Shown piece by piece: positions 1 to 64,000 of a stretch of DNA of 64,000 nt. The notes beneath the pieces were generated by a model. It was not told the origin of the DNA, ran no database searches, and was given only the letters and a program-made list of their open reading frames with translations. This DNA is from Saccharomonospora amisosensis (GTDB lineage Bacteria > Actinomycetota > Actinomycetes > Mycobacteriales > Pseudonocardiaceae): assembly GCF_011761185.1 (NCBI RefSeq), contig NZ_JAAOYM010000003.1, forward strand, positions 186,001-250,000, read 5' to 3'. Each line of letters begins with the position of its first letter. Within the stretch, counting starts at the first letter, position 1. The position numbers and the translations under genes were made by a program.

Positions 1-1291
1 CCATCTCCTCGATCTCCATGCGCCGCACGGCTCGCTCCACCTCGTCGATCTCGACAGGGCGTGAGTCGATCTCCATGCGCAGCCTGGACGCGGCCTCGTC
101 GACGAGGTCGATGGCCTTGTCCGGCAGGAACCTGGCCGTGATGTAGCGATCGGAAAGGGTCGCGGCGGCCACCAGTGCGGCGTCGGTGATCCGCACGCCG
201 TGGTGCACCTCGTAGCGTTCCTTGAGCCCGCGCAGGATGCCGACGGTGTCCTCCACGGAGGGCTCACCCACCAGCACCTGCTGGAAGCGACGCTCGAGCG
301 CCGCGTCCTTCTCGATGTGCTTGCGGTACTCGTCGAGGGTGGTGGCGCCAACCATGCGCAACTCGCCGCGAGCGAGCATCGGCTTGATCATGTTGCCCGC
401 GTCCATGGCGCCGCCCTCGCCGGTGGCGCCCGCCCCGACGATGGTGTGCAGCTCGTCGATGAAGGTGACGACCTGGCCCTCGGACTCCTTGATCTCCTTG
501 AGCACGGCCTTCAGCCGTTCCTCGAACTCACCGCGGTACTTCGCGCCCGCGACCATGGAACCAAGGTCGAGCGCGACGACCCGCTTGCCACGAAGTGACT
601 CCGGCACGTCGCCCGCGACGATGCGCTGAGCGAGGCCCTCGACGATCGCCGTCTTGCCTACACCGGGTTCGCCGATCAGCACGGGGTTGTTCTTGGTCCG
701 CCGCGAAAGTACCTGCACCACACGCCGGATCTCGGTGTCCCTGCCGATCACCGGGTCGAGGTCACCTGCCCGTGCCCGTGCGGTGAGGTCGACGCCGTAC
801 TTCTCCAGCGCCTGGTACGTGCCCTCCGGATCGGGGTTGGTCACCCTGGCCGACCCGCGCACCTTGGTGAACGCCTCACGCAGCGATTCCGGTGTCGCGC
901 CGTGCTTGTTGAGCAGGCCTGCCACCGGACCACCCTCCGCGGCCAGCCCTACGAGCACGTGCTCGGTCGAGACGTACTCGTCACCGAGTTCGGTGGCGAG
1001 CTTCTGCGCATGCGTGAGCGACTTGACCGCGTAGGTGTCGAACTGCGGAGTCGAGACGGTCGCGCCGGTGGCGGACGGCAACCCGGCGGTGATCGGTTCG
1101 AGCTCCTTGTGGACCTGCTCAGGGTCGGCCCCGACCGCGGTCAGCAACGGAGCGGCGAGCCCATCGCTCTGCGCGAGCAGGGCGCCGAGCAGGTGAGCGG
1201 GCGAGATCTCGGGGTTGCCCGCCATGGTGGCCGCCTGCGCCGCCGAGGAGATCGCCTGCTGGGTTTTCGTGGTCGGGTTGAAAGCGTCCAT
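1..1291 (-). CDS. clpB: ClpB disaggregase, N-terminal 430 codons (gene runs off the left edge)
   Basis: ATP-driven Hsp100 disaggregase that works with DnaK, DnaJ and GrpE to rescue aggregated proteins in the cytoplasm. The reading frame starts with [14 protein letters not shown] at 1291 and contains the Clp N-domain repeats (about residues 1-145) and the first AAA+ module with Walker A GEPGVGKT near residue 206, followed by Walker B FIDELH. Its last visible residues enter the region before the middle coiled coil, so the second AAA+ module lies outside the window. A HAIR element 53 bp upstream of the start puts it under HspR control together with the dnaK operon. Identification is firm. Confidence 0.97.
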
Positions 1292-1344
1292 CCCCTCACC
1301 TCATACGGTCAACGAAGTCTGCAACAAGGTCAACGTCAAAAAAG

Positions 1345-1363
1345 TTGAGTGTGTTCCACTCAA
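1345..1363. promoter_or_regulatory. HAIR operator for HspR upstream of clpB
   Basis: TTGAGT-N7-ACTCAA inverted repeat matching the HspR-associated inverted repeat (consensus CTTGAGT-N7-ACTCAAG). The right arm is the full ACTCAAG; the outermost left base is G instead of C. It lies between divergent clpB and the symporter gene. Its distance to clpB and the presence of hspR in this window support repression of clpB. Confidence 0.93.
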
Positions 1364-1459
1364 GGAAGAACGATTGTGTGAAGTGGATAGGTAACAACGG
1401 GTAACAGATGCCGGTCCCCTCTTGTCATGCACTGCCCCTTTGGGGTCAACTACCGGACC

Positions 1460-3049
1460 ATGTCTGTCATCACCAGCATGGCTACCTCGAGCCCACAGGC
1501 CGATTCAGCCACACACGTTCTCGCCGCCGAGGGGGGAACACTCGCCTCGATCGAGGAGTGGATCAACAGCTTCTTCGACCCCGTCACGACGGCGCTGTCC
1601 GACTTCGTGTTCGCCGAGTTGACCATCGGGAGCATTTCCTTCCCGTGGATCGTCGCGTGGCTTGTCATCGCGGCGACGGTGTTCACGATCTACTTCGGGT
1701 TCATCCAGTTCCGCGGGTTCAAGCTCGCCACCGAGATCGTGCGGGGCAAGTACACCAGGTCCGACGAGCCCGGCGAGATCACACACTTCCAGGCCCTCAG
1801 CTCGGCGGTGTCGGGCACGGTTGGCCTCGGCAACATCGCAGGTGTCGGTGTCGCCGTGACCATCGGTGGCGCAGGTGCGACCTTCTGGATGATTCTCGCG
1901 GGCCTGCTCGGCATGTGCACCAAGTTCGTCGAGTGCACGCTCGGTGTGAAATACCGCGAGACACACGAGGACGGCACCGTGTCCGGCGGCCCGATGCACT
2001 ACCTGCGCAAGGGTCTCGCCGAGCGCATCAAGGGAGGCTTCGGGGCGGGCCTTGGCAAGGTGCTCGCCGTGCTCGCCGCGATCATGCTGCTGTTCTTCGC
2101 GTTCGCGGGCGGCAACATGTTCCAGGCCAACCAGACGTTCGCGCAGCTGCGTGACGTCACCGGTGGTGAGGACGGCTTCCTCGGTAGTGACGGTGCCGCC
2201 TTCGTCTTCGGCGTGTTGCTCGCCATACTCGTCGGCGCCGTGATCATCGGCGGCATCAAGTCGATCGGCGCGGTGACCAGCAGGCTGGTCCCCGCCATGG
2301 CCGTGCTTTACATAGCGGCCTGCCTCATCGTCATTCTGGTGAACGTCACCAGCGTTCCCGCGGCCGTCGGTGAGATCATCTCCGGCGCGTTCTCTGCCGA
2401 GGGCGTGGTCGGGGGCGCGATCGGCGCGCTGATCGTCGGCTTCCAGCGCTCGGCATTCTCCAATGAAGCGGGCCTTGGCTCGGCCCCGATCGCTCACTCC
2501 GCGGTGCGCACGAAGAACCCCGTCACCGAGGGCTACGTCGCCTTGCTGGAGCCGTTCATCGACACGGTCGTGGTCTGCACGATGACGGCGCTGACCATCG
2601 TGATCGCGAAGACGCAGTTCTGGGAGAACGCGAAGACCGCCTACGTCGAGACCGGCGAGACCGCCGACGGGGTGACGGTGACCTCGGAGTCGTTCGCCAC
2701 CGTCCTGCCGTGGTTCCCCTACGTCCTCACGGTCGCGGTCGCGCTCTTCGCGCTGTCCACGATGATCACCTGGGGCTACTACGGGCAGAAGGCCTGGACA
2801 TTCCTGTTCGGCAAGACCCAGATCAGTGAGCGCGTCTATCAGGTGATCTTCCTGCTGTTCGTCATCGCGGGCTCGGTGCTGACACTGGGCAGCGTGCTCG
2901 ACTTCGCCGACGCGGTGCTGTTCCTGCTCGCCCTGTTCAACATCATCGGCCTCTACATCCTGGTGCCGGTGGTCAAGCGCGAGGTCCGCGACTTCCGCGA
3001 GAAGCGACGCACCGGCGAGGTGCATCGCGTCGACAAGGTCGCCAGCTAA
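1460..3049 (+). CDS. Sodium:alanine (glycine) symporter, AGCS family
   Basis: Integral membrane symporter that imports alanine or glycine with sodium. Family signatures are visible: GTVGLGNIAGVGVA in the first third, SNEAGLGSAPIAHSA in the middle and WGYYGQKAW in the last third. There are about ten hydrophobic segments and a short basic cytoplasmic tail. The frame is open from ATG 1427, but the segment MHCPFGVNYRT looks unlike a family N-terminus, so ATG 1460 (MSVITSMATSS) was preferred. Neither has a clear Shine-Dalgarno. It is divergent from clpB and followed by a long hairpin terminator. Substrate choice between alanine and glycine cannot be decided here. Confidence 0.9.
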   Translation: MSVITSMATSSPQADSATHVLAAEGGTLASIEEWINSFFDPVTTALSDFVFAELTIGSISFPWIVAWLVIAATVFTIYFGFIQFRGFKLATEIVRGKYTRSDEPGEITHFQALSSAVSGTVGLGNIAGVGVAVTIGGAGATFWMILAGLLGMCTKFVECTLGVKYRETHEDGTVSGGPMHYLRKGLAERIKGGFGAGLGKVLAVLAAIMLLFFAFAGGNMFQANQTFAQLRDVTGGEDGFLGSDGAAFVFGVLLAILVGAVIIGGIKSIGAVTSRLVPAMAVLYIAACLIVILVNVTSVPAAVGEIISGAFSAEGVVGGAIGALIVGFQRSAFSNEAGLGSAPIAHSAVRTKNPVTEGYVALLEPFIDTVVVCTMTALTIVIAKTQFWENAKTAYVETGETADGVTVTSESFATVLPWFPYVLTVAVALFALSTMITWGYYGQKAWTFLFGKTQISERVYQVIFLLFVIAGSVLTLGSVLDFADAVLFLLALFNIIGLYILVPVVKREVRDFREKRRTGEVHRVDKVAS

Positions 3050-3070
3050 CCGCGATATCGCTCGCCGACG

Positions 3071-3121
3071 AGGCCCGCCCGCCGTCCCGTCACCGTTCGT
3101 GATGGGGAGGCGGGCGGGCCT
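3071..3121 (+). terminator. Long hairpin terminator after the AGCS symporter
   Basis: Perfect 13-bp outer stem AGGCCCGCCCGCC (3071-3083) with GGCGGGCGGGCCT (3109-3121). The enclosed bases form a further 8-bp stem (CCCGTCAC with GTGATGGG, one G-U pair). No U-run follows, as is common for actinobacterial hairpin terminators. Confidence 0.75.
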
Positions 3122-3456
3122 GCATGTATCCGCTGACCGTGACGGTGGGTGAGCAAACCAGCACCAGGTCCACGTCTCGACAGGCGGGCACGCTGCGCGG
3201 CCAACACCCCTGCACCCGTATGGAGCAACAGCGAGCCCGCAACCGTCGTACCGGCTACCGTGCGAGCGGAGTGCGACCTAGTGTTGTCCACAACGCTTGG
3301 GCGGGAAGGCGGGATTGCCCATGAGCCCCTGGCTGACGAGGCGATTCGTCGACCTGCACAAGCGACCACTTCTGCAAGCATCACCTGATCGTGAATAATC
3401 GCGAGCACAGCTGCGCTACGGAGAGTGCACGAATGCGGGGACGGTAGGGCAGGCGG
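3122..3456. other. Intergenic region with no recognisable feature
   Basis: Between the symporter terminator and the globin gene. Short open frames exist in several phases but none has family resemblance or a convincing ribosome site. No operator-like palindrome was seen. Confidence 0.5.
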
Positions 3457-4632
3457 ATGACAGAGGACGTGATCAGTCCCATCCCTCGGGTGGCACCGCC
3501 GCGCGAGCCACCCCCTGCCGTCCACACCATGATTACCCTCATCAGGCAGACCTGGCAGCTGGCTCAGCCCTACCTGCCTGAGATCTCCCATTCCTTCTAC
3601 AACATGCTTTTCGCCCTCGCGCCCACTGCCAGGGACGTCTTCCCGATCGGCATGCAGGCAGCGGAGGGCAAACACGTACGCGCGCTCGGGCACCTCATCC
3701 TGCTCGTCGACCGACCCGAGGACCTCGCACCCTACCTGCGCCAACTCGGCCGCGATCATCGCAAGTTCGGGACGGTCGACCAGCACTACGAGGCGGTGGG
3801 TACGGCACTGCTCGCCGCGCTGAAGCGGCACCTCGGCCCGGCATGGACGCCGGAGGTGGAACGAGCCTGGGCCGAGGCGTACACGATCGTCGCGCGCTCC
3901 ATGCAGGAGGCGGCCGAGGCCGACCACCACCCGCCGTTCTGGAAGGCCACCGTGGCCGAGCACAGGAGGCTGAACTGGGACGTGGCGCTGATCCGCGTCG
4001 AGCCGGAATCACCGATCCCGTATCGGGCCGGCCAGTACGTCAGCGTGGAGGTTCCGCAGCGGCCAAGGCTGTGGCGCTACCTCTCGCCCGCCAACGCTCC
4101 ACGCCCTGACTGCTCGCTGGAGTTCCACGTCCGCGCCGTCGACGGCGGCTGGGTCTCGCGGTCGCTGGTGGGTCACACGCAGAGCGGGGACGTGTGGCGG
4201 GTCGGCGCACCGCTCGGCAGGTTGAGCGTGGATCGGGAGTCCGGCAGGGATGTGCTCATGGTCGCGGGCGGGACCGGCCTCGCACCGCTGCGTGCGATCC
4301 TGGACGATCTCGCGCAGTGGGGGCAGAATCCCACGGTCACGCTGTTCTACGGCGGCAGAACCATGGAAGACCTCTACGACCTCGAACAACTGTGGACGTT
4401 GGCAGCGACCAACCCATGGCTGCGGGTGTGTCCGGTGGTCGAGGACGCGGCCGAAGAGCCGGGTGTCGAACACGGCACGCTCGCCGACGCCGTGACCCGA
4501 TGGGGAGCGTGGTACGACCACGACGTGCTCGTGGCAGGCTCACCAGACATGATCCGCGCGACGGTGTCACGGATGCTCGCCGCCGGTACCCCACTCCATG
4601 CGATCCGGTACGACCCGTTCGGATTCGACTGA
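3457..4632 (+). CDS. Flavohaemoglobin-like protein (globin + FAD/NAD reductase)
   Basis: Three-domain layout of flavohaemoglobins, 391 aa. The globin domain (about residues 20-150) has a B-helix HSFYNMLF with the expected Tyr and a candidate proximal His in LGRDHRKFGT. An FNR-type FAD domain (about 155-260) follows with RAGQYVSVEVP. The NAD domain (about 265-391) begins with the nucleotide loop VAGGTGLAPLR. Canonical enzymes dioxygenate NO to nitrate. The usual flavin motif RxYS appears here as RYLSPAN, with the Tyr one place earlier, so this belongs to the divergent actinobacterial branch and NO dioxygenase activity is not assured. A dienelactone hydrolase gene follows after 31 bp and may be cotranscribed. 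Confidence 0.85.
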   Translation: MTEDVISPIPRVAPPREPPPAVHTMITLIRQTWQLAQPYLPEISHSFYNMLFALAPTARDVFPIGMQAAEGKHVRALGHLILLVDRPEDLAPYLRQLGRDHRKFGTVDQHYEAVGTALLAALKRHLGPAWTPEVERAWAEAYTIVARSMQEAAEADHHPPFWKATVAEHRRLNWDVALIRVEPESPIPYRAGQYVSVEVPQRPRLWRYLSPANAPRPDCSLEFHVRAVDGGWVSRSLVGHTQSGDVWRVGAPLGRLSVDRESGRDVLMVAGGTGLAPLRAILDDLAQWGQNPTVTLFYGGRTMEDLYDLEQLWTLAATNPWLRVCPVVEDAAEEPGVEHGTLADAVTRWGAWYDHDVLVAGSPDMIRATVSRMLAAGTPLHAIRYDPFGFD

Positions 4633-4663
4633 ACCCGACCGCTTCCGGCACTACCGTGACCAC

Positions 4664-5368
4664 ATGGACACCTCGATCGCCGTGGCCGGCGGGACCATCC
4701 GAGGCTATGTTTCGGTGCCGCAGGAGGAGATCTCCGGCAAGCCTCCGTGGCCCGGGGTTGTCGTAGTGCACGACGCGCTGGGCCTGACGCGGGACACCCG
4801 CCGCATCACCGCCCGGTTCGCGACGGCCGGATTCGTGGCGCTCGCGCCGGATCTGTACTCGCGAGGCGGGCTGCCACGGTGCGTCCGGTCGGTGTTTCGC
4901 CAGCTCGCGGCCGGAGAAGGTCGAGCATTCGACGACCTGGACGCCGCTCGCCGTGTGCTGGCCGATCGAGCAGACTGCTCGGGAAAGGTCGGCGTGGTCG
5001 GCTTCTGCCTCGGCGGAGGCTTCGCGCTGGTCGCCGCGAGCAAGGGCTTTCAGGCCTCGGCACCGTATTACGGCGGCATGTCCCGCGACGTGTCCTTCCT
5101 CGACGATGCCTGTCCGATCGTCGCCAGCTACGGCAGGAGGGACCCTTCGCTGAAGGGGGAGGCGGCCAGGCTGGAGAGCGAGTTGAACCGCCGGGGAATT
5201 CCGCACGATGTGAAGGAGTACCCCGACGCCGGGCACAGCTTCGCCAACGAGCTTCCGTTCGGCCCGTTGAACGTGTTGGCGCGTGTCGCCGGGTTCGGCT
5301 ACCACCATGAGTCCAGTGAGGACGCCTGGCGGCGGGTGCTCGCGTTCTTCACCGAACACCTGCGCTGA
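4664..5368 (+). CDS. Dienelactone hydrolase family protein
   Basis: Cytoplasmic alpha/beta hydrolase of about 234 aa, the usual DLH length. The DLH triad is visible: nucleophile Cys in GFCLGGG, Asp in YGRRDPS and His in DAGHSFAN. The family cleaves dienelactones in aromatic degradation, but many members act on unknown esters or lactones. ATG 4664 (MDTSIAVAGG) was chosen; the frame is open to 4598, but that start would lie inside the globin gene. It is followed directly by the 21-bp repeat array and faces hspR. No aromatic-pathway genes are nearby, so the substrate is unknown. Confidence 0.88.
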   Translation: MDTSIAVAGGTIRGYVSVPQEEISGKPPWPGVVVVHDALGLTRDTRRITARFATAGFVALAPDLYSRGGLPRCVRSVFRQLAAGEGRAFDDLDAARRVLADRADCSGKVGVVGFCLGGGFALVAASKGFQASAPYYGGMSRDVSFLDDACPIVASYGRRDPSLKGEAARLESELNRRGIPHDVKEYPDAGHSFANELPFGPLNVLARVAGFGYHHESSEDAWRRVLAFFTEHLR

Positions 5369-5377
5369 GGACGCCGC

Positions 5378-5461
5378 ACGCAGAACTCGCGGACCGGAAC
5401 GCAGAACTCGCGGGCTGGAGCGGGGGACTCGCGGGCTGGAGCGGGGGACTCGCGGGTTGGT
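5378..5461 (-). repeat. Array of four 21-bp repeats directly after hspR
   Basis: Four adjacent 21-bp units at 5378-5398, 5399-5419, 5420-5440 and 5441-5461. The two nearest the hspR stop carry the core CGCGAGTCCCCCGC (type A, minus strand); the two distal ones carry CGCGAGTTCTGCGT (type B). The array starts 6 bp after the hspR stop codon. Related arrays are at 36610-36672 and 44995-45036. Confidence 0.9.
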
Positions 5462-5467
5462 TTGGCC

Positions 5468-5911
5468 TCAGCGGCGCCGGGGGCGCCACACCACCAACGC
5501 GTTCTGCCGCCGCACGGGTACCAGGTCCTTGCGGTAGGAAGCGTGCACTGCCGCCGCGGCCTGCTCCGCGGCGGCGTAGGCGTGCGCCAGTTCCTCGCTC
5601 AGCTCGCTCACCCGCTGCTGCAGCGCCTCCACGTGGTTCTCCAGCTCGATGATGCGCTTGATGCCCGCGAGATTGACACCCTCCTCCTGCGAGAGGCGCT
5701 GCACCTCCCGCAGTTGCGCGATGTCGCGCAGCGAGTAGCGTCTGCCACCGCCTGGAGTGCGGCCGGGACACACCAACCCCAGCCGGTCGTAGGAACGTAG
5801 CGTCTGCGCGTGCAACCCGGACAACTGCGCGGCAACCGAGATCACGAACACCGGAGTGTCCTCGTCGGCACCGTGCGGCAGACCGCCAGGTAGGCCGGAA
5901 CCGAACATCAC
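5468..5911 (-). CDS. hspR: HspR heat-shock repressor, MerR family
   Basis: Represses the dnaK operon and clpB by binding HAIR elements; in Streptomyces, DnaK acts as its co-repressor. The 147-aa protein has a MerR-type winged helix ([24 protein letters not shown], about residues 22-45, and [14 protein letters not shown]) followed by a coiled coil (about 85-125). The GTG start at 5911 overlaps the dnaJ stop by 4 bp, and an ATG is the next codon, so translation is coupled. It is the last gene of the operon, giving negative feedback. The C-terminal basic tail is followed by a 21-bp repeat array. Confidence 0.96.
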
Positions 5912-7089
5912 GCTCCCCTGTCTCGCAGCAGTGCGGTGATCTCCGGGCGCGGATCGTGCTTCGCGACCGTCTCGGCGTACTTCTCGAGTGCTTCCTTCGC
6001 CTTCCCGTCCACCTTGGACGGGATCACCACCTGCAGGGTGACGAGCAGATCGCCCTGCGTGCCGTCCCGCTTGGCGATGCCCTTACCCCGCACTCGCAGC
6101 ACCCGTCCGTTGGCGGTGCCTGCAGGCACCTTCAACGACACCTTGGAGTCCAGCGTGGGCACGGTGATCGTATCGCCGAGCACCAGTTCCGTGAACTCGA
6201 CCGGAACGGTGATGGTGAGGTCGTTGCCGGAACGCCCGAACACCGGATGCGGATTGACGTGCACCCGGACATACAGGTCACCCGCGGGGGCACCGCCCCT
6301 GCCCGGCTCACCCTGGCCCGCGAGCCTGATCCGCTGGTTGTCGTCGACTCCAGGCGGGATACGAACCGTCAGCGTCCTCGTCCTCGTGCTGACGCCCTCG
6401 CCAAGACACTCGGGGCACGGGTCATCGATGATCGTGCCCCTGCCTCGGCAGTCACGGCACGGTTCGGAGAACGCGAACGCGCCCTGGCTCCTGCTGATCA
6501 GCCCGCTTCCCCCGCAGATGGGACAGATACGTGGCTGGGTGCCCGGCCTGGCTCCATTGCCACCGCAGGTGCCGCAGGTCGCTGGACTGGACAACCGCAG
6601 CGGCAGCGTGGCACCGCGAACCGCCTCGGCGAAGTCGATGCGAACGTCGGTCTCCACGTCCGCGCCGCGCTGCCCGCGCGCCGCCGTCGTGGCGCCGCCG
6701 CCACGCCTGCCGAACAGGTTGCCCAGCATGTCGCCGAGCCCGCCGAAGCCGCCACCGCCACCTGTCTGGCCGAAGATGTCGCCGAGGTCGAACCCACCGG
6801 GGCCGCCCGCTCCCGTGCCCCCTGGAAAGCCGAAGCCACCTGGGCCACCGGAGCCGAACAGCCTACGGGCCTCGTCGTACTCCTTGCGCTTCTCCGGGTC
6901 GGACAGCACACCGTAGGCCTCTGAGACGGCCTTGAACTTGCGCTCGGCCTCCTCGTTGCCCGGGTTGGCGTCCGGGTGATTCTCCCTGGCGAGCTTTCGA
7001 TAGGCCTTCTTGATCTCGTCGGCGGAGGCGTCGGAGGAGACGCCCAACTCGCCGTAGAAGTCCTTACCGATCCATTCCCTCGCGCTCAT
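5908..7089 (-). CDS. dnaJ: DnaJ co-chaperone (Hsp40)
   Basis: Stimulates the DnaK ATPase and delivers substrates. The 393-aa protein has a J domain with HPD at residues 38-40, a long Gly/Phe-rich linker (about 78-145), four zinc-binding CxxCxGxG repeats ([32 protein letters not shown]) and the C-terminal substrate-binding domain. It is third in the dnaK-grpE-dnaJ-hspR operon, 27 bp after grpE. Confidence 0.97.
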
Positions 7090-7116
7090 CGGACGTCCCC
7101 TCCCTCCCGCGTGTCG

Positions 7117-7823
7117 TCAGCGTGCGTTCTCATCGGCGTCGACGGGCAACTCGCCACCGACCGGCGGGTCGATCGGCTGCTCGTCCTGCGTCGGCTGGGC
7201 CGGGGCGGGCTCGTGGTCGGTCACGCCCACCAGCGCGGCCCGCAGCACCCGGTCGCCGAACCGGTAGCCGCGGCGTAGTACCGCGGTGACGGTCGGCTCC
7301 GACACCTCCGGTGACGTGCTGTGCTGCACCGCCTCGTGCACGCTCGGGTCGAAGGCATCACCCTCGTTGCCGAACGACTCAAGGCCTGCCCTCTCAAGCA
7401 CCCCGACCAGCTTGTCGGCGACCGCCTTGAAGGCACCGGTCAGGTCACCGTGCGCCTCTGCCCGCTCCAGGTCGTCGAGCAACGGGAGCAGGTCGCCCAC
7501 CACAGCAGCCTTGCCCGCCGAGGTCGCCAGCTCCCGGTCGCGCTCCACCCGCCTGCGGTAGTTGGCGTACTCGGCCTGCACCCGCTGCAGGTCCGTCGTG
7601 CGCTCCTCGAGCTGCTTCTCCAGCTCCGAGGCCGGTGCCACCGCCGAATCGGTGGTGGCCTGCCCGGCGGAGGGCCCAGGAGCGCCCGCCGCGGCGGGCA
7701 CCTCCTGAGCCTCCTCCTGCACCGGCTGGCGAAGTTCACCGGTCTCCGGATCGATCTTCCGGCGATCCCGCACGACCACTGGCTCCTGTATGTCCGCTCG
7801 CTCGGTGTCCTCGTTGCGCTCTG

Positions 7824-7827
<4 letters not shown>
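7117..7827 (-). CDS. grpE: GrpE nucleotide exchange factor
   Basis: Releases ADP from DnaK. The 236-aa protein has an acidic, Pro/Ala-rich N-terminal extension (about residues 1-65), a long helical coiled coil ([20 protein letters not shown] onward) and the C-terminal beta domain with the family motif [20 protein letters not shown]. The GTG start overlaps the dnaK stop by 4 bp. An acidic/Pro tail follows the beta domain. Confidence 0.96.
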
Positions 7828-9686
<1,859 letters not shown>

Positions 9687-9752
9687 GTGTCTTCCCTCCT
9701 GCTTGCCTGTCGCGCTGTCCGAGCAGCGCTGTAGCTTGGATGTCGAGCCAAT

Positions 9753-9773
9753 CTTGAGTGTCTCTCACTCAAG
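9753..9773. promoter_or_regulatory. HAIR operator 1 of the dnaK operon (perfect)
   Basis: CTTGAGT-N7-ACTCAAG with both arms exact, lying downstream of the predicted -10 of dnaK. Binding here would block initiation or early elongation. Confidence 0.96.
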
Positions 9774-9801
9774 TTTTATCCCGACCCTGACCGGTCGTCA
9801 A
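9773..9801 (-). promoter_or_regulatory. Predicted vegetative promoter of dnaK
   Basis: On the minus strand, TTGACG (9801-9796) is followed after 17 bp by TAAAAC (9778-9773); GATAAA two bases earlier is an alternative -10. It lies exactly between the two HAIR elements. It was read by eye only. Confidence 0.5.
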
Positions 9802-9808
9802 AACCGGA

Positions 9809-9829
9809 CTTGAGCGGACTCTACTCAAT
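9809..9829. promoter_or_regulatory. HAIR operator 2 of the dnaK operon (one mismatch per arm)
   Basis: CTTGAGC-N7-ACTCAAT, 56 bp upstream of the perfect element and upstream of the predicted -35. Same N7 spacing, with only the last base of each arm deviating from the consensus. Confidence 0.85.
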
Positions 9830-9877
9830 CTTCTTGCCGACTTAACGCGCGGCCTGGCCGTATTGTTCCCACACAGG

Positions 9878-10489
9878 TCAGCGGCCCCGCACCGTCACAT
9901 CTCCGCTGTCGGTGCTGAGGTCGAGCACGCGCTCGGAGGCCGGGTCGGTGGCGACGCCGATTTCGCGGTCGCCGCTGTCGGTATCACCCACGATCCGGTA
10001 GCTACCGCTGGGAACCGTGACCTCGATGTCGCCACTGTCCGCGTGTGCCGACACCCCAGCCACCCGGTCCAGCCTCAGCCTGATGTCGCCGGAGTCGGCG
10101 GTCACTCGAACAGCGCCGACCGAGTCGAGCTCCAGGTCGCCGGAGTCAACTGCGCCGCTCACCGGGGTCCCGCGAGGGACGATCACCTCGTAGTGCACCG
10201 AGCACCGCGAGCCGCAGCCGTGCAACTTCAGCGTCGAACCCTCCATGGCGAAGGCAGGATCATCCGTGCCTGCCCCTCGGTACCGGAAGGACTGCCGGAT
10301 CACGGTGGTGCGAACGTCTCGCCCCAGCACGATCACGTCACCGGAGTCGTTGTCGAACGCGACATCGGTGACCAGGCCAGTCACCTCGTCGGTGCGCTCG
10401 GCGCTCGACGGCCACAACCAGCCGAAGCCGATGGCCAACCCCACCCCGATCAAAGCGACGCCCCCGACCGCGAGTCCCCCACGCGACAT
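9878..10489 (-). CDS. DUF4097-type beta-strand repeat protein, membrane anchored
   Basis: About 203 aa. An N-terminal hydrophobic segment (AVGGVALIGVGLAIGFGWLW) would anchor or export it. The rest is a right-handed beta-helix built on a repeated [DA]SGD[IV]-type motif, seen six times (NDSGDVIV, VDSGDLEL, ADSGDIRL, ADSGDIEV, TDSGDREI, TDSGDVTV). A CGSRCS pair in the middle could form a disulfide. The start at 10489 was chosen because of the strong ribosome site GGGGAGGAC; the open frame begins 13 codons earlier. Molecular function is unknown. It is divergent from the PEBP gene and its 3' end faces the dnaK promoter. Confidence 0.75.
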   Translation of the reverse strand: MSRGGLAVGGVALIGVGLAIGFGWLWPSSAERTDEVTGLVTDVAFDNDSGDVIVLGRDVRTTVIRQSFRYRGAGTDDPAFAMEGSTLKLHGCGSRCSVHYEVIVPRGTPVSGAVDSGDLELDSVGAVRVTADSGDIRLRLDRVAGVSAHADSGDIEVTVPSGSYRIVGDTDSGDREIGVATDPASERVLDLSTDSGDVTVRGR

Positions 10490-10674
10490 CCTGAGTCCTC
10501 CCCACGCAGTTTGGCTGCACCGGGTCAACGCTATGAGCGGACGGGTAGCTGCGACATCCGGGTGAACCCCCGGATCTGCCCTGAGGCAGGCCCTACCCGG
10601 GTGTCACTAGCCTGATCAAGGGCGGGCCGCGCGTCCGCAGGATTTCGCGGGATTTCCCAGTAAGAGGAGGATCG

Positions 10675-11214
10675 ATGAGCCAAGCTCCGAACCCGTACGA
10701 CTCGCTTCCCCCCGTGCCGTCGTTCACGCTGCGCAGTGATGACGTCGCCGAGGGCGAGACGCTGCCTTCACCGCACCGCAGCGGCATCTTCGGCGCGGGA
10801 GGCGAGGACCGTTCGCCGCATTTGGCGTGGCAGGGCTTTCCCGCCGAGACGAAGAGCTTCGCGGTGACCTGCTTCGACCCGGACGCACCCACCGGCAGCG
10901 GGTTCTGGCACTGGGCGGTGTTCAACATTCCCGCCTCGGTGACCGAACTGCCCTCCGGCGCGAGCGACGCGCAGGGTTCGGGCCTGCCCGAGTCGGCGCG
11001 GACGTTGCGGACGGACGGCGGGGTGCGGCAGTACCTTGGCGCGGCGCCGCCTCCCGGACACGGGCCGCACCGCTACATCTTCGCCGTGCACGCCCTCGAC
11101 GTGGACTCGCTCGACGTCGGTGAGGACGCCACCCCCGCGTTCCTCGGGTTCAACATGTTCGGCCACACCCTCGCCAGGGCCAGCCTCACCCCGGTCTACG
11201 AGAACAAGGGCTGA
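10675..11214 (+). CDS. YbhB/YbcL-type PEBP family protein
   Basis: Cytoplasmic phosphatidylethanolamine-binding-protein homologue, 179 aa. The ligand-pocket motifs are present: CFDPDAPTGSGFWHWAVFNI (about residues 64-83) and GHGPHRYIFAVHAL (about 127-140). Bacterial members bind small anionic ligands; no enzymatic role is established. A strong ribosome site (AAGAGGAGG) precedes ATG 10675. It stands alone between divergent and unrelated genes. Confidence 0.9.
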   Translation: MSQAPNPYDSLPPVPSFTLRSDDVAEGETLPSPHRSGIFGAGGEDRSPHLAWQGFPAETKSFAVTCFDPDAPTGSGFWHWAVFNIPASVTELPSGASDAQGSGLPESARTLRTDGGVRQYLGAAPPPGHGPHRYIFAVHALDVDSLDVGEDATPAFLGFNMFGHTLARASLTPVYENKG

Positions 11215-11414
11215 CTCGGGACAGGCAAGGGGCAGGCAAGAACTGACCCGAAGAGGCCGCGCGGCGTTCGCCCGAAGGAGTCAGCGGGCGAACGCTTCCG
11301 GCCGCCTCGTGTTCGCGCTGTTACCAATCCACTGCCCCATTCGGCCGTATGCTGGACCACGCACGGACGACGCGGTTCGCCGGGGAACCGCCGGACGGGA
11401 GGTCTGCCGGGTCG

Positions 11415-12218
11415 ATGGATGGCAACAGGCAACCGAACGGACTGATCGGTTCGGCCCAGCGCGCGCTTCGGGTGCTGGAGGTGGTGGCCTCCGCCGGCGA
11501 CGGCATCGCGGCGAAGGCCGTCGCCAGGCGCGCGGGTATCAAGCTGTCGACCACCTACCACTTGTTGAACACCCTCGTCCACGAGGGCTACCTGATCCGG
11601 CTGGGCCACGGGCGGGGTTTCGGGCTCGGCTACAAGCTCGGCGCGCTGTATCAGCGGCTGTGCGCCGAACTCGATGTGGGCGAGGAGTTGCGCGAGGAGC
11701 TGAACCTGCTGCACAAGCAGGCGGGCGCGGCCGCGTACTACACGGTGCTGCGTGACACCGATGTCGTCGTGGCCGCCGTCGCCGACTCCCCGAGATTCCC
11801 GCGTGCGAAACCGATCGACTTCGGTTTCCACGAGGCCGCGCACGCGACCGCGTTCGGGAAGGTGTTGCTGGCCGCACTGCCCGCCAAGCAGCGAAGGGAG
11901 TACCTCGCTGGCGCGGGCATGCCGCGGTTGACGGAGCGCACCCGCGTCAAGGAAGCGGAGCTGGCGTCGGAGTTGGAGCAGGTTCGCCGAAGCGGGATGG
12001 CGCTGGAGGTCGAGGAGTTCCAGCCCGAACTGGCGTGTGTCTCGGCTCCCGTGCTCGACGCGAGCGAGCGGGTTGCGGGTGCGGTGGCGTTCTCCGTGCC
12101 CGCCGCCGAGTTCGAGCGGCGGCGCTGGGACTTGGAGCGCACGGCGCGCGCGGGTGCCGCCCGGTTCTCCCGCCTGCTGGCCGCGAACACCGAGGTAGGT
12201 ACCCGTTCGCCGACGTGA
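11415..12218 (+). CDS. IclR family transcriptional regulator
   Basis: About 267 aa with the IclR layout: an N-terminal winged helix (SAQRALRVLEVVASAGDGI, then KAVARRAGIKLSTTYHLLNTL) and a C-terminal effector-binding GAF-like domain. ATG 11415 (MDGNRQPNG) has a GGGAGGT ribosome site 11 bp upstream; the open frame runs 22 codons further. IclR proteins usually control a neighbouring catabolic operon, but the neighbours are a PEBP gene and a convergent pump regulator, so the target is not visible here. Confidence 0.9.
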   Translation: MDGNRQPNGLIGSAQRALRVLEVVASAGDGIAAKAVARRAGIKLSTTYHLLNTLVHEGYLIRLGHGRGFGLGYKLGALYQRLCAELDVGEELREELNLLHKQAGAAAYYTVLRDTDVVVAAVADSPRFPRAKPIDFGFHEAAHATAFGKVLLAALPAKQRREYLAGAGMPRLTERTRVKEAELASELEQVRRSGMALEVEEFQPELACVSAPVLDASERVAGAVAFSVPAAEFERRRWDLERTARAGAARFSRLLAANTEVGTRSPT

Positions 12219-12227
12219 GCCACCGCC

Positions 12228-12788
12228 TCAGCGTGGCTTGAGCAGGTAGTCGACGACGGGCCGCAACTCCTCGGCGGTGGGCGGCTCGTCGTCGATGAGG
12301 CCCTGCACCAGCAGCCCGTCGATGCCCGCGAGGAAGACTCGAAACGCCACCTCGTCGTCGTGGCGCACCATCGAGGTCAGCACGTCGAGCCAGCGCCGGG
12401 CGGCCGGTCGCAGCTCCGGGCGCCTTGCGGCAAGCAGGTACAACTCGTACTCCGCCACCGTGCGGCCCCTGCGCGGGCCCAGCGCCTCGGCGAGCAGGTT
12501 GGCGACCTCTTCCGCACCCCTGCTGCCGCGTGAGCGGGCACGGTCGATCATCCAGTACACCTCGGTGGCCATGTCTCTCGCGCACGAGATGAGTGTGGCG
12601 ATCAGCAGGTCGTCCAGGCCGGCGAAGTGGTAGGTGGTGGACGTCGTGGGCACACCCGCCTCCTTGGCGACGGTGCGGTGGGTGACCCCGGCGACGCCAT
12701 CTCGCTCGATCACCCGAAGCGTGGCCTCGATGATCTCGGCACGCCGCTTCTCACCACGCACCTTGCGGCCGTCGACCCGTTGTCTCAA
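12228..12788 (-). CDS. TetR family regulator of the adjacent SMR pump
   Basis: 186 aa. The N-terminal TetR helix-turn-helix is clear (RAEIIEATLRVIERDGVAGVTHRTVAKEAGVP, ending in TTYHFAGLDDLL). Its start overlaps the stop of the small multidrug resistance gene by 4 bp, so it is translationally coupled and most likely its autoregulated repressor. A candidate operator lies at 13127-13138 upstream of the pump. Confidence 0.9.
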   Translation of the reverse strand: MRQRVDGRKVRGEKRRAEIIEATLRVIERDGVAGVTHRTVAKEAGVPTTSTTYHFAGLDDLLIATLISCARDMATEVYWMIDRARSRGSRGAEEVANLLAEALGPRRGRTVAEYELYLLAARRPELRPAARRWLDVLTSMVRHDDEVAFRVFLAGIDGLLVQGLIDDEPPTAEELRPVVDYLLKPR

Positions 12789-13111
12789 TGCTCACCACCC
12801 AGTTCCAGCAGCACGACGCCGCCGATAACGAGGACAAGCCCAGCGATCATGGTGAGGTTCAGGTGTTCGCCGAGGAAGACCGCGCCGACCAGCGCCACCA
12901 GCGCGACCCCGGCAGCCGCCCAGATCGCGTAGACGACGCCGACCGGAAGCCCCGCCTTCAGCACGCGTGCCAGGAAGTAGAACGCGGCGCCGTAGCCGAG
13001 TACGACGACAATGGAGGGCACCAGTTTGCTGAAGCCGTCGGAGAGCTTGAGCGAGACCGTTCCGGTCACCTCGGCGGCGATCGCGGCGGCGAGCAACAGA
13101 TAGGCACCCAT
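12785..13111 (-). CDS. Small multidrug resistance (SMR) efflux protein
   Basis: 108-aa, four-helix proton antiporter for quaternary ammonium or guanidinium compounds. The essential membrane Glu is at residue 14 (AAAIAAEVTGT) and the family motif LPVGVVYAIWAAAGVALV is in helix 3. It works as an antiparallel dimer; only one subunit gene is present, so it is presumably a homodimer. It heads a two-gene operon with a TetR gene. Whether it is of the Qac or the Gdx subtype was not resolved. Confidence 0.92.
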   Translation of the reverse strand: MGAYLLLAAAIAAEVTGTVSLKLSDGFSKLVPSIVVVLGYGAAFYFLARVLKAGLPVGVVYAIWAAAGVALVALVGAVFLGEHLNLTMIAGLVLVIGGVVLLELGGEH

Positions 13112-13126
13112 ACCGGCAGGCTAGTT

Positions 13127-13138
13127 GAACGATCGTCC
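13127..13138. promoter_or_regulatory. Candidate operator of the SMR-TetR operon
   Basis: GAACGATCGTCC, a near-perfect palindrome with an 8-bp perfect core ACGATCGT, 16 bp upstream of the SMR start. The position fits autoregulation by the TetR encoded in the operon. Confidence 0.45.
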
Positions 13139-13191
13139 CAGTAGTAGCGAGTTTTGCACCACATCGTCGGGACGCGGCGCCCGTCATTCGA

Positions 13192-13205
13192 TTACTCATC
13201 AGTAA
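13192..13205. promoter_or_regulatory. TTACY-N4-RGTAR palindrome upstream of etfD
   Basis: TTACTCATCAGTAA, perfect 5-bp arms around 4 bp, 60 bp before the etfD start. The same pattern occurs at fadE5 (34216, 34241), SCP2/TetR (59871) and fabG4/fadA2 (62927). Confidence 0.7.
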
Positions 13206-13264
13206 GAAGCGTTAGGCTCCGCCAGACCCACCGCGAAGTCCCACCCGACCGAAAGGCCCCGAAC

Positions 13265-15562
13265 ATGGGTGCACTGCAGATCACGATGGGCGTGATCGGC
13301 GTTGCCGTCAGCGTTGTCGCCTGGTTCGTCTTCGTCCAAGGCGTACTACGCCAGGTACGGATCATCCGTCTCGGCCAGCCGGACTCCTCCCGTAACGGGC
13401 CGTTCTGGCCGCGACTGCGCACGCTGATCAAGGAGTTCGCCGCACACACGCGGATGAACAAGTTTCGCCATGTCGGGCCGTGGCACTGGCTGGTGATGTG
13501 GGGCTTCCTGCTCGGCTCGGCGGCGCTGTTCGAAGCCTACGGGGAGATCTTCGACCCGCACTTCGCGTGGCCGATCATCGGCCATTGGGGCCCGTGGCAG
13601 CTGCTGCTGGAACTGCTCGGCCTCGGCACTGTGCTCGGCGGCATCGCGCTGGCGGTGATTCGCCAGCTCAACCACCCGAGGCGGGCCGAAAGGCAGTCGC
13701 GGTTCGCGGGGTCGAACTTCGGGCAGGCCTACTTCGTCGAGGCAGTGGTGATCATCGAGGGGCTCGGCATCCTCGGCGTCAAGGCGTTCAAGATCTCCAG
13801 CGGTATCGAGGACCCCGCGCTGTGGAGCAGCTTCGTCACCCAGCCACTCGCCGCCCTGCTGCCGACCTCCACCGCGGCGGTCTCGGTGATGGCGCTGGTC
13901 AAACTGCTGTCCGGGATGATCTGGCTGTACGTTGTCGGCCGCACGCTCACCATGGGTGTCGCCTGGCACCGGTTCAGCGCGTTCTTCAACATCTACTTCA
14001 AGCGCGAGCCCGACGGCACAGTGGCCCTTGGCGCGCTGAAGCCCATGATGAGCGACGGCAAGCCGCTGGACTTCGAGGAGGCCGACCCCGAGAAGGACGT
14101 GTTCGGCGCTGGCAAGGTGGAGGACTTCACCTGGAAGGGCTGGCTGGACTTCTCCACGTGCACCGAGTGCGGTCGCTGCCAGTCACAGTGCCCCGCCTGG
14201 AACACCGGCAAGCCGCTCTCGCCCAAGCTGGTCATCACGCAGTTGCGCGACCACGCCTACGCCAAGGCGCCCTACCTGCTCGCGGGCGGCAAGAAGGACA
14301 TGACCGGCGACGAGGTCGGGCTCACCGGCGACAACCCCTACGCCGGGATCGACGTGCTCGCTGTCGCCGAGGCCGAGCGGCCGCTCGTCGGTGAGGCCGA
14401 CGCGGATGGAGTCATCGACCCCGAGGTGCTGTGGTCGTGCACCACCTGCGGGGCGTGCGTCGAGCAGTGCCCCGTGGACATCGAGCACGTCGACCACATC
14501 GTCGACATGCGCCGCTACCAGGTGATGATCGAGTCGAACTTCCCGACCGAACTAAACGGGATGTTCAAGAACCTGGAGAACAAGGGCAACCCCTGGGGGC
14601 AGAACGCCAAGGATCGGCTGGCGTGGACCGAGGACCTGGACTTCGAGGTGCCGGTCTTCGAAGGCGAGTTCGGCGACACCGAGTACGTGTTCTGGGTCGG
14701 CTGCGCGGGTGCTTTCGAGGACAGGGCGAAGAAGACCACCCGAGCCGTAGCCGAGCTGCTGCACGTCGCAGGCGTCAAGTACGTGGTGCTCGGCCCGGAG
14801 GAGACCTGCACGGGCGACCCGGCGAGGCGAGCTGGTAACGAGTTCGTGTTCCAGATGCTGGCCCAGCAGAACGTCGAGGTGCTGAACTCGGTGTTCGAGG
14901 ACGTGGAACCGACTCGCCGCAAGATAGTCGTGACGTGCGCGCACTGCTTCAACACGCTGGCGAACGAGTACCCCGAACTCGGCGGCGACTACGAGGTGGT
15001 GCACCACACGCAACTGCTGAACCGGCTGGTGCGGGAGAAGCGGCTGACGCCTGTCGCGCCTATCGCGGAGGACGTGACCTACCACGACCCGTGCTACCTC
15101 GGCAGGCACAACAAGGTCTACGAAGCCCCGAGGGAACTGGTGGGTGCCTCCGGGGCCAGCCTGCGCGAGATGCCCCGGCACGCCGAGCGGTCGATGTGCT
15201 GCGGCGCCGGTGGTGCGCGGATGTGGATGGAGGAGCGCATCGGCAAGCGGATCAACGTGGAGCGCGTTGACGAGGCGCTCGGCACCGCGCCCTCGAAGAT
15301 CGCCACCGGCTGCCCGTTCTGCCGGGTGATGCTCACCGACGGCGTGACCTCACGGCAGAACGACGGCAAGGCAGGCGAGAACGTCGAGGTGGTCGACGTC
15401 GCGCAACTGCTGCTATCGGCGGTGAAGCGCGGTGAGCAGGGCGTACCCGTGCCCGCGTCGGCCTCGACCTTCGGCGGCGAGGCGGAGGCCGACGGTCGCG
15501 CCGACGTGCCGACCGACCAGGCGCCATCCGGCACAGCCCAGACCGAGGAGGACAAGAGCTGA
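13265..15562 (+). CDS. etfD: EtfD-like membrane Fe-S oxidoreductase (ETF:menaquinone link)
   Basis: 765 aa. It resembles mycobacterial Rv0338c (EtfD), needed with EtfBA to reoxidise acyl-CoA dehydrogenases. The N-terminal third has about five to six membrane helices (NarI-like). Two 4Fe-4S motifs follow: CTECGRCQSQCP near residue 299 and CTTCGACVEQCP near 392. Two CCG domains then appear (CAHCFNTLANEY near 558 and MCCGAGGARMW near 642), as in heterodisulfide-reductase D-like subunits. The last 50 residues are low-complexity. ATG 13265 (MGALQITMG) was chosen over an open frame to 13154. The operator-like palindrome upstream links it to fadE5 and fadA2/fabG4 in this window. Function is inferred from family similarity. 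Confidence 0.85.
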   Translation: MGALQITMGVIGVAVSVVAWFVFVQGVLRQVRIIRLGQPDSSRNGPFWPRLRTLIKEFAAHTRMNKFRHVGPWHWLVMWGFLLGSAALFEAYGEIFDPHFAWPIIGHWGPWQLLLELLGLGTVLGGIALAVIRQLNHPRRAERQSRFAGSNFGQAYFVEAVVIIEGLGILGVKAFKISSGIEDPALWSSFVTQPLAALLPTSTAAVSVMALVKLLSGMIWLYVVGRTLTMGVAWHRFSAFFNIYFKREPDGTVALGALKPMMSDGKPLDFEEADPEKDVFGAGKVEDFTWKGWLDFSTCTECGRCQSQCPAWNTGKPLSPKLVITQLRDHAYAKAPYLLAGGKKDMTGDEVGLTGDNPYAGIDVLAVAEAERPLVGEADADGVIDPEVLWSCTTCGACVEQCPVDIEHVDHIVDMRRYQVMIESNFPTELNGMFKNLENKGNPWGQNAKDRLAWTEDLDFEVPVFEGEFGDTEYVFWVGCAGAFEDRAKKTTRAVAELLHVAGVKYVVLGPEETCTGDPARRAGNEFVFQMLAQQNVEVLNSVFEDVEPTRRKIVVTCAHCFNTLANEYPELGGDYEVVHHTQLLNRLVREKRLTPVAPIAEDVTYHDPCYLGRHNKVYEAPRELVGASGASLREMPRHAERSMCCGAGGARMWMEERIGKRINVERVDEALGTAPSKIATGCPFCRVMLTDGVTSRQNDGKAGENVEVVDVAQLLLSAVKRGEQGVPVPASASTFGGEAEADGRADVPTDQAPSGTAQTEEDKS

Positions 15563-15714
15563 CGACACGGACCCCCGCCAGGTGGGGGTTCCGGGAAGGC
15601 TTCTCGTGCTGAACACTCACGCAGCGAGGCGCGGTGGACAGGCGAGGTAGGCTGACCTCCTCGCTGCCACCGTCGCCCGCGAGGTCAAGGCACCAGCATG
15701 CGAGGCGGACAATC

Positions 15715-16428
15715 GTGGGCACCCGCGACGACGATTCCCAGCAGGCCGACGACCGGACCGTCGGCCGCTCTGGTGCGCGCTTCCCCAGCGCCAAGCAGCG
15801 GAGGCGGTTCGGCTCCGAGCCCGATCCGCCACTACCGCCTGCGGGCGAGCCGGGGTGGGACAGCACCGCCAAACCCAGCAGCGGCTCCAAGGCCCGCCGG
15901 TCAGGGGCTCGTTACCCACCCGCCGAACCGCTGGACGAATCGGAAGCCGACCAGCGAGGCAAACGTGCCGAGGTCGACCCGCAAATCGGGAAACCGCCCC
16001 CGACACCACCTCCGCAACACCCCTGGCAGCAACCGCCAAGAGCCGAACGGGTGCTCGCGGCTCCAGCCGATTCCGACGACAGCTCCGAACACCGGTTGCG
16101 CGTTCGCCCCTACGTCCTCACGAAGGGACGCACCCGGGCACGCGACGATCTAGGAGTGGAGACGCTGATCTCCACCATCGGCAACGCACCTTGGGACAGC
16201 GTGCAACTCAGCTCAGAGTATCTGGCCGTTCGCCGACTGTGCATTCAGCCCCGGTCTGTCGCGGAAGTCGCCGCGATCCTGTCGGTGCCGCTCGGCGTCG
16301 CCCGCGTGCTGCTGAGCGACCTCGCGGACGACGGATTCGTCCATGTGCACACCACCAAGTTCACCGCGTCGGGCCGACCCGACCAGATCCTCATGCAGCG
16401 AGTGCTCGAGGGCCTGCAGAAGCTTTGA
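15715..16428 (+). CDS. DUF742 (CvnC-like) protein with long disordered N-terminus
   Basis: About 237 aa from GTG 15715, which has a GAGGCGG ribosome site. The first 130 residues are Pro/Arg/Ser-rich and probably disordered. The C-terminal 110 residues are the DUF742 domain (RVRPYVLTKGRTRA through LSSEYLAVRRLC and SVAEVAAILSVPLGVARVLLSDLADDGFVHVH). DUF742 proteins are usually the third member of actinobacterial conservons, with a sensor kinase, a roadblock protein and a small GTPase. None of these is adjacent here, so it is an orphan. The domain resembles a winged helix. Confidence 0.8.
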   Translation: MGTRDDDSQQADDRTVGRSGARFPSAKQRRRFGSEPDPPLPPAGEPGWDSTAKPSSGSKARRSGARYPPAEPLDESEADQRGKRAEVDPQIGKPPPTPPPQHPWQQPPRAERVLAAPADSDDSSEHRLRVRPYVLTKGRTRARDDLGVETLISTIGNAPWDSVQLSSEYLAVRRLCIQPRSVAEVAAILSVPLGVARVLLSDLADDGFVHVHTTKFTASGRPDQILMQRVLEGLQKL

Positions 16429-16480
16429 GGCTCACCGGTACCGCGGTGCCCTTCGTGACGGCCGAGGTTGCCTCAAGTAT

Positions 16481-16495
16481 TGAATCAGTGGTTCA
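16481..16495. promoter_or_regulatory. Candidate TetR operator before the TetR/AidB-like operon
   Basis: TGAATCAGTGGTTCA, TGAA/TTCA arms around 7 bp, with partial extension (AAG...CTT). It ends 9 bp before the TetR start, a position compatible with autorepression. Confidence 0.35.
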
Positions 16496-16504
16496 CTTCT
16501 TGGT

Positions 16505-17110
16505 GTGGTGTACCGCCGCACTCCCGAGATCCAGGCCCGCCTCGACGCACAGCGGACCGCGATCCTCGACGCCGCCGTCGAACTGCTCGCAGAGCGCGGC
16601 TACGCCGGATGCTCGGTGTCCGCGGTGGCCTCGCGGGCAGGGGTGGCCACTGGCAGTGTCTACCGGCACTTCCCCGGCAAAGCGGAACTGGTGGCCGAAC
16701 TCTTCCAGCAGGTGGTGACCCGAGAGGTCGAGGCGGTACGGCGCGCCTCCGAGGAACCGAGCGAGCCCGCCGCTCGCGTGCTCGCCGTCGTGCGAACCTT
16801 CGCGCTACGAGCGCTGAAGGCACCACGGCTGGCGTACGCACTACTCGCCGAGCCCGTGGACGCCCCCGTCGAGCAACAGCGACTGGTGTTTCGACGCGCC
16901 TTCCGCGACATCATCGCCCGCTGCGTCCGCGCCGGAGTCCAAGCGGGCATGCTGCCACCTCAGGACGCCGCGATCACCGCGGCCGCGGTGGTCGGCGCCG
17001 CCGCCGAGGTACTCATCGGCCCACTCACCACCGGCGAGGCCGAAGCCGTCGGCGAACTGTCCACCTTCACCCTTCGCGCGCTAGGAGCAGGCGATGCCAC
17101 CCACCCATGA
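16505..17110 (+). CDS. TetR family regulator
   Basis: 201 aa with a typical TetR DNA-binding domain (RTAILDAAVELLAERGYAGCSVSAVASRAGVATGSVYRHFPGKAELV). The C-terminal ligand domain is Ala-rich. The gene starts at GTG 16505 with almost no leader after a palindrome, and its end overlaps the next gene by 17 bp. It most likely controls the acyl-CoA dehydrogenase/crotonase operon that it heads. Confidence 0.9.
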   Translation: MVYRRTPEIQARLDAQRTAILDAAVELLAERGYAGCSVSAVASRAGVATGSVYRHFPGKAELVAELFQQVVTREVEAVRRASEEPSEPAARVLAVVRTFALRALKAPRLAYALLAEPVDAPVEQQRLVFRRAFRDIIARCVRAGVQAGMLPPQDAAITAAAVVGAAAEVLIGPLTTGEAEAVGELSTFTLRALGAGDATHP

Positions 17111-18719
17111 AGTGACCAACCAGGTACCCCCGCTCGTCGACTACGACGTCGCCGACGACCCGGCCCTGCTCGAAGGTCTGCGCAGAGAGGGCGCGGACTG
17201 GGCTGAGCCCGAGGTCAGGGAGTTGGGACTGCGGGCGGGCAGTGAGCGCGCACAGGAATGGGGCAGGCTCGCCAACGAGCACCCGCCGAAGCTGCGCACT
17301 CACGACCGGGTCGGCAGGCGAGTCGACGAGGTCGAGTTCCACCCACACTGGCACGACCTGATGGAGGTCGCCGTCTCGCACGGGTTGCACGCGGCACCCT
17401 GGCAGCAGCAGCGGCAGGGCGCGCACGTCGCCCGCACCGCGAAGTTCTACGTGTGGAGCCAGGTTGAGGCCGGGCACACCTGCCCCATCTCCATGACCTA
17501 TTCCGCCGTACCGGCGCTGCGGCACAACCCAGCGCTCGCGCGGGTTTACGAGCCGCTGCTGGCGGCGAGCAGCTACGACTACGGGCTGCGCGAACCGAGC
17601 GGCAAACGCGGCCTCATCGCGGGCATGTCGATGACCGAGAAGCAGGGCGGCTCCGACGTGCGTGCCAACACCACGCGGGCACAGCCGTCCGCCGACGGCA
17701 GCTACGTGCTTACCGGGCACAAGTGGTTCACCTCGGCCCCGATGTCGGATGTGTTCCTCACGCTCGCGCAAGCCCCTGGCGGGTTGTCGTGCTTCCTGCT
17801 GCCCCGGGTACTGCCAGACGGCACCCGCAACCGCATCCACCTACAGCGGCTGAAGGACAAGTTGGGCAACCGGTCCAACGCCTCGGCCGAGATCGAGTAC
17901 GACGGCGCCGTCGGCTGGCTCGTCGGCGAGGAGGGTCGCGGGGTCCGCACGATTATCGAGATGGTCAACAACACCCGCCTGGACTGCATCACCGGCAGCG
18001 CCGCGGGCATGCGCTACGGCGCCGTGCGCGCGACCCAGCACGCCACGCATCGCAGCACGTTCGGCAAGCCGCTGGTGGAACAGCCGCTGATGACGAACGT
18101 GCTCGCAGACCTCGCCGTGGAGGCCGAGGCGGCGACCACCGTGGCCATGCGGCTCGCGGGCGCGAGCGAGCGCGCCATCGCGGGCGACGCGCAGGAGGCC
18201 GCGCTGCGCAGACTGGCGCTGCCGGTGATCAAGTACTGGGTGTGCAAGCGAGCGCCCGCGCACGCGGCGGAGGCGCTGGAATGCCTCGGCGGCAACGGCT
18301 ACGTGGAGGAGTCCGGTATGCCCCGGCTGTTCCGGGAGTCACCGCTTTCCTCGATCTGGGAGGGCTCGGGCAACGTGGCGGCGCTGGACGCGCTGCGCGC
18401 CATGGCCAGGGAGCCGGAATCGGTCGAGGCGTTCCTCGGCGAGGTCGAACTCGCGGCGGGGGCGGACTCCCGGCTCGATGCCGCCGTCACCGACGTGGGC
18501 AGGGAGTTGACCAACCTCGACGACATCGAGTACCGGGCGCGCAGGTTGGTGGAGCGACTCGCGTTGGTGTTGCAGGCATCGTTGCTGGTGCGCCACGGCG
18601 ACAAGGCGGTCGCGGACGCGTTCTGCGGCTCGCGGTTGGGCGGCGACTGGGGAGTCGCTTTCGGCACACTGCCCACCGGTACCGACACGCACGCTGTGGT
18701 GAGCAGGGTGCGCTGGTGA
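17094..18719 (+). CDS. AidB-like acyl-CoA dehydrogenase
   Basis: 541-aa flavoprotein of the acyl-CoA dehydrogenase superfamily, AidB branch: the signature MSMTEKQGGSDVRANTTRA is in the middle, and CLGGNGYVEESGMPRLFRESPLSSIWEGSGN lies in the last third. AidB of E. coli binds DNA in the alkylation response, and related enzymes oxidise branched acyl-CoAs. The downstream crotonase and upstream TetR argue for acyl-CoA catabolism here rather than DNA protection. The start ATG has a TAGGAGCAGG ribosome site. Confidence 0.88.
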   Translation: MPPTHEVTNQVPPLVDYDVADDPALLEGLRREGADWAEPEVRELGLRAGSERAQEWGRLANEHPPKLRTHDRVGRRVDEVEFHPHWHDLMEVAVSHGLHAAPWQQQRQGAHVARTAKFYVWSQVEAGHTCPISMTYSAVPALRHNPALARVYEPLLAASSYDYGLREPSGKRGLIAGMSMTEKQGGSDVRANTTRAQPSADGSYVLTGHKWFTSAPMSDVFLTLAQAPGGLSCFLLPRVLPDGTRNRIHLQRLKDKLGNRSNASAEIEYDGAVGWLVGEEGRGVRTIIEMVNNTRLDCITGSAAGMRYGAVRATQHATHRSTFGKPLVEQPLMTNVLADLAVEAEAATTVAMRLAGASERAIAGDAQEAALRRLALPVIKYWVCKRAPAHAAEALECLGGNGYVEESGMPRLFRESPLSSIWEGSGNVAALDALRAMAREPESVEAFLGEVELAAGADSRLDAAVTDVGRELTNLDDIEYRARRLVERLALVLQASLLVRHGDKAVADAFCGSRLGGDWGVAFGTLPTGTDTHAVVSRVRW

Positions 18720-19564
18720 GCGCCCCACTGCGCACGGAGACCGCCGACGGGGTCCGCTCGATCGTGCTCAGCAGGCCCGACGAGTACAACACCATCACCC
18801 CGCAGTTGCGGGACGCGTTGAGCGCCGCGATCGACGAGGCCGACGCCGACCCGGAGGTGCGGGTGATGCTGCTGCGCGCCGAAGGGCCCGCGTTCTGCGC
18901 CGGGTACGGGCTGGGCTGGTCGACCGAGCTGCAGGCACAGGAGCAGAGCAACGACCGCGGCTGGGACTCGGTGGCCGACATGCGCCTGCTGTCCACGTTC
19001 GTCGACACCTACCTGAAGCTGTGGTACGCGGCCAAACCCACCATCGCCGCCGTGCACGGGTGGTGCATCGCGGGCGGCACCGACATGGTGCTGTGCGCCG
19101 ACATCGTGGTGGCGGCCGACAACGCGGTGTTCGGCTACCCGCCCTCGCGGGTGTGGGGAACACCGACCACGGCCATGTGGGTCTACCGGCTGGGTTTCGA
19201 GCGGGCTAAGCGTTACCTGCTCACCGGCGACGAGATCCCGGCCCGCACGGCGGCCGACATCGGCCTTGTGCTGGAGGCCGTACCGGAGGAGAAGTTACTC
19301 GACCACGCGTTCGGGCTCGCCAAGCGCATGGCCATGGTGCCCGCCAACCAACTGCAGATGCTCAAACTGCTGTGCAACCAAACGGCCGAGAACATGGGAC
19401 TGTCGTCCTCGCGCACGCTGGGCACGCTGTTCGACGGCGTCGCCCGGCACACCCAGGAGGGGCGCGACTTCGTCCGGCGAGTGAGCGAGGCCGGCGTCCG
19501 GCAGGCGGTGCGTGAGCGCGACGACCCCTTCGGCGACTACGGCTCGCGACCGCGCGCTCAGTAG
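18716..19564 (+). CDS. Enoyl-CoA hydratase/isomerase family protein (crotonase)
   Basis: 282 aa from GTG 18716, which overlaps the preceding stop by 4 bp. Crotonase-fold features are present: RPDEYNTITPQLRDAL at the start, the oxyanion-hole segment EGPAFCAGYGL, and AAVHGWCIAGGTDMVLCADIVVAADNAVFG. It presumably hydrates the product of the adjacent dehydrogenase. Its last 7 bp overlap the convergent CAP-protein gene. The substrate is unknown; nothing indicates a frame disruption. Confidence 0.88.
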   Translation: MSAPLRTETADGVRSIVLSRPDEYNTITPQLRDALSAAIDEADADPEVRVMLLRAEGPAFCAGYGLGWSTELQAQEQSNDRGWDSVADMRLLSTFVDTYLKLWYAAKPTIAAVHGWCIAGGTDMVLCADIVVAADNAVFGYPPSRVWGTPTTAMWVYRLGFERAKRYLLTGDEIPARTAADIGLVLEAVPEEKLLDHAFGLAKRMAMVPANQLQMLKLLCNQTAENMGLSSSRTLGTLFDGVARHTQEGRDFVRRVSEAGVRQAVRERDDPFGDYGSRPRAQ

Positions 19565-20289
19565 CCGAAGGTCTGCGTCCAGTACCAGCCGGAGGCGTTC
19601 AGCCCGACACCGATCGCGGTGATGTCGCAGTTGAGGATGTTGCTGCGGTGACCGTCGGAGGCCATCCAGGCGTCCATGACCGCTTCCGCGCTGGAAAGGC
19701 CCATAGCGATGTTCTCCGCGGCCGGGCTGGAGTACCCGGCGTCCTCGATGCGCTCGTCGAACCGCTCGCCCTCCGGGGAGGTGTGTGAAAGGTAGTCACG
19801 GCGAGCCATGTCGTCGCTGTGTTGCTGGGCCGCGCTGGCCAAGCTGGTGTCGACGTGCACTGCGGCACAGCCTGCTCGCGCACGTTCCTGGTTCACCAGC
19901 GCCACCACCTCGGCGACGGCGTCGGCAGGCTCGGAAGGTCGATCCGTTGTCGGTTCGGGCGAGGGTGTGCTGGTTGTGCTCGGCGGCGTGAGGGGCGATC
20001 GCCTGGTCGTGGTGGTGGTCGGGTCCGCCTGGGTGGTGCCCGGCACGCTGCTATCGGTCGTGGTGGTTGGTTCGGTGGTCGGTGCCTGCGTTGTGGCCTG
20101 TCGGCTCTCGGCCGTCCTGCGTGCCGCGCTGTCGTAGGCACCGGGTTCCCGATCGCCGGGCTGTGCGGACTCGGTCGCGGCGTCGCTGGGGCGCAACCAC
20201 AGCAGGTGACTGCCCGCTGCTGCCAGGACCCCCACGAGCACGCTCGCCATCACCAGCAGTGATTGCAGGCGTGAACTGGGGCCGGACAC
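19558..20289 (-). CDS. Secreted CAP-domain (SCP/PR1-like) protein
   Basis: About 243 aa. An N-terminal hydrophobic segment (LLVMASVLVGVLAAAGSHLLWL) acts as signal or anchor. A Thr/Pro-rich linker spans about residues 50-120. The C-terminal CAP domain runs from VVALVNQERARAGC to the end, with the conserved H of AAQQHSDDMARRDYLSHTSPEG and the ENIAMGLSSAEAVMDAWMAS and HRSNIL motifs. Extracytoplasmic location is expected; the function of bacterial CAP proteins is mostly unknown. GTG 20289 is a guess; the frame is open to 20310. Confidence 0.85.
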   Translation of the reverse strand: MSGPSSRLQSLLVMASVLVGVLAAAGSHLLWLRPSDAATESAQPGDREPGAYDSAARRTAESRQATTQAPTTEPTTTTDSSVPGTTQADPTTTTTRRSPLTPPSTTSTPSPEPTTDRPSEPADAVAEVVALVNQERARAGCAAVHVDTSLASAAQQHSDDMARRDYLSHTSPEGERFDERIEDAGYSSPAAENIAMGLSSAEAVMDAWMASDGHRSNILNCDITAIGVGLNASGWYWTQTFGY

Positions 20290-20363
20290 GAACGTGAAAG
20301 CTACCACCAAAGCGTGGGTTATTGAACCGTGATTCTTTCCCTACCAGCCAGGGGGGAGGGCGG

Positions 20364-20945
20364 CTACCTGCGGGTGTCGACCCGGTCGAAGTTGCGGTAC
20401 GCCCTGCTCGGCGTTGGGCCACGCTGCCCCTGGTAACGCGACCCGACCCGCGCCGAACCGTAGGGGAACTCGGCGGCGCTGGAGAGCTGGAACAGGCAGA
20501 GTTGGCCGATCTTCATGCCCGGCCAAAGTGTGATGGGCAGGTTCGCCACGTTCGACAGCTCGAGGGTGATGTGCCCGGTGAAGCCGGGATCGATGAAGCC
20601 TGCCGTGGAGTGTGTCAGCAACCCGAGCCGACCCAGCGACGACTTGCCTTCGAGCCTGCCCGCCAGGTCGTCGGGGAGGGTGACGATCTCGAACGTCGAT
20701 GCGAGTACGAACTCGCCAGGATGGAGCACGAAAGCGTCCTCGCCGTCCTTCTCCACCAGCGACGTGAGCTCGTCCTGCCGCAGTTTCGGGTCGATGTGGG
20801 TGTACTTGCTGTTGTCGAAAACGCGGAAGAAGCGATCCAGCCGCACGTCGATGCTGGACGGTTGCACCATCGCGGGGTCGAACGGGTCGACCCCCAACCG
20901 TCCGGCTTCAAGCGCTTTGCGCAGGTCGCGGTCACTCAGCAGCAC
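20364..20945 (-). CDS. dcd: dCTP deaminase, probably the dUMP-forming bifunctional type
   Basis: Trimeric enzyme of pyrimidine nucleotide metabolism, 193 aa. The motifs [29 protein letters not shown] and [11 protein letters not shown] are clear. Actinobacterial Dcd proteins such as that of M. tuberculosis both deaminate dCTP and hydrolyse dUTP to dUMP; the visible active-site region is compatible, but the assignment is by analogy. It starts at GTG 20945, 18 bp downstream of the oxygenase gene; an 18-bp palindrome lies across this junction. Confidence 0.95.
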
Positions 20946-20947
20946 CA

Positions 20948-20965
20948 GAACACCCTAGTGTGTTC
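20948..20965. promoter_or_regulatory. Palindrome at the MpaB-dcd junction
   Basis: GAACACCCTAGTGTGTTC: arms GAACAC/GTGTTC and a palindromic CTAG centre, with one mismatched pair. It ends 2 bp before the dcd start codon and overlaps the stop of the preceding gene. The GAAC/GTTC spacing (10 bp) is wrong for LexA. It could be an operator or a hairpin controlling dcd translation. Confidence 0.4.
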
Positions 20966-22199
20966 AGGCGGCGGGCTTTCCCTCGGTGCGCATGTGCCTG
21001 GCGTAGCTGCGGTCGGCGCGAAACAGTTTGCCCAGCTGCTCAGCGTAACGGCGCCGCCCTATCGCCCCGATGCGTTCCTGCACCGTGGTGGCGCCCGGCA
21101 CCCACCGGCGGACGGTCTCGGCGGCGAAGTTGGTCGCCGCCGCCGCGAGCACGGCGCCCTGCGCGATGGGATCGTTGGGCAACCCGAGGTAGTCGGCGTT
21201 CTCCCTGCCCAGCGTGAGCCTGCTGATGGAGGAGTGCACGCGCACGGAAACGTGGGCCAGCACCTTGCCGATCGCGCCGCGGCCCGCTCCGACCTCGGCG
21301 TGTGAACGCAACAGCGCGGCGGCGAGCCGTTTGGAGTCCTCATCGGGGATGAACTCGGTGGCCGCGAGCAGCCAGAGCAGGCGCCAGGAGTCTTCTTCCG
21401 TGGCGGGCAGCAGCTCTTCGCGGATACCCATCAGCCAGCCGACGTAGCGCCACAGGTGCAGGATGTCGGCGCGTTCGGCCGCACTGTAGCGGACGCCGAG
21501 CAGTTGCATACCCAACACGTAGACCAGCGAGAACAGCAGCAGCGTGCCAGCCGTCTGCACCTGGTTGACCGGGCGGTCCCACGCCTCGTAGTCCCAGTCC
21601 TCGCGCCGGTTCATCGCGGCGCGGACGTGGGCGTGCACCAACCGAACCCGCAGCGCGGAGACATAGCCTCGCTCGCCTGCCCGAAGGGCGCCAGGGGTGG
21701 TGACGTCGATCCACCAGATCCCCGTCTCCACCAGCCGCTTGCTCGCCGCGTACTCGATGTTGCCCGTACCGACCAGCGGCTTCGTCGCGCGAGCTGCCAG
21801 GTAGCCGCCCATCAGGGACATGTCCCCCAGCGGGAACAGGCCCAACAAACCCGTGCGGGTGATGGCACGGGCCCCGCGTTCGACACGGTCGGGGTCCACC
21901 CAGTACGGCGTGGCCTCCACCGCACGGAAGAACGCCTCGAGTTCAGGGGGCGGGTCGTCGACCGCGTCGATCCCGTGCTCCAGCGCCTGTTCGAACAGGG
22001 CGCGGCCGTTGTCCCGGCTGCCACGGAACATGTCGACGACGGCGTCGGCGAGCGGGTCCTCCTCCTGCGCGAACTCGCGTAGCCGCCGCAGTTGCGGCTC
22101 GGTGCCACGGATGTCGCCAGGAGCGAACAGCCTCGTGGCTAGCCAGAGGCCGCCCTGGCGCAGCAACTCCGGGTCCGGCAGCCGGTCGTCGGCCTTCAT
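20964..22199 (-). CDS. MpaB-type oxygenase (DUF2236 family)
   Basis: About 411 aa. The all-helical DUF2236/MpaB fold is recognised from GLLGLFPLGDMSLMGGYLAARA, from TPGALRAGERGYVSALRVRLVHAHVRAAM with the conserved VRLVHAHVR stretch, and from the C-terminal RENADYLGLPNDPIAQ. Latex-clearing proteins and related haem oxygenases of this family cleave hydrocarbons; most actinobacterial members have unknown substrates. ATG 22199 with GGCAGGTGAG upstream was chosen over a start 12 codons earlier. A perfect palindrome lies 29 bp upstream of the start. Confidence 0.82.
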   Translation of the reverse strand: MKADDRLPDPELLRQGGLWLATRLFAPGDIRGTEPQLRRLREFAQEEDPLADAVVDMFRGSRDNGRALFEQALEHGIDAVDDPPPELEAFFRAVEATPYWVDPDRVERGARAITRTGLLGLFPLGDMSLMGGYLAARATKPLVGTGNIEYAASKRLVETGIWWIDVTTPGALRAGERGYVSALRVRLVHAHVRAAMNRREDWDYEAWDRPVNQVQTAGTLLLFSLVYVLGMQLLGVRYSAAERADILHLWRYVGWLMGIREELLPATEEDSWRLLWLLAATEFIPDEDSKRLAAALLRSHAEVGAGRGAIGKVLAHVSVRVHSSISRLTLGRENADYLGLPNDPIAQGAVLAAAATNFAAETVRRWVPGATTVQERIGAIGRRRYAEQLGKLFRADRSYARHMRTEGKPAA

Positions 22200-22227
22200 G
22201 CGTCTCACCTGCCCGTATCCCAAGTTC

Positions 22228-22243
22228 GACAACAAGTGTTGTC
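22228..22243. promoter_or_regulatory. Perfect palindrome upstream of the MpaB-type gene
   Basis: GACAACAAGTGTTGTC: perfect 7-bp arms around 2 bp, 29 bp before the start codon at 22199. It has the size and position of a TetR-family operator. No regulator gene is adjacent, so the protein that binds it would be encoded elsewhere. Confidence 0.55.
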
Positions 22244-22317
22244 ACTTACGGTGAGTCGCGTCAAGGGGAAGGCGTCTACAGCGTGGAGATCGGCACCATG
22301 TATGCTGTCGGTGCATC

Positions 22318-22388
22318 GCGGATGTAGTTCAATGGTAGAACATCAGCTTCCCAAGCTGAGAACGCGGGTTCGATTCCCGTCATCCGCT
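22318..22388 (+). tRNA. tRNA-Gly (anticodon CCC)
   Basis: Full cloverleaf: acceptor GCGGATG/CATCCGC, D arm GTTC-AATGGTA-GAAC, anticodon stem TCAGC/GCTGA with loop TTCCCAA, and T arm CGGGT-TCGATTC-CCG. The discriminator is T and CCA is not encoded. TATGCT at 22301-22306 is a plausible -10. A strong hairpin follows after 7 bp. Confidence 0.97.
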
Positions 22389-22395
22389 CTCAGTC

Positions 22396-22438
22396 AAACC
22401 CCCTGGTCCCACAATGTTCATTGTGGGACCAGGGGTTT
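22396..22438 (+). terminator. Terminator of tRNA-Gly
   Basis: 15-bp perfect stem CCTGGTCCCACAATG / CATTGTGGGACCAGG with a TT loop, extended by AAACCC and GGTTT arms with one bulge. The 3' side ends GGGGTTTCG. The reading frame of the methyltransferase remnant on the minus strand terminates inside this stem. Confidence 0.85.
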
Positions 22439-22676
22439 CGTCCCTCGGGAGCGGCGCGCGAGTAGCAACGGCTGGTAGAAGCCGCTGGCTTCCGGACCCA
22501 ACCACCTGACGTTCTGGAATGACGCCGAGGCCACGTAGTCGGTCAGCGCGTCCCGGGTGAGCGCCCAGTAGCGCGCACGGCAGACCTGGACCCGCCAGTC
22601 GTCGCCAGGTGGGAGCAATTCGTAATGCTCCAGGTCGTGGCGCTGGCCATCATCGTGCCAGTGCCAGGGCAACGAG
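22418..22676 (-). pseudogene. C-terminal remnant of a SAM methyltransferase
   Basis: The minus strand encodes WHWHDDGQRHDLEHYELL, GDDWRVQVCRARYWALTRDA and RWLGPEASGFYQPLLLARR, the typical tail of a class I methyltransferase. No Rossmann domain precedes it: upstream of about 22676 the same frame enters antisense of an unrelated fragment. Its last codons (TKPLVPQ) come from the tRNA terminator hairpin, so the natural stop is lost too. It was assigned from sequence character only. Confidence 0.6.
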
Positions 22677-22916
22677 ATCATCGATGCTCTCGAGGAATGG
22701 GCAGCCGAAATCGCGGCAGCGCGGCGCGCGGCCGGTGCCGTTGGCGACGCCATCAACGGGATCAAGAACGGTGTCCGCGAGGCGGAGTTGGCACGGGCAC
22801 ACCACTTCGGCATCCGCGAGGACGGATCGGTCGTCGACAACGGACCGCCACCCGGCACATCGGCAGGGCAGCAGAAGGCGGTAGCCGATGAGCGTCGTGC
22901 TGTGGCCTCGGAGTAA
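22671..22916 (+). pseudogene. Fragment of a DUF1023 alpha/beta-hydrolase gene, first part
   Basis: The frame reads EIIDALEEWAAEIAAARRAA, NGIKNGVREAELARAHHFGI and REDGSVVDNGPPPG, ending VADERRAVASE and a TAA at 22914. This is the helical N-terminal region that precedes the hydrolase domain in actinobacterial DUF1023 proteins. It has no start of its own. Reading past the stop gives LAA; the second part (from 23556) resumes with ARVEQVLRSATDVDSDF, so the two look like halves split by insertion of about 640 bp. Confidence 0.55.
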
Positions 22917-22934
22917 CTGGCCGCCAGCTGTAAC

Positions 22935-23399
22935 TCAGCGTTGCGACATGCCGGTGATCGGACCGTCTGCCGGGGCGGCCGTGGCTTCCCCAAAGATCAT
23001 GCGGTGTCCGCGGGCGGTGTCCATGTATTCGCGGACCCGGTGGATGAGGCCGTCTTGGAGCTCGAAGACCAAGCAATAGTCGTTGGTGTAGTGGTTGCCG
23101 TTGGCCAGCGTCGCCGTCATGGTTTCCTCCACGATCACTCGGTCGCCGTCTGCGTGGAGGCCGTGGAATGTGACCGCGACATCGCGCACGAACAACCGGA
23201 GGAAGTCCTCGGCAAGAAAGCGCGCGATGGCTTCCCTGCCGACCATGTGGCTCGGGCCGTCCAGCGCGATCGCGGTGGCGTTCCCCGGCGGAGCCAGCCA
23301 CTCGGCGTCCTCGGTGAAGACCGCGGCGATCCGGTCGGCGTCGTGACTTGCGAACGCCTGCCATGCCGCCTGGACGATGGCTCGACTGTCGTGTGACAT
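22935..23399 (-). CDS. NTF2/SnoaL-like protein
   Basis: 154 aa, intact. The SnoaL/NTF2 cone fold is recognised: RAIVQAAWQAFASHDADRIA at the N-terminus, VFTEDAEWLAPPGNATAIAL, MVGREAIARFLAEDFLRLF and a C-terminal DYCLVFELQDGLIHRVREYMD. Members are isomerases, hydrolases or binding proteins for small hydrophobic molecules; nothing here tells which. It lies between the two halves of the broken DUF1023 gene in opposite orientation, and so may have arrived with the insertion that split it. Confidence 0.85.
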   Translation of the reverse strand: MSHDSRAIVQAAWQAFASHDADRIAAVFTEDAEWLAPPGNATAIALDGPSHMVGREAIARFLAEDFLRLFVRDVAVTFHGLHADGDRVIVEETMTATLANGNHYTNDYCLVFELQDGLIHRVREYMDTARGHRMIFGEATAAPADGPITGMSQR

Positions 23400-23417
23400 G
23401 TCGAGACACTAGGCAGG

Positions 23418-24165
23418 ATGCCAGACGAAGGGCTAGCGGTTTTCCGCCGTCATCACCGACTACTGTCCGTGAACCCGGAACTGGCCGTCCGCGGGGAATT
23501 CCAACTGGCCACTGTCAGACGGTTTCATGCGTTGCGTGACAAGGTCTACCTGAAAGCCCGGGTCGAGCAGGTGCTGCGCAGCGCCACCGACGTCGATTCG
23601 GACTTCTGCAAGGTCCTCAAGCGAGTCCTGGCGCGAAACACGATCGACGCCGGTGCGTACGACAACGAGTCGACGTCGCTCTCCGCCGCCGGCAACGCGG
23701 GCGCCGCACTTGGCTCGCTCAGTATCCCGGCGCCACCACCCGCCAACGCGAGCCCAGCCCAGAACGCCGCTTGGTGGGCCAGCCTGTCCGAGGCGCAACG
23801 GCAGCGCTTCACCAACGACTACCCGCAACTGTCGGCAACCGCGACGGTGTGCCGCGAAGTATCGCGACCTTGCCAACCGCCACCTGCTCGAGCAGAGCAA
23901 GCAAGAGCTCCAGACTCAGCTGGCCGCCGCCAGGGAGAACAACCCCTGGTACAAAGACCTCGTCGGCCTTGAGGACTCCGAGATCGGGGAATTGGAGGCG
24001 AAACTCGCATCGGTGAACGAGCTGGACGCGCTGCTGAACGATCCTGCTCGCCCGGATCGCCACCTGCTCGAGCTGGACCTTTCGAAATCACGTGCCGAAG
24101 CAGCGGTCGCGAACGGGGACGTCGACACCGCCGATCACGTAGCGGTGTTCACTCCCGCCAGGTGA
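23418..24165 (+). pseudogene. DUF1023 alpha/beta-hydrolase gene, second part, frameshifted and truncated
   Basis: From 23556 the frame gives ARVEQVLRSATDVDSDFCKV and PAQNAAWWASLSEAQRQRFT. A first -1 shift near 23830 leads to VGNRDGVP, and a second near 23853 to AKYRDLANRHLLEQSKQELQ. The fragment then reads DVDTADHVAVFTPAR and stops at 24165, just before the catalytic hydrolase domain. Restoring one G at each site rebuilds the family motif QLVGNRDGVPAKYRDLANR. The first 46 codons (from 23418) are not recognised. Confidence 0.65.
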
Positions 24166-24173
24166 CTGTCGCG

Positions 24174-24686
24174 TCAAAGTGGCATGAACCATCCGCCGCA
24201 TCGCCGCACGCGCGGAATCAGGCCGTCGAAAATCGGGTCCGGCAACGCACCCGAGCGAGTCCACGGAACCGACATCCGAGCTCCACACCTCACCGAGGCC
24301 ACCCCGTCGGAGACAACTGCCGAAGGCTGATCAGCAGATCGGGCCCAGCTACCCACCCCTCGCGCAGAGCGTGGGTGAAGCCTGCGCCCGCGCCCCACAG
24401 ATCCCGGACGGTCGTCACACCCCGGGTCAGCAACCGGCGAAGTGTCGGCACCGCTTCCAGGATCCGGGTGCTGCGGCAGCGACTCCTGGCGATGGGCAGC
24501 GGCATACGCGTGGCAATCGATGAACCCGGGAACGAGCAGGCCGCCTCGACAGTCGACCTGGTCGGGGCGCTCCACATCGGGCCCAACAGCCGCGATCCGC
24601 GCGTCGAGCACAAGCACGTCGGCACGGTCGATCACGGCGCTGCCCGGGTGGAAAACCATCGCTCCCGTTAGTGCCGTGGCCGCCAC
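24174..24686 (-). pseudogene. Amidohydrolase remnant (imidazolonepropionase-like)
   Basis: The first frame gives the N-terminal beta-sandwich and the metal-site start (ADVLVLDARIAAVGPDVE, GGLLVPGFIDCHAYAA; normally GxxDxHxH). A second frame then reads LEAVPTLRRLLTRGVTTVRD and GPDLLISLRQLSPTG, and a third has DSARAAMRRMVHA. At least two frameshifts are needed, and the barrel is cut short near the end of the DUF1023 fragment. The second metal His (HxH) reads as Tyr. No function is expected. Confidence 0.6.
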
Positions 24687-24734
24687 GCCCCCACCGTGCC
24701 GGACAAGCCATGCCCGGCACGGCGGCTTCCCGGC

Positions 24735-25778
24735 TCAGCGGCGGGCGTGGCGTTCGGCCGTGCGGCGCAACCTGTTGTAGGCGCCGGCCAGTCCCATGGC
24801 CTTGCGCGCTTCGAACACCACTTGCCGCACAACCTGGCGGGTGCGTTCGGTGCCGGTGACGACGATCTCTTCGACCAGGCCCGACTGCTGCTCGTAGCGA
24901 TTCCGGCGCTCCCGCATCGGGTCGAGGAACCGGTTGAGCGCGGCCGCCAGCGCCTGCTTCACCTCGACGTCGCCGACCCGACCTTCCCGGTAGCGCGCCT
25001 CCAACTCGGCGACCTGGGCGTGGTCATCGTTGAAGGCGCGGTGGTACTCGAACACCGGGTTGCCCTCCACCCGGCCGGGCACGTCGGGGCGGATCCGGTT
25101 GGGGTCGGTGAACATGCCCGCGACCTTGCGGCGGACGTCGTCGGCACTGTCCGATAGGTAGATCGCGTTGTCGAGCGATTTGCTCATCTTCGCTCGGCCG
25201 TCGGTGCCGATGAGACTGGTGACGTCGCTGCGCACCAGTTCCGGCACCGGGAAGGTCTCGCCGTAGAGGTGGTTGAACCGGCGCGCGATCTCCCGTGTCA
25301 CCTCGACGTGTGCGTGGTTGTCCTGCCCAACGGGCACGGCGTGGGCTTTCACGCAGAGGATGTCGGCGGCTTGCAAGACCGGGTACCCCAGCAGTGCGTA
25401 GGACATTTCGGCCTCGCCCGCGGCGCGGCTCATCTCCTTGAGACTGGGGACACGTTGCAGCCGCGGCACGGTCACCAGGCTTTGCAGCAACGTATTCAAC
25501 TCTGCGACCTCCCCGATGGCCGACTGCAGGTAGAAGGTCGCGCGTGCCGGGTCGATACCGGCCGCCAGCGCGTCGAGCACCTGCTCGCGTACGTTCCCCG
25601 TTACCCGCGCGATGTCATCGGCGCGGTTGGCGGTGGTCAGCATGTGCAGGTCGGCAAGGATCAGGAACGTCTCGTAGCGATGCTGTAGCCGCACCCGATT
25701 CGCCAGGCTGCCGACGTAGTGCCCGAGATGCAGCTTGCCGGTCGGGCGGTCGCCGGTGAGCATGCGTTGCGTGGTCAT
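24735..25778 (-). CDS. trpS: Tryptophanyl-tRNA synthetase
   Basis: Class I aminoacyl-tRNA synthetase charging tRNA-Trp, 347 aa. The HIGH-like motif is TGKLHLGHYVGS (residues 13-24), the KMSKS loop is AKMSKSLDN, and the Trp-pocket region GYPVLQAADILCVKAHAVPVGQDN is present. A leader peptide with tandem Trp codons and a terminator lie directly upstream, so expression should rise when Trp-tRNA is scarce. Streptomyces coelicolor has an auxiliary, indolmycin-resistant TrpRS with such attenuation, so this may be that second enzyme rather than the housekeeping one; the window cannot show whether another trpS exists. Confidence 0.95.
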   Translation of the reverse strand: MTTQRMLTGDRPTGKLHLGHYVGSLANRVRLQHRYETFLILADLHMLTTANRADDIARVTGNVREQVLDALAAGIDPARATFYLQSAIGEVAELNTLLQSLVTVPRLQRVPSLKEMSRAAGEAEMSYALLGYPVLQAADILCVKAHAVPVGQDNHAHVEVTREIARRFNHLYGETFPVPELVRSDVTSLIGTDGRAKMSKSLDNAIYLSDSADDVRRKVAGMFTDPNRIRPDVPGRVEGNPVFEYHRAFNDDHAQVAELEARYREGRVGDVEVKQALAAALNRFLDPMRERRNRYEQQSGLVEEIVVTGTERTRQVVRQVVFEARKAMGLAGAYNRLRRTAERHARR

Positions 25779-25827
25779 GGAATCCCTCTCGTCAGCGAAC
25801 CGCCCGAGAGGTCATGCCCACATCAGA

Positions 25828-25892
25828 AAGGCCGCCTCGTGGGCGGCCTTCTCGTTACCTGGTGCGCAAGGTCAGAGCCGCCGGGAGGCGGC
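25828..25892 (-). promoter_or_regulatory. Transcription attenuator of trpS
   Basis: Minus strand order: segment 1 GCCGCC (25892-25887), segment 2 GGCGGC (25882-25877), segment 3 AAGGCCGCC (25850-25842), segment 4 GGCGGCCTT (25836-25828) followed by TCT. 1 pairs with 2 (TCCC loop), 3 with 4 (9-bp terminator stem, CACGA loop), and 2 can pair with 3 instead. Segment 1 immediately follows the two Trp codons of the leader peptide. A ribosome stalled there frees segment 2 to form the antiterminator. Confidence 0.85.
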
Positions 25893-25901
25893 CCACCACA
25901 T
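25872..25901 (-). CDS. trpS leader peptide MWWAASRRL
   Basis: Nine-residue open frame with tandem UGG codons right after ATG 25901 and stop TGA at 25874-25872, 93 bp upstream of trpS. Too short for ordinary gene finding. No strong Shine-Dalgarno is seen; in-frame upstream starts (GTG or ATG) would give a slightly longer peptide with the same Trp codons. A TGC-TATGTT sequence about 40 bp upstream could be an extended -10 promoter. Confidence 0.8.
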   Translation of the reverse strand: MWWAASRRL

Positions 25902-25991
25902 GCTTGGACATGTACGCACAGAATGGAACATAGCACGGCGATCGCCAAGGACCCACGTCGTGCCTCGCACACAACGAATCGAAAGGCGCGG

Positions 25992-26726
25992 ATGCTCATC
26001 GAGAGCCTGGCGACCCGTCCCGACCTGCTCGACCCTGCCCTGGAACTCGGCGACATCGGTGCCGAGTTCATGCGGCACGATCCGGTCGCCGACCTGACCC
26101 GCGCCGCCAGGCTGGCAACACGATGGCCCGAGTATTTCCTCGTGCTGCTCGACGACGGCGTGCCGGTCGCCAGGGCCGTCGGTGTCCCGCTGGCGTTTCC
26201 CACCGGCGAACGAGGCGAGTTGCCTGACCACGGGTGGGACGGCGCCATTCTGTGGGCGTTCGAGGACGCCGTCGACGGACGTGCTCCCACCACACTTGTC
26301 GCGCTGGACGTCCAGGTCGCGGCCGAGCACCGGGGGCGGGGGATCGCCGCGCGTGCGCTCGCGGCGCTTCGCACCAACGCTCGCGAGCACGGACTGGCTC
26401 GTCTCGCGATTCCGGTGCGGCCCACGCAGAAGCAGGACCGGCCCGACGAAACCATGGCGGACTACCTGCTTCGCCGCCGCGCGGACGGCTACTCCGCCGA
26501 CGCCTGGTTGCGCACGCACGAGCGAGTCGGAGGCAGGTTCGTCAAGGTCGCACCATTCGCGATGACGATTACCGGCACCCTGCGTCAGTGGGAGGAATGG
26601 ACCGGGAAGGTGCTTCGACCCGGTCCCAACGTCGTCGACGGTGCGCTCGTCCCCGTCGTGGCGAATGTGGAACAGGACATCGGCGTCTATGTCGAGCCGA
26701 ATGTATGGTTCGAACACTGTCCATAG
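25992..26726 (+). CDS. GNAT-family N-acetyltransferase-like protein
   Basis: 244 aa from ATG 25992 with an AAAGG ribosome site. The acetyl-CoA binding motif A is readable as VAAEHRGRGIAARALAALRT (about residues 112-131). Before it lies an unusual N-terminal half with FLVLLDDGVPVARAVGVPLAF. The C-terminal half (VGGRFVKVAPFAMTITGTLRQWEEWTG) is longer than in minimal GNATs. The substrate is unknown. It is divergent from the trpS leader; the intergenic space is about 90 bp. Confidence 0.75.
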   Translation: MLIESLATRPDLLDPALELGDIGAEFMRHDPVADLTRAARLATRWPEYFLVLLDDGVPVARAVGVPLAFPTGERGELPDHGWDGAILWAFEDAVDGRAPTTLVALDVQVAAEHRGRGIAARALAALRTNAREHGLARLAIPVRPTQKQDRPDETMADYLLRRRADGYSADAWLRTHERVGGRFVKVAPFAMTITGTLRQWEEWTGKVLRPGPNVVDGALVPVVANVEQDIGVYVEPNVWFEHCP

Positions 26727-26727
26727 G

Positions 26728-27390
26728 TCACCTCGCCTTGCGTGCCAGGAGGAAGCACTGCGGGGAAAGTTCCCTGAACTCGCCTTCCTCGTCGGGTTGC
26801 CGTACCAGCCGGGCATGTTCCCGCAAACTGGTTTGCCCCAGCAGTTCGGCCACGTGATCGGGTTGCCGGGGATGGAAGTCGAGTAGGACCGGGTGACCAC
26901 CGACCTCGGTGCGGTGCACCACCTCGTCGCCCACCGCGAACGCGAGTTGCAGGTATCCGCCGGGCGCCAGCACCCGGCTGAACCCGGCGAGCACCTCCGG
27001 CAGGTGCTCGTCTGGCACGTGAATGATCGAATACCACGCGACGATGCCACCGAGGCTGCCGTCCTCGATGTCCAGCGCGGTCATCGAACCTTCCCGAAAC
27101 CGCAGGTGGGGGTGTCCGCGCCGAGCCTGCTCGACCATCCCCGGCGAGAGATCGATCCCGGACACCGACAGCCCCAGGTCATGCAGGTGCGCCGCGATCC
27201 GCCCTGGCCCGCAGCCGACATCGACGACCGCGCCCGCTCGCTGTGCCCGCACCAGTTCGGCGAAGACCGCGAGTACCGCGCGATCGAAGGGTTTGACGGC
27301 CAACTCGTCGGCGAATCGATCGGCATAGTCGGCCGCGAGAACGTCGTACGCCGCGCGGGTACGCGAGGCGAAGTGGGGTTGCCGGTCCAC
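26728..27390 (-). CDS. Class I SAM-dependent methyltransferase
   Basis: About 220 aa. Motif I is VVDVGCGPGRIAAHLHDLG, followed by SGIDLSPGMVEQAR (acidic end of strand 2), GIVAWYSIIHVP (post-II) and FSRVLAPGGYLQLAF (motif III). GTG 27390 was chosen since it sits 4 bp after the GrpB stop; longer frames overlap that gene. It is cotranscribed with grpB. The substrate cannot be predicted. Confidence 0.85.
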   Translation of the reverse strand: MDRQPHFASRTRAAYDVLAADYADRFADELAVKPFDRAVLAVFAELVRAQRAGAVVDVGCGPGRIAAHLHDLGLSVSGIDLSPGMVEQARRGHPHLRFREGSMTALDIEDGSLGGIVAWYSIIHVPDEHLPEVLAGFSRVLAPGGYLQLAFAVGDEVVHRTEVGGHPVLLDFHPRQPDHVAELLGQTSLREHARLVRQPDEEGEFRELSPQCFLLARKAR

Positions 27391-27394
27391 GCGC

Positions 27395-27895
27395 TCAGCC
27401 AATCCTCGGCGGCACATCACGATCCGAGCGGGCGATGATCTCATCGATCACCGAGCTCTTCGCCTCGGCGTAGTAGTTGATGTCGCGCCACTGCCGCCGC
27501 ACCAGTTCGCGTTTGACGGCGGCATAGCGCTCGCGGTCGGATTCGCTGGCCCGCAGCCGGTCGCGAAACGCGAGGTAACGATGCACCTCGGCACGGTCGG
27601 GCGGGTAGCAGTGCAGGTTCACAGGCTCCTCCGGGTCACCGATGCGCAGGCAGCGGTGTCGCGGCTCGCGCACCCGCAGGTCGTAACCCAGTCGCTCCAG
27701 GTCGGGCAGGTACGCCCGCTCGTCGTCCGGGTCGTCGATGCCGAGCACGATGTCGACGATCGGCTTCGCCACCAACCCCGGTACCGACGTGGACCCGATG
27801 TGCTCGACAAGCCGCGCCCGGTCGCCAAGGGCACGGCGAAGCTCGGCAGCGCGCAGCTCGAACCGTTCCTGCCAGACAGGGTTGTAGTCGACCAT
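27395..27895 (-). CDS. GrpB family protein (nucleotidyltransferase fold)
   Basis: 166 aa of the UPF0157/GrpB family: HIGSTSVPGLVAKPIVDIVLGI holds the GS...D.D pattern of minimal nucleotidyltransferases (about residues 32-53), and NLHCYPPDRAEVHRYLAFRDRL follows. In other bacteria the domain is fused to dephospho-CoA kinase; free-standing members are uncharacterised. It probably forms a two-gene unit with the methyltransferase downstream. Confidence 0.85.
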   Translation of the reverse strand: MVDYNPVWQERFELRAAELRRALGDRARLVEHIGSTSVPGLVAKPIVDIVLGIDDPDDERAYLPDLERLGYDLRVREPRHRCLRIGDPEEPVNLHCYPPDRAEVHRYLAFRDRLRASESDRERYAAVKRELVRRQWRDINYYAEAKSSVIDEIIARSDRDVPPRIG

Positions 27896-28100
27896 GGTGA
27901 CGCGGGTGGGGCACGAGCCCGCGAACGAGCTTGGCGGACAGTGTGTCGTCGTTGAGTGCCCCTGACATCTGTCACTCCATCACACGGTCGAGTGGGGCCG
28001 ATGGTCCACCCAAACGCTGTCACGCGCCTCTGCTTTCACCCACAACAGCGAACGAGGTTGAAAGTGGCACAGGACAAGTCAGGCGAGACGGGACGAGACG

Positions 28101-28712
28101 ATGTCCGATCAAGCGCAAAACCAGACACCAGCGAACAATCCCAAGAGCAACGGCCGTCGCAAGTGGCCATGGCTTCTCGGAGGACTAGCCATCATCTTCG
28201 CCGTCACGATCAGTTGTTCCGACGATCAGCAGGCGGCCACGAACAACAACGGCTCTGACACGACCGCTCAGAACGAGCAACCGCAGCAGCAGGCACCACC
28301 GGAGCAGGAGCAGGCGGAGGCCGGGATCGGCCAGCCGGTTCGCGACGGCAAGTTCGAGTTCACCGTCGAGGGTATCGAGCGGGCCTCGAGCGTCGGCGAC
28401 GACGCCGTCATGACCGAGGAAGCTCAGGGTGAGTTCGCCATCCTGACGGTGACCGTCGAGAACATCGGCAACGAGGCACAACCGCTGTCCGACGCGGACC
28501 AGTACGTGTACGACGCCTCGGGGCGCCAGTACTCGACCGACAGCATGGCGGCCCTGTCGATCATGGGTAACGACGTGCTGTTCAACCCGATCAACCCGGG
28601 CAACTCCGTGACGGGCAAGCTGGTGTTCGACGTGCCACCCGGCACCGAACTCACCAGCGCGGAATTGCACGACTCCGCGTTCAGCAACGGCGTGACGGTC
28701 AGTCTCGAATGA
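28101..28712 (+). CDS. DUF4352-type extracytoplasmic protein
   Basis: 203 aa. A cytoplasmic Gln/Asn-rich start is followed by a membrane segment (WPWLLGGLAIIFAVTISC, about residues 23-40), a low-complexity Gln/Glu linker (to about residue 74) and an Ig-like DUF4352 domain (GQPVRDGKFEFTVEGIERAS to the end, with EFAILTVTVENIGNEAQPLS). The Cys at the end of the segment resembles a lipobox but lies far from the N-terminus, so a single-pass anchor is more likely. Function is unknown; such domains are often surface proteins. Confidence 0.8.
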   Translation: MSDQAQNQTPANNPKSNGRRKWPWLLGGLAIIFAVTISCSDDQQAATNNNGSDTTAQNEQPQQQAPPEQEQAEAGIGQPVRDGKFEFTVEGIERASSVGDDAVMTEEAQGEFAILTVTVENIGNEAQPLSDADQYVYDASGRQYSTDSMAALSIMGNDVLFNPINPGNSVTGKLVFDVPPGTELTSAELHDSAFSNGVTVSLE

Positions 28713-28741
28713 CGCCTGTTCCCGGAACTGGCCGGGCCCGC

Positions 28742-29578
28742 TCAGCGAATGATCGACACGATTTCGCACGCGGCCTCGGCCAGTTCCCGGTCACCGTCGA
28801 GCCTGCCACGGCTGATCGCCGTCGATGGCTCGATGGTCCGCGTGCACAACCGCCACGCAGTGTCGGCAGCCAACTCGACCTCGGCCGCGACCGGTCCCGG
28901 CAACGAGGCATCGAGCGACCACCCTTCGCCGGTCTCCGTGACCACCCAGGTCGATCCGGCCGCGCCGTCGATGGTCAGCCGAAACCGCGTGCCCTCTGGC
29001 CGACTCACCCCACGCAGCGTGAACGGCAACGCCCGCGCGAACGTGTCCAGCACCAGGCTGAGCGCTTCCACCTCGTTCGATACCGGTTGCCCCACCGCCT
29101 CACGGATCTGCTGGCGGTGAACCCAGTACTCGGTGAAGTCCCTGGCCCGGTCCAGCCACATCGGGGCCGGGTCCGCACCGGCCCACGAAACCGGCGTGCC
29201 GTACTCGCCGGGCTCGACAACCGACCACAGCCGCGCAACCTGCTCACCGGTGAACTCGAGGCTGTCCAGCAGGCACCGGGGACTGAACCGCACGCACGCG
29301 TCCACCCACTCCTGGTTCAGCCGGTGAATGAACGTCGCGAACGGCTCGTCCTGGCGTGGCCCCGCTCCCGCGTCGTAGCCGTCCCTGGTCCGACCGAGGC
29401 GGCCGTAGTCGTCGCCGAGCAGGTGCGCGGCCAGATCCTTGACCGTCCACCCCGGCAGGGCGGGCAGCTCCCACTGCTCGGGGGCCAGGCCTCGCAGGTC
29501 GGTCAGTAGCGCCTGGCGTTCGGGCGCGAACGCGGTCCTGGCGTCGATGGGATCGCCAAGCCAGGAAAACTCACCCAT
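28742..29578 (-). CDS. Maleylpyruvate isomerase-type, mycothiol-dependent enzyme family protein
   Basis: 278 aa with a DinB-like four-helix N-terminal domain: the His of WTVKDLAAHLLGDDYGR and the His of TEYWVHRQQIREAVG are candidate metal ligands. The C-terminal MDMPI domain runs from about residue 190 (LVLDTFARALPFTLRG) to the end. Family members use mycothiol as cofactor or leaving group; the substrate here is unknown. It is convergent with the DUF4352 gene. Confidence 0.82.
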   Translation of the reverse strand: MGEFSWLGDPIDARTAFAPERQALLTDLRGLAPEQWELPALPGWTVKDLAAHLLGDDYGRLGRTRDGYDAGAGPRQDEPFATFIHRLNQEWVDACVRFSPRCLLDSLEFTGEQVARLWSVVEPGEYGTPVSWAGADPAPMWLDRARDFTEYWVHRQQIREAVGQPVSNEVEALSLVLDTFARALPFTLRGVSRPEGTRFRLTIDGAAGSTWVVTETGEGWSLDASLPGPVAAEVELAADTAWRLCTRTIEPSTAISRGRLDGDRELAEAACEIVSIIR

Positions 29579-29672
29579 TCCCCGGGTCTAGCAGCCCGGT
29601 AGCGGCGCGACAACGGGAATTCCCGCGTACCCGCCGGATGGCGGCACCCGCGATCGGCTCTCTGCCAGGTGC

Positions 29673-30095
29673 CTACTCCGCGATCTGCTCGCGCAGGCGC
29701 TCCTCCTGCTCCCGAAGCTCCGGGGTGAACTCCTCGCCGAAGTCGTCGGCCTCGAAGATCCGCCGCAGCTCCAGTTCCACCTCGCCGTTGCCGTCGAGGG
29801 AGGGCCAGCGCTTGACCCACTCGAGCGCTTCCTCGTAGGACTCGACCTCGATGATCGTGAAGCCCGCGATCAGTTCTTTGGTCTCGGTGAACGGCCCGTC
29901 GACCACGTGCGGCTTACCACCGGAGAACTTGACCTTCGCGCCCTTGGCACTTGGCTGAAGCCCCTCACCCGCGCGCAGTACTCCCGCCTCGGCGAGTTCG
30001 GCGTTGTAGGCGCCCATCGCCTCGAGCAGCTCCTGGCTGGGGAGCACCCCCGCCTCGGTCTCCTCGTCGGCCTTTCTGATGATCATGAATCGCAC
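29673..30095 (-). CDS. YciI-like (DGPF domain) protein
   Basis: 140 aa. The DGPF domain hallmark is present as VVDGPFTETKELIAGFTIIEVES (about residues 64-86), with the N-terminal strand MRFMIIRKADEET. The ferredoxin-like fold is dimeric; close homologues are often encoded beside ECF sigma factors, but none is present here. The C-terminal 35 residues are a Glu-rich helix. Biochemical function is unknown. Confidence 0.85.
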   Translation of the reverse strand: MRFMIIRKADEETEAGVLPSQELLEAMGAYNAELAEAGVLRAGEGLQPSAKGAKVKFSGGKPHVVDGPFTETKELIAGFTIIEVESYEEALEWVKRWPSLDGNGEVELELRRIFEADDFGEEFTPELREQEERLREQIAE

Positions 30096-30181
30096 TTCGC
30101 CCTACTTTCCCTTGGAGTCAGCAGCCCAGCCTAGGAACCGAGCGCGACTGCTGCGGCCGGGGTTTCTGTCGGTCGTCGATG

Positions 30182-30195
30182 CGAACATATGTTCG
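30182..30195. promoter_or_regulatory. LexA (SOS) box overlapping the dinB start
   Basis: CGAACATATGTTCG, a perfect palindrome matching the actinobacterial/Gram-positive LexA consensus (CGAAC-N4-GTTCG). The dinB start ATG (30189) lies inside it. Confidence 0.9.
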
Positions 30196-31385
30196 TGTTG
30201 AGCGAGGGGCCGATACTGCACGCGGACCTCGACGCGTTCTACGCGTCGGTCGAGCAGCGTGATGATCCTCTCCTGCGCGGGCGGCCCGTCATCGTGGGTG
30301 GCGGCGTGGTGCTCGCGGCCAGCTACGAAGCGAAGGCATACGGCATCCGCACGGCCATGGGAGGCAGGCAGGCCATGCGGCTGTGCCCGGCGGCCGTTGT
30401 GGTGCCACCTCGCATGTCGGCCTACTCCGAAGCGAGCAAGGCGGTGTTCGAGGTCTTCAAGGACACCACACCGATCGTCGAGGGCATCTCGATCGACGAG
30501 GCGTTCTTGGATGTCGGCGGACTCGCCCGGATCTCCGGCACGCCGGCACAGATCGCCGCGCGGCTGCGGCGCGAGGTGGCCGACCGGGTGGGGCTGGCGA
30601 TCACCGTCGGCGTAGCACGCACCAAGTTCCTGGCAAAGGTCGCCAGCGGCGTGGCCAAGCCGGACGGCCTGCTGGTCGTGCCACCCGATGCGGAACTGGA
30701 CTTCTTACACCCACTGCCGGTCGAGCGACTATGGGGAGTCGGGCGGGTCACAGCTGGCAAGCTGAGGGAGCGGGGCATCACCACCGTGGGGCAGGTCGCC
30801 GAGTTGGGCGAACCCGCGCTGGTCGCGATGCTCGGCCGCGCGAGCGGGCGCCACCTGCACGCGCTGGCGCACAACCGCGACCCCCGGCCCGTGCACGTCG
30901 GCCGCCGCAGGCGCTCGATGGGCGCGCAGCGCGCGCTCGGCCGAAGATCGCGGTCGGCCGCAGAACTGGACGCCGACCTGACCGCGCTCGTCGACCGTCT
31001 CACCAGGCGGTTGCGTGCGGCGGCGCGGGTCTGTCGCACCGTTGTACTGCGGCTGCGCTTCGCCGACTACACACGGGTGACCCGCTCGCACACCATGGCG
31101 GAGCCCACCGCGAACACCGAGCCGATCCTCGCCACCGCACGCGGACTGCTTTCCTCGGCGATGCCGATGATCGACGCGAACGGTCTCACCCTCATCGGGG
31201 TAGCGCTGACGAACCTGCACACCGAGGGTGCCGTGCAACTCATGCTGCCCTTCGACGAAGCCGCCGCCGGAACTCTCGACGCCACGCTCGACTCGGTACG
31301 TGACCGGTTCGGCTCGGCCGCCGTCACCCGTGCCGCACTGCTCGGTCGCGCTCAAGGCATAGCGATGCCGCTGCTGCCGGATTGA
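30189..31385 (+). CDS. dinB: DNA polymerase IV (Y-family translesion polymerase)
   Basis: 398 aa. The catalytic palm starts with HADLDAFYASVEQ (Asp ligands) and contains SIDEAFLDV with the second acidic pair. GVARTKFLAKVASGVAKPDGL and GVGRVTAGKLRERGI are the thumb helix-hairpin-helix segments, and MLPFD near the C-terminus resembles a beta-clamp binding motif (QLMLPF). The SOS box at the start codon predicts LexA repression and induction by DNA damage. If transcription begins inside the box, the functional start could be GTG 30195 instead. Followed closely by a phosphatase gene. Confidence 0.95.
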   Translation: MFVLSEGPILHADLDAFYASVEQRDDPLLRGRPVIVGGGVVLAASYEAKAYGIRTAMGGRQAMRLCPAAVVVPPRMSAYSEASKAVFEVFKDTTPIVEGISIDEAFLDVGGLARISGTPAQIAARLRREVADRVGLAITVGVARTKFLAKVASGVAKPDGLLVVPPDAELDFLHPLPVERLWGVGRVTAGKLRERGITTVGQVAELGEPALVAMLGRASGRHLHALAHNRDPRPVHVGRRRRSMGAQRALGRRSRSAAELDADLTALVDRLTRRLRAAARVCRTVVLRLRFADYTRVTRSHTMAEPTANTEPILATARGLLSSAMPMIDANGLTLIGVALTNLHTEGAVQLMLPFDEAAAGTLDATLDSVRDRFGSAAVTRAALLGRAQGIAMPLLPD

Positions 31386-31399
31386 AGGAGAATCGACCC

Positions 31400-31861
31400 A
31401 TGGGGGAAGCAGCGACGTTGCCCAACTCGGTCCAACTACCTGACGGCGCGTGGGTACGCGGGCGCGGACTACGCAGGCCCGTCCAGGGCGGACCCACACC
31501 GGACTACGGGTTGTACCTCGGCGGCACGAGGCTACGTCGCAGGCACGAGGATTCACTGCACTGGCCGCATGACTGGGTGCACTGGCCGGACGGCTGGCTG
31601 CCCACCGACTGGCAGAGCGCCGCGGACAGCCTGGTCCGGCTGCACGAGCGGGCGCTGGCGGGCGAATCCGTGGAGATCGCCTGCCACGGGGGTCTGGGGA
31701 GGACGGGAACCGCCGTGGCATGCCTGGTCACTCTGTGCGGGCTGACTCCTGGCGCAGCGGCGCGCTGGGCCCGCGAGCACTACAACCGGCGAGCGGTCGA
31801 ACTGCCGTGGCAACGGCTGTGGATTCACTGGTTCGCCAAGCGAAGCCGTGCGGCCCGTTGA
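31400..31861 (+). CDS. Protein-tyrosine-phosphatase-like protein
   Basis: 153 aa. The PTP loop CHGGLGRTG (C-x5-R) is exact, and a WPD-like segment WVHWPDGWLP precedes it, so a dual-specificity phosphatase fold is likely. GAAGGAG at 31384-31390 sets ATG 31400; a frame from 31382 exists. It lies 15 bp after dinB and may be cotranscribed and SOS-linked, though no known role connects the two. Confidence 0.85.
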   Translation: MGEAATLPNSVQLPDGAWVRGRGLRRPVQGGPTPDYGLYLGGTRLRRRHEDSLHWPHDWVHWPDGWLPTDWQSAADSLVRLHERALAGESVEIACHGGLGRTGTAVACLVTLCGLTPGAAARWAREHYNRRAVELPWQRLWIHWFAKRSRAAR

Positions 31862-31888
31862 AAGCGCCCACAAAGTGCCCAAAACGGC

Positions 31889-32227
31889 TCAGCCGTCTCT
31901 GGCCTTACGCAGCCGCGCGGGGGCCCTGCCAAACCACGCCTGCTCGACGAGTTCGGCGAGTTGTTCGTGATCGACCCGATCCAGATCCACCAGAATCACG
32001 CCGTATCCGTCGTAGTGCGGCGTGGTGTAGAACGCCGGGTCACCGGAGGCGAGCAGAGCGGCCTTCTCGTCGAGACCGCAAAGCAGCACGAGCCCGCCCT
32101 CCGCTTCGGTGCGCAGTCGCGCGAAGCCCTTGCCCGCTACTTTCAATCCCGGCGTTCCGTACCAGGTCGACTCCTGCACCTGCGGCAGCGTCCGCCCGAT
32201 AGCCACGACATCGTCCCAGGTCGGCAT
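31889..32227 (-). CDS. MmcQ/YjbR family protein
   Basis: 112 aa with the CyaY-like YjbR fold. Recognised motifs are LPQVQESTWYGTPGLKVAGKGFARL at the N-terminus and GDPAFYTTPHYDGYGVILVDL in the second half. The family binds DNA or nucleotides in a few structural studies; its function is unsettled. It converges on the phosphatase gene. Confidence 0.88.
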   Translation of the reverse strand: MPTWDDVVAIGRTLPQVQESTWYGTPGLKVAGKGFARLRTEAEGGLVLLCGLDEKAALLASGDPAFYTTPHYDGYGVILVDLDRVDHEQLAELVEQAWFGRAPARLRKARDG

Positions 32228-32284
32228 GGGTCCATTGTCGTAGAGGCTGTCGCGCCGGTCTTGCAGGAATGCCGGACCGCGGTA

Positions 32285-32479
32285 TCAGTTCGGTGGAAAC
32301 CGGTCGAGGTTCGCGTGCAGCCGGGCGGGCACGAACGGGTCCGGCTCGCCGAGCCGGGCCAACCGTGCCCTGCGTTGCTTGGCGTGGCGGCGCGCTGCCC
32401 GCTGGTCCTCGTACCCGACGGTGATCGCGGCGGCGACGAGCAGCAGGCCCGCCAGGCAGATGACAACGACGAGGTACAC
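32285..32479 (-). CDS. Small single-pass membrane protein
   Basis: 64 aa from GTG 32479, preceded by GGGGGAT at suitable distance. Residues 1-20 (YLVVVICLAGLLLVAAAI) form one membrane helix; the rest is a basic cytoplasmic tail (EDQRAARRHAKQRRARLARL) ending LDRFPPN. Not a member of a family I recognise. The hydrophobic/basic split and the ribosome site support a real gene. Confidence 0.5.
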   Translation of the reverse strand: MYLVVVICLAGLLLVAAAITVGYEDQRAARRHAKQRRARLARLGEPDPFVPARLHANLDRFPPN

Positions 32480-32629
32480 GCCATCCCCCTTGATGCCGTC
32501 CTTGTGTAGCAGATCACAAATACTACGCAATGTCGGACGGCGACGCCACCGTCGCTGGTCGGCGCGGCGATACCGGTTTTCGCACGCACCCGGCTGCCTA
32601 CCGCGCCCGGTGGGGGCACACTGCTTGGC

Positions 32630-33139
32630 ATGGCCGTGCAAGCACTCGACGACGTGATCGACTACGGCTTGCGGGTGCTGTTCTGCGGTATCAACCCCAG
32701 CGTTCGCTCCGGCGCCACCGGCCATCACTTCGCCCACCCGGCGAACCGGTTCTGGTCGACCCTGCACCGCAGCGGTTTCACCCCGCGCAAGCTCCAGCCG
32801 AGCGAGCAGTTCGCACTGCTGGACTACGGCCTTGGCGTCACAAACCTCGTCGACCGGGTCACCGTCCGTGCCAACGAGCTGACCAAGGAAGAGTTGAAGC
32901 AGGGTGGCGAACGGCTGACCGCCAAGGTCGCGCGGTATCGCCCGCGCTGGCTGGCGATGGTCGGACTCACCGCGTACCGTGCGGCCTTCGGGAGACCGTC
33001 CGCCGTGGTTGGAGCGCAGGCGGAGAAGGTCAGCGGTGTGCCCGTATGGCTACTGCCCAACCCGAGCGGGCTGAACGCCCACTGGACCCCGGCCGGTCTC
33101 GCCGAGGAGTACGCCCGGCTGCGGGTCGCCGCGTCGTGA
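32630..33139 (+). CDS. mug: Mug-type G/U(T) mismatch DNA glycosylase
   Basis: 169 aa. The uracil-glycosylase superfamily motif 1 is FCGINPSVRSGATGHHFAHPANRFW (GINPS) and motif 2 is LLPNPSGLNAHW. It removes uracil or thymine opposite G in base-excision repair. The start has a weak ribosome site. It is monocistronic by context, although dinB lies 1.2 kb upstream. Confidence 0.92.
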   Translation: MAVQALDDVIDYGLRVLFCGINPSVRSGATGHHFAHPANRFWSTLHRSGFTPRKLQPSEQFALLDYGLGVTNLVDRVTVRANELTKEELKQGGERLTAKVARYRPRWLAMVGLTAYRAAFGRPSAVVGAQAEKVSGVPVWLLPNPSGLNAHWTPAGLAEEYARLRVAAS

Positions 33140-33365
33140 CGCTCGATCGCGCGACGCCGCACGGCAAGGAGAAGTGCAGACCGACGAGCGCGACCCGATG
33201 CGGCCCGAATTCGGCGTCATGGATTAATGAGCAGGTCGCCAACCGGCCAGGTGGTTGAGACCGAGCGGTCCAGACAGAGGGAGGCGGACCGACCACCGCG
33301 ACAGCAAGGCCCAAGGCGGCGAGCGAGCACACCTCGGGGGAGAGTGTGCGGGAGAGGGAGAGCGG

Positions 33366-34163
33366 ATGGCGCACAGCATCGAAAGGGGCAGAACCGGCCC
33401 CGGCACGGCGGGCGGCCGCGTGTTGACCGTCGCGGCACTGGACTCGGTTCCCGTTTATCGGGAAGGACTCAACGCGGTGGTGAGCCGCACCCCGGGGCTA
33501 CGTTGGGTCGGACACGCGGCAACGCAGCACGCATCCATGCAACTGTGCGAACAACTGCATCCGAATATCGTCGCTGTGGACTCCGGCCTCGACCCGCAGG
33601 GCCACCTGATCCGGCTGCTCAGCGACGGACACCCGATGATGATCATCGTCGTGCTGCTGCGGCAGGCACATGTCGGCGCGACCTTTATCTCCGCGATGCT
33701 ATCGGCGGGAGCACACGGGGTCGTGCCGAGAGACGCCGACCCTCGGCGCCTCGGTGAGGCGCTGCGGAAGGCGTTCGTCGACAGGCGCTACACCGACCCT
33801 TCGCTCGCACCGTTGCTTGCCCGGCAGCGGCACACGACTGGCGGCGACGGCAGGGTGGGTGCCGACACGCACCGGCCGAGGATGCCGTTGTCCCGGCGTG
33901 AATACCAGGTGCTGCAACTGGTCGCGGAGGGACTGGAGAACGCGGCCATCGCGAAGACGCTCTTCCTGTCCGTGGAAACCGTGCGCACGCACGTGAAGAG
34001 CATCTTGCGCAAGCTCTCGGCGCGGGACCGTACACATGCGGTGAGCAAGGCGTTCCGCTCCGGCATTCTCGTCGCGCGTGCCGAGGGGTCACCGCCCGGC
34101 GAGGGAGCACCTCCCGGCGAGGGCGAGGCGCCACCCGCGGCGGTGGGTAACACGATCGCCTGA
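33366..34163 (+). CDS. LuxR/NarL-type regulator with degenerate receiver domain
   Basis: 265 aa from ATG 33366 with a GGGAGAG ribosome site. The C-terminal LuxR helix-turn-helix is strong: LSRREYQVLQLVAEGLENAAIAKTLFLSVETVRTHVKSILRKL. The N-terminal domain resembles a receiver (VYREGLNAVVSRTPGLRWVG; IVAVDSGLD with a candidate phospho-Asp), but the usual acidic pair before the VREGL-like helix reads ALDSV, so metal-dependent phosphorylation may be lost. No histidine kinase is nearby. The C-terminal tail has a PPGEGAPPGEGE repeat. Confidence 0.87.
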   Translation: MAHSIERGRTGPGTAGGRVLTVAALDSVPVYREGLNAVVSRTPGLRWVGHAATQHASMQLCEQLHPNIVAVDSGLDPQGHLIRLLSDGHPMMIIVVLLRQAHVGATFISAMLSAGAHGVVPRDADPRRLGEALRKAFVDRRYTDPSLAPLLARQRHTTGGDGRVGADTHRPRMPLSRREYQVLQLVAEGLENAAIAKTLFLSVETVRTHVKSILRKLSARDRTHAVSKAFRSGILVARAEGSPPGEGAPPGEGEAPPAAVGNTIA

Positions 34164-34205
34164 CTCACCCATGGCGATCGCTTCGTCACAAACCGGCCCG
34201 TCACC

Positions 34206-34254
34206 TTGCCGCCAGTTACTAGCAGGTAATATGCTGTATGTTACCGGCCAGTAG
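34206..34254 (+). promoter_or_regulatory. fadE5 promoter with two TTACY-N4-RGTAR operators
   Basis: Predicted TTGCCG (34206-34211), 18-bp spacer, TATGCT (34230-34235). Operator A TTACTAGCAGGTAA (34216-34229) fills the spacer, and operator B TTACCGGCCAGTAG (34241-34254) lies just downstream of the -10. Occupancy of both would occlude RNA polymerase. The same TATGCT -10 is seen on the fabG4 side of the fadA2 promoter. Confidence 0.7.
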
Positions 34255-34295
34255 GGCAGTGATGTCCGCCGAACTACCCCGTACGGAGTGACGAC

Positions 34296-36140
34296 ATGGG
34301 CCACTACAAGAGCAACGTCCGAGACCTGGAGTTCAACCTCTTCGAGGTGCTCGGCGTGCAGGAGCGTCTCGGCAAGGGCGTGCTGGCGGAGTCGGACGCC
34401 GACACCGCGCGCGGCGTGCTGACCGAGCTCAACAACCTGGCCGTCGGCCCGCTGGCCGAGTCGTTCGTCGACGCCGACCGCAACCCACCGGTCTACGACC
34501 CGAAGACCTTCTCCGCGACCCTGCCGGAGTCGTTCAAGAAGAGCTACCAGGCGCTGTGGGACGGCGAGTGGTGGCGGATCGGCCTCACCAACGAGCTCGG
34601 CGGCTTCGGCCTGCCTCCCACCGTGCAGTGGGCCGCCTCCGAGCTGATCCTTGGCGCGAACCCGGCGCTGTTCATGTACATGGCGGGCCCGAACTTCGCG
34701 ATGATCCTCGACAAGAACGGCACCGAGGAGCAGAAGCGCTGGGCCCGCATCATGATCGAGCGCGCGTGGGGCGCGACGATGGTGCTGACCGAGCCGGACG
34801 CGGGCTCCGATGTCGGCGCGGGCCGCACCAAGGCGGTGTTGCAGGAGGACGGTTCCTGGCACCTCGACGGCGTCAAGCGGTTCATCACCTCCGCCGACCA
34901 GGACATGACCGAGAACATCATGCACCTGGCGCTCGCCCGCCCCGAGGGTCCCGGCATCGAGCCGAAGCCCGGCACCAAGGGGCTGTCGCTGTTCCTGGTG
35001 CCGAAGTTCCACTTCGACACCGAGACCGGCGAACTCGGTGAGCGCAACGGCGCCTTCGTCACCAACGTCGAGCACAAGATGGGCCTGAAGGTCTCCACCA
35101 CCTGCGAGCTGACCTTCGGCCAGCACGGAACGCCCGCTAAGGGCTGGCTGCTGGGCGAGGTGCATGACGGCATCGCACAGATGTTCCAGGTGATCGAGTA
35201 CGCCAGGATGATGGTCGGTACCAAGGCCATCGCGACGCTGTCCACCGGCTACCTCAACGCGCTGGAGTACGCCAAGGAGCGGGTACAGGGCGCCGACCTC
35301 ACGCAGATGCTGGACAAGACCGCGCCTCGCGTGACGATCACCCACCACCCCGATGTGCGCCGGTCGCTGATGACGCAGAAGGCCTACGCGGAAGGCCTGC
35401 GTGCGGTGTACCTCTACACCGCGTCGTTGCAGGACCAGATCTGGACCGGTGAGGGTGACGAGGAGTCGCAGGAGCTGGCGGAGCGGGTCAACGACCTGCT
35501 ACTGCCCATCGTCAAGGGCGTCGGCTCCGAGCGCGCCACCGAACAACTCGTGCAGTCACTGCAGACGCTCGGCGGCTCCGGGTTCCTGCAGGACTACCCG
35601 ATCGAGCAGTACATCCGCGACTCCAAGATCGACTCGCTGTACGAGGGCACCACGGCCATCCAGTCGATGGACTTCTTCTTCCGCAAGATCGTCCGCGACA
35701 AGGGAAAGGCCCTCACCTACCTTGCCGGTGAGATCACGAAGTTCATCGAGTCCGAGGCGGGTAACGGCAGGCTGAAGAACGAGCGCGCGTTGCTCAAGCA
35801 GGCACTCGACGACGTGCAGGGCATGCTCGGCGCGATGATCGGCTACCTGACCGCGTCGCAGGACGACCCGAAGAGTGTCTACAAGGTCGGGCAGCACACC
35901 GTGAGGCTGCTCATGTCCGCGGGTGATCTGCTCGTCGGGTGGCAACTGCTGCGGCAGGCCGAGGTGGCGATGACCAAGCTCGACGCCGACCCCGCCGCGA
36001 AGGATGTGCCGTTCTACCAGGGCAAGGTGGCCGTGGCGACGTTCTTCGCCAAGAACGTGCTGCCCGAACTCACCGCCCGCAGGGCCATCGTCGAGGCCGC
36101 CGACAACGACCTGATGGAGATCGACGAAGCGGCGTTCTGA
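34296..36140 (+). CDS. fadE5: FadE5-type acyl-CoA dehydrogenase
   Basis: 614-aa flavoprotein that introduces the alpha-beta double bond in acyl-CoAs. It looks like an orthologue of M. tuberculosis FadE5: the N-terminus [20 protein letters not shown] and the stretches [69 protein letters not shown] and [20 protein letters not shown] are characteristic; the C-terminus is [10 protein letters not shown]. It is an extended ACAD with an extra C-terminal helical domain. In mycobacteria fadE5 lies beside fadA2-fabG4-htdX; here those genes are about 25 kb away but share the same operator. Electrons pass through ETF to EtfD, also encoded here. Confidence 0.95.
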
Positions 36141-36153
36141 CGTCCGCGAACCG

Positions 36154-36199
36154 AATGCCGAGGCCGCCGGGGTTGGTCTACCCCGGCGGCCTCGGCATT
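36154..36199 (+). terminator. Terminator of fadE5
   Basis: Perfect 20-bp stem from AATGCCGAGGCCGCCGGGGT (36154-36173) and its complement (36180-36199) with a 6-nt loop. No T-run follows. One of the strongest hairpins in the window. Confidence 0.88.
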
Positions 36200-36269
36200 A
36201 TGGGAGTGATTACGGCCCCGCCGTCCGGGTAACCCGATCAGGTCGTTACCGGCGAACAGGAGTGAAGCA

Positions 36270-36545
36270 ATGGCTGTCACGGGGATAATTTCGGCGATCC
36301 TGATCGGGCTCATAATCGGCGCGCTCGCCCGGCTGGTTCTCCCCGGCAAGCAAGGGATCCCTATCTGGCTGACCATCCTTGTGGGGATCGGTGCGGCGTT
36401 CCTCGGCACCGCCATAGCTCGCGGACTCGGTTACGCGGACACAAGCGGCTGGGACTGGTTGGAGTTCCTGACCCAACTCGTCGTCGCGGCCATCGGGGTG
36501 TCGATAGCCGCTGGCGTCTACCCGAAGAAGAGCGTCCGAAGGTAG
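36270..36545 (+). CDS. GlsB/YeaQ/YmgE family membrane stress protein
   Basis: 91 aa, three hydrophobic segments (AVTGIISAILIGLIIGALARL, IWLTILVGIGAAFLGTAIARGL, TQLVVAAIGVSIAAGVY) with the family motif GALARLVLPGKQGI after the first. CAGGAG sets ATG 36270. Members are small envelope proteins induced by stress; the role is unknown. It is flanked by two strong terminators, so transcribed alone. Confidence 0.88.
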   Translation: MAVTGIISAILIGLIIGALARLVLPGKQGIPIWLTILVGIGAAFLGTAIARGLGYADTSGWDWLEFLTQLVVAAIGVSIAAGVYPKKSVRR

Positions 36546-36556
36546 CTGGAACAGAC

Positions 36557-36590
36557 CGGTGGCGGAGGTGCCCACGCACCTCCGCCACCG
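36557..36590. terminator. Bidirectional rho-independent terminator
   Basis: Perfect 15-bp stem CGGTGGCGGAGGTGC / GCACCTCCGCCACCG with a CCAC loop, then CGTTTTCGG on the plus strand. It serves the 91-aa membrane-protein gene and, on the minus strand, lies downstream of the GroES-like gene and its repeat array. Confidence 0.92.
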
Positions 36591-36609
36591 CGTTTTCGGA
36601 CCTCAACGG

Positions 36610-36672
36610 ACGCAGAACTCGGGGGCTGGAGCGGGGGACTCGCGGGCGGGAGCGGGGGACTCGCGGGCGGCG
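36610..36672 (-). repeat. Array of three 21-bp repeats after the GroES-like gene
   Basis: Units at 36610-36630 (type B), 36631-36651 and 36652-36672 (type A; the last ends in a degenerate position). Ends 12 bp after the stop codon of the minus-strand GroES-like gene. Same order as at hspR: A units near the stop, B unit distal. Confidence 0.88.
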
Positions 36673-36684
36673 CGGACCCTCGGG

Positions 36685-37053
36685 TTACAGGTACAGGCCC
36701 GTGCCGTGCTCCGTTCGCTCGCTGGCGACCGCGTGGATGTCGCGCTCGCGCAGCACCAGGTAGGAGGTGCCCTGGACCTCGACCTCCAGTTGCTCCTCCG
36801 CGTTGAACAGCACTCGGTCGCCGACCTTGACGTTGCGCACGTTGTTTCCCACGCCAAGCACGTTGCCCCACGAAAGGCGCCGCGCCACCTGCGCCGTCGC
36901 CGGAATCACGATGCCGCCAGTGCTGCGCCGCTCCCCGTCGTCCTGCGGGATGCGAACGAGCACCCGGTCGTGCAGCATCTGGATCTCGAGCTTCGCGTCC
37001 GTTTGCAGCGGACCGGCGTTGCCGGCGGTGTTGGGTTCTGACACGCGATTCAT
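36685..37053 (-). CDS. GroES-like co-chaperonin family protein (Cpn10 fold), no groEL partner
   Basis: About 122 aa. The Cpn10 pattern is readable: IQMLHDRVLVRIP, mobile-loop region DDGERRSTGGIVIPATAQ, KVGDRVLFNAEEQLEVEVQGTSYLVLRERDI. True GroES has GxG-rich roof and EYLILRE-like endings, which are partly changed here (SYLVLRE retained). No groEL follows, so it is a secondary GroES-family protein, common in actinobacteria. The start is uncertain (ATG 37053; GTG 17 nt inside is possible, and the frame is open to 37092). Confidence 0.8.
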   Translation of the reverse strand: MNRVSEPNTAGNAGPLQTDAKLEIQMLHDRVLVRIPQDDGERRSTGGIVIPATAQVARRLSWGNVLGVGNNVRNVKVGDRVLFNAEEQLEVEVQGTSYLVLRERDIHAVASERTEHGTGLYL

Positions 37054-37097
37054 GCTACGTCGGCGAACTGGAGCACATCGCGCGGTGGCCACCGCGG

Positions 37098-39065
37098 CTA
37101 CGCGCGCGAGTGCTCGGGGGAACCTGCCAGCATCAGCCGCAGGTTGTCGTCACCGTCGGGATCGAGCCGCACCGGCACTCCCCAGTCCTGCCTGGTGACC
37201 CGGCACACCGGGTGCTCGGCGCCCTCGTCGCAGCTCGCGGCCTGCGCCACCACGTGCAGCACGCCTTCCCTTGGTTTCTGGGCAAGCGTGATGGTGCGCG
37301 TGAGGTCGGTGCCGCTGCCACCGCCGTCGGCGATCAGGTCGGGAGGCGACGCGGTGACCTCGAGGCGAGTGGCCGGTCCGAATCGGTCGTCCAGCTTCTC
37401 GCCCGGCGCGGGCACGAAGACGACGGAGAAGTCGAGTTCACCCGGTGCCAGCACGGTGGCAGGCCGGCGCACCTGGAGTTCCTCGCCTTCCACCTGGCCC
37501 GGCTCGGCTACCCCGAGCAGTCGTAGCCGGTGTGCCGCCGATTCGACCACCAGCATGCCGATGTCGGTGCTGGCGAACCCGGACGGTTCGGCCAGACCAC
37601 TCATGAGCGTGGACACTTCGCCGCTGGCGGGGTCGTACCGGCGCACGGCTCCGTTGTAGGTGTCGGCAACCGCCACCGCGCCGTCCGGCAACACGGCCAC
37701 GCCGAGTGGATGCTGCAACAGCGCCTGCCCGGCGTGCCCATCCCGGTGCCCGAAGGAGAACAGGTCACTGCCCACGGCGGTGTGCACGGTGTACTCGCCC
37801 TCACCATCGCCAGCGCCGTCCCGCTCCAGCCAGCGCAGCGCCGAGGTCTCCGCGTCGACCAGCCAGAGCCGGTCACCACGAGCCGCCAGCCCGGACGGCT
37901 GTGCGAGCAGCGCCTCGGCGGCGGGGCCGTCCCGCAACCCCTCCACCGTCGTGCCAGCCAAGCGGCGCACGTTCCGCCCAACCGGGTCGAACAGGCTCAG
38001 CGTGTGGTTGCCCGCCATAGCGACCGCGACGCCGCCCGCCGCTTGCCACCACCGAACGTCCCACGGGCTGGTGAGCGCCACTTCCAGCGCTGTACCGGTG
38101 TCCGCACCGTCGCGCCACTGCTGACCGGTGCCCGCGATCGTGGTGACGGCGCCGGTGCGCAGATCGACCCCGCGCAGCAGGTGATTGCCCGTGTCAGCGA
38201 CCACCAGGTGGTAGCCCACCCGCTCGGCGACCTCTGTCGGCAGCAACGTCAGCCCCGACGGTTCGGCGAAGGCCGCCACGTCGAACGCGCCGTCGGCGTG
38301 ACCACGCACCCCGCTGCCGAAGCGCCGTACCAGTGTTTCCGCGTCCGAGGCGAATTCCGCGATCGAATGCTGGGCGGTGTCGGCCACCAGCACCCGGCCC
38401 TCGGCGGTGACGACGGCCTTGGCGGGGAAGCGCAACCCGCTGCCTGGCCGCTGTCCGGTCTGCTCGGTCTGCTCGGTCTGCCCGGTGTCCCCAGCTTCGT
38501 CGGTCGGCTCGGCCTGCTGCCCGGAGCTCACGGCGCCGTCGCCAGAACCATCACCCTCCTCTGCTGCGCCCGACTCACCGTCTCGGCGCAGCGTGCCCTT
38601 CGCCTCGTGGATGCCGACCAGGTCGTTGAGAACCCGGCGCAGGGCCTCGGCGTGGCCCTCGCCCGCGGCGACGTGCACAACGTAACCCTCCGGGTCCACC
38701 ACGACGAGCGTCGGCCACGCCTTGACGGCGTACTGCTGCCACGTCGTCATGTCCGGGTCGTTGAGAACCGGATGCCGCACGCCGTAGCGCTCGACGGCCG
38801 CGCGAATCGCATCCTGCTCGCCCTCGTGGGAGAACTTCGGCGAGTGCACACCGATGGTGACGAGCACGTCGCGGAACTCGTCCTCGATCGGACGCAGCTC
38901 ATCGAGCACATGCAGGCAGTTGATGCAGCCGGAGGTGAAGAAGTCGAGCAACACGATTCGGCCGCGCAGCGACGACAGCTCGATGCCCTTACCGTCCGTG
39001 TTCAACCAGCGGTCACCGGTCAGCTCCGGTGCGCGTACGCGCGATTGTGTATTCAGTGCGCTCAC
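37098..39065 (-). CDS. Thioredoxin-like/NHL-repeat protein (NHLRC2-like)
   Basis: About 655 aa. The N-terminal thioredoxin-like domain has RIVLLDFFTSGCINCLHVLDEL with a CINC active site (about residues 47-50), and PTLVVVDPEGYV. A low-complexity Glu/Thr/Gly linker follows (about 160-205). The rest is an NHL-type beta-propeller (repeats such as LVVADTGNHLLRGVDLRTG and VAVADTYNGAVRRYDPASG) and a C-terminal Ig-like part. It resembles NHLRC2-family proteins, whose role is unresolved. The start is uncertain: GTG 39065 fits family starts; the frame is open to 39116. Confidence 0.85.
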   Translation of the reverse strand: MSALNTQSRVRAPELTGDRWLNTDGKGIELSSLRGRIVLLDFFTSGCINCLHVLDELRPIEDEFRDVLVTIGVHSPKFSHEGEQDAIRAAVERYGVRHPVLNDPDMTTWQQYAVKAWPTLVVVDPEGYVVHVAAGEGHAEALRRVLNDLVGIHEAKGTLRRDGESGAAEEGDGSGDGAVSSGQQAEPTDEAGDTGQTEQTEQTGQRPGSGLRFPAKAVVTAEGRVLVADTAQHSIAEFASDAETLVRRFGSGVRGHADGAFDVAAFAEPSGLTLLPTEVAERVGYHLVVADTGNHLLRGVDLRTGAVTTIAGTGQQWRDGADTGTALEVALTSPWDVRWWQAAGGVAVAMAGNHTLSLFDPVGRNVRRLAGTTVEGLRDGPAAEALLAQPSGLAARGDRLWLVDAETSALRWLERDGAGDGEGEYTVHTAVGSDLFSFGHRDGHAGQALLQHPLGVAVLPDGAVAVADTYNGAVRRYDPASGEVSTLMSGLAEPSGFASTDIGMLVVESAAHRLRLLGVAEPGQVEGEELQVRRPATVLAPGELDFSVVFVPAPGEKLDDRFGPATRLEVTASPPDLIADGGGSGTDLTRTITLAQKPREGVLHVVAQAASCDEGAEHPVCRVTRQDWGVPVRLDPDGDDNLRLMLAGSPEHSRA

Positions 39066-39140
39066 GGTTCTAGTGAACGCGACTCCTGCCACGCTGCGTC
39101 CTAGCGGGGCCGTCATGCCACCCGGAAGGGCGATCCGGTG

Positions 39141-39320
39141 TCACTTGTCAGCGGCTGTCCGGGTTGGCCCGCCCGCGGGCTCGGTAAGGGTGACCGTTGG
39201 AGCCCTTGTACCGGTCTGCCAAAGCTTCAGCGTGGCCGGTGCCTGCTGCTTCTCTTCCGCGCAAGCGCTGGCCGACCCGGCAAGGAGCAGTGCGGCGACG
39301 ATCGAGGCGGCGAGTCTCAT
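39141..39320 (-). CDS. Small secreted peptide or lipoprotein
   Basis: 59-aa frame MRLAASIVAALLLAGSASAC followed by AEEKQQAPATLKLW. A clear signal peptide ends ASA|C, giving either a signal-peptidase I site or a weak lipobox. The mature part is Thr/Pro-rich (GTRAPTVTLTEPAGGPTRTAADK). No good Shine-Dalgarno (only CACCTC directly upstream), which lowers confidence. It lies between the NHL protein gene and the SRPBCC gene, all on the same strand. Confidence 0.45.
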   Translation of the reverse strand: MRLAASIVAALLLAGSASACAEEKQQAPATLKLWQTGTRAPTVTLTEPAGGPTRTAADK

Positions 39321-39386
39321 GAGGTGCCCGTGCTCTGGCTAGGGGATTGTCACGACACCTCCCCATCGCCACCCGGCGTCGCCACG

Positions 39387-39860
39387 TTACGACTCGACGC
39401 GTTCCTTGAGCCCGCGCAGCGTCGCGGCGATGTTGCGTTCGTTGGCCGACGCCCTGTCCCGCACGCCGCTGATCGGGCCGGTGAGGGTGCGCAACCAGCC
39501 TGCCCTGCGATCCCAGGTGCTCTCGGTGACCAGGCAACCGTTGTCGGTCTGCTCGATGTCGTACTGCCACCGGGAAATGGCCAGCGGACCCGCCGAAACG
39601 TCGAAGGCGAATCGCTTGCCATCCTCGGCGTCGGTGATGGTGGCGACAGTGCTCCACCTGCGCGGCCCGTTGCGGTTGTAACCCCGGAACCGGGCACCCG
39701 GCCACGCACTCCGGACCTGGCCGAGCCACTTGTAACCGGAGTACTCGCCTGACAGTTCGGCAAGCACACCCGGATCGTTGAGTAGTTCGTAGACCTTCTC
39801 GGCGGGAGCTTGGATCTCGATCTGGCCGGTGGCGTCGGGGGAGGTGCTTTCGACTGGCAT
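39387..39860 (-). CDS. SRPBCC (START-like) family protein
   Basis: 157 aa. The helix-grip fold is recognised from GQIEIQAPAEKVYELLNDPGVLAELSGEYSGYKW, the central RFRGYNRNGPRRWSTVATI and the C-terminal long helix NERNIAATLRGLKERV. Such proteins bind hydrophobic ligands or act as polyketide cyclases. ATG 39860 with AGGAT upstream was chosen over GTG 39878. The ligand is unknown. Confidence 0.83.
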   Translation of the reverse strand: MPVESTSPDATGQIEIQAPAEKVYELLNDPGVLAELSGEYSGYKWLGQVRSAWPGARFRGYNRNGPRRWSTVATITDAEDGKRFAFDVSAGPLAISRWQYDIEQTDNGCLVTESTWDRRAGWLRTLTGPISGVRDRASANERNIAATLRGLKERVES

Positions 39861-39890
39861 GGCGGCGATCCTAACCACCGCTAATCGCCG

Positions 39891-42260
39891 TTAACTACCG
39901 TTTCGTCGCAGGGTTCTCGTCATACCCGCGGCAACGGTGGTCGCCAGCACCCAACCCATGGCGGTGAACCCTGTGGACACCCATTTGTCCACACCGCCCA
40001 TGTACCAGCGGCCCTTGTTGCCGAAGTCCGCGATCGGCACGAGCAGGTCCACCGTGTACAGCACGGGGTTCCACTCCAGCCCGGTGTCGTCGGTGTTCAC
40101 GGCACAGCGGTCACCCGCGACCGCGAACCGTTCGGTGTCGAGCGTGCAGTCGTCTTCGCCCAGCCCGAACCACACGCTCCCCGCGACCAGAAGCAGGAAC
40201 AGCCACGCCAGCGCGCGCACAGGACGGTAGCCGTACCCGACCATCCAGCGTTGCAGCCAGCTCCACAGCCGCACCCCACCGCCGAGAAAACGGTAGCCGC
40301 GCGCAAGTGACTCGTAGCGAAACTGCTGCTTCTTCAGCAGCACCGTGTCCGCGTGTTCCTCGTTGCCGCAGGCCCGCAGCATCGCGGCGAACTGGTCGTA
40401 AGGCCCCGGCCGGTAGCCGCGGATGGCGTCGCGCAACAGCGTCAACCGCTCGTCGACGGCTCGGTCGTCGCGAAGCCCGATGGGAGTGCCGAGCGCGTCG
40501 TAGCGGAAGTCCTCCAACTCGATGCCGCCCGTGGACCGCCACAACTCGACGGTGTCGCTCAACGTCGCACACCGCGCGCCCCGCAGCAGCACACTGCCCT
40601 GCGGCGGGATGGCAGGTCGCAGCGCGAACTCGTCGACGGCGCAGTCGCTCGCATCGAGCGCGATCTGATGCTGCGGCAGGCTGTGCAGGTGAGCGCCGGT
40701 CAGGTCGATGCGCCTGCTCACCGACGCGCCGTCCAGCGTGACACCACCCGTCGCCACGAACGGCCGATCGCGGTTGGCGATCAGCTGCACGCTCCTTGCC
40801 ACCCGCACCGAACGCAGATCCACCGACCAGCTACCTGGCTCGGTGAACTCCGGTTGCGACGCGGCCGAGCCACGCAGGTTGATGCTCCCGCCGACGGTCA
40901 TGCCCTGCAGCCGCACCGTCCCTGCGATCTCGCAGTCGGTGAGCATCAGGTTGCCCGAAACGCTGCTGCGGCGTGCGGAGATCGCATCCCGCTGCGGGTG
41001 CGCGAACTTGCCTCCCCTGATGAACAGGTTGCCGCGAACGGTCACGTCGGCGAGCCGGAACTGGCCCTCGGTACGCAGCCCGCTGCCGTCGATGTCACCG
41101 TTGATCTCACTGCCGTCGAGGTGGATGGCGCGGTCGTGGTAGGGCGGTGTCTTGCCGCGGAGCACGCGGACGCTTGCGCCCGCGAGCCGCAACGAGCCGC
41201 CGAGGTGTGCGTTGACCATCCGCAGCGTGCCGGTCACCTCGAGCTGGTCGCTCAACTCGATGTTGCCCTCCACCTGCATCCGGTCGGCGATGAGTGCGGG
41301 GCGCGGGTCGACGTACCAGTCGCCGGTCTTCCACGCGTCCACCACGATGTCGCCGGTCTGGTCGACTTCCAGCTTGGCGCCACGGAACACGATGTCACCG
41401 GCGACCTTGAGGCTCGGCATGAACAGCATGCCCTTGGCGCTGAACCGCCTTCGGCCGGAGCGGGGACCGTAGTTGTCCACTTCGCACAGCAGGCTGCCGC
41501 CGACCTGCAGCCCGTTGCCGTTGAGCGCGAAGCCGTCCTTGTTGCGCAGCGTCGCGCCGGAGAAGTTGACGTTGCCGCCCGACCGCAGCCCGGGGATGCG
41601 TACCTCGCCAATTGCCTCCAACCGGTAGGCCAGCAGCGCCCCGGTGATCACCAGGCGATCGGCCTGCACCGCCTTCCCTCGCGGATGCACGATCCGGCTC
41701 CTGGTAAGCACCACCGAACCCTCGATGACGGCATCGGTGAGGTTCACCGCAGCGTCCGGAAGCCCGCGCTCGGCGTCCTCCGCCCTGCGCACGGTCGTCT
41801 CGCTGTCCGGGCGCCCCGAATCCACCTCGACGACGCTGCGGATCAAACGGACGTCGTTGCGGCTGCGAAAGTTGCGGGCCTTCAGGCCGGGAAGCCAGCA
41901 CTTTCGAAAGACGAGGCCGAGCAGGTTGGCCTCGCGCACGTCCGGCGGCTGCTCGAACCGACATCGCTCGAACCGGAACAGGTAGCCCAGCTCAGCGGCG
42001 CGCAGGTCGAGCTTGCCGGTGATGTAGGCGTCCTCCACCTGCACGATCGGCGCGTTGGTCGCCTGCTTGCGCCAGCGCAACAGGCCACCGCTGCCCGGTT
42101 CGAGGAACGGGCGCAACAGGTCGGCGGCCTTGACCTCGTAACCGCGGTCCGGGTCGGGCGCGAACGGATCGAACGGAGGGCGCTGCTGCCCCTCCTCACC
42201 GTCCGAAGGCAGCTCGTTCCCGCCGCCCGCATCGCGAACAGGCCGGCGAAACGTGGGCAC
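39891..42260 (-). CDS. Large beta-solenoid membrane protein (Streptomyces 'membrane-associated oxidoreductase' type)
   Basis: About 789 aa from GTG 42260, which has the strong ribosome site GGGAGGAGAAG. After a Pro/Asp-rich start the protein is a long right-handed beta-solenoid: spaced strands such as GSVVLTRSRI, GNVNFSGATL, GDIVFRGAKLEVD, GNIELSDQLEVTG, GSLRLAGASV, GNLFIRGGKF, GNLMLTDCEI and GSINLRGSA recur about every 18-25 residues. Two membrane segments close it (RALAWLFLLLVAGSVWFGL and TAMGWVLATTVAAGM). Homologues are named membrane-associated oxidoreductase, but no redox motif is visible; a scaffold or surface role is more likely. Function is unknown. Confidence 0.75.
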   Translation of the reverse strand: MPTFRRPVRDAGGGNELPSDGEEGQQRPPFDPFAPDPDRGYEVKAADLLRPFLEPGSGGLLRWRKQATNAPIVQVEDAYITGKLDLRAAELGYLFRFERCRFEQPPDVREANLLGLVFRKCWLPGLKARNFRSRNDVRLIRSVVEVDSGRPDSETTVRRAEDAERGLPDAAVNLTDAVIEGSVVLTRSRIVHPRGKAVQADRLVITGALLAYRLEAIGEVRIPGLRSGGNVNFSGATLRNKDGFALNGNGLQVGGSLLCEVDNYGPRSGRRRFSAKGMLFMPSLKVAGDIVFRGAKLEVDQTGDIVVDAWKTGDWYVDPRPALIADRMQVEGNIELSDQLEVTGTLRMVNAHLGGSLRLAGASVRVLRGKTPPYHDRAIHLDGSEINGDIDGSGLRTEGQFRLADVTVRGNLFIRGGKFAHPQRDAISARRSSVSGNLMLTDCEIAGTVRLQGMTVGGSINLRGSAASQPEFTEPGSWSVDLRSVRVARSVQLIANRDRPFVATGGVTLDGASVSRRIDLTGAHLHSLPQHQIALDASDCAVDEFALRPAIPPQGSVLLRGARCATLSDTVELWRSTGGIELEDFRYDALGTPIGLRDDRAVDERLTLLRDAIRGYRPGPYDQFAAMLRACGNEEHADTVLLKKQQFRYESLARGYRFLGGGVRLWSWLQRWMVGYGYRPVRALAWLFLLLVAGSVWFGLGEDDCTLDTERFAVAGDRCAVNTDDTGLEWNPVLYTVDLLVPIADFGNKGRWYMGGVDKWVSTGFTAMGWVLATTVAAGMTRTLRRNGS

Positions 42261-42396
42261 CGCTTCTCCTCCCCCTAGGCGTCGGTGCTGGGCTCCCCCT
42301 GCACCCACGAAGCCGATCCTGTCAGATACCGGCCAAGTGCTTGCTGGAGTAGCCCGGGTAGTACGACGGTTCGCTACCGCCCCCCGGTTCCGTCCG

Positions 42397-43152
42397 CTAC
42401 TCGTTCACGTGTACCGGATTGAGCACCCGGGAAAGGAAAGACCTGGTGCGTTCCTCCCTCGGGTCGCCGATCACCTGCGCGGGAGGTCCTTCCTCCACGA
42501 CGGCTCCGTCGTCCATGAACAGCACCTTGTCAGCCACCTCGCGGGCGAACTGCATCTCGTGGGTCACCACGAGCATGGTCATGCCCTCCTCGGCCAACTG
42601 CCGCATCACGGCAAGTACGTCGCCGACCAGTTCGGGGTCGAGTGCCGAGGTCGGTTCGTCGAACAACATCACGGCGGGGTCCATGGAAAGCGCCCGCGCG
42701 ATCGCCACCCGCTGCTGCTGCCCGCCGGAAAGCTGCGCGGGCATCGAACGCTCCTTCTCCGCCAACCCCACCTTGGCCAGGTTCTCCCGCGCGATGCGGT
42801 CGGCCTCCGCCTTGTCCCGCTTCAGCACCTTGCGTTGCGCCACCGTCAGGTTCTCCAACACCGAGAGGTGCCCGAACAGGTTGAAGCCCTGGAAGACCAT
42901 CCCGATGCCACGCCGGGCCCTGTCGATGTCGATGTCGGGATCGGTCAGCTCGTAACCGTTCACCACGACCGTGCCGGAGTTGGGTTCCTCCAGCAGGTTC
43001 ACGCACCGCAGCAGAGTCGACTTTCCCGAACCGGACGGGCCGATGACGCACACGACCTCGCCCCTGCGCACGCTCATGTCGATGCCCTTGAGCACCCGCA
43101 GTGCACCGAACGACTTGTGCAGGTCGCGGACCTCGACGATCACGTCGCTCAT
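42397..43152 (-). CDS. Polar amino-acid ABC transporter, ATPase subunit
   Basis: 251 aa, GlnQ/HisP type: Walker [10 protein letters not shown] (about residues 39-47), signature [15 protein letters not shown], Walker B VMLFDEP and the H-loop VTHEM. Energises import of polar amino acids through the adjacent permease and binding protein. Its ATG overlaps the permease stop (TGATG). Confidence 0.94.
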
Positions 43153-43961
43153 CACGCCGTCACCTTCAACCCTTGTTCCTCCTTGCGGCCACTGCCACGT
43201 TCCAGGTAGCGCGACAGGTAGCCGAGCGGCACCGTGATGATCAGGTAGCACAACCCGGCGAGCAGGATCGGGGTCAGTGATCCGGTGGCGTTGAGCCCTT
43301 CCCTGCCGAACTTCGCCAGCTCGTACTCGTCCCTGGCGAGGCCGAGGAGGTAGATCAGGGACGAGTCCTTGGTCAGCAGGATGAGCTCGTTGGTAAGTGG
43401 TGGGAGGATGATCCGGAACGCCTGCGGGATCACCACCGTCATGGTGGTACGTGCCTGCGACATGCCAAGCGAGCGGGCCGCCTCCACCTGCCCGGGTGGG
43501 ACGGCTTGGATACCCGCGCGCAGTGTCTCGGCGATATAGGCGGAGCCCACGAGGCCGAGCGCTATGGCCGCGGTGGAGTAGATGTCGAAGCGGATGCCGA
43601 AGGCCAGTGGAACCCCGTAGCCGAGCGCGATGAAAACGAGCAGCGCCGGAATACCTCTGAAGAACTCGATGTAGCCGGTGGCCAGCCATCGATACGGTCC
43701 CACCGACGACAGCTTCATCAGCGCCAGTACGAGCCCGATGCCCAGCCCGAGCGCGAAGCCGAGTGCGGTGTAGACGACGGTGTTGACCAGTGCGTCGGTG
43801 AAGATCTCCGGAAGCTGGGTGGCAGCCGCTTCCAGGTTGAAGAACGCGTGGGTGATGGTGCCCCAGTCGGCCAGCACCGCCAGCAGCACCACCGCCACGA
43901 CGAGCACGCCGTACTGGACGGCGCGGAAGGTCTGGGCGCGCTTGCGCCGCGACATCGCCAT
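43152..43961 (-). CDS. Polar amino-acid ABC transporter, permease
   Basis: 269 aa, His/Glu/Gln/Arg/opine type permease with about five helices. The EAA loop is [36 protein letters not shown] single permease gene implies a homodimeric pore. First helix [15 protein letters not shown]; a short cytoplasmic Arg/Lys-rich start. Second gene of the three-gene operon. Confidence 0.93.
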
Positions 43962-44056
43962 GAGTCGGTCTCTCCTACGGAAATGGCGGGGAGACGGCTC
44001 GTCGGGTGTTCAGCCCGCCACGCGAGCCCGGCCGAACACCCGCGACCGCCTTCGCG

Positions 44057-44878
44057 CTACTTGCTCTGCGGCTTGGTTCCGAACCACTTCTCGTAGATCG
44101 AGTCGTAGCGGCCGTCCTGCTTCGCGGCCGCCAGCACCTCGTTGACCTTGGACAGCAGCGCGCGGTCGCCCTTTCGCACCGCGATGCCGTACTCCTCGCC
44201 GGTTTCGAACTCCGTGGTCACCTCGGTGTCCGGGTTGTCCTTGACGAAGTAGTAGAGCACCGAGTTGTCGTTGATGCCCGCGTCGATCTGGCCGGTCTTC
44301 ACGGCCGTCTGCAGCAGCGCCAGGTCCTCGTACTGGCGGATGTCGTAGCCGAACTTGTCCTTGTTGTCCTCGGCGTACTTCTCGCCGGTGGTGCCGAGCT
44401 GGACGCCGAGCACCTTGCCCTTCAACTGTTCAAGCCCTGTGACGCCGGAGCCCTTCTTGACCAGCAGCGCCTGGTTGGCGTCGAAGTAGCCGTCGGAGAA
44501 GTCCATCACCTTCTGCCGCGTGTCCGTGATCGTCATCGCTGCTGCGGCGACGTCACACTGGCCGGTGTCGAACGACGCGCCCGACTCGATGCCCTCGAAG
44601 GAGGTGTCGAAGATTTCCTGTTCGACGCCGAGGTCCTTGGCGACGAGGTCGACGAGGTCGACGTCGAAGCCGACCGTCTTGCCGCTCTCGGTGAACTGGA
44701 ACGGTGGGTAGGGCAGGTGGGTGCAGGTGGTCAGCTTGCCCTCGTTGATCAACGAGATCTCGCCCCCCGCCTCTGTGTCCTGGCCGGGGTTCACCTCCTC
44801 CGCACAACCAGCCGCGGTAACGGCGAGTGCGAAGGCAGGGAGCAGAGCGAGCGCCCTCAGGCTGAGTCGACGCGCCAC
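44057..44878 (-). CDS. Polar amino-acid ABC transporter, binding lipoprotein
   Basis: 273 aa, family 3 solute-binding protein. Lipobox TAAGC at residues 21-25, so it is anchored outside the membrane. Binding-site elements are CTHLPYPPFQFTESGKTVGFDVDLVDLVAKDLG and MTITDTRQKVMDFSDGYFDANQALLV. First gene of the operon. The specific amino acid cannot be read from sequence by eye. A 21-bp repeat array lies upstream. Confidence 0.93.
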   Translation of the reverse strand: MARRLSLRALALLPAFALAVTAAGCAEEVNPGQDTEAGGEISLINEGKLTTCTHLPYPPFQFTESGKTVGFDVDLVDLVAKDLGVEQEIFDTSFEGIESGASFDTGQCDVAAAAMTITDTRQKVMDFSDGYFDANQALLVKKGSGVTGLEQLKGKVLGVQLGTTGEKYAEDNKDKFGYDIRQYEDLALLQTAVKTGQIDAGINDNSVLYYFVKDNPDTEVTTEFETGEEYGIAVRKGDRALLSKVNEVLAAAKQDGRYDSIYEKWFGTKPQSK

Positions 44879-44994
44879 GATGTCACTCCTAGTAGTTCAT
44901 ACTGGCAAGTTCACGTATCGTGCCACTCGCCAGCGGGAAAGTGCAGCCTCCGTTTCGTTACAGCCCGGTTGCGACGTTTGGTGACCCCCGCCGA

Positions 44995-45036
44995 ACGCAG
45001 GACTCGCGGGCAGGAGCGGGGGACTCGCGGGTGGGG
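44995..45036 (-). repeat. Two 21-bp repeats directly after the first M20 peptidase gene
   Basis: Type A unit at 45016-45036 abuts the stop codon of the minus-strand peptidase; type B-like unit at 44995-45015. Same order and orientation as the arrays after hspR and the GroES-like gene. Confidence 0.85.
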
Positions 45037-46455
45037 TCAGCCTTTGGCGTGGGCGTCGAGCAGCATGGCGACCGCTTCGGTGACCCGGCGCGCCTGATCG
45101 AGGTGCAACCACTCGTCGGGTACGTGCGCGTTCGAGTCAGGCCCGAGTGCCCCGGTCACCACGAACTGCGCGTCGGGGTACTTCTCGCCGAGGAGCGCCA
45201 TGAACGGGATCGACCCACCCAGCCCGATGCCGCGCCACGGCTTGCCGAACACCTCGTCGCTACAGCGCCGCAGCACCGCCTCCAGCCACGGCGCCGGCTC
45301 CGGTGCGTTCCAGCCGTCCGCGCACTCCGCACCCCCCAACTCAACGGTCGCGCCGTAGGGGACGTCGGTGGTCAGTACCTTCTCGACAGCGGCCAGCGCG
45401 GCGGCCGAGTCCGCCGTCGGTGGCAGCCGGAAGCTGAGCGCGAGCGTGGTGGCGTGGCGAAGCACGTTGCCAGCATCGGCGGGTTCGGGCAGCCCGGAGG
45501 CGCCGATCACCGACAGCGTGGGCCGCCAGCTGTTGTTCAACACCAGTTCGACCTCGTCGCCGGTGACCGGTCGGGTCTCGTCGTGCAGCGGGAACGCCCC
45601 CGCCGCCGCGCCAGGCGCTGTCTCGACTGTGGCCTTGGCCTCCTCGACACGGTTGGCTGGGATCTCGACGTTGCACTCGGCGAGCTTGAGCTCACCCGTC
45701 TCCGCGTCCTCGATGCGGTCGAGCAGAGCACGCAGCACCCGGAAGGAGCTCGGCACGACGCCGCTGGCGAGTCCGGAGTGCTGCGCGGAGTCGAGCACCC
45801 GCACGGTGACGTGCACCTGCGCGAGACCGCGCAGGCTGGTGGTTAGCCACAGCCGCTCGTAGTCGTTGCCACCCGAGTCCAGGCACACCACCAGCGAGAC
45901 CCTGCCGAGCCGGTCGGCCAACCGCTCCAGGTACGCGGGCAGATCCGGGCTTCCCGACTCCTCACCGGTCTCCAGCAACACGACGGCCCGCGCGTGCTCG
46001 CCGCCCGCGTCCCGCACCGCCTGCAACGCCACCGCGGCCGCGTAGCCGGAGTACCCGTCGTCGGCGGACCCCCTCCCGTAGAGCCGACCGTCGCGCACGA
46101 CAGGGGTCCATGGCCCCAGCCCCTCCGACCACCCACCCACCGGTGGCTGCTTGTCCAGGTGCCCGTACAGCAACACCGTGCCCGCGTCCTCGCGGCCCGG
46201 TGTCGCTGGCACGTCGAGCAGCAGCACCGGGCTGCGGCCGGGCAGCCTCACCACCTCGACGGTGGCTCCGGGGAGGCTCCTGTCCGCCAGCCACGAACGG
46301 ACGTGCTCGACCGCCGCGTCGAGTTGGCCGGACCGCTGCCAGTCGCTGTCGAAGGCAGGCGAGAGAGCCGGAATCTCCACCAGTCCGGAGAGGCTGGGCA
46401 GGACTTCGCGTTCCCACAGGTTGCTGACGGTGCTGGCTACGGTTCGCTGTTCCAC
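45037..46455 (-). CDS. M20 family metallopeptidase (dipeptidase-like), paralogue 1
   Basis: 472 aa. M20 metal and catalytic residues are visible: YGHLDKQP (first His/Asp), GRGSADDGYSG (bridging Asp), LLETGEESGSPDL (Glu pair), VVCLDSGGNDYERLW (Asp) and a C-terminal NAHVPDEWLHL. Hydrolyses dipeptides or N-acyl amino acids in the cytoplasm. It is divergent from livF with a palindromic operator between. A close paralogue lies at 53322-54734, so the ABC/ligase operon is flanked by both copies in the same orientation. Confidence 0.9.
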   Translation of the reverse strand: MEQRTVASTVSNLWEREVLPSLSGLVEIPALSPAFDSDWQRSGQLDAAVEHVRSWLADRSLPGATVEVVRLPGRSPVLLLDVPATPGREDAGTVLLYGHLDKQPPVGGWSEGLGPWTPVVRDGRLYGRGSADDGYSGYAAAVALQAVRDAGGEHARAVVLLETGEESGSPDLPAYLERLADRLGRVSLVVCLDSGGNDYERLWLTTSLRGLAQVHVTVRVLDSAQHSGLASGVVPSSFRVLRALLDRIEDAETGELKLAECNVEIPANRVEEAKATVETAPGAAAGAFPLHDETRPVTGDEVELVLNNSWRPTLSVIGASGLPEPADAGNVLRHATTLALSFRLPPTADSAAALAAVEKVLTTDVPYGATVELGGAECADGWNAPEPAPWLEAVLRRCSDEVFGKPWRGIGLGGSIPFMALLGEKYPDAQFVVTGALGPDSNAHVPDEWLHLDQARRVTEAVAMLLDAHAKG

Positions 46456-46505
46456 AAGGCCATCCTGCCATCGCGGCCAAGGTCACAGTTCCGTTCGCCT
46501 CTTGC

Positions 46506-46517
46506 CTAAGCGCTTAG
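46506..46517. promoter_or_regulatory. Candidate TetR-type operator before the Liv/ligase operon
   Basis: CTAAGCGCTTAG, a perfect 12-bp palindrome, extended as TG-C-[core]-T-CA with one mismatch pair. It lies 52 bp upstream of livF and 51 bp upstream of the divergent peptidase start. No regulator gene adjoins it. Confidence 0.6.
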
Positions 46518-46568
46518 TCAGCACATACGGTCGCTAGCTATTGTGATCCACACCACGCAAGGTAGCCA

Positions 46569-47357
46569 ATGCTGTCTATCCACAACCTCGAAGTCGTCTA
46601 CGACGACGTTGTTCTGGTCCTCCGGGGCGTCAGCATGGAGGTGCCCCAAGGGGGCGTCGTCGCGCTACTCGGCGCGAACGGCGCGGGCAAGACCACCCTG
46701 CTGCGAGCCGTCACCGGCCTACTCGGGCCACACCGAGGCCGGATCACCAAAGGCACCGTCAGCCTTGACGGAGTGGATATCACCGGTGCCGACCCGGCGG
46801 ACGTGGTGCGCAAGGGCATCTCGCAGGTGATGGAAGGCAGGCGGATCTTCGCCGAGATCACCGTCGACGAGAACCTGCGCTCGGGGGCCTACACCCGGCG
46901 CTCGCGCAGCGAGATCCGCGAGTCCTACGCCCGCGTGCTCGACCTGTTTCCGGTACTCGCGCGCAGGCGCAAGGCCGTGGCGGGCTACCTGTCCGGCGGC
47001 GAGCAGCAGATGCTCGCCATCGGCAGGGCGCTGATGGCGCGGCCGAAGCTGTTGTTTCTCGACGAACCCTCACTCGGACTCGCACCAAAACTGGTCGAGC
47101 AGGTCCGCGACATCGTGGTTCAGATCAACCAGCAGGGCACCAGCGTGCTGCTGGTTGAGCAGAACGCCGTGATGGCGCTGTCGATCGCGAGCAGCGGCTA
47201 CGTGCTGGAGACCGGCAAGGTCGTCAAGGACGGCCCCGCCGACCAGCTGCTCGCAGACGAGGACATCCGCGAGTTCTACCTCGGTGCGACCTCCGGCGAG
47301 CGCCGCTCGTTCGCCGACGTCAAGACCTACCGGAGGAAGAAGCGATGGAGCGCGTGA
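46569..47357 (+). CDS. Branched-chain-type ABC transporter ATPase (LivF-like)
   Basis: 262 aa. Walker A GANGAGKTT, signature YLSGGEQQMLAIGRALM, Walker B LLFLDEP and LLVEQNA H-loop; the EQN form is typical of LivF. A short basic tail (DVKTYRRKKRW) is added. First gene of a six-gene operon with LivG, an acyl-CoA ligase, LivH, LivM and a binding protein. The presence of the ligase makes a carboxylic-acid or fatty-acid substrate more likely than a free amino acid (inference). Confidence 0.93.
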   Translation: MLSIHNLEVVYDDVVLVLRGVSMEVPQGGVVALLGANGAGKTTLLRAVTGLLGPHRGRITKGTVSLDGVDITGADPADVVRKGISQVMEGRRIFAEITVDENLRSGAYTRRSRSEIRESYARVLDLFPVLARRRKAVAGYLSGGEQQMLAIGRALMARPKLLFLDEPSLGLAPKLVEQVRDIVVQINQQGTSVLLVEQNAVMALSIASSGYVLETGKVVKDGPADQLLADEDIREFYLGATSGERRSFADVKTYRRKKRWSA

Positions 47358-48154
47358 GCGAGCTTGCGAGCATGCCGTCGACCGAGCCCGAACCGTTGCT
47401 GCGGGTGCAGGACCTGACCTTGCGGTTCGGCGGCGTTACCGCACTCAACGGCGTCAACTTCGACGTGCGGAGGGGCGAACTGTTCGCGGTCATCGGTCCC
47501 AACGGAGCGGGAAAGACCTCGATCTTCAACTGCCTCAACAGTGTGTACCGGCCGCAGCAGGGCACGATCACGCTGAACGGTGAGTCGCTGCTAGGCCGCC
47601 CGCCCGCGGCGGTTGCCGCCCTCGGGGTGGCGCGCACGTTCCAGAATCTCGGGCTGTTCTCCCACCTCACCCTCGTCGAGAACCTGATGCTCGGCAGGCA
47701 CCACCTCATGCGCACCGGGTTCTTCTCCGGGATGTTGTGGTGGGGCAGGGCGAAGCGGGAGGAGATCGCCCACCGCGCGGCGGTGGAGCGGATCGTCGAA
47801 CTGCTCGAGCTGGAGCCGTACCGGCGGATGCCGGCCGGGCTGCTGCCCTACGGCGTCGCCAAGCGAGCGGAACTGGGCCGCGCCCTGGCGATGGAACCGA
47901 CGCTGCTGCTGCTGGACGAACCGGTGGCGGGCATGAACCTGGAGGAGACCGAGGACACCGCGCGCTACCTGCTCGAGGTCCGCAGGGAACTGGGCCTGGC
48001 GATGATCCTGGTGGAGCACGACATGAGCCTGGTCATGGATCTCGCCGATCGGGTGATGGCGCTGGACTTCGGTGTCGTGATCGCGACCGGCGAACCGAGC
48101 GAGATCCAGGGCGACCCCAAGGTGATCGAGGCGTATCTGGGAGGTGCCGCGTGA
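47345..48154 (+). CDS. Branched-chain-type ABC transporter ATPase (LivG-like)
   Basis: 269 aa. Walker A GPNGAGKTS, LivG-type helix GVARTFQNLGLFSHLTLVENLMLGRH, signature LLPYGVAKRAELGRALA (GV AKR instead of the usual LSGGQ form, as in this LivG subgroup), Walker B LLLLDEPVAGMN and EHDMSLV. The start overlaps livF by 13 bp, with GGAGGAAG upstream. It forms a heterodimer with the LivF-like subunit. Confidence 0.92.
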   Translation: MERVSELASMPSTEPEPLLRVQDLTLRFGGVTALNGVNFDVRRGELFAVIGPNGAGKTSIFNCLNSVYRPQQGTITLNGESLLGRPPAAVAALGVARTFQNLGLFSHLTLVENLMLGRHHLMRTGFFSGMLWWGRAKREEIAHRAAVERIVELLELEPYRRMPAGLLPYGVAKRAELGRALAMEPTLLLLDEPVAGMNLEETEDTARYLLEVRRELGLAMILVEHDMSLVMDLADRVMALDFGVVIATGEPSEIQGDPKVIEAYLGGAA

Positions 48155-49992
48155 CCTCGAATCCGCTCACCGCGCCGACCGAACACATCGCGGCCGACCA
48201 GCAGGATCCGGCCACACTGCCCGCGGCCCTGCTGCACAACGCGCGGCGACGCGGAAAGGCCGTCGCCATGCGGGAGAAGCACCGCGGCTACTGGCGGGAG
48301 TGGACCTGGGCGCAGTACGCACACCGGGTGGCGTGCGTGGCGGCCGGGCTGCGCTCACTCGGCGTAGAGCCGGGCGACCGGGTGGCCGTGCACGCCGAGA
48401 ACCGGCCGGAATGGGTGATCGCCGACCTCGCCGCTCAGGGCATCGGCGCGCAGTGCGTCGGGATCTACCCGACCTCGCCCGCTGCCGAGGTCGAGTACCT
48501 GCTCAAACACTGCGGCGCGACGGTGCTTGTCGCCGAGGACGAGGAACAACTCGACAAGGCGCTCGCCGTGCGCGACTCGCTACCTCGGCTGCGGCACGTA
48601 GTGGTGATCGACCCGCGCGGGGTCGGTCAGGTCGACGGCCTGCTGACCTTCGCGGAGCTGGAGGAAAGCGGCGAACGGGCGGGCGACGCGCAGGCCCGCT
48701 ACGCCGAATCGGTCGCCTCACTCGACCCTGGCGACGCCGCGATCATCGTCTACACCTCCGGCACGACCGGCCCTCCAAAGGGCGCGATGATCTCCCACAC
48801 CAATCTGGTCGCCTCCGCGCGCACGTTCGTGCGGGCGCTCGGCGGCTCAGACACCGACGAGGTGCTGAGCTACCTGCCGCTGTGCCACATCGCGGAACGC
48901 CTCACGTCCGTGATCGACTCCGTCTGGGCGGGTTCGGTGGTCAACTTCGGTGAGGGCGGCGCCTCGTTCACCCACGACCTGCGCGACGTGCAGCCGACCG
49001 TGTTCCTCGGCGTGCCGAGGGTGTGGGAGAAGATGCTCGCGGGCGTGGAGATCCGGATGGCCGACGCCTCGCGGCTCAAACGCTGGCTGTATCGAACCTG
49101 CCTGCGCCAGGGCAGGCGGCTTGCCCCCTACCGGATGCGTGGCCGGCTGCCGCTGCGTGCGCGGCTCGTCCTCGCGGTGTGTGAAGTGCTGATGCTGCGC
49201 CCGCTGCGCGAGAAGCTCGGACTGGCCAGGGTGCGGGTCGCGCTCAGCGGCGCCGCGCCGATCGCCCCGCAGGTGCTGGAGTACCTGTGGGCCATCGGGG
49301 TGCCGGTGCGGGAGGGCTACGGGCAGACCGAGAACACGGCGCTGTGCACGCTCACACCACGAAGCGACATCAGGTTGGGCTCGGTCGGCACCGCGCTCGA
49401 CGGTGTGGAACTGCGTATCGCACAGGACGGCGAGATCCTGACGCGATCGGCGGGCGTGTTCCTCGGCTACCTGGACGATCAGGAGGCCACGGCCGCGACG
49501 ATCGACCCTGACGGCTGGCTGCACACCGGCGACGTCGGCGAACTGGACGAGGACGGCTTCCTGCGGATCACCGACCGCAAGAAGGACATCATCATCACCG
49601 CCGGTGGCAAGAACGTGTCGCCGTCGGAGATCGAGAACCGGATCAAGGTCTCACCGTACGTGCGGGAGGCGATCGTGGTCGGCGATCGCCGCAAGTACCT
49701 GACGGCGCTCATCGGCATCGAACTCGAAACCGTCGGCGACTGGGCGATGCGGCGAGGGATCGCCTACACCACCTACGCCGACCTCTCGGCCAAACCCGAG
49801 GTGCACGCGTTGATCGAGAGCGTCGTCGCCGAAGCCAATCACGACCTCGCCGCGGTGGAGCAACTCAAGCGGTTCACGCTCATCGGCAAGGAACTCGACC
49901 ACGAGGACGGTGAATTGACGGCGACACAGAAGGTCAAGCGCAAAGCCATCGAGCAGCGATTCGCCGACGAGATCGAGGCGATGTACCAATGA
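48151..49992 (+). CDS. Long-chain-type acyl-CoA ligase (FadD15-like)
   Basis: 613 aa. AMP-forming ligase with P-loop YTSGTTGPPKGAMISH, the ACSL-type EGYGQTENTALC and DGWLHTGDVGELDEDGFLRITDRKKDIIITAGGKNVSP motifs. Activates a fatty or aryl acid with ATP and CoA. GTG 48151 overlaps the livG stop and its own stop overlaps livH, so it sits inside the transporter operon. This suggests that the imported acid is trapped by activation (vectorial acylation), which is inference. The C-terminal KRKAIEQRFADEIEAMYQ is typical of this subfamily. Confidence 0.92.
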   Translation: MTSNPLTAPTEHIAADQQDPATLPAALLHNARRRGKAVAMREKHRGYWREWTWAQYAHRVACVAAGLRSLGVEPGDRVAVHAENRPEWVIADLAAQGIGAQCVGIYPTSPAAEVEYLLKHCGATVLVAEDEEQLDKALAVRDSLPRLRHVVVIDPRGVGQVDGLLTFAELEESGERAGDAQARYAESVASLDPGDAAIIVYTSGTTGPPKGAMISHTNLVASARTFVRALGGSDTDEVLSYLPLCHIAERLTSVIDSVWAGSVVNFGEGGASFTHDLRDVQPTVFLGVPRVWEKMLAGVEIRMADASRLKRWLYRTCLRQGRRLAPYRMRGRLPLRARLVLAVCEVLMLRPLREKLGLARVRVALSGAAPIAPQVLEYLWAIGVPVREGYGQTENTALCTLTPRSDIRLGSVGTALDGVELRIAQDGEILTRSAGVFLGYLDDQEATAATIDPDGWLHTGDVGELDEDGFLRITDRKKDIIITAGGKNVSPSEIENRIKVSPYVREAIVVGDRRKYLTALIGIELETVGDWAMRRGIAYTTYADLSAKPEVHALIESVVAEANHDLAAVEQLKRFTLIGKELDHEDGELTATQKVKRKAIEQRFADEIEAMYQ

Positions 49993-50885
49993 CGGCCTTC
50001 CTGCAGAACTGCTTCGCCGGGCTGTCGCTCGGCTCCACCTACGCGCTGGTCGCGCTGGGCTTCGTAGTGATCTACAAGTCCACCGGTGTGATCAACTTCG
50101 CGCAGGGCGGGCTGCTGGCGCTCGGCGCCTACCTCGGTTTCACCTTCTCCAACAACCTCGCGGTGGCCTTCGGTGTCGCCGTGCTGCTGAGCCTGGTTTC
50201 GGCGGCGGTGGTTGGCGCGACGTTCGAACGCATCGTGCTGCGCCGAATGGTGGGCCAGCCGCCGTTCGCCGTCATCATGATCACGATCGGCTTGCTGTTC
50301 GTGCTGGAACCGCTGATCACGGCGATCTGGGGGTTCGACCAGAAGCAGGTCAACAACCCGTGGAACATCCGCACGATCGAGGTCGGCTCACTGGTGCTCG
50401 GCGTACGCGACCTGTGGACGATCGGGCTCACCGCGCTCGCCGTCGCCGCGTTCTTCGTGTTCTTCCGCTTCTCCTCACTCGGGCTGGCCATGCGGGTCAC
50501 GGCGTTCGACCCCGAGGCAGCCCTCGCGCAGGGAATCAGCGCGCGCAGGGTGTACGCGGTGTCGTGGGCCATCGCGGCGGCGCTCGCCGCGCTTGCGGGC
50601 ATCCTGATGGCCGCGGGACCGGGCGGGCTCAGCCCGTCGATCGGGTTCATCGCACTGGCCGCGTTCCCCGCGATGATCCTCGGCGGCATGGACTCGCCAG
50701 GGGGAGCCGTGCTCGGCGGGCTCATCATCGGCCTTGCCGAGGCGCTGACCCGCGGCTACCAGGACGAGTTGTTCTCCTGGGCAGGCGACAACGTCTCGGT
50801 GATCATCCCGTACCTGCTGATGATCCTGATCCTGTTGATCCGGCCGTACGGCCTGCTTGGCACCAAGGAAGTGAGGCGGGTCTGA
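49989..50885 (+). CDS. Branched-chain-type ABC transporter permease (LivH-like)
   Basis: 298 aa, about eight helices, LivH signature GLSLGSTYALVALGFVVIYKSTGVINFAQGG at the N-terminus and the EAA-like EAALAQGISARRVYAVSWAIAAALAALAGI in the middle. ATG overlaps the ligase stop (ATGA). Forms the pore with LivM. Confidence 0.93.
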   Translation: MTAFLQNCFAGLSLGSTYALVALGFVVIYKSTGVINFAQGGLLALGAYLGFTFSNNLAVAFGVAVLLSLVSAAVVGATFERIVLRRMVGQPPFAVIMITIGLLFVLEPLITAIWGFDQKQVNNPWNIRTIEVGSLVLGVRDLWTIGLTALAVAAFFVFFRFSSLGLAMRVTAFDPEAALAQGISARRVYAVSWAIAAALAALAGILMAAGPGGLSPSIGFIALAAFPAMILGGMDSPGGAVLGGLIIGLAEALTRGYQDELFSWAGDNVSVIIPYLLMILILLIRPYGLLGTKEVRRV

Positions 50886-51979
50886 TGGGCGCACATCGAA
50901 ACCTCACCCGTAGCTACGCCGACGAGCTACGCCTGTTCGGCACGCCCGCGGCCAAGGTGGGACTCGGCCTGCTCGTGGCGGTGTTCCTGCTGCTGCCCAC
51001 GGTGGTGCACGACGACTTCTGGCTGTCGGTGCTGATCTACGTGGGCATCACCGCCGTCGGTGCGATCGGGTTGAACCTGCTCACCGGCTACTGCGGGCAG
51101 ATCTCACTCGGGCACGCCTTCTTCATCGGGTCGGGCGCCTACGTCGCCGCGCAGGTCGGTGGCGCGCTCGAACTGCCGCTGCCGGTGTGGCTGTTGGGCG
51201 CCGCGCTCGCGGGCGCGGTGCTCGGTGGCCTTGTCGGACCGTTCACGCTGCGGTTGCGCGGCCACTACCTCGCGATCGTCACGCTCGGGCTGGTCTTCAT
51301 CGGCGAGCACCTGTGGCGGAACCTGACACCGATCACCGGCGGGAACTCCGGAACCGCGGTACAGGCCTCACCCGCGATCGGGCCGGTCGACTTCGACGGG
51401 CTGACGTTGCTCGGCGAGAGCTACTCCCGCAACCAGGGCTGGTTCTGGCTGGTGTGGGGTCTGGTCGCGATCGTGGCGTTGCTCGCGAAGAACCTCGTGC
51501 GCACCAGGCCGGGCAGGGCGTTGCAGGCCGTGCGCGACCGCGACCAGGCCGCCGAGGTGATCGGGGTGCGCGCGGGCCGGTACAAGATCGGGGCGTTCAT
51601 GCTTTCCAGTGCCATCGCCTCGGCGGCTGGCGCGCTGTTCGGCTCCTACCAGCAGTTCGTCAGCCCCGACGAGTGGAACCTGCTGCTGTCCATCCAATAC
51701 ATCGCGATCGTGATCGTCGGAGGGCTCGGCACCATCTTCGGCTCGGTACTCGGCGCGGTGTTCGTCGGCGCACTTCCCGCGCTGATCGACCGCTACAGCG
51801 ACGCGATCCCCGGCGTACGCACCAGCGTCGGTGGTGACGGATTCATCAGTGTCTTCGCGCTCAACCAGGCACTGTTCGGGGTGCTCATAGTGCTGTTTCT
51901 GGTCCTGGAGCCACGTGGTCTCGCAGGGATCTGGCTACGGGTCAAGACCTACTTCAAGACCTGGCCCTTCTCCTACTGA
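50885..51979 (+). CDS. Branched-chain-type ABC transporter permease (LivM-like)
   Basis: 364 aa, about ten helices. LivM signatures are GLNLLTGYCGQISLGHAFFIGSGAY and RALQAVRDRDQAAEVIGVRAGRYKIGAFMLSSA, followed by GSYQQFVSPDEWNLLLSIQYIAIVIVGGLGTIFGSVLGA. The start ATG shares one base with the livH stop. Longer N-terminus than LivH. Confidence 0.93.
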   Translation: MGAHRNLTRSYADELRLFGTPAAKVGLGLLVAVFLLLPTVVHDDFWLSVLIYVGITAVGAIGLNLLTGYCGQISLGHAFFIGSGAYVAAQVGGALELPLPVWLLGAALAGAVLGGLVGPFTLRLRGHYLAIVTLGLVFIGEHLWRNLTPITGGNSGTAVQASPAIGPVDFDGLTLLGESYSRNQGWFWLVWGLVAIVALLAKNLVRTRPGRALQAVRDRDQAAEVIGVRAGRYKIGAFMLSSAIASAAGALFGSYQQFVSPDEWNLLLSIQYIAIVIVGGLGTIFGSVLGAVFVGALPALIDRYSDAIPGVRTSVGGDGFISVFALNQALFGVLIVLFLVLEPRGLAGIWLRVKTYFKTWPFSY

Positions 51980-51996
51980 CGCAAGGAGGCGTCGTC

Positions 51997-53286
51997 ATGA
52001 GAACGAATCGACGGCAACGACACGGAGTGCTCGCCGTGCTGGCCACCACCGCGCTGCTGGTAGCGGCATGCGGTGGCGCCGGAGACGAAGGTGGATCACA
52101 GGGTGGGCAGGCGGGCCAGCCGGGCAACACGGCGGGCTTCGACGGCACCACCATCAAGCTGGGTGTGCTCAGCCCGCTGTCCGGCCCGACCGCGGTGATC
52201 GGCCAACCGCTCACCAACGGGAACAAGGTGTGGTTCGACCACATCAACTCCCAGGGCGGTATCGCGGGCAAGTACAAGGTCGAGCTGGTGCAGGAGGACA
52301 CCCAGTACAAGCCGGACATCACGGTCCAGCGCTACAACAAGATCAAGAATGACGTGGTGGCGTTCACACAGGTCCTCGGCACCGCGCCTACCCTGGCGGT
52401 GAAGCCGCTGCTGGAGAGCGACAAGATGATCGCCGCTCCCGCCTCGCTCGACGCGTTCTGGGTCCGCGAACCCAACTTGCTCCCGGTGGGCGCGCCGTAC
52501 CAGATCCAGGCCATCAACGCGATGGACCACTATCTGAGCGAGGGTGGCGGTTCCACCGACTCCAAGATCTGCACGATGGTGCAGGACGACGTCTACGGTG
52601 AGGCCGGCCAGCAGGGCATCGACTTCGCGGCCAAGGAACAGGGCTTCACCGTGGCCAACACGCAGAAGTTCAAGGTGAACACCGAGAACTACGCGGGTCA
52701 GATCGGCGCGCTCGCGGGAGCGGGCTGCGAGATGGTGTTCCTCACCGCGACCCCTTCGGACGCGGGCAAGATCTGGGGCACCGCCGCGCAGGCGAAGTTC
52801 ATGCCGCAGTGGTACGCGCAGTCGCCGAGCTGGGTCGGCGCGCTGGCGAAGTCGGCCGTGGCGCCCTACATGAAGCAGTACGTCAAGATCGTGGCCGAGG
52901 GAACCGAGTGGGGCGACGAGTCGGTGCCCGGTATGAAGGACATGATCGACCGGGTGAAGCAGTACGCCCCGCAGCAGGAGCCCGACTACTACTTCGCGTT
53001 CGGCTACAACCAGGGCCGTGCGATGACGGCGCTGCTGGAGAAGGCCGTCGAGCGCGGCGATCTGTCGCGCGAGGGGCTGCTGGCGGCCAGCGAGGAACTC
53101 GGCGTGGTGTCCTTCGACGGGCTCACCGACGACTACACCTACGGCCCAGCGGACAAGCGCAACCCGCCACGGTCCTCGACGGTGTTCACCGTGGCTCCGG
53201 ACAAGCCGTTCGGGCTCGTCGTGTCGAAGTACAACTTCACCTCCGACGCGGCGAAGAAGTTCGAGTTCACCAAGGCCGACGGCTGA
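51997..53286 (+). CDS. Branched-chain-type ABC transporter binding lipoprotein
   Basis: 429 aa. Lipobox LLVAACGG (Cys about residue 25); Gly/Gln linker; periplasmic-binding fold type 1 with TIKLGVLSPLSGPTAVIGQPLTNGNKVWFDHINSQGGIAGKYKVELV, as in LivK-like proteins. The binding pocket sits near SLDAFWVREPNLLPVGAPY. It captures the substrate outside the membrane for LivHMFG. Last gene of the operon, followed by a terminator. Confidence 0.92.
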   Translation: MRTNRRQRHGVLAVLATTALLVAACGGAGDEGGSQGGQAGQPGNTAGFDGTTIKLGVLSPLSGPTAVIGQPLTNGNKVWFDHINSQGGIAGKYKVELVQEDTQYKPDITVQRYNKIKNDVVAFTQVLGTAPTLAVKPLLESDKMIAAPASLDAFWVREPNLLPVGAPYQIQAINAMDHYLSEGGGSTDSKICTMVQDDVYGEAGQQGIDFAAKEQGFTVANTQKFKVNTENYAGQIGALAGAGCEMVFLTATPSDAGKIWGTAAQAKFMPQWYAQSPSWVGALAKSAVAPYMKQYVKIVAEGTEWGDESVPGMKDMIDRVKQYAPQQEPDYYFAFGYNQGRAMTALLEKAVERGDLSREGLLAASEELGVVSFDGLTDDYTYGPADKRNPPRSSTVFTVAPDKPFGLVVSKYNFTSDAAKKFEFTKADG

Positions 53287-53302
53287 GCTGACACCTCACA
53301 CA

Positions 53303-53339
53303 CACGCCACGGCGGCAGCGGTCAGGCCGCCGTGGCGTG
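53303..53339. terminator. Bidirectional terminator inside the 3' end of an M20 gene
   Basis: 14-bp perfect stem CACGCCACGGCGGC / GCCGCCGTGGCGTG with a 9-nt loop. It ends the Liv operon; on the minus strand, the stop codon of the second M20 peptidase lies in the loop (53322-53324), so its coding sequence includes one stem arm. Confidence 0.85.
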
Positions 53340-54734
53340 CGCGTGCAGGATGCGGGCGAGGGACTCGGTGACCCGCTCGGTCTGCGGCAGATGCAGCCAC
53401 TCGTCGGGCACGTGCGCGTTGTTGCCAGGACCCCTGGGTCCCGTCACAACGAACTGCGCCTGAGGGTAGGCATGCCCGAACTGGCCAAGGAACGGGATCG
53501 TGCCGCCCAGGCCGAGCGCACGCCACGGCTTGCCGAACACCTCGGCGCTCACCGTGTCCAGCGCCGAGGTCAACCAGCCCGCCATCGGTGGGGCACTCCA
53601 GCCGCTGGCGGCCTCGGCTCTGTCGATACGCACCCGCGCGCCGTAGGGCACGTCGGTGGTGAGCACGCGAGTGATGGCGCGTAGCGCCGCCGCCGCGTCC
53701 ACGGTGGGCGGCAGCCGGAAGCTGAGCTTGAGACTGGTGTAGGGGCGAAGCACGTTGCCCGCGTCCTGCAGCGGCGGGAGTCCCTCGGCACCGGTGACCG
53801 ACAGGGTCGTGCGCCAGGTGTTGTTCAGCGCCAACTCCACCGGGTCGTCGGTGACGGTGTGCACACCTTCGGCGAGCGGAAGGGCGGGAGTGAGGAAACC
53901 TTCGGCGGCGGCGGTGCGCACCTCGGCCAGCCGATCGGCCGGTGGTTCGGCCTCGCATTCGGGTAGCAGGGTGCGGCCGGTCCTGGAGTCCTCGATGCGG
54001 TCAAGCAACTGCCTGATCACGCGGAACGAACTGGCGACGATGCCGCTGCCGTGGCCGGAGTGCACACCCGCGTCCAGCACGCGCACCGTGAGGTCGGCGA
54101 ACGCGATCCCACGCAGGGACGTGGCCAGCCACAGCCGCTCGTAGTCCGCCCCCGCGGTGTCAAGGCAGACGACAAGGCCGACCCTTCCCAGCCGCTGCTC
54201 GAGATGAGCCAGGTAGGCGGGCAGGTCGGTGCTTCCCGACTCCTCACCGGTCTCCAGCAACACCACCGTGCGCGCGTGACTGCCGCCCCCTGCCCGCAAG
54301 GCCTCGAGTGCCACCGCCGCGGCGAAGGCGGCGTAGCCGTCGTCACCGGCTCCCCTTCCGTAGAGCCGGTCGTCCTTGAGCACCGGCGTCCACGGGTCGA
54401 GACCCGGTGACCATTCACCCGCGGCGGGCTGCTTGTCAAGGTGACCGTAGACCACGACCGTCTCCTCGGTGGCGGCGGAACTGGCAGGTACGTCCAGCAG
54501 CAGCACCGGCGTGCGGCCTGGCAACTCGACGATCTCGGTTCGCGCCCCCTCGATCGGGCGATCGGCCAGCCAGGCGCGTACCTGTTCCACGGCGGCGTGC
54601 AACTGACCGCGCCTGGCCCACTCCGAGTCGAACGCAGGGGACAGTGCGGGGATCCGCACGAACTCCGACAGCCCTGCCAGCGCGTCCCTCGCCCACAACG
54701 CTTCAACCGTCTCGCGCACCGCTTGGAGGTCCAT
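53322..54734 (-). CDS. M20 family metallopeptidase (dipeptidase-like), paralogue 2
   Basis: 470 aa from ATG 54734 (MDLQAVRETVEALW). It closely matches paralogue 1 along its whole length: IPALSPAFDSEWARRGQLHAA, YGHLDKQPAAGEWSPGLDPW, GRGAGDDGYAAFAAAVALEAL, LLETGEESGSTDLPAYLAHLE, FGKPWRALGLGGTIPFL and NNAHVPDEWLHLPQTERVTE. All M20 metal ligands are kept. It converges on the binding-protein gene and ends inside the shared terminator. The frame is open to 54890 but the upstream codons look non-coding. Confidence 0.9.
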   Translation of the reverse strand: MDLQAVRETVEALWARDALAGLSEFVRIPALSPAFDSEWARRGQLHAAVEQVRAWLADRPIEGARTEIVELPGRTPVLLLDVPASSAATEETVVVYGHLDKQPAAGEWSPGLDPWTPVLKDDRLYGRGAGDDGYAAFAAAVALEALRAGGGSHARTVVLLETGEESGSTDLPAYLAHLEQRLGRVGLVVCLDTAGADYERLWLATSLRGIAFADLTVRVLDAGVHSGHGSGIVASSFRVIRQLLDRIEDSRTGRTLLPECEAEPPADRLAEVRTAAAEGFLTPALPLAEGVHTVTDDPVELALNNTWRTTLSVTGAEGLPPLQDAGNVLRPYTSLKLSFRLPPTVDAAAALRAITRVLTTDVPYGARVRIDRAEAASGWSAPPMAGWLTSALDTVSAEVFGKPWRALGLGGTIPFLGQFGHAYPQAQFVVTGPRGPGNNAHVPDEWLHLPQTERVTESLARILHAHATAA

Positions 54735-55110
54735 GCCGTGATCGTGGCACGACATCGACGTGTCGCATGTCACACTTGAGGGGCAGCAGGTCGGGAGAGC
54801 GGCGATCCGCAACATCGTTGCCTGCCGGGCGAAACCCCCGCGTGCACTGGTCAACTCGGCGCTCGCAGGTACGACTTTCGGCGGGCGCACGTTCGGCCGT
54901 CCTAACGTTTCCGCTGCTCAGCGACACGATGCGAGCAACGAATCGGACTCGAGGACTCACCGGCGTGCGGGTGTTCATGCCAGGATTACCGCGTGAACCG
55001 TCACCGCCGACGGGCACCCGGGCGCTCGGACCGATGCACGCCAGGTGACCGCCGGTGCGCCACGGAGGTCGCCACAAGCGGCCTCGTGGCACGACATCAA
55101 GGAGAAGCGC
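54735..55110. other. Intergenic promoter region between paralogue 2 and bkdA
   Basis: 376 bp between divergent genes. It holds CGACATCGACGTGTCG (54752-54767, 5-bp arms, 6-bp spacer), a weak palindrome near the peptidase start. No gene, riboswitch or regulator gene was recognised; open frames here have no family resemblance. Confidence 0.4.
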
Positions 55111-56340
55111 ATGTCGTCCCCCGAACAGTGGACGCGCCCAGAACCTGGCGCCGGACCGGCCGCGACAGCGGCACAACCGTCCCCAGAACAGGTGATAGCG
55201 GGCTTGCGAGCAACAGCAGAGGGCGGGGCAGAGCTCACCCAACTGCTCACGCCCGAAGGCGAGCGGCAACCGTCGCGATTCGACCCCTACCTTGCCGACA
55301 TCGACGACGCCGCACTGCGCGGGCTTTACCGGGACATGGTCCTGGTGCGCCGCGCCGACCGGGAATGCAACGCGATGCAGCGGCAGGGTCAGCTGGGCAT
55401 CTGGGTGCCGCTGCTCGGCCAGGAGGCCGCGCAGGTCGGTTCAGGCAGAGCTCTGAAACCGCAGGACATGGCTTTTCCCAGCTACCGCGAGCACGGCGTC
55501 GCCTACACGCGCGGTGTCGACTTCCGCGAACTGCTCGGGATCTTCCGCTGCACCGATCACAGCGCGTGGGATTTCCGCGAGCACGGCTTCCACCCGTACA
55601 CGATCGTCATCGGCAACCAGGTGCTCAACGCCACCGGCTACGCCATGGGGCAGAAGTTCGAGGGCAAGGTCGGCAACACCGATCCCGATGGCAAGCCCTC
55701 CGACACTGACGAGGCCACCATCGTCTACTTCGGCGACGGCGCCACCAGCCAGGGCGACGTACACGAGGGCTTCGTGTGGGCCGCGGTCTACGACGCGCCG
55801 GTGGTGTTCTTCTGCCAGAACAATCAGTGGGCCATCTCCGAACCCACCGAACGGCAGTCACGGCTGCCGCTCTACCAGCGGGCCCGCGGCTACGGCTTCC
55901 CCGGCATCCGGGTCGACGGCAACGACGTGCTCGCCTGCCTCGCCGTGACCAGGTGGGCGCTTGACGAGTGCAGGCACGGTAACGGCCCCGTGCTGATCGA
56001 GGCGTTCACCTACCGCATGGACGCGCACACGACCACGGACGACCCGACGCGGTACCGGCTGTCCGACGAGATCGAGGTCTGGAAGCACAAGGACCCGATC
56101 GAGCGAGTCCGCGTGCAACTGGCCCGCACCGGCGCCGCCGACCAGGAGTTCTTCGACCAGGTGCAGGCGGACGCCGACGCCTTCGCGGCCGAGTTGCGCG
56201 ACTACTGCTTCAACATGCCGGACCCGCCGCCTGAGCGGATCTTCTCGGCGGTGTACGCCGAACCGTCCTCGGCGCTCGACGCCCAGCGTGAGGAGTACCT
56301 GGCCTACCTCTCCGGGTTCGCCGACGGAGGTGAGCAGTGA
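55111..56340 (+). CDS. bkdA: Branched-chain 2-oxoacid dehydrogenase E1 alpha
   Basis: 409 aa from ATG 55111 with AAGGAG upstream. Thiamine-diphosphate motif GDGATSQGDVHEGFVWAAVYDAPVVFFCQNNQWAIS, and AFPSYREHGVAYTRGVDFRELLGI near the middle; regulatory-loop region YRMDAHTTTDDPTRYR near the C-terminus. It decarboxylates branched-chain 2-oxoacids with the E1 beta subunit. Since actinobacteria use the single-chain AceE for pyruvate, the alpha/beta E1 points to the branched-chain complex. First gene of a three-gene operon. Confidence 0.85.
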   Translation: MSSPEQWTRPEPGAGPAATAAQPSPEQVIAGLRATAEGGAELTQLLTPEGERQPSRFDPYLADIDDAALRGLYRDMVLVRRADRECNAMQRQGQLGIWVPLLGQEAAQVGSGRALKPQDMAFPSYREHGVAYTRGVDFRELLGIFRCTDHSAWDFREHGFHPYTIVIGNQVLNATGYAMGQKFEGKVGNTDPDGKPSDTDEATIVYFGDGATSQGDVHEGFVWAAVYDAPVVFFCQNNQWAISEPTERQSRLPLYQRARGYGFPGIRVDGNDVLACLAVTRWALDECRHGNGPVLIEAFTYRMDAHTTTDDPTRYRLSDEIEVWKHKDPIERVRVQLARTGAADQEFFDQVQADADAFAAELRDYCFNMPDPPPERIFSAVYAEPSSALDAQREEYLAYLSGFADGGEQ

Positions 56341-57368
56341 TGGCCGCACCCGTCAAGACCACCGTGGACAACCCAACCTCGACCGTCCGTAACCTGACCA
56401 TCGGCAAGGCACTCAACCTCGGGTTGCGTGCCGCGATGGAGGCCGACGACAAGGTCATCGTCATGGGAGAGGACGTCGGCAAGCTCGGCGGTGTCTTCCG
56501 CATCACCGACGGATTGCAGAAGGACTTCGGTGAACAGCGGGTGCTGGACACGCCGCTGGCCGAGTCCGGGATCATCGGCACAGCGGTGGGGCTCGCCGTT
56601 CGCGGCTTCCGCCCGGTGTGCGAGATCCAGTTCGAGGGGTTCATCTTCCCCGGCTTCGACCAGATCTCCAGCCAGTTGGCGAAACTGCACTACCGCACGC
56701 AGGGCGAGATCAAGGTGCCCGTGGTGATCCGGGTGCCGTTCGGCGGCGGTATCGGCGCGGTCGAGCACCACTCGGAGTCGCCGGAGTCGCTGTTCGCGCA
56801 CATCGCGGGGCTTCGCGTGGTCTCGTGTTCCAACGCCGTTGACGCCTACTGGATGATCCAGCAGGCCATCCGGTGCGACGACCCGGTGCTGCTGTTCGAG
56901 CCGAAACGGCTCTACCACTCGGCGGCTGCCAAGGCCGACGTCGACACGGCGGCCAGCCCGGATCCGCTGTTCGCCTCCCGCGTCGTTCGCGAAGGCTCGG
57001 CCGCCACGTTGGTGGCCTACGGGCCTTCGGTGAAGGTGTGCCTTGATGCCGCGGCGGCGGCACGGGAGGAGGGCACCTCACTCGAGGTCATCGATCTGCG
57101 CACGCTGTCGCCGCTGGACCTCGAGCCGGTGTTCGAGTCCGTGCGCCGAACCGGACGGCTGATCACCGTCTCGGAAGCGCAACCGGAGTCGTCCATCACC
57201 TCCGAGATCGCCGCCAGGGTGCAGCAGGAGTGCTTCTTCTCGCTGGAGGCCCCCGTGCTGCGCGTCACGGGTTTCGACACGCCGTATCCGCCTGCGAAGC
57301 TGGAGGAGCATTTCCTTCCCGATCTCGATCGGGTGCTGCACGCCGTCGACCGAGCGCTGGCCTGGTGA
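56337..57368 (+). CDS. bkdB: Branched-chain 2-oxoacid dehydrogenase E1 beta
   Basis: 343 aa. Overlaps the E1 alpha stop (GTGATG; GTG 56337 or ATG 56340 may be the start). Typical E1 beta sequence: NLGLRAAMEADDKVIVMGEDVGKLGGVFRITDGLQ, TPLAESGIIGTAVGLAVRGFRPVCEIQF and RVPFGGGIGAVEHHSESPESLF. Forms the alpha2-beta2 decarboxylase and supplies the transketolase-type partner domain. Confidence 0.87.
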   Translation: MMAAPVKTTVDNPTSTVRNLTIGKALNLGLRAAMEADDKVIVMGEDVGKLGGVFRITDGLQKDFGEQRVLDTPLAESGIIGTAVGLAVRGFRPVCEIQFEGFIFPGFDQISSQLAKLHYRTQGEIKVPVVIRVPFGGGIGAVEHHSESPESLFAHIAGLRVVSCSNAVDAYWMIQQAIRCDDPVLLFEPKRLYHSAAAKADVDTAASPDPLFASRVVREGSAATLVAYGPSVKVCLDAAAAAREEGTSLEVIDLRTLSPLDLEPVFESVRRTGRLITVSEAQPESSITSEIAARVQQECFFSLEAPVLRVTGFDTPYPPAKLEEHFLPDLDRVLHAVDRALAW

Positions 57369-57379
57369 GGGGGAGGAAC

Positions 57380-58729
57380 ATGCCTGAGTACAAGCAGTTC
57401 CCACTCGCCGACACCGCCGAAGGGCTCACCGAGGCCGAGATCCTGAACTGGCGTGTGAAGCCGGGCGACGAGGTGCGGGTCAACCAGATCGTCGTGGAGA
57501 TCGAGACGGCCAAGGCGGCGGTGGAGTTGCCGATCCCGTGGTCGGGCGTAGTCACCGAGTTGCTCGTCGAACCGGGACAGACGGTGGAGGTCGGCACGCC
57601 GATCATGACCGTCGATGTCGATCCCGGCGGCGGTTCGCCCGGCGCCCACCCGGCGAACAACGGCTCGGCGAAGGTCGAATCCGTCGAAGCCATCGCGCCC
57701 GCCGAGCCTGCTTCATCTGCTCCACCCGCCGACGAGGAGATGAAGCCGCTGGTCGGCTACGGCTCCAAGGCGGTGTCGGCGAAGCGCCGCCCTCGCAAGG
57801 CGGCTGCCTCGCAGGGTGCGGACGTCGCCACCGGACGGCTGGCTGACGCGACCGTCACGTCGGCGAACACACATGTGCCACTGGCCAAGCCGCCGGTGCG
57901 CAAGCTCGCCAAGGAGTTGGGCGTCGACCTGCGTACCGTCCCCGGTTCCGCCGATGGCGGCGTCATCACGAGGGAGGACGTGCGAAGGGCAGCACAACCG
58001 CTGACCACGCCCGCCGCCGCACCAGCGGGGGCTCGGGAACGCCGGGTGCCGATCAGGGGTGTCCGCAAGGCCACCGCGCAGGCGATGGTGGACAGCGCGT
58101 TCTCAGCCCCGCACGTGACGGAGTTCCTCACCGTCGACGTCACCCCGATGATGACGCTGCGGGAGAAGCTGAAGGCCACACCCGAGTTCTCCGCCGTCAA
58201 GCTGACCCCGCTGGCCTTCGCGGCTAAGGCGGTCTGCTTGGCGGTGCGGCGAACCCCGGACGTCAACGCCGTGTGGGACGAGCAGGCAGGCGAGATCGTC
58301 TACAAGGAATACGTCCACCTCGGCATCGCGGCGGCGACTCCACGGGGCCTGGTGGTGCCCAAGGTGCGCGACGCCGACGCGATGTCACTGGCCGAGCTCG
58401 CGGCCGCGATCGAGCGGCTGACCAGCACCGCGAAGGAGGGCAAGACGCCACCGGAGGACATGCTCGGCGGCACGTTCACCATCACCAATGTGGGCGTGTT
58501 CGGTGTGGACACCGGTACGCCGATCATCAACCCTGGTGAGTCGGCGATCCTCGCGCTGGGTGCGATCAAGGACATGCCGTGGGTGGTCGAAGGTGAGCTG
58601 GCCGTGCGCAAGGTGCTGCAACTGTCGCTGAGCTTCGACCACAGGGTGGTGGACGGCCAGCAGGGTTCACAGTTCCTCGCCGATGTCGGGGCGCTGCTGT
58701 CCGACCCGGCCACGGCTATCACGTACTGA
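57380..58729 (+). CDS. bkdC: 2-Oxoacid dehydrogenase E2 (acyltransferase)
   Basis: 449 aa from ATG 57380 (GGGGAGGAAC ribosome site). One lipoyl domain with Lys in EIETAKAAVELP (about residue 40), an Ala/Pro linker, a peripheral-subunit-binding domain (PPVRKLAKELGVDLRTVPGS, about 175-210) and the catalytic domain ending SLSFDHRVVDGQQG (His and Asp of HRxxDG). It transfers the acyl group to CoA. No E3 gene follows, so lipoamide dehydrogenase must come from elsewhere. A strong hairpin ends the operon. Confidence 0.9.
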   Translation: MPEYKQFPLADTAEGLTEAEILNWRVKPGDEVRVNQIVVEIETAKAAVELPIPWSGVVTELLVEPGQTVEVGTPIMTVDVDPGGGSPGAHPANNGSAKVESVEAIAPAEPASSAPPADEEMKPLVGYGSKAVSAKRRPRKAAASQGADVATGRLADATVTSANTHVPLAKPPVRKLAKELGVDLRTVPGSADGGVITREDVRRAAQPLTTPAAAPAGARERRVPIRGVRKATAQAMVDSAFSAPHVTEFLTVDVTPMMTLREKLKATPEFSAVKLTPLAFAAKAVCLAVRRTPDVNAVWDEQAGEIVYKEYVHLGIAAATPRGLVVPKVRDADAMSLAELAAAIERLTSTAKEGKTPPEDMLGGTFTITNVGVFGVDTGTPIINPGESAILALGAIKDMPWVVEGELAVRKVLQLSLSFDHRVVDGQQGSQFLADVGALLSDPATAITY

Positions 58730-58732
58730 CAC

Positions 58733-58780
58733 CCGCCGCGACCCGCCGTCACGATCACCAGGTGCGGCGGGTCGCGGTGG
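58733..58780 (+). terminator. Terminator of the bkd operon
   Basis: 16-bp stem (58733-58748 with 58765-58780, core CCGCGACCCGCCG, one G-U pair), loop 16 nt, starting 3 bp after the E2 stop. No T-run. Confidence 0.82.
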
Positions 58781-58825
58781 TAGCACCGCGGGAGCAAATT
58801 CCGGCACGCGCGCGTTGGAAAGGGT

Positions 58826-59284
58826 ATGGCTGTCGTGTTCCTGCTCTACGTGGTTGCCGAGGTGGCCGCCGTCTGGGCGGTCGCGTCCGCCATCGGCCTG
58901 CTGCCCACACTGGGCCTGCTGCTGGCAGGCGCCATCGTCGGCTCGTGGCTCGCGCGCCGCGAGGGAGGCAAGGCAGCGCGGGCGTTCATGGCCACCGCCA
59001 GGTCGGGTCGCTCGCCGCACGCCGAGGTCACCGACGGCATGCTGGTCGGGCTCGGCGGCCTGCTGATCCTGCTGCCAGGCTTCGTGACCGACTTCGCCGG
59101 GTTGCTCTTGCTGCTTCCGCCGACCCGTGGCTTCGCGCGGCGCGCTTGGCTACGGCGAATCGAGCGCAAGGTGCCGGTCTCACACCGGCACTACGGCGGG
59201 GTGATCGTCGTGGACAGTGAGGTGGTGCGGGAACCAGGCGAGCCGCAGGCGCAGCCGAGGCGGCCGGTGATTGACTCCGAGTGA
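58826..59284 (+). CDS. FxsA family membrane protein
   Basis: 152 aa. The FxsA domain has four hydrophobic stretches: FLLYVVAEVAAVWAVASAIGL, TLGLLLAGAIVGSWLARREG, MLVGLGGLLILLPGFVTDFAGLLLLLPPTRG and the basic tail. The GGLLILLPGFVTDFAG motif is diagnostic. E. coli FxsA eases exclusion of phage T7 by F plasmid; chromosomal function is unknown. Start at ATG 58826 preceded by GGAAAGG. Confidence 0.9.
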   Translation: MAVVFLLYVVAEVAAVWAVASAIGLLPTLGLLLAGAIVGSWLARREGGKAARAFMATARSGRSPHAEVTDGMLVGLGGLLILLPGFVTDFAGLLLLLPPTRGFARRAWLRRIERKVPVSHRHYGGVIVVDSEVVREPGEPQAQPRRPVIDSE

Positions 59285-59299
59285 ACCCGGCGGCAGGGG

Positions 59300-59860
59300 T
59301 CAGGCCGGTTTTGGCAGGTCGAAGTAGCCGACCAGCCGCAGAGCGGGGGTGTAGTCACCCCTCACCTTGATCTTGCCGGTGATGAACATGGCTGGCACGC
59401 CGACGTTGCCGGTGGCCATGCGAAGGAAATCGTCGGCTTCCACCGTGATCGTCGTGTCGACGTGCTCGTACGGCCGCGTGCTCCAGCTGCAACGGCCGTC
59501 CTCGATGAGCGTGTAGAAGCGCTCGTAGTCGCCTTCACCGTCGGGAAAGCGCCACGCCACGACGAGGGTGACGTACTTGACTCGCTCCGGAACCAGCTGC
59601 TCCGACATCCGGCGGAACACCTCGCGCAACAACACCGGACGCAGCCTCGGATGCTCGCAGGCAACGCGCAACTGTTGCTTCGAGGTCCTGCCGACCACCC
59701 TGGCGAGCACTTCGGTGGACAGCGCGCTCAACGAGGCACCCGCACCGCTGTCCTCCAGCATGTGCAGGGTGTCGAGCAGCCGTAAGAACTGCTCAGGTGT
59801 CAGGGCGCCGACGTCGAGTCCGTCGGCGAACTCGTCCAGCGCGCCTCCGAATTCGGACAC
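59300..59860 (-). CDS. SCP2 sterol/lipid-binding domain protein
   Basis: 186 aa from GTG 59860. An N-terminal helical half (EFADGLDVGALTPEQFLRLLDTLHML) precedes a C-terminal SCP2 domain (WRFPDGEGDYERFYTLIEDGRCSWSTRPYEHVDTTITVEADDFLRMATGNVGVPAMFITGKIKVRGDYTPALRL). Binds sterol or acyl-CoA lipids in the cytoplasm. The TTACY palindrome lies 11 bp upstream of its start, so it probably shares regulation with the lipid genes. Start choice is uncertain; the frame is open to 59968. Confidence 0.85.
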   Translation of the reverse strand: MSEFGGALDEFADGLDVGALTPEQFLRLLDTLHMLEDSGAGASLSALSTEVLARVVGRTSKQQLRVACEHPRLRPVLLREVFRRMSEQLVPERVKYVTLVVAWRFPDGEGDYERFYTLIEDGRCSWSTRPYEHVDTTITVEADDFLRMATGNVGVPAMFITGKIKVRGDYTPALRLVGYFDLPKPA

Positions 59861-59870
59861 CGGCGTAAGG

Positions 59871-59884
59871 TTACCCAGCGGTAG
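59871..59884. promoter_or_regulatory. TTACY-N4-RGTAR palindrome between SCP2 and TetR genes
   Basis: TTACCCAGCGGTAG, fitting the consensus of the etfD, fadE5 and fadA2/fabG4 sites. It lies between the divergent SCP2 and TetR genes, suggesting autoregulation by the TetR at 59953. Confidence 0.55.
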
Positions 59885-59952
59885 ACAGCGCGGCAATCCG
59901 CGGGCGACACAACACCGACGGGTAGCGTTTGCGCTGTAGGAGGAGGTATCAG

Positions 59953-60639
59953 GTGGCGCAGGACGCACAGCGACCGGCGGAACGAGCCAAACGATTGCCG
60001 AGGGCGGTCCGCGAGAAGCAGATCCTTGACGCCGCGGTGCGGGTGTTCTCGCTCCATGGCTACCACTCGGCTTCGATGGACGAGATCTCCGATGTCGCGG
60101 GCGTGTCCAAGCCGATGATCTACAGCTATCTTGGCGCGAAGGAGGACCTGTTCCTGCACTGCATCCGCCGCGAGGCCAACCGGATGTTGGAAGCCGTGCA
60201 GGCGGGGATAAGGCCCGACGTTCCCCCCGACATGCAACTCTGGCACGGGCTGCGTGCCTTCTACGGATTCGTCGCCTCGCACCGTGAGTCGTGGGTGGTG
60301 CTGCATCGGCACGCGATCACCGTCGGCGGGCCGTTCGCCGACGAGATCACCGACCTGCGCGGCAAGGCGATCAAGCTGGTCGGCGGGCTGGTGGTCAGCG
60401 CGGGTGCCCGCAAGGGCCTTGCCGAACAGGTGGAGTTCTCCGGCGAAGGCCTCGCCGCCGCACTGGTCGGCGCAGCGGAGTCACTCGCGGACTGGTGGCT
60501 CGACCACACCGACGTTCCCGACGGCGTGCTCGCCTCGTGGCTGATGAACCTGGCTTGGCTCGGCTTCAACGACCTCGTCGAGGGCCAGCTGTGGCGGCCC
60601 AGGGAACACGACGGCGAGCACGGCGCCGACCAGGCGTGA
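59953..60639 (+). CDS. TetR family regulator, candidate regulator of the fatty-acid genes
   Basis: 228 aa from GTG 59953 with the strong ribosome site TAGGAGGAGG. TetR domain VREKQILDAAVRVFSLHGYHSASMDEISDVAGVSKPMIYSYLGAKEDLF (about residues 20-68), then a large helical ligand domain. It lies next to htdX-fabG4-fadA2, as Rv0238 lies near htdX in M. tuberculosis. Autoregulation and control of the TTACY-N4-RGTAR sites are inferred from position; the ligand may be an acyl-CoA. Confidence 0.85.
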   Translation: MAQDAQRPAERAKRLPRAVREKQILDAAVRVFSLHGYHSASMDEISDVAGVSKPMIYSYLGAKEDLFLHCIRREANRMLEAVQAGIRPDVPPDMQLWHGLRAFYGFVASHRESWVVLHRHAITVGGPFADEITDLRGKAIKLVGGLVVSAGARKGLAEQVEFSGEGLAAALVGAAESLADWWLDHTDVPDGVLASWLMNLAWLGFNDLVEGQLWRPREHDGEHGADQA

Positions 60640-60655
60640 CGGCGCGCCGAAGCTG

Positions 60656-61540
60656 CTAAGACGGCGAATCTACCCGCACCACGGTCCCCTCCAGGTGCGG
60701 CTTCGGTTTGCGCGCGTGCCACAGTTCGAAGGCCCAGCCCTGCTCGGTGGACCACGAGGTGAATGCCACCTTGGCGGGCAGCAACACCGGCAGCTTGAAC
60801 CGCACGTCCACCGTGTAGGCCTGCGGCAGCCTGCCCTCGAACGCCGCGAGGCAGCGAGCCTTGGTCCACATCCCGTGCGCGATGGCCGAGCGGAAGCCGA
60901 ACAACCGCGCGGTCAGCGAGTACAGGTGGATGGGGTTGCGGTCCCCTGACACCTCGGCGTAGCGCCGCCCGATGTCGGAAGGCACTTGCCACACCGCGCT
61001 CGCGGACGGCTTGGCCAGGCCCGTCGACCGTCGCCGCTCACCCTGCTCGCCGCCAGAACCGCCGCCACGACGCAGGTAGGTGCTCACGTCGGTCCACACG
61101 GCCGAGCCCGCGTCACCCTCGCCGGTTACCAGCTCACTCACCATGTCGAACTGGGTGCCCTTCTCGTGCGGGCGCAGGTTCTCGGCCCGTACCCGCAGGG
61201 TGAACTCCTCACCGACCCGAACCGGGCGCCGCTGGGTGATCCGGTTTGCCACGTGCACCATCCCCAGCAACGGGAACGGGAACTCCGGCTCGGTCATCAG
61301 CGCGACCTGCAACGGGAAGGCGAGCACGTGCGGGTAGGTGGCGGGCAGTTCGTCGCCGAGCCGGAAGCCGCACACCCGGTTGTACTCGGCGACGTGCGCG
61401 GGGTCGGCCACGACACCGGGGCGCATGTACTCCGAATCCGGCAGTACCTCGGCGGCCCCACGCTTGCGCAGTCCGCCGAGCACGGCCTTCGGGTACAGCG
61501 TTGACAGGCTCGGCGCTGCCGACAGTTCCTTGACGGTCAT
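60656..61540 (-). CDS. htdX: HtdX-type (R)-hydroxyacyl thioester dehydratase (MaoC-like)
   Basis: 294-aa double hotdog protein. The hydratase-2 motif in the C-terminal half is YAEVSGDRNPIHLYSLTARLFGF (catalytic Asp and His) followed by AIAHGMWTKARCLA. It reversibly dehydrates (3R)-hydroxyacyl-CoA/ACP. It starts immediately before fabG4's stop region (fabG4 ends 1 bp upstream), so the two are one operon, as in mycobacteria. Confidence 0.93.
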   Translation of the reverse strand: MTVKELSAAPSLSTLYPKAVLGGLRKRGAAEVLPDSEYMRPGVVADPAHVAEYNRVCGFRLGDELPATYPHVLAFPLQVALMTEPEFPFPLLGMVHVANRITQRRPVRVGEEFTLRVRAENLRPHEKGTQFDMVSELVTGEGDAGSAVWTDVSTYLRRGGGSGGEQGERRRSTGLAKPSASAVWQVPSDIGRRYAEVSGDRNPIHLYSLTARLFGFRSAIAHGMWTKARCLAAFEGRLPQAYTVDVRFKLPVLLPAKVAFTSWSTEQGWAFELWHARKPKPHLEGTVVRVDSPS

Positions 61541-61541
61541 C

Positions 61542-62885
61542 TCAGGCTCCCAGGAACGCCTGGCCGCACACGCGGACGAAGTTGCCGTTGACGGCGGACG
61601 AGGCGGGGTTGGCGTACCAGGCGATGGTCTCTGCCACGTCGACGGGAAGCCCGCCCTGCGCGAGGCTGGAAAGCCGCCTGCCGAACTCCCTGATCACCAC
61701 TGGAACCGCGGCTGTCATCTTCGTTTCGATGAACCCTGGCGCCACGGCGTTGATCGTGCCCCCGTGCTCGGCCAGCCTCGGTGCGGCCTCGTTCACCATG
61801 CCGATGACACCTGCCTTGCTGGTGGCGTAGTTGGTCTGGCCGACGTTCCCCGCGATTCCCGCGATGGACGACACGCCTATGATCCGACCGTTATCCCGCA
61901 ACACCCGGCCGGACAGCAGCCGGTCGTTGATCTCCAACGCCGCGCCGAGGTTGACGCTCAACACCGAGTCCCACGCGCTGTCACTGAGGTTGCCGAGCGT
62001 CTTGTCCCTGGTGATACCCGCGTTGTGCACGACAACGTCGACGCCGCCGTGGCGCTGTGTCAGGTAGCCCGCGAGCCGCTCCGGCGCGTCGGCCGCGGTG
62101 ATGTCGAGTTGCAGCGCCGAACCACCGATCCGGTTGGCCACCTCGGACAGCTCCCCACCCTGTGCCGGAATGTCAAGGGCGACCACGTGGGCGCCGTCGC
62201 GGGCCAGCACCTCGGCGATGGCGGCGCCGATGCCCCTCGACGCGCCGGTGACCACGGCGACCCTGTCGCGCAGCGGCTGCTCCCAGCTCTGCGGCGGCTG
62301 GGCCGTGGTGGCCCCCGCCGTGCCGACGCGGATGACCTGGCCGTCAACGAACGCCGACTTGGCCGAAAGCAGGAACCGTATGGTCGATTCAGCGGCCTCC
62401 TCCGCGCCCTGTGCCACGTACACCAGCTGTGCGGTGGCTCCGCGCTTGAGCTCCTTGCCGACGGAGCGGGTGAACCCCTCCAGCGCGCGCTGGGCGATGC
62501 GCTCGCGGCCCTCGACGCGTTCCGGCGGCGTGCCGACGACCACGACGCGGCCGCAACTCGCGGCCTTGCGTATGACGGGGTGGTAGAAGCGATACAGCTC
62601 ACGCAACTGGGATGGTTCGGTGACGCCGGTGGCGTCGAAGACGAGCGCGCCGTAGCGGGTGTCGTCCTCGGGCGTGTGCAGTACCTCGATGCCTGCCGCG
62701 CCGAGCTGCGCGGTGAGCACCTTTTCCATTCGCCCACCCGGTGCGGCACCCACAAGTGCGGGACCATCGAGGGCAGGCTGCCCGGGGCGGTAGCGTCGCA
62801 GCGTCGGCGGGTTCGGCAGGCCGAGCTTCGGCACGAGGAACTTGCCGAGCGGTGTCTTGGTGAACTGCTGATACTTGTCAGCCAT
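61542..62885 (-). CDS. fabG4: FabG4-type 3-oxoacyl reductase (high-molecular-weight FabG)
   Basis: 447 aa from ATG 62885 (GGGAGGC ribosome site). The N-terminal half is a degenerate flavodoxin-like domain. The C-terminal SDR domain has the cofactor site VTGASRGIGAAIA, NAGI, the Ser of GVSSIAGIAGN and the YATSK catalytic pair. Reduces 3-oxoacyl-CoA, NADH-linked in mycobacterial FabG4. Divergent from fadA2; an operator with two predicted promoters sits between. First gene of the htdX operon. Confidence 0.94.
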   Translation of the reverse strand: MADKYQQFTKTPLGKFLVPKLGLPNPPTLRRYRPGQPALDGPALVGAAPGGRMEKVLTAQLGAAGIEVLHTPEDDTRYGALVFDATGVTEPSQLRELYRFYHPVIRKAASCGRVVVVGTPPERVEGRERIAQRALEGFTRSVGKELKRGATAQLVYVAQGAEEAAESTIRFLLSAKSAFVDGQVIRVGTAGATTAQPPQSWEQPLRDRVAVVTGASRGIGAAIAEVLARDGAHVVALDIPAQGGELSEVANRIGGSALQLDITAADAPERLAGYLTQRHGGVDVVVHNAGITRDKTLGNLSDSAWDSVLSVNLGAALEINDRLLSGRVLRDNGRIIGVSSIAGIAGNVGQTNYATSKAGVIGMVNEAAPRLAEHGGTINAVAPGFIETKMTAAVPVVIREFGRRLSSLAQGGLPVDVAETIAWYANPASSAVNGNFVRVCGQAFLGA

Positions 62886-62918
62886 CGGATGCCTCCCGTC
62901 GGCGGTGGTGCGGTGGCC

Positions 62919-62948
62919 AGCATAACTTACTGGCCAGTAGGTTACACT
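62919..62948. promoter_or_regulatory. Divergent fabG4/fadA2 promoter with TTACY-N4-RGTAR operator
   Basis: Operator core TTACTGGCCAGTAG (62927-62940) extends to AACTTACTGGCCAGTAGGTT (62924-62943), 9 of 10 arm pairs matching. Predicted -10 boxes flank it: TATGCT on the minus strand (62924-62919) toward fabG4, and TACACT on the plus strand (62943-62948) toward fadA2. One repressor could silence both. Confidence 0.75.
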
Positions 62949-62982
62949 TCCTACGGTGCGAGAACGCTGATCAGGAGGAACC

Positions 62983-64000
62983 ATGACCTCAGCGCAGAAG
63001 CCAGGCGCCCGCAGGACCCGGTCGAGCCGGAGCAAGGCCGCGAGTGTCCGCAGGGTCGCGATTATCGGCGGCAACCGGATCCCGTTCGCCCGATCGAACG
63101 GTCCCTACGCCGACGCCTCCAACCAGGACATGCTCACCGCTGCCATCGATGGTCTGATCAGCCGCTTCTCACTGCAAGGCGAGCAACTCGGCGAGGTGGC
63201 AGCGGGCGCGGTACTCAAACACGCACGCGACTTCAACCTGGCACGGGAGAGCGTGCTCGGCAGCAAGCTGGCGCCGACCACACCGGCCGCCGACGTGCAG
63301 ATGGCCTGCGGCACCGGGCTGCAGGCCATCATCAACGTGGCGAACAAGATCGCGCTGGGGCAACTCGACTCTGCCATCGCTGGCGGCGTCGACACCACCA
63401 GCGACGCGCCGCTCGCGGTCAACGACAGCCTCCGAAGGCTGCTCGTCCGGTCTAACGCCGCCAAGACCATGGGCGAGCGCATGCGGCTGCTCGGTCGGCT
63501 GCGCCCCGGGCACATCGTCCCCGAGATCCCGCGCAACGCGGAGCCGAGGACCGGGCTCTCCATGGGCGAGCACGCCTCGCTGACGGCGAAAGCGTGGGAC
63601 ATCGGGCGCGCCGAACAGGACGAACTGGCCGCGGCCAGTCACCGCAAGCTCGCCGCCGCGTACGACCGAGGGTTCTTCGACGACCTGCTCACGTCCTACC
63701 TCGGGCTCACCCGCGACCAGAACCTGCGCGCCGACTCCTCACCCGAGAAGCTGGGGAAGCTGAAGCCCGTGTTCGGCGGGCCCGAGGGCACGATGACGGC
63801 GGGCAACTCGACCCCGCTCTCCGACGGCGCCTCCACCGTGCTGCTGGCCACCGAGCAGTGGGCCAAGGAGCGCAACCTGCCGGTGCTCGCGTACCTGACG
63901 CCGTTCTCGCAGACCGCCGCCGTCGACTACGTGCACGGCGAGGAGGGCCTGCTGATGGCACCCGCCTACGCGGTGCCCCGGATGCTGGCCAGGGCGGGCA
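62983..64000 (+). CDS. fadA2: FadA2-type acetyl-CoA acetyltransferase (thiolase), cut by the window end
   Basis: At least 339 codons visible from ATG 62983 (CAGGAGGAACC ribosome site). Thiolase nucleophile Cys in VQMACGTGLQAIINV (about residue 107). Also present: SNGPYADASNQDML, GGVDTTSDAPLAVND and FGGPEGTMTAGNSTPLSDGAS. The final catalytic Cys and His lie outside the window. Cleaves 3-oxoacyl-CoA with CoA in the last beta-oxidation step. Divergent from fabG4 under a shared operator, the same arrangement as mycobacterial fadA2/fabG4. Confidence 0.92.
   Translation, partial: MTSAQKPGARRTRSSRSKAASVRRVAIIGGNRIPFARSNGPYADASNQDMLTAAIDGLISRFSLQGEQLGEVAAGAVLKHARDFNLARESVLGSKLAPTTPAADVQMACGTGLQAIINVANKIALGQLDSAIAGGVDTTSDAPLAVNDSLRRLLVRSNAAKTMGERMRLLGRLRPGHIVPEIPRNAEPRTGLSMGEHASLTAKAWDIGRAEQDELAAASHRKLAAAYDRGFFDDLLTSYLGLTRDQNLRADSSPEKLGKLKPVFGGPEGTMTAGNSTPLSDGASTVLLATEQWAKERNLPVLAYLTPFSQTAAVDYVHGEEGLLMAPAYAVPRMLARAG

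Follow-up and report, generated by a model that had tools for sequence, protein, structure and literature searches.

The window, by which we mean the whole 64,000-nucleotide stretch of Saccharomonospora amisosensis DNA analysed, contains the following genes and sites.

13192..13205, plus strand: palindromic site TTACTCATCAGTAA upstream of etfD, ending 59 bp ahead of its ATG
13265..15562, plus strand: etfD, membrane Fe-S oxidoreductase (Pfam CCG, Fer4)
34216..34229, plus strand: distal fadE5 site TTACTAGCAGGTAA (pattern scan)
34230..34235, plus strand: -10-like TATGCT between both fadE5 sites, read from the window letters and not called by the sigma-70 scan
34241..34254, plus strand: proximal fadE5 site TTACCGGCCAGTAG (pattern scan), kept as TACCGG..AGTA in most loci with the pair
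34296..36140, plus strand: fadE5, acyl-CoA dehydrogenase (Pfam)
59300..59860, minus strand: SCP2 sterol-carrier-like protein (Pfam PF02036; start chosen at GTG 59860, longest ORF reaching 59968)
59855-59868, between SCP2 and tetR: remnant of a second site, shifted by 16 bp, right half only
59871..59884, plus strand: palindromic site TTACCCAGCGGTAG in the SCP2-tetR gap, ending 68 bp upstream of the tetR start
59953..60639, plus strand: TetR regulator, probable FdmR (Rv0238) ortholog (TetR_N, TetR_C_46; closest solved chain 3f1b; gene order with htdX, fabG4 and fadA2)
60656..61540, minus strand: htdX-like MaoC dehydratase (Pfam)
61542..62885, minus strand: fabG4-like short-chain dehydrogenase (Pfam; start chosen at ATG 62885)
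62927..62940, plus strand: palindromic site TTACTGGCCAGTAG in the fabG4-fadA2 gap, extended to AAC-site-GTT at 62924-62943
62983..64000, plus strand: fadA2, thiolase (from the translation), continuing beyond the window end

The oxidoreductase at 13265 and the thiolase at 62983 are taken by us to be etfD and fadA2, names carried over from the initial annotation; for the etfD protein, no specific NCBIfam model scored above its cut-off. For the TetR at 59953, an FdmR ortholog is the most likely identity, judging from its domains (TetR_N, 9.8e-15; TetR_C_46, 2.1e-18; Pfam), its nearest solved chain (3f1b, E 3e-37) and the gene order tetR-htdX-fabG4-fadA2, which agrees with the order of htdX, fabG4 and fadA2 at FdmR in M. 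tuberculosis. Its f8 orthologs share 42-45% identity with it, and a single f8 locus (L269) brings together tetR (44% identity), htdX, fadA2 and fadE5 within 12 kb. The mycobacterial FdmR (Rv0238) regulon was reportedly described by Dong and colleagues in PNAS in 2021. Since the TetR is most likely FdmR, published for mycobacterial fatty-acid breakdown, the regulon would largely belong to a type already known, here in a family new to it.

All five sites claimed by the initial annotation were recovered in a scan of the window. The exact pattern TTACYNNNNRGTAR yields seven strand matches at five places and none elsewhere on either strand, against a chance level per shuffled window of 0.03 on average and 1 at most (100 shuffles). 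The motif is better described as YTACYNNNNRGTAR, with the outer base freed and the core TAC-N6-GTA. Among 60 palindromes with a free outer base, obtained by permuting the letters of the arms, the real motif ranked top in the window with 5 places, followed by a runner-up with 2 (mean 0.32). Genome-wide scans with IUPAC patterns found TTACYNNNNRGTAR 17 times forward and 14 times in reverse (5 and 5 for a control pattern read backwards), while YTACYNNNNRGTAR occurred at 39 places, as compared to 17 for its reversed control and about 4 expected for the genome from first-order Markov sequence of window composition. The statement that all sites precede lipid genes holds within the window, but not genome-wide, where by our own count 14 of the 39 places are next to genes of fatty-acid or acyl-CoA metabolism. 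The suspicion of equal frequency before unrelated genes is only partly borne out: the other 25 places fall away from identified lipid genes, although the reversed control itself has 17 places.

Conservation in related genomes, one of the checks named by the initial annotation, was found: the sites occupy fixed promoter positions across dozens of genera. A fadE5 gene was matched in 59 of 60 relatives, and within the order 57 of 59 genomes retain its site, counting one copy each; the misses are G048, with 2 bp of upstream sequence, and G058, with one mismatch. The sites are paired in 28 of 30 fadE5 loci at a spacing of 24 or 25 bp, and TANNNT stands between them in 28/28 pair loci. Outside the order but within the same class, all four gene-bearing genomes carry the fadE5 site (4/4). 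Among second fadE5 copies, it is present in one of three copies read (G012b, and neither G042b nor G055b) and in none of those of four f8 genomes (0/4). For etfD, the site was found in 41 of 50 loci of relatives, a tally that passes over additional copies, incomplete matches and some genomes, among them G003, G005, G032, G043 and G056; the last of these does carry the site.

At the tetR end of the window, a fadA2 homologue was matched in 42 of 60 relatives and the site precedes fadA2 in all 76 named loci (76/76), and the exact site stands upstream of tetR in 61 of the 80 named loci and in 24 of 32 relatives, with a constant site spacing of 16 bp. Four of the 80 (L024, L025, L026 and L099) have no FadA2 match and hence stand outside the 76, L026 and L099 ending too soon; seven of the 19 loci lacking the tetR site also lack an SCP2 match. 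The initial annotation had further placed the fadE5 and fadA2 sites on predicted -10 boxes, which is plausible by eye for TATGCT (34230-34235, after the distal fadE5 site) and TACACT (62943-62948, touching the fadA2 site), but a sigma-70 consensus scan of 34000-34500 and 59600-63200, covering the sigma-70 type only, called no promoter there. Chance palindromes or core promoter elements, with no dedicated regulator, would suit the many places away from identified lipid genes, the reversed control and the coincidence of some flanks with -10-like hexamers. Such an origin is nevertheless extremely improbable, as the sites are conserved at the same promoters over many genera, the spacings at fadE5 and tetR are constant and the second fadE5 copies of the f8 genomes have no site. 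The conserved motif at fatty-acid-breakdown genes is real.

The initial annotation had proposed the TetR at 59953 as candidate regulator of all these sites. This stands well for the sites before its own gene and fabG4/fadA2, which fit the published FdmR. Taking FdmR as present where the best match has at least 42% identity (36 of 60 genomes, the remaining 24 having best matches of at most 39%), the fadA2 site occurs in 35/35 FdmR-bearing genomes versus 3/6 without FdmR (Fisher p 0.002, relatedness ignored; 41 of the 42 FadA2 genomes, the partial G012 being left out). The proposal is doubtful at fadE5 and etfD, whose sites are found throughout the order, including genomes without a close FdmR, do not carry the AAC...GTT flanks of the fadA2 sites, differ from these in the inner bases as well, and have their core in common with the sites upstream of fasR.

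FasR is encoded outside the window in the host genome (G000:C1:4382115) and is present in 58 of 60 genomes; L307:2385-3242 matches the FasR chain 6o6p with E 1.6e-62. The core precedes fasR in all 30 fetched loci of Pseudonocardiaceae, exactly in 19 and with one outer mismatch in 11, the host's own site being of the latter kind. FdmR and FasR have nearly identical recognition stretches (GVSKPMIY and GVSKPVLY), which would also suit a single regulator, FdmR, reading all five sites here, with FasR or another TetR reading the fadE5 sites in genomes without FdmR; the frequent site before FdmR-like tetR genes points the same way. We nevertheless hold this to be unlikely, as fasR itself carries the core throughout Pseudonocardiaceae, the fadE5 and etfD sites depart from those of fadA2 in flanks and inner bases, and the presence of the fadE5 site does not track that of FdmR (36/36 genomes with FdmR versus 21/23 with fadE5 but without a close FdmR; Fisher p 0.15).

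A third regulator might instead read the order-wide fadE5 and etfD sites, FdmR and FasR merely having a similar core. TetR genes are numerous (105 first-look candidates in the host genome, G000), such sites also occur near a related TetR whose neighbour is a fatty-acid desaturase (L308) and near a tandem TetR adjoining an acyl-CoA dehydrogenase (L107/L320), and fasR promoters outside Pseudonocardiaceae have the core in just 2 of 10 loci (L216 and L222). FasR is, however, the sole TetR found here that occurs in nearly every genome and whose gene is preceded by the core; a third reader is accordingly rather improbable. TetR_L111, located 119 bp past a site and near a fadD, was rejected as order-wide reader, since at E 1e-20 it turned up in just 25 of 60 genomes; the 33%-identical paralog G000:C1:1331436 was rejected as it has no site upstream, and MadR as its published motif differs. 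In the TetR tree, the host genome's own TetRs L015, L011, L005 and L111 fell on very long branches, and their placement was left out.

We therefore weigh most heavily, at a probability of roughly 0.55, a reading from sequence in which two sister TetRs with a nearly identical recognition helix share the palindrome as operator of a fatty-acid-breakdown regulon. FdmR would bind ahead of its own gene and SCP2 as well as between fabG4 and fadA2, and the FasR ortholog ahead of its own gene; the fadE5 pair and the etfD site would be occupied by this ortholog too, either on its own or jointly with FdmR. Two dimers at fadE5 would flank the TANNNT -10 element and exclude RNA polymerase, and long-chain acyl-CoA would release them; FadE5 dehydrogenation, EtfD electron transfer and FadA2 thiolysis would then rise together. 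Several observations count against the two-regulator reading: the scarcity of the core at fasR outside Pseudonocardiaceae; two genomes with a fadE5 site but no FasR match, G045 (cut-off E 1e-28) and G012 (74% complete genome); the AAC/GTT flanks at fadA2, which could represent -10 boxes of divergently oriented promoters, and with which the window tetR site agrees in just 1/6 bases; and the 25 places away from identified lipid genes. Furthermore, M. tuberculosis FasR (Rv3208) is described as an acyl-CoA-sensing TetR activator of fas-acpS, not a repressor (PMC7382501), and FdmR is cited as a fadE5 regulator in mycobacteria (PMC9262360), which makes shared control possible and which one regulator would explain too.

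The regulon resembles that published for FdmR in having a TetR beside htdX/fadA2 and, if FdmR reads the sites there, fadE5 among its fatty-acid catabolism targets, FdmR being described as a repressor responding to long-chain acyl-CoA (PMC12403877). It differs in its host, a member of the Pseudonocardiaceae, in the distance of fadE5 and etfD from tetR (26-47 kb), and in the etfD site, etfD being absent as a target from the passages describing the published regulon. For FasR, the published crystal oligo holds, in our own parsing, one TAC-N6-GTA and one AAC-N6-GTA, and acyl-CoAs of C16 or longer disrupt binding (PMC7382501); in Pseudonocardiaceae, the gene of this order-wide ortholog is itself preceded by such a core. 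Its published role is activation of fatty-acid synthesis, whereas a role in breakdown is proposed here. MadR (Rv0472c) and MftR (Rv0691c) are likewise mycobacterial TetR repressors answering to long-chain acyl-CoAs, but their published motifs are TCTGTG-N7-GT and T-N2-GGCA-N5-TGCC-N2-A, respectively.

A shared TetR core should hence not be credited to the nearest TetR gene. More tentatively, FasR, known in mycobacteria for activating fatty-acid synthase I, may by descent be a regulator of its own gene and of fatty-acid breakdown (fadE5, etfD) throughout the Actinomycetes, with FdmR a younger sister taking over part of its operators; a single operator grammar would then join the making and burning of fat. 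In M. smegmatis, EtfD was shown to pass electrons from FadE5/ETF on to the respiratory chain (PMC13083937), and the two-regulator reading, if true, would place FadE5 and EtfD under one switch. A 2017 Streptomyces study described the regulatory signals and genes of fatty-acid catabolism in these bacteria as undescribed (PMC5539140). With a putative fadE5 operator kept nearly throughout the order and in same-class outsiders, and with two named candidate readers, that question becomes testable.

Exact matches to TTACYNNNNRGTAR were found by pattern search at five places in the window: before etfD (13192), as a pair before fadE5 (34216 and 34241), at SCP2/tetR (59871) and before fabG4/fadA2 (62927). 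The initial annotation had proposed these very five sites, and they were borne out; 100 shuffled windows held a mean of 0.03 matches and, with the outer base freed, the motif topped 60 permuted palindromes by count in the window. In the own genome (5.53 Mb in three contigs, with the window at C3:186001-250000), the broader pattern YTACYNNNNRGTAR occurred at 39 places, versus 17 for the reversed control. Lipid genes account for 14 of the 39 places, including the five window sites, while the remaining 25 lie inside coding sequence or before unrelated (EspG, LuxR response regulator, PhoD, others), mixed or unassigned genes, as judged from those flanking genes that were scanned.

Motif before lipid genes in loci taken from the own genome
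L007, etfB
L004, fused 3-hydroxyacyl-CoA dehydrogenase
L006, enoyl-CoA hydratase
L005, crotonyl-CoA carboxylase/reductase (TIGR01751)
L016 and L107, acyl-CoA dehydrogenases
L013, short-chain dehydrogenase
L019 and L111, fadD-like genes

The crotonyl-CoA reductase site was found again in two relatives of group f3 without a close FdmR. A site is also present at L017:1501 (own genome C1:3946089), 86 bp upstream of a transketolase-domain gene, which we take to be possibly aceE, and divergent from a DUF3052 gene.

The window TetR (59953..60639, forward strand), a probable FdmR ortholog, comprises TetR_N and TetR_C_46 domains, with 3f1b as its closest solved relative. PMC12403877 identifies FdmR as Rv0238 and describes it as repressing fatty-acid degradation in response to long-chain acyl-CoA, and PMC9262360 names FdmR as a key regulator of fadE5. 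Most of the 80 loci retained match the window TetR at 72-84% identity, and its best matches belong to Prauserella, Saccharomonospora and Amycolatopsis, which places the organism in the Pseudonocardiaceae. In one genome of group f8 the ortholog of the window TetR (44%), htdX, fadA2 and fadE5 all lie inside 12 kb. Together the 80 retained loci span 1.58 Mb and contain 175 exact sites, of which 155 lie at tetR or fadA2, versus one match of the reversed pattern; CTAC...GTAG forms stand at corresponding places, so the motif is broader than TTACYNNNNRGTAR. Wherever a locus gave a FadA2 match (76 loci), a site precedes fadA2; tetR is preceded by one in 61/80, with tetR site pairs in 10 loci, spaced by 16 bp in every one. 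Five Saccharomonospora loci (L024-L027, L030) are among the 19 tetR-site misses and the same five are without an SCP2 match, as if the tetR operator had been lost along with the divergent SCP2 gene. In Actinokineospora, a further conserved CTACTA-form palindrome lies several kb past fadA2, beside small genes without assignment (L084:16985, L085:17253, L087:18111, L088:17199, L094:10833, L100:17744).

The fadA2 sites track FdmR, being present in 35/35 genomes with FdmR versus 3/6 without. The relative G006 has no full-length close FdmR, yet its fadA2 keeps the flanked site. A short stretch of this genome (C9:10324-10497) matches residues 165-222, in the C-terminal region of FdmR, at 53% identity when one stop codon is included, and may reflect either gene decay or a gap in the assembly.

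The fadE5 promoter site is widespread, with 30/30 loci first fetched and 27/29 further genomes with fadE5 (57/59 together); 28 of the former 30 carry two sites spaced by 24 or 25 bp, and in all 28 a TANNNT hexamer follows the distal site. The etfD site was found in 28/30 and 13/20 loci. Outside the order, the fadE5 site occurs in 4/4 same-class genomes with fadE5, and in 2/10 genomes of other classes. Four f8 genomes carry a second copy of fadE5 that serves as a negative control, with the site in 0/4; in relative G012 the second copy does have it. When FdmR presence is defined by a cut of our own setting, which 36/60 relatives pass, the fadE5 site is found in 36/36 genomes with FdmR and in 21/23 genomes with fadE5 but without FdmR.

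FasR, a sister TetR encoded outside the window (own copy versus structure 6o6p, E 1.6e-62), is the candidate second reader of the fadE5 and etfD sites, and is found in 58/60 relatives. A DUF3107 gene, a neighbour presumably typical of FasR, adjoins fasR in 3/3 genomes checked. The recognition stretches of FdmR and FasR are GVSKPMIY and GVSKPVLY, respectively. As parsed here, the published FasR crystal DNA contains TAC-N6-GTA followed by AAC-N6-GTA (PMC7382501), and PMC4482099 reports a significant palindromic motif for Rv3208. The core is present in the fasR promoter of all 30 loci fetched, all Pseudonocardiaceae, as an exact match in 19 and with a single outer mismatch in 11. Beyond this family it is found in 2/10 FasR loci (L222 and, with a single mismatch, L216), which counts against simple order-wide FasR self-control. 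None of the literature matches listed deals with control of fadE5 or etfD by FasR, which is weak evidence as subscription papers are mostly uncovered; in one set of these matches, FasR stands together with one of the words fadE5 and etfD only in PMC11080919, on hepatocyte vesicles.

The sites also differ in form. The mean match to six flank bases (AAC before, GTT after) is 5.4 for fadA2, 2.9 for tetR, 2.1 for fasR, 1.3 for fadE5 and 0.9 for etfD (fadA2 versus fasR, fadE5 and etfD, Mann-Whitney p 7e-33, related rows not being independent); the window's own tetR site matches 1/6. At fadA2 the flanking bases may serve divergent promoters as their -10 boxes. Allowing at most one mismatch, AACYTACNNNNNNGTARGTT occurs at five own-genome places, and its reversed control at none.

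Extended and near-extended sites in the own genome
Extended, before fadA2
Extended or near-extended, before a fadD-like ligase (best NCBIfam FadD2, below its cut-off)
Near-extended, before an acyl-CoA dehydrogenase of the L320:700-9462 cluster (about C1:1163700-1172460)
Exact extended, just before a beta-propeller gene, then ceramidase (L113:2501-5014, C1:4195389)
Near-extended with TAC-N6-GTA core, 34 bp upstream of a fatty-acid desaturase (L308:1816-3542, C1:936315 onward)

The ceramidase site suggests that lipid hydrolysis may be part of the regulon. At L308, a TetR gene with TetR_C_46 comes after the desaturase. The L320 beta-oxidation cluster (two acyl-CoA dehydrogenases, thiolase, fused enoyl-CoA hydratase/3-hydroxyacyl-CoA dehydrogenase, flavin monooxygenase) surrounds a gene with two TetR_N domains, which we assume to be Mce3R-like.

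The initial proposal of one fatty-acid regulon under the window TetR is sound as regards the regulon, since the sites are conserved in relatives at fadA2, tetR, fadE5 and etfD, but doubtful as regards a sole regulator. Given the fadE5 sites in genomes without a close FdmR and the wide occurrence of FasR, one regulator for all sites may be insufficient. The site system is of a known kind, with a candidate second regulator that is open to test.
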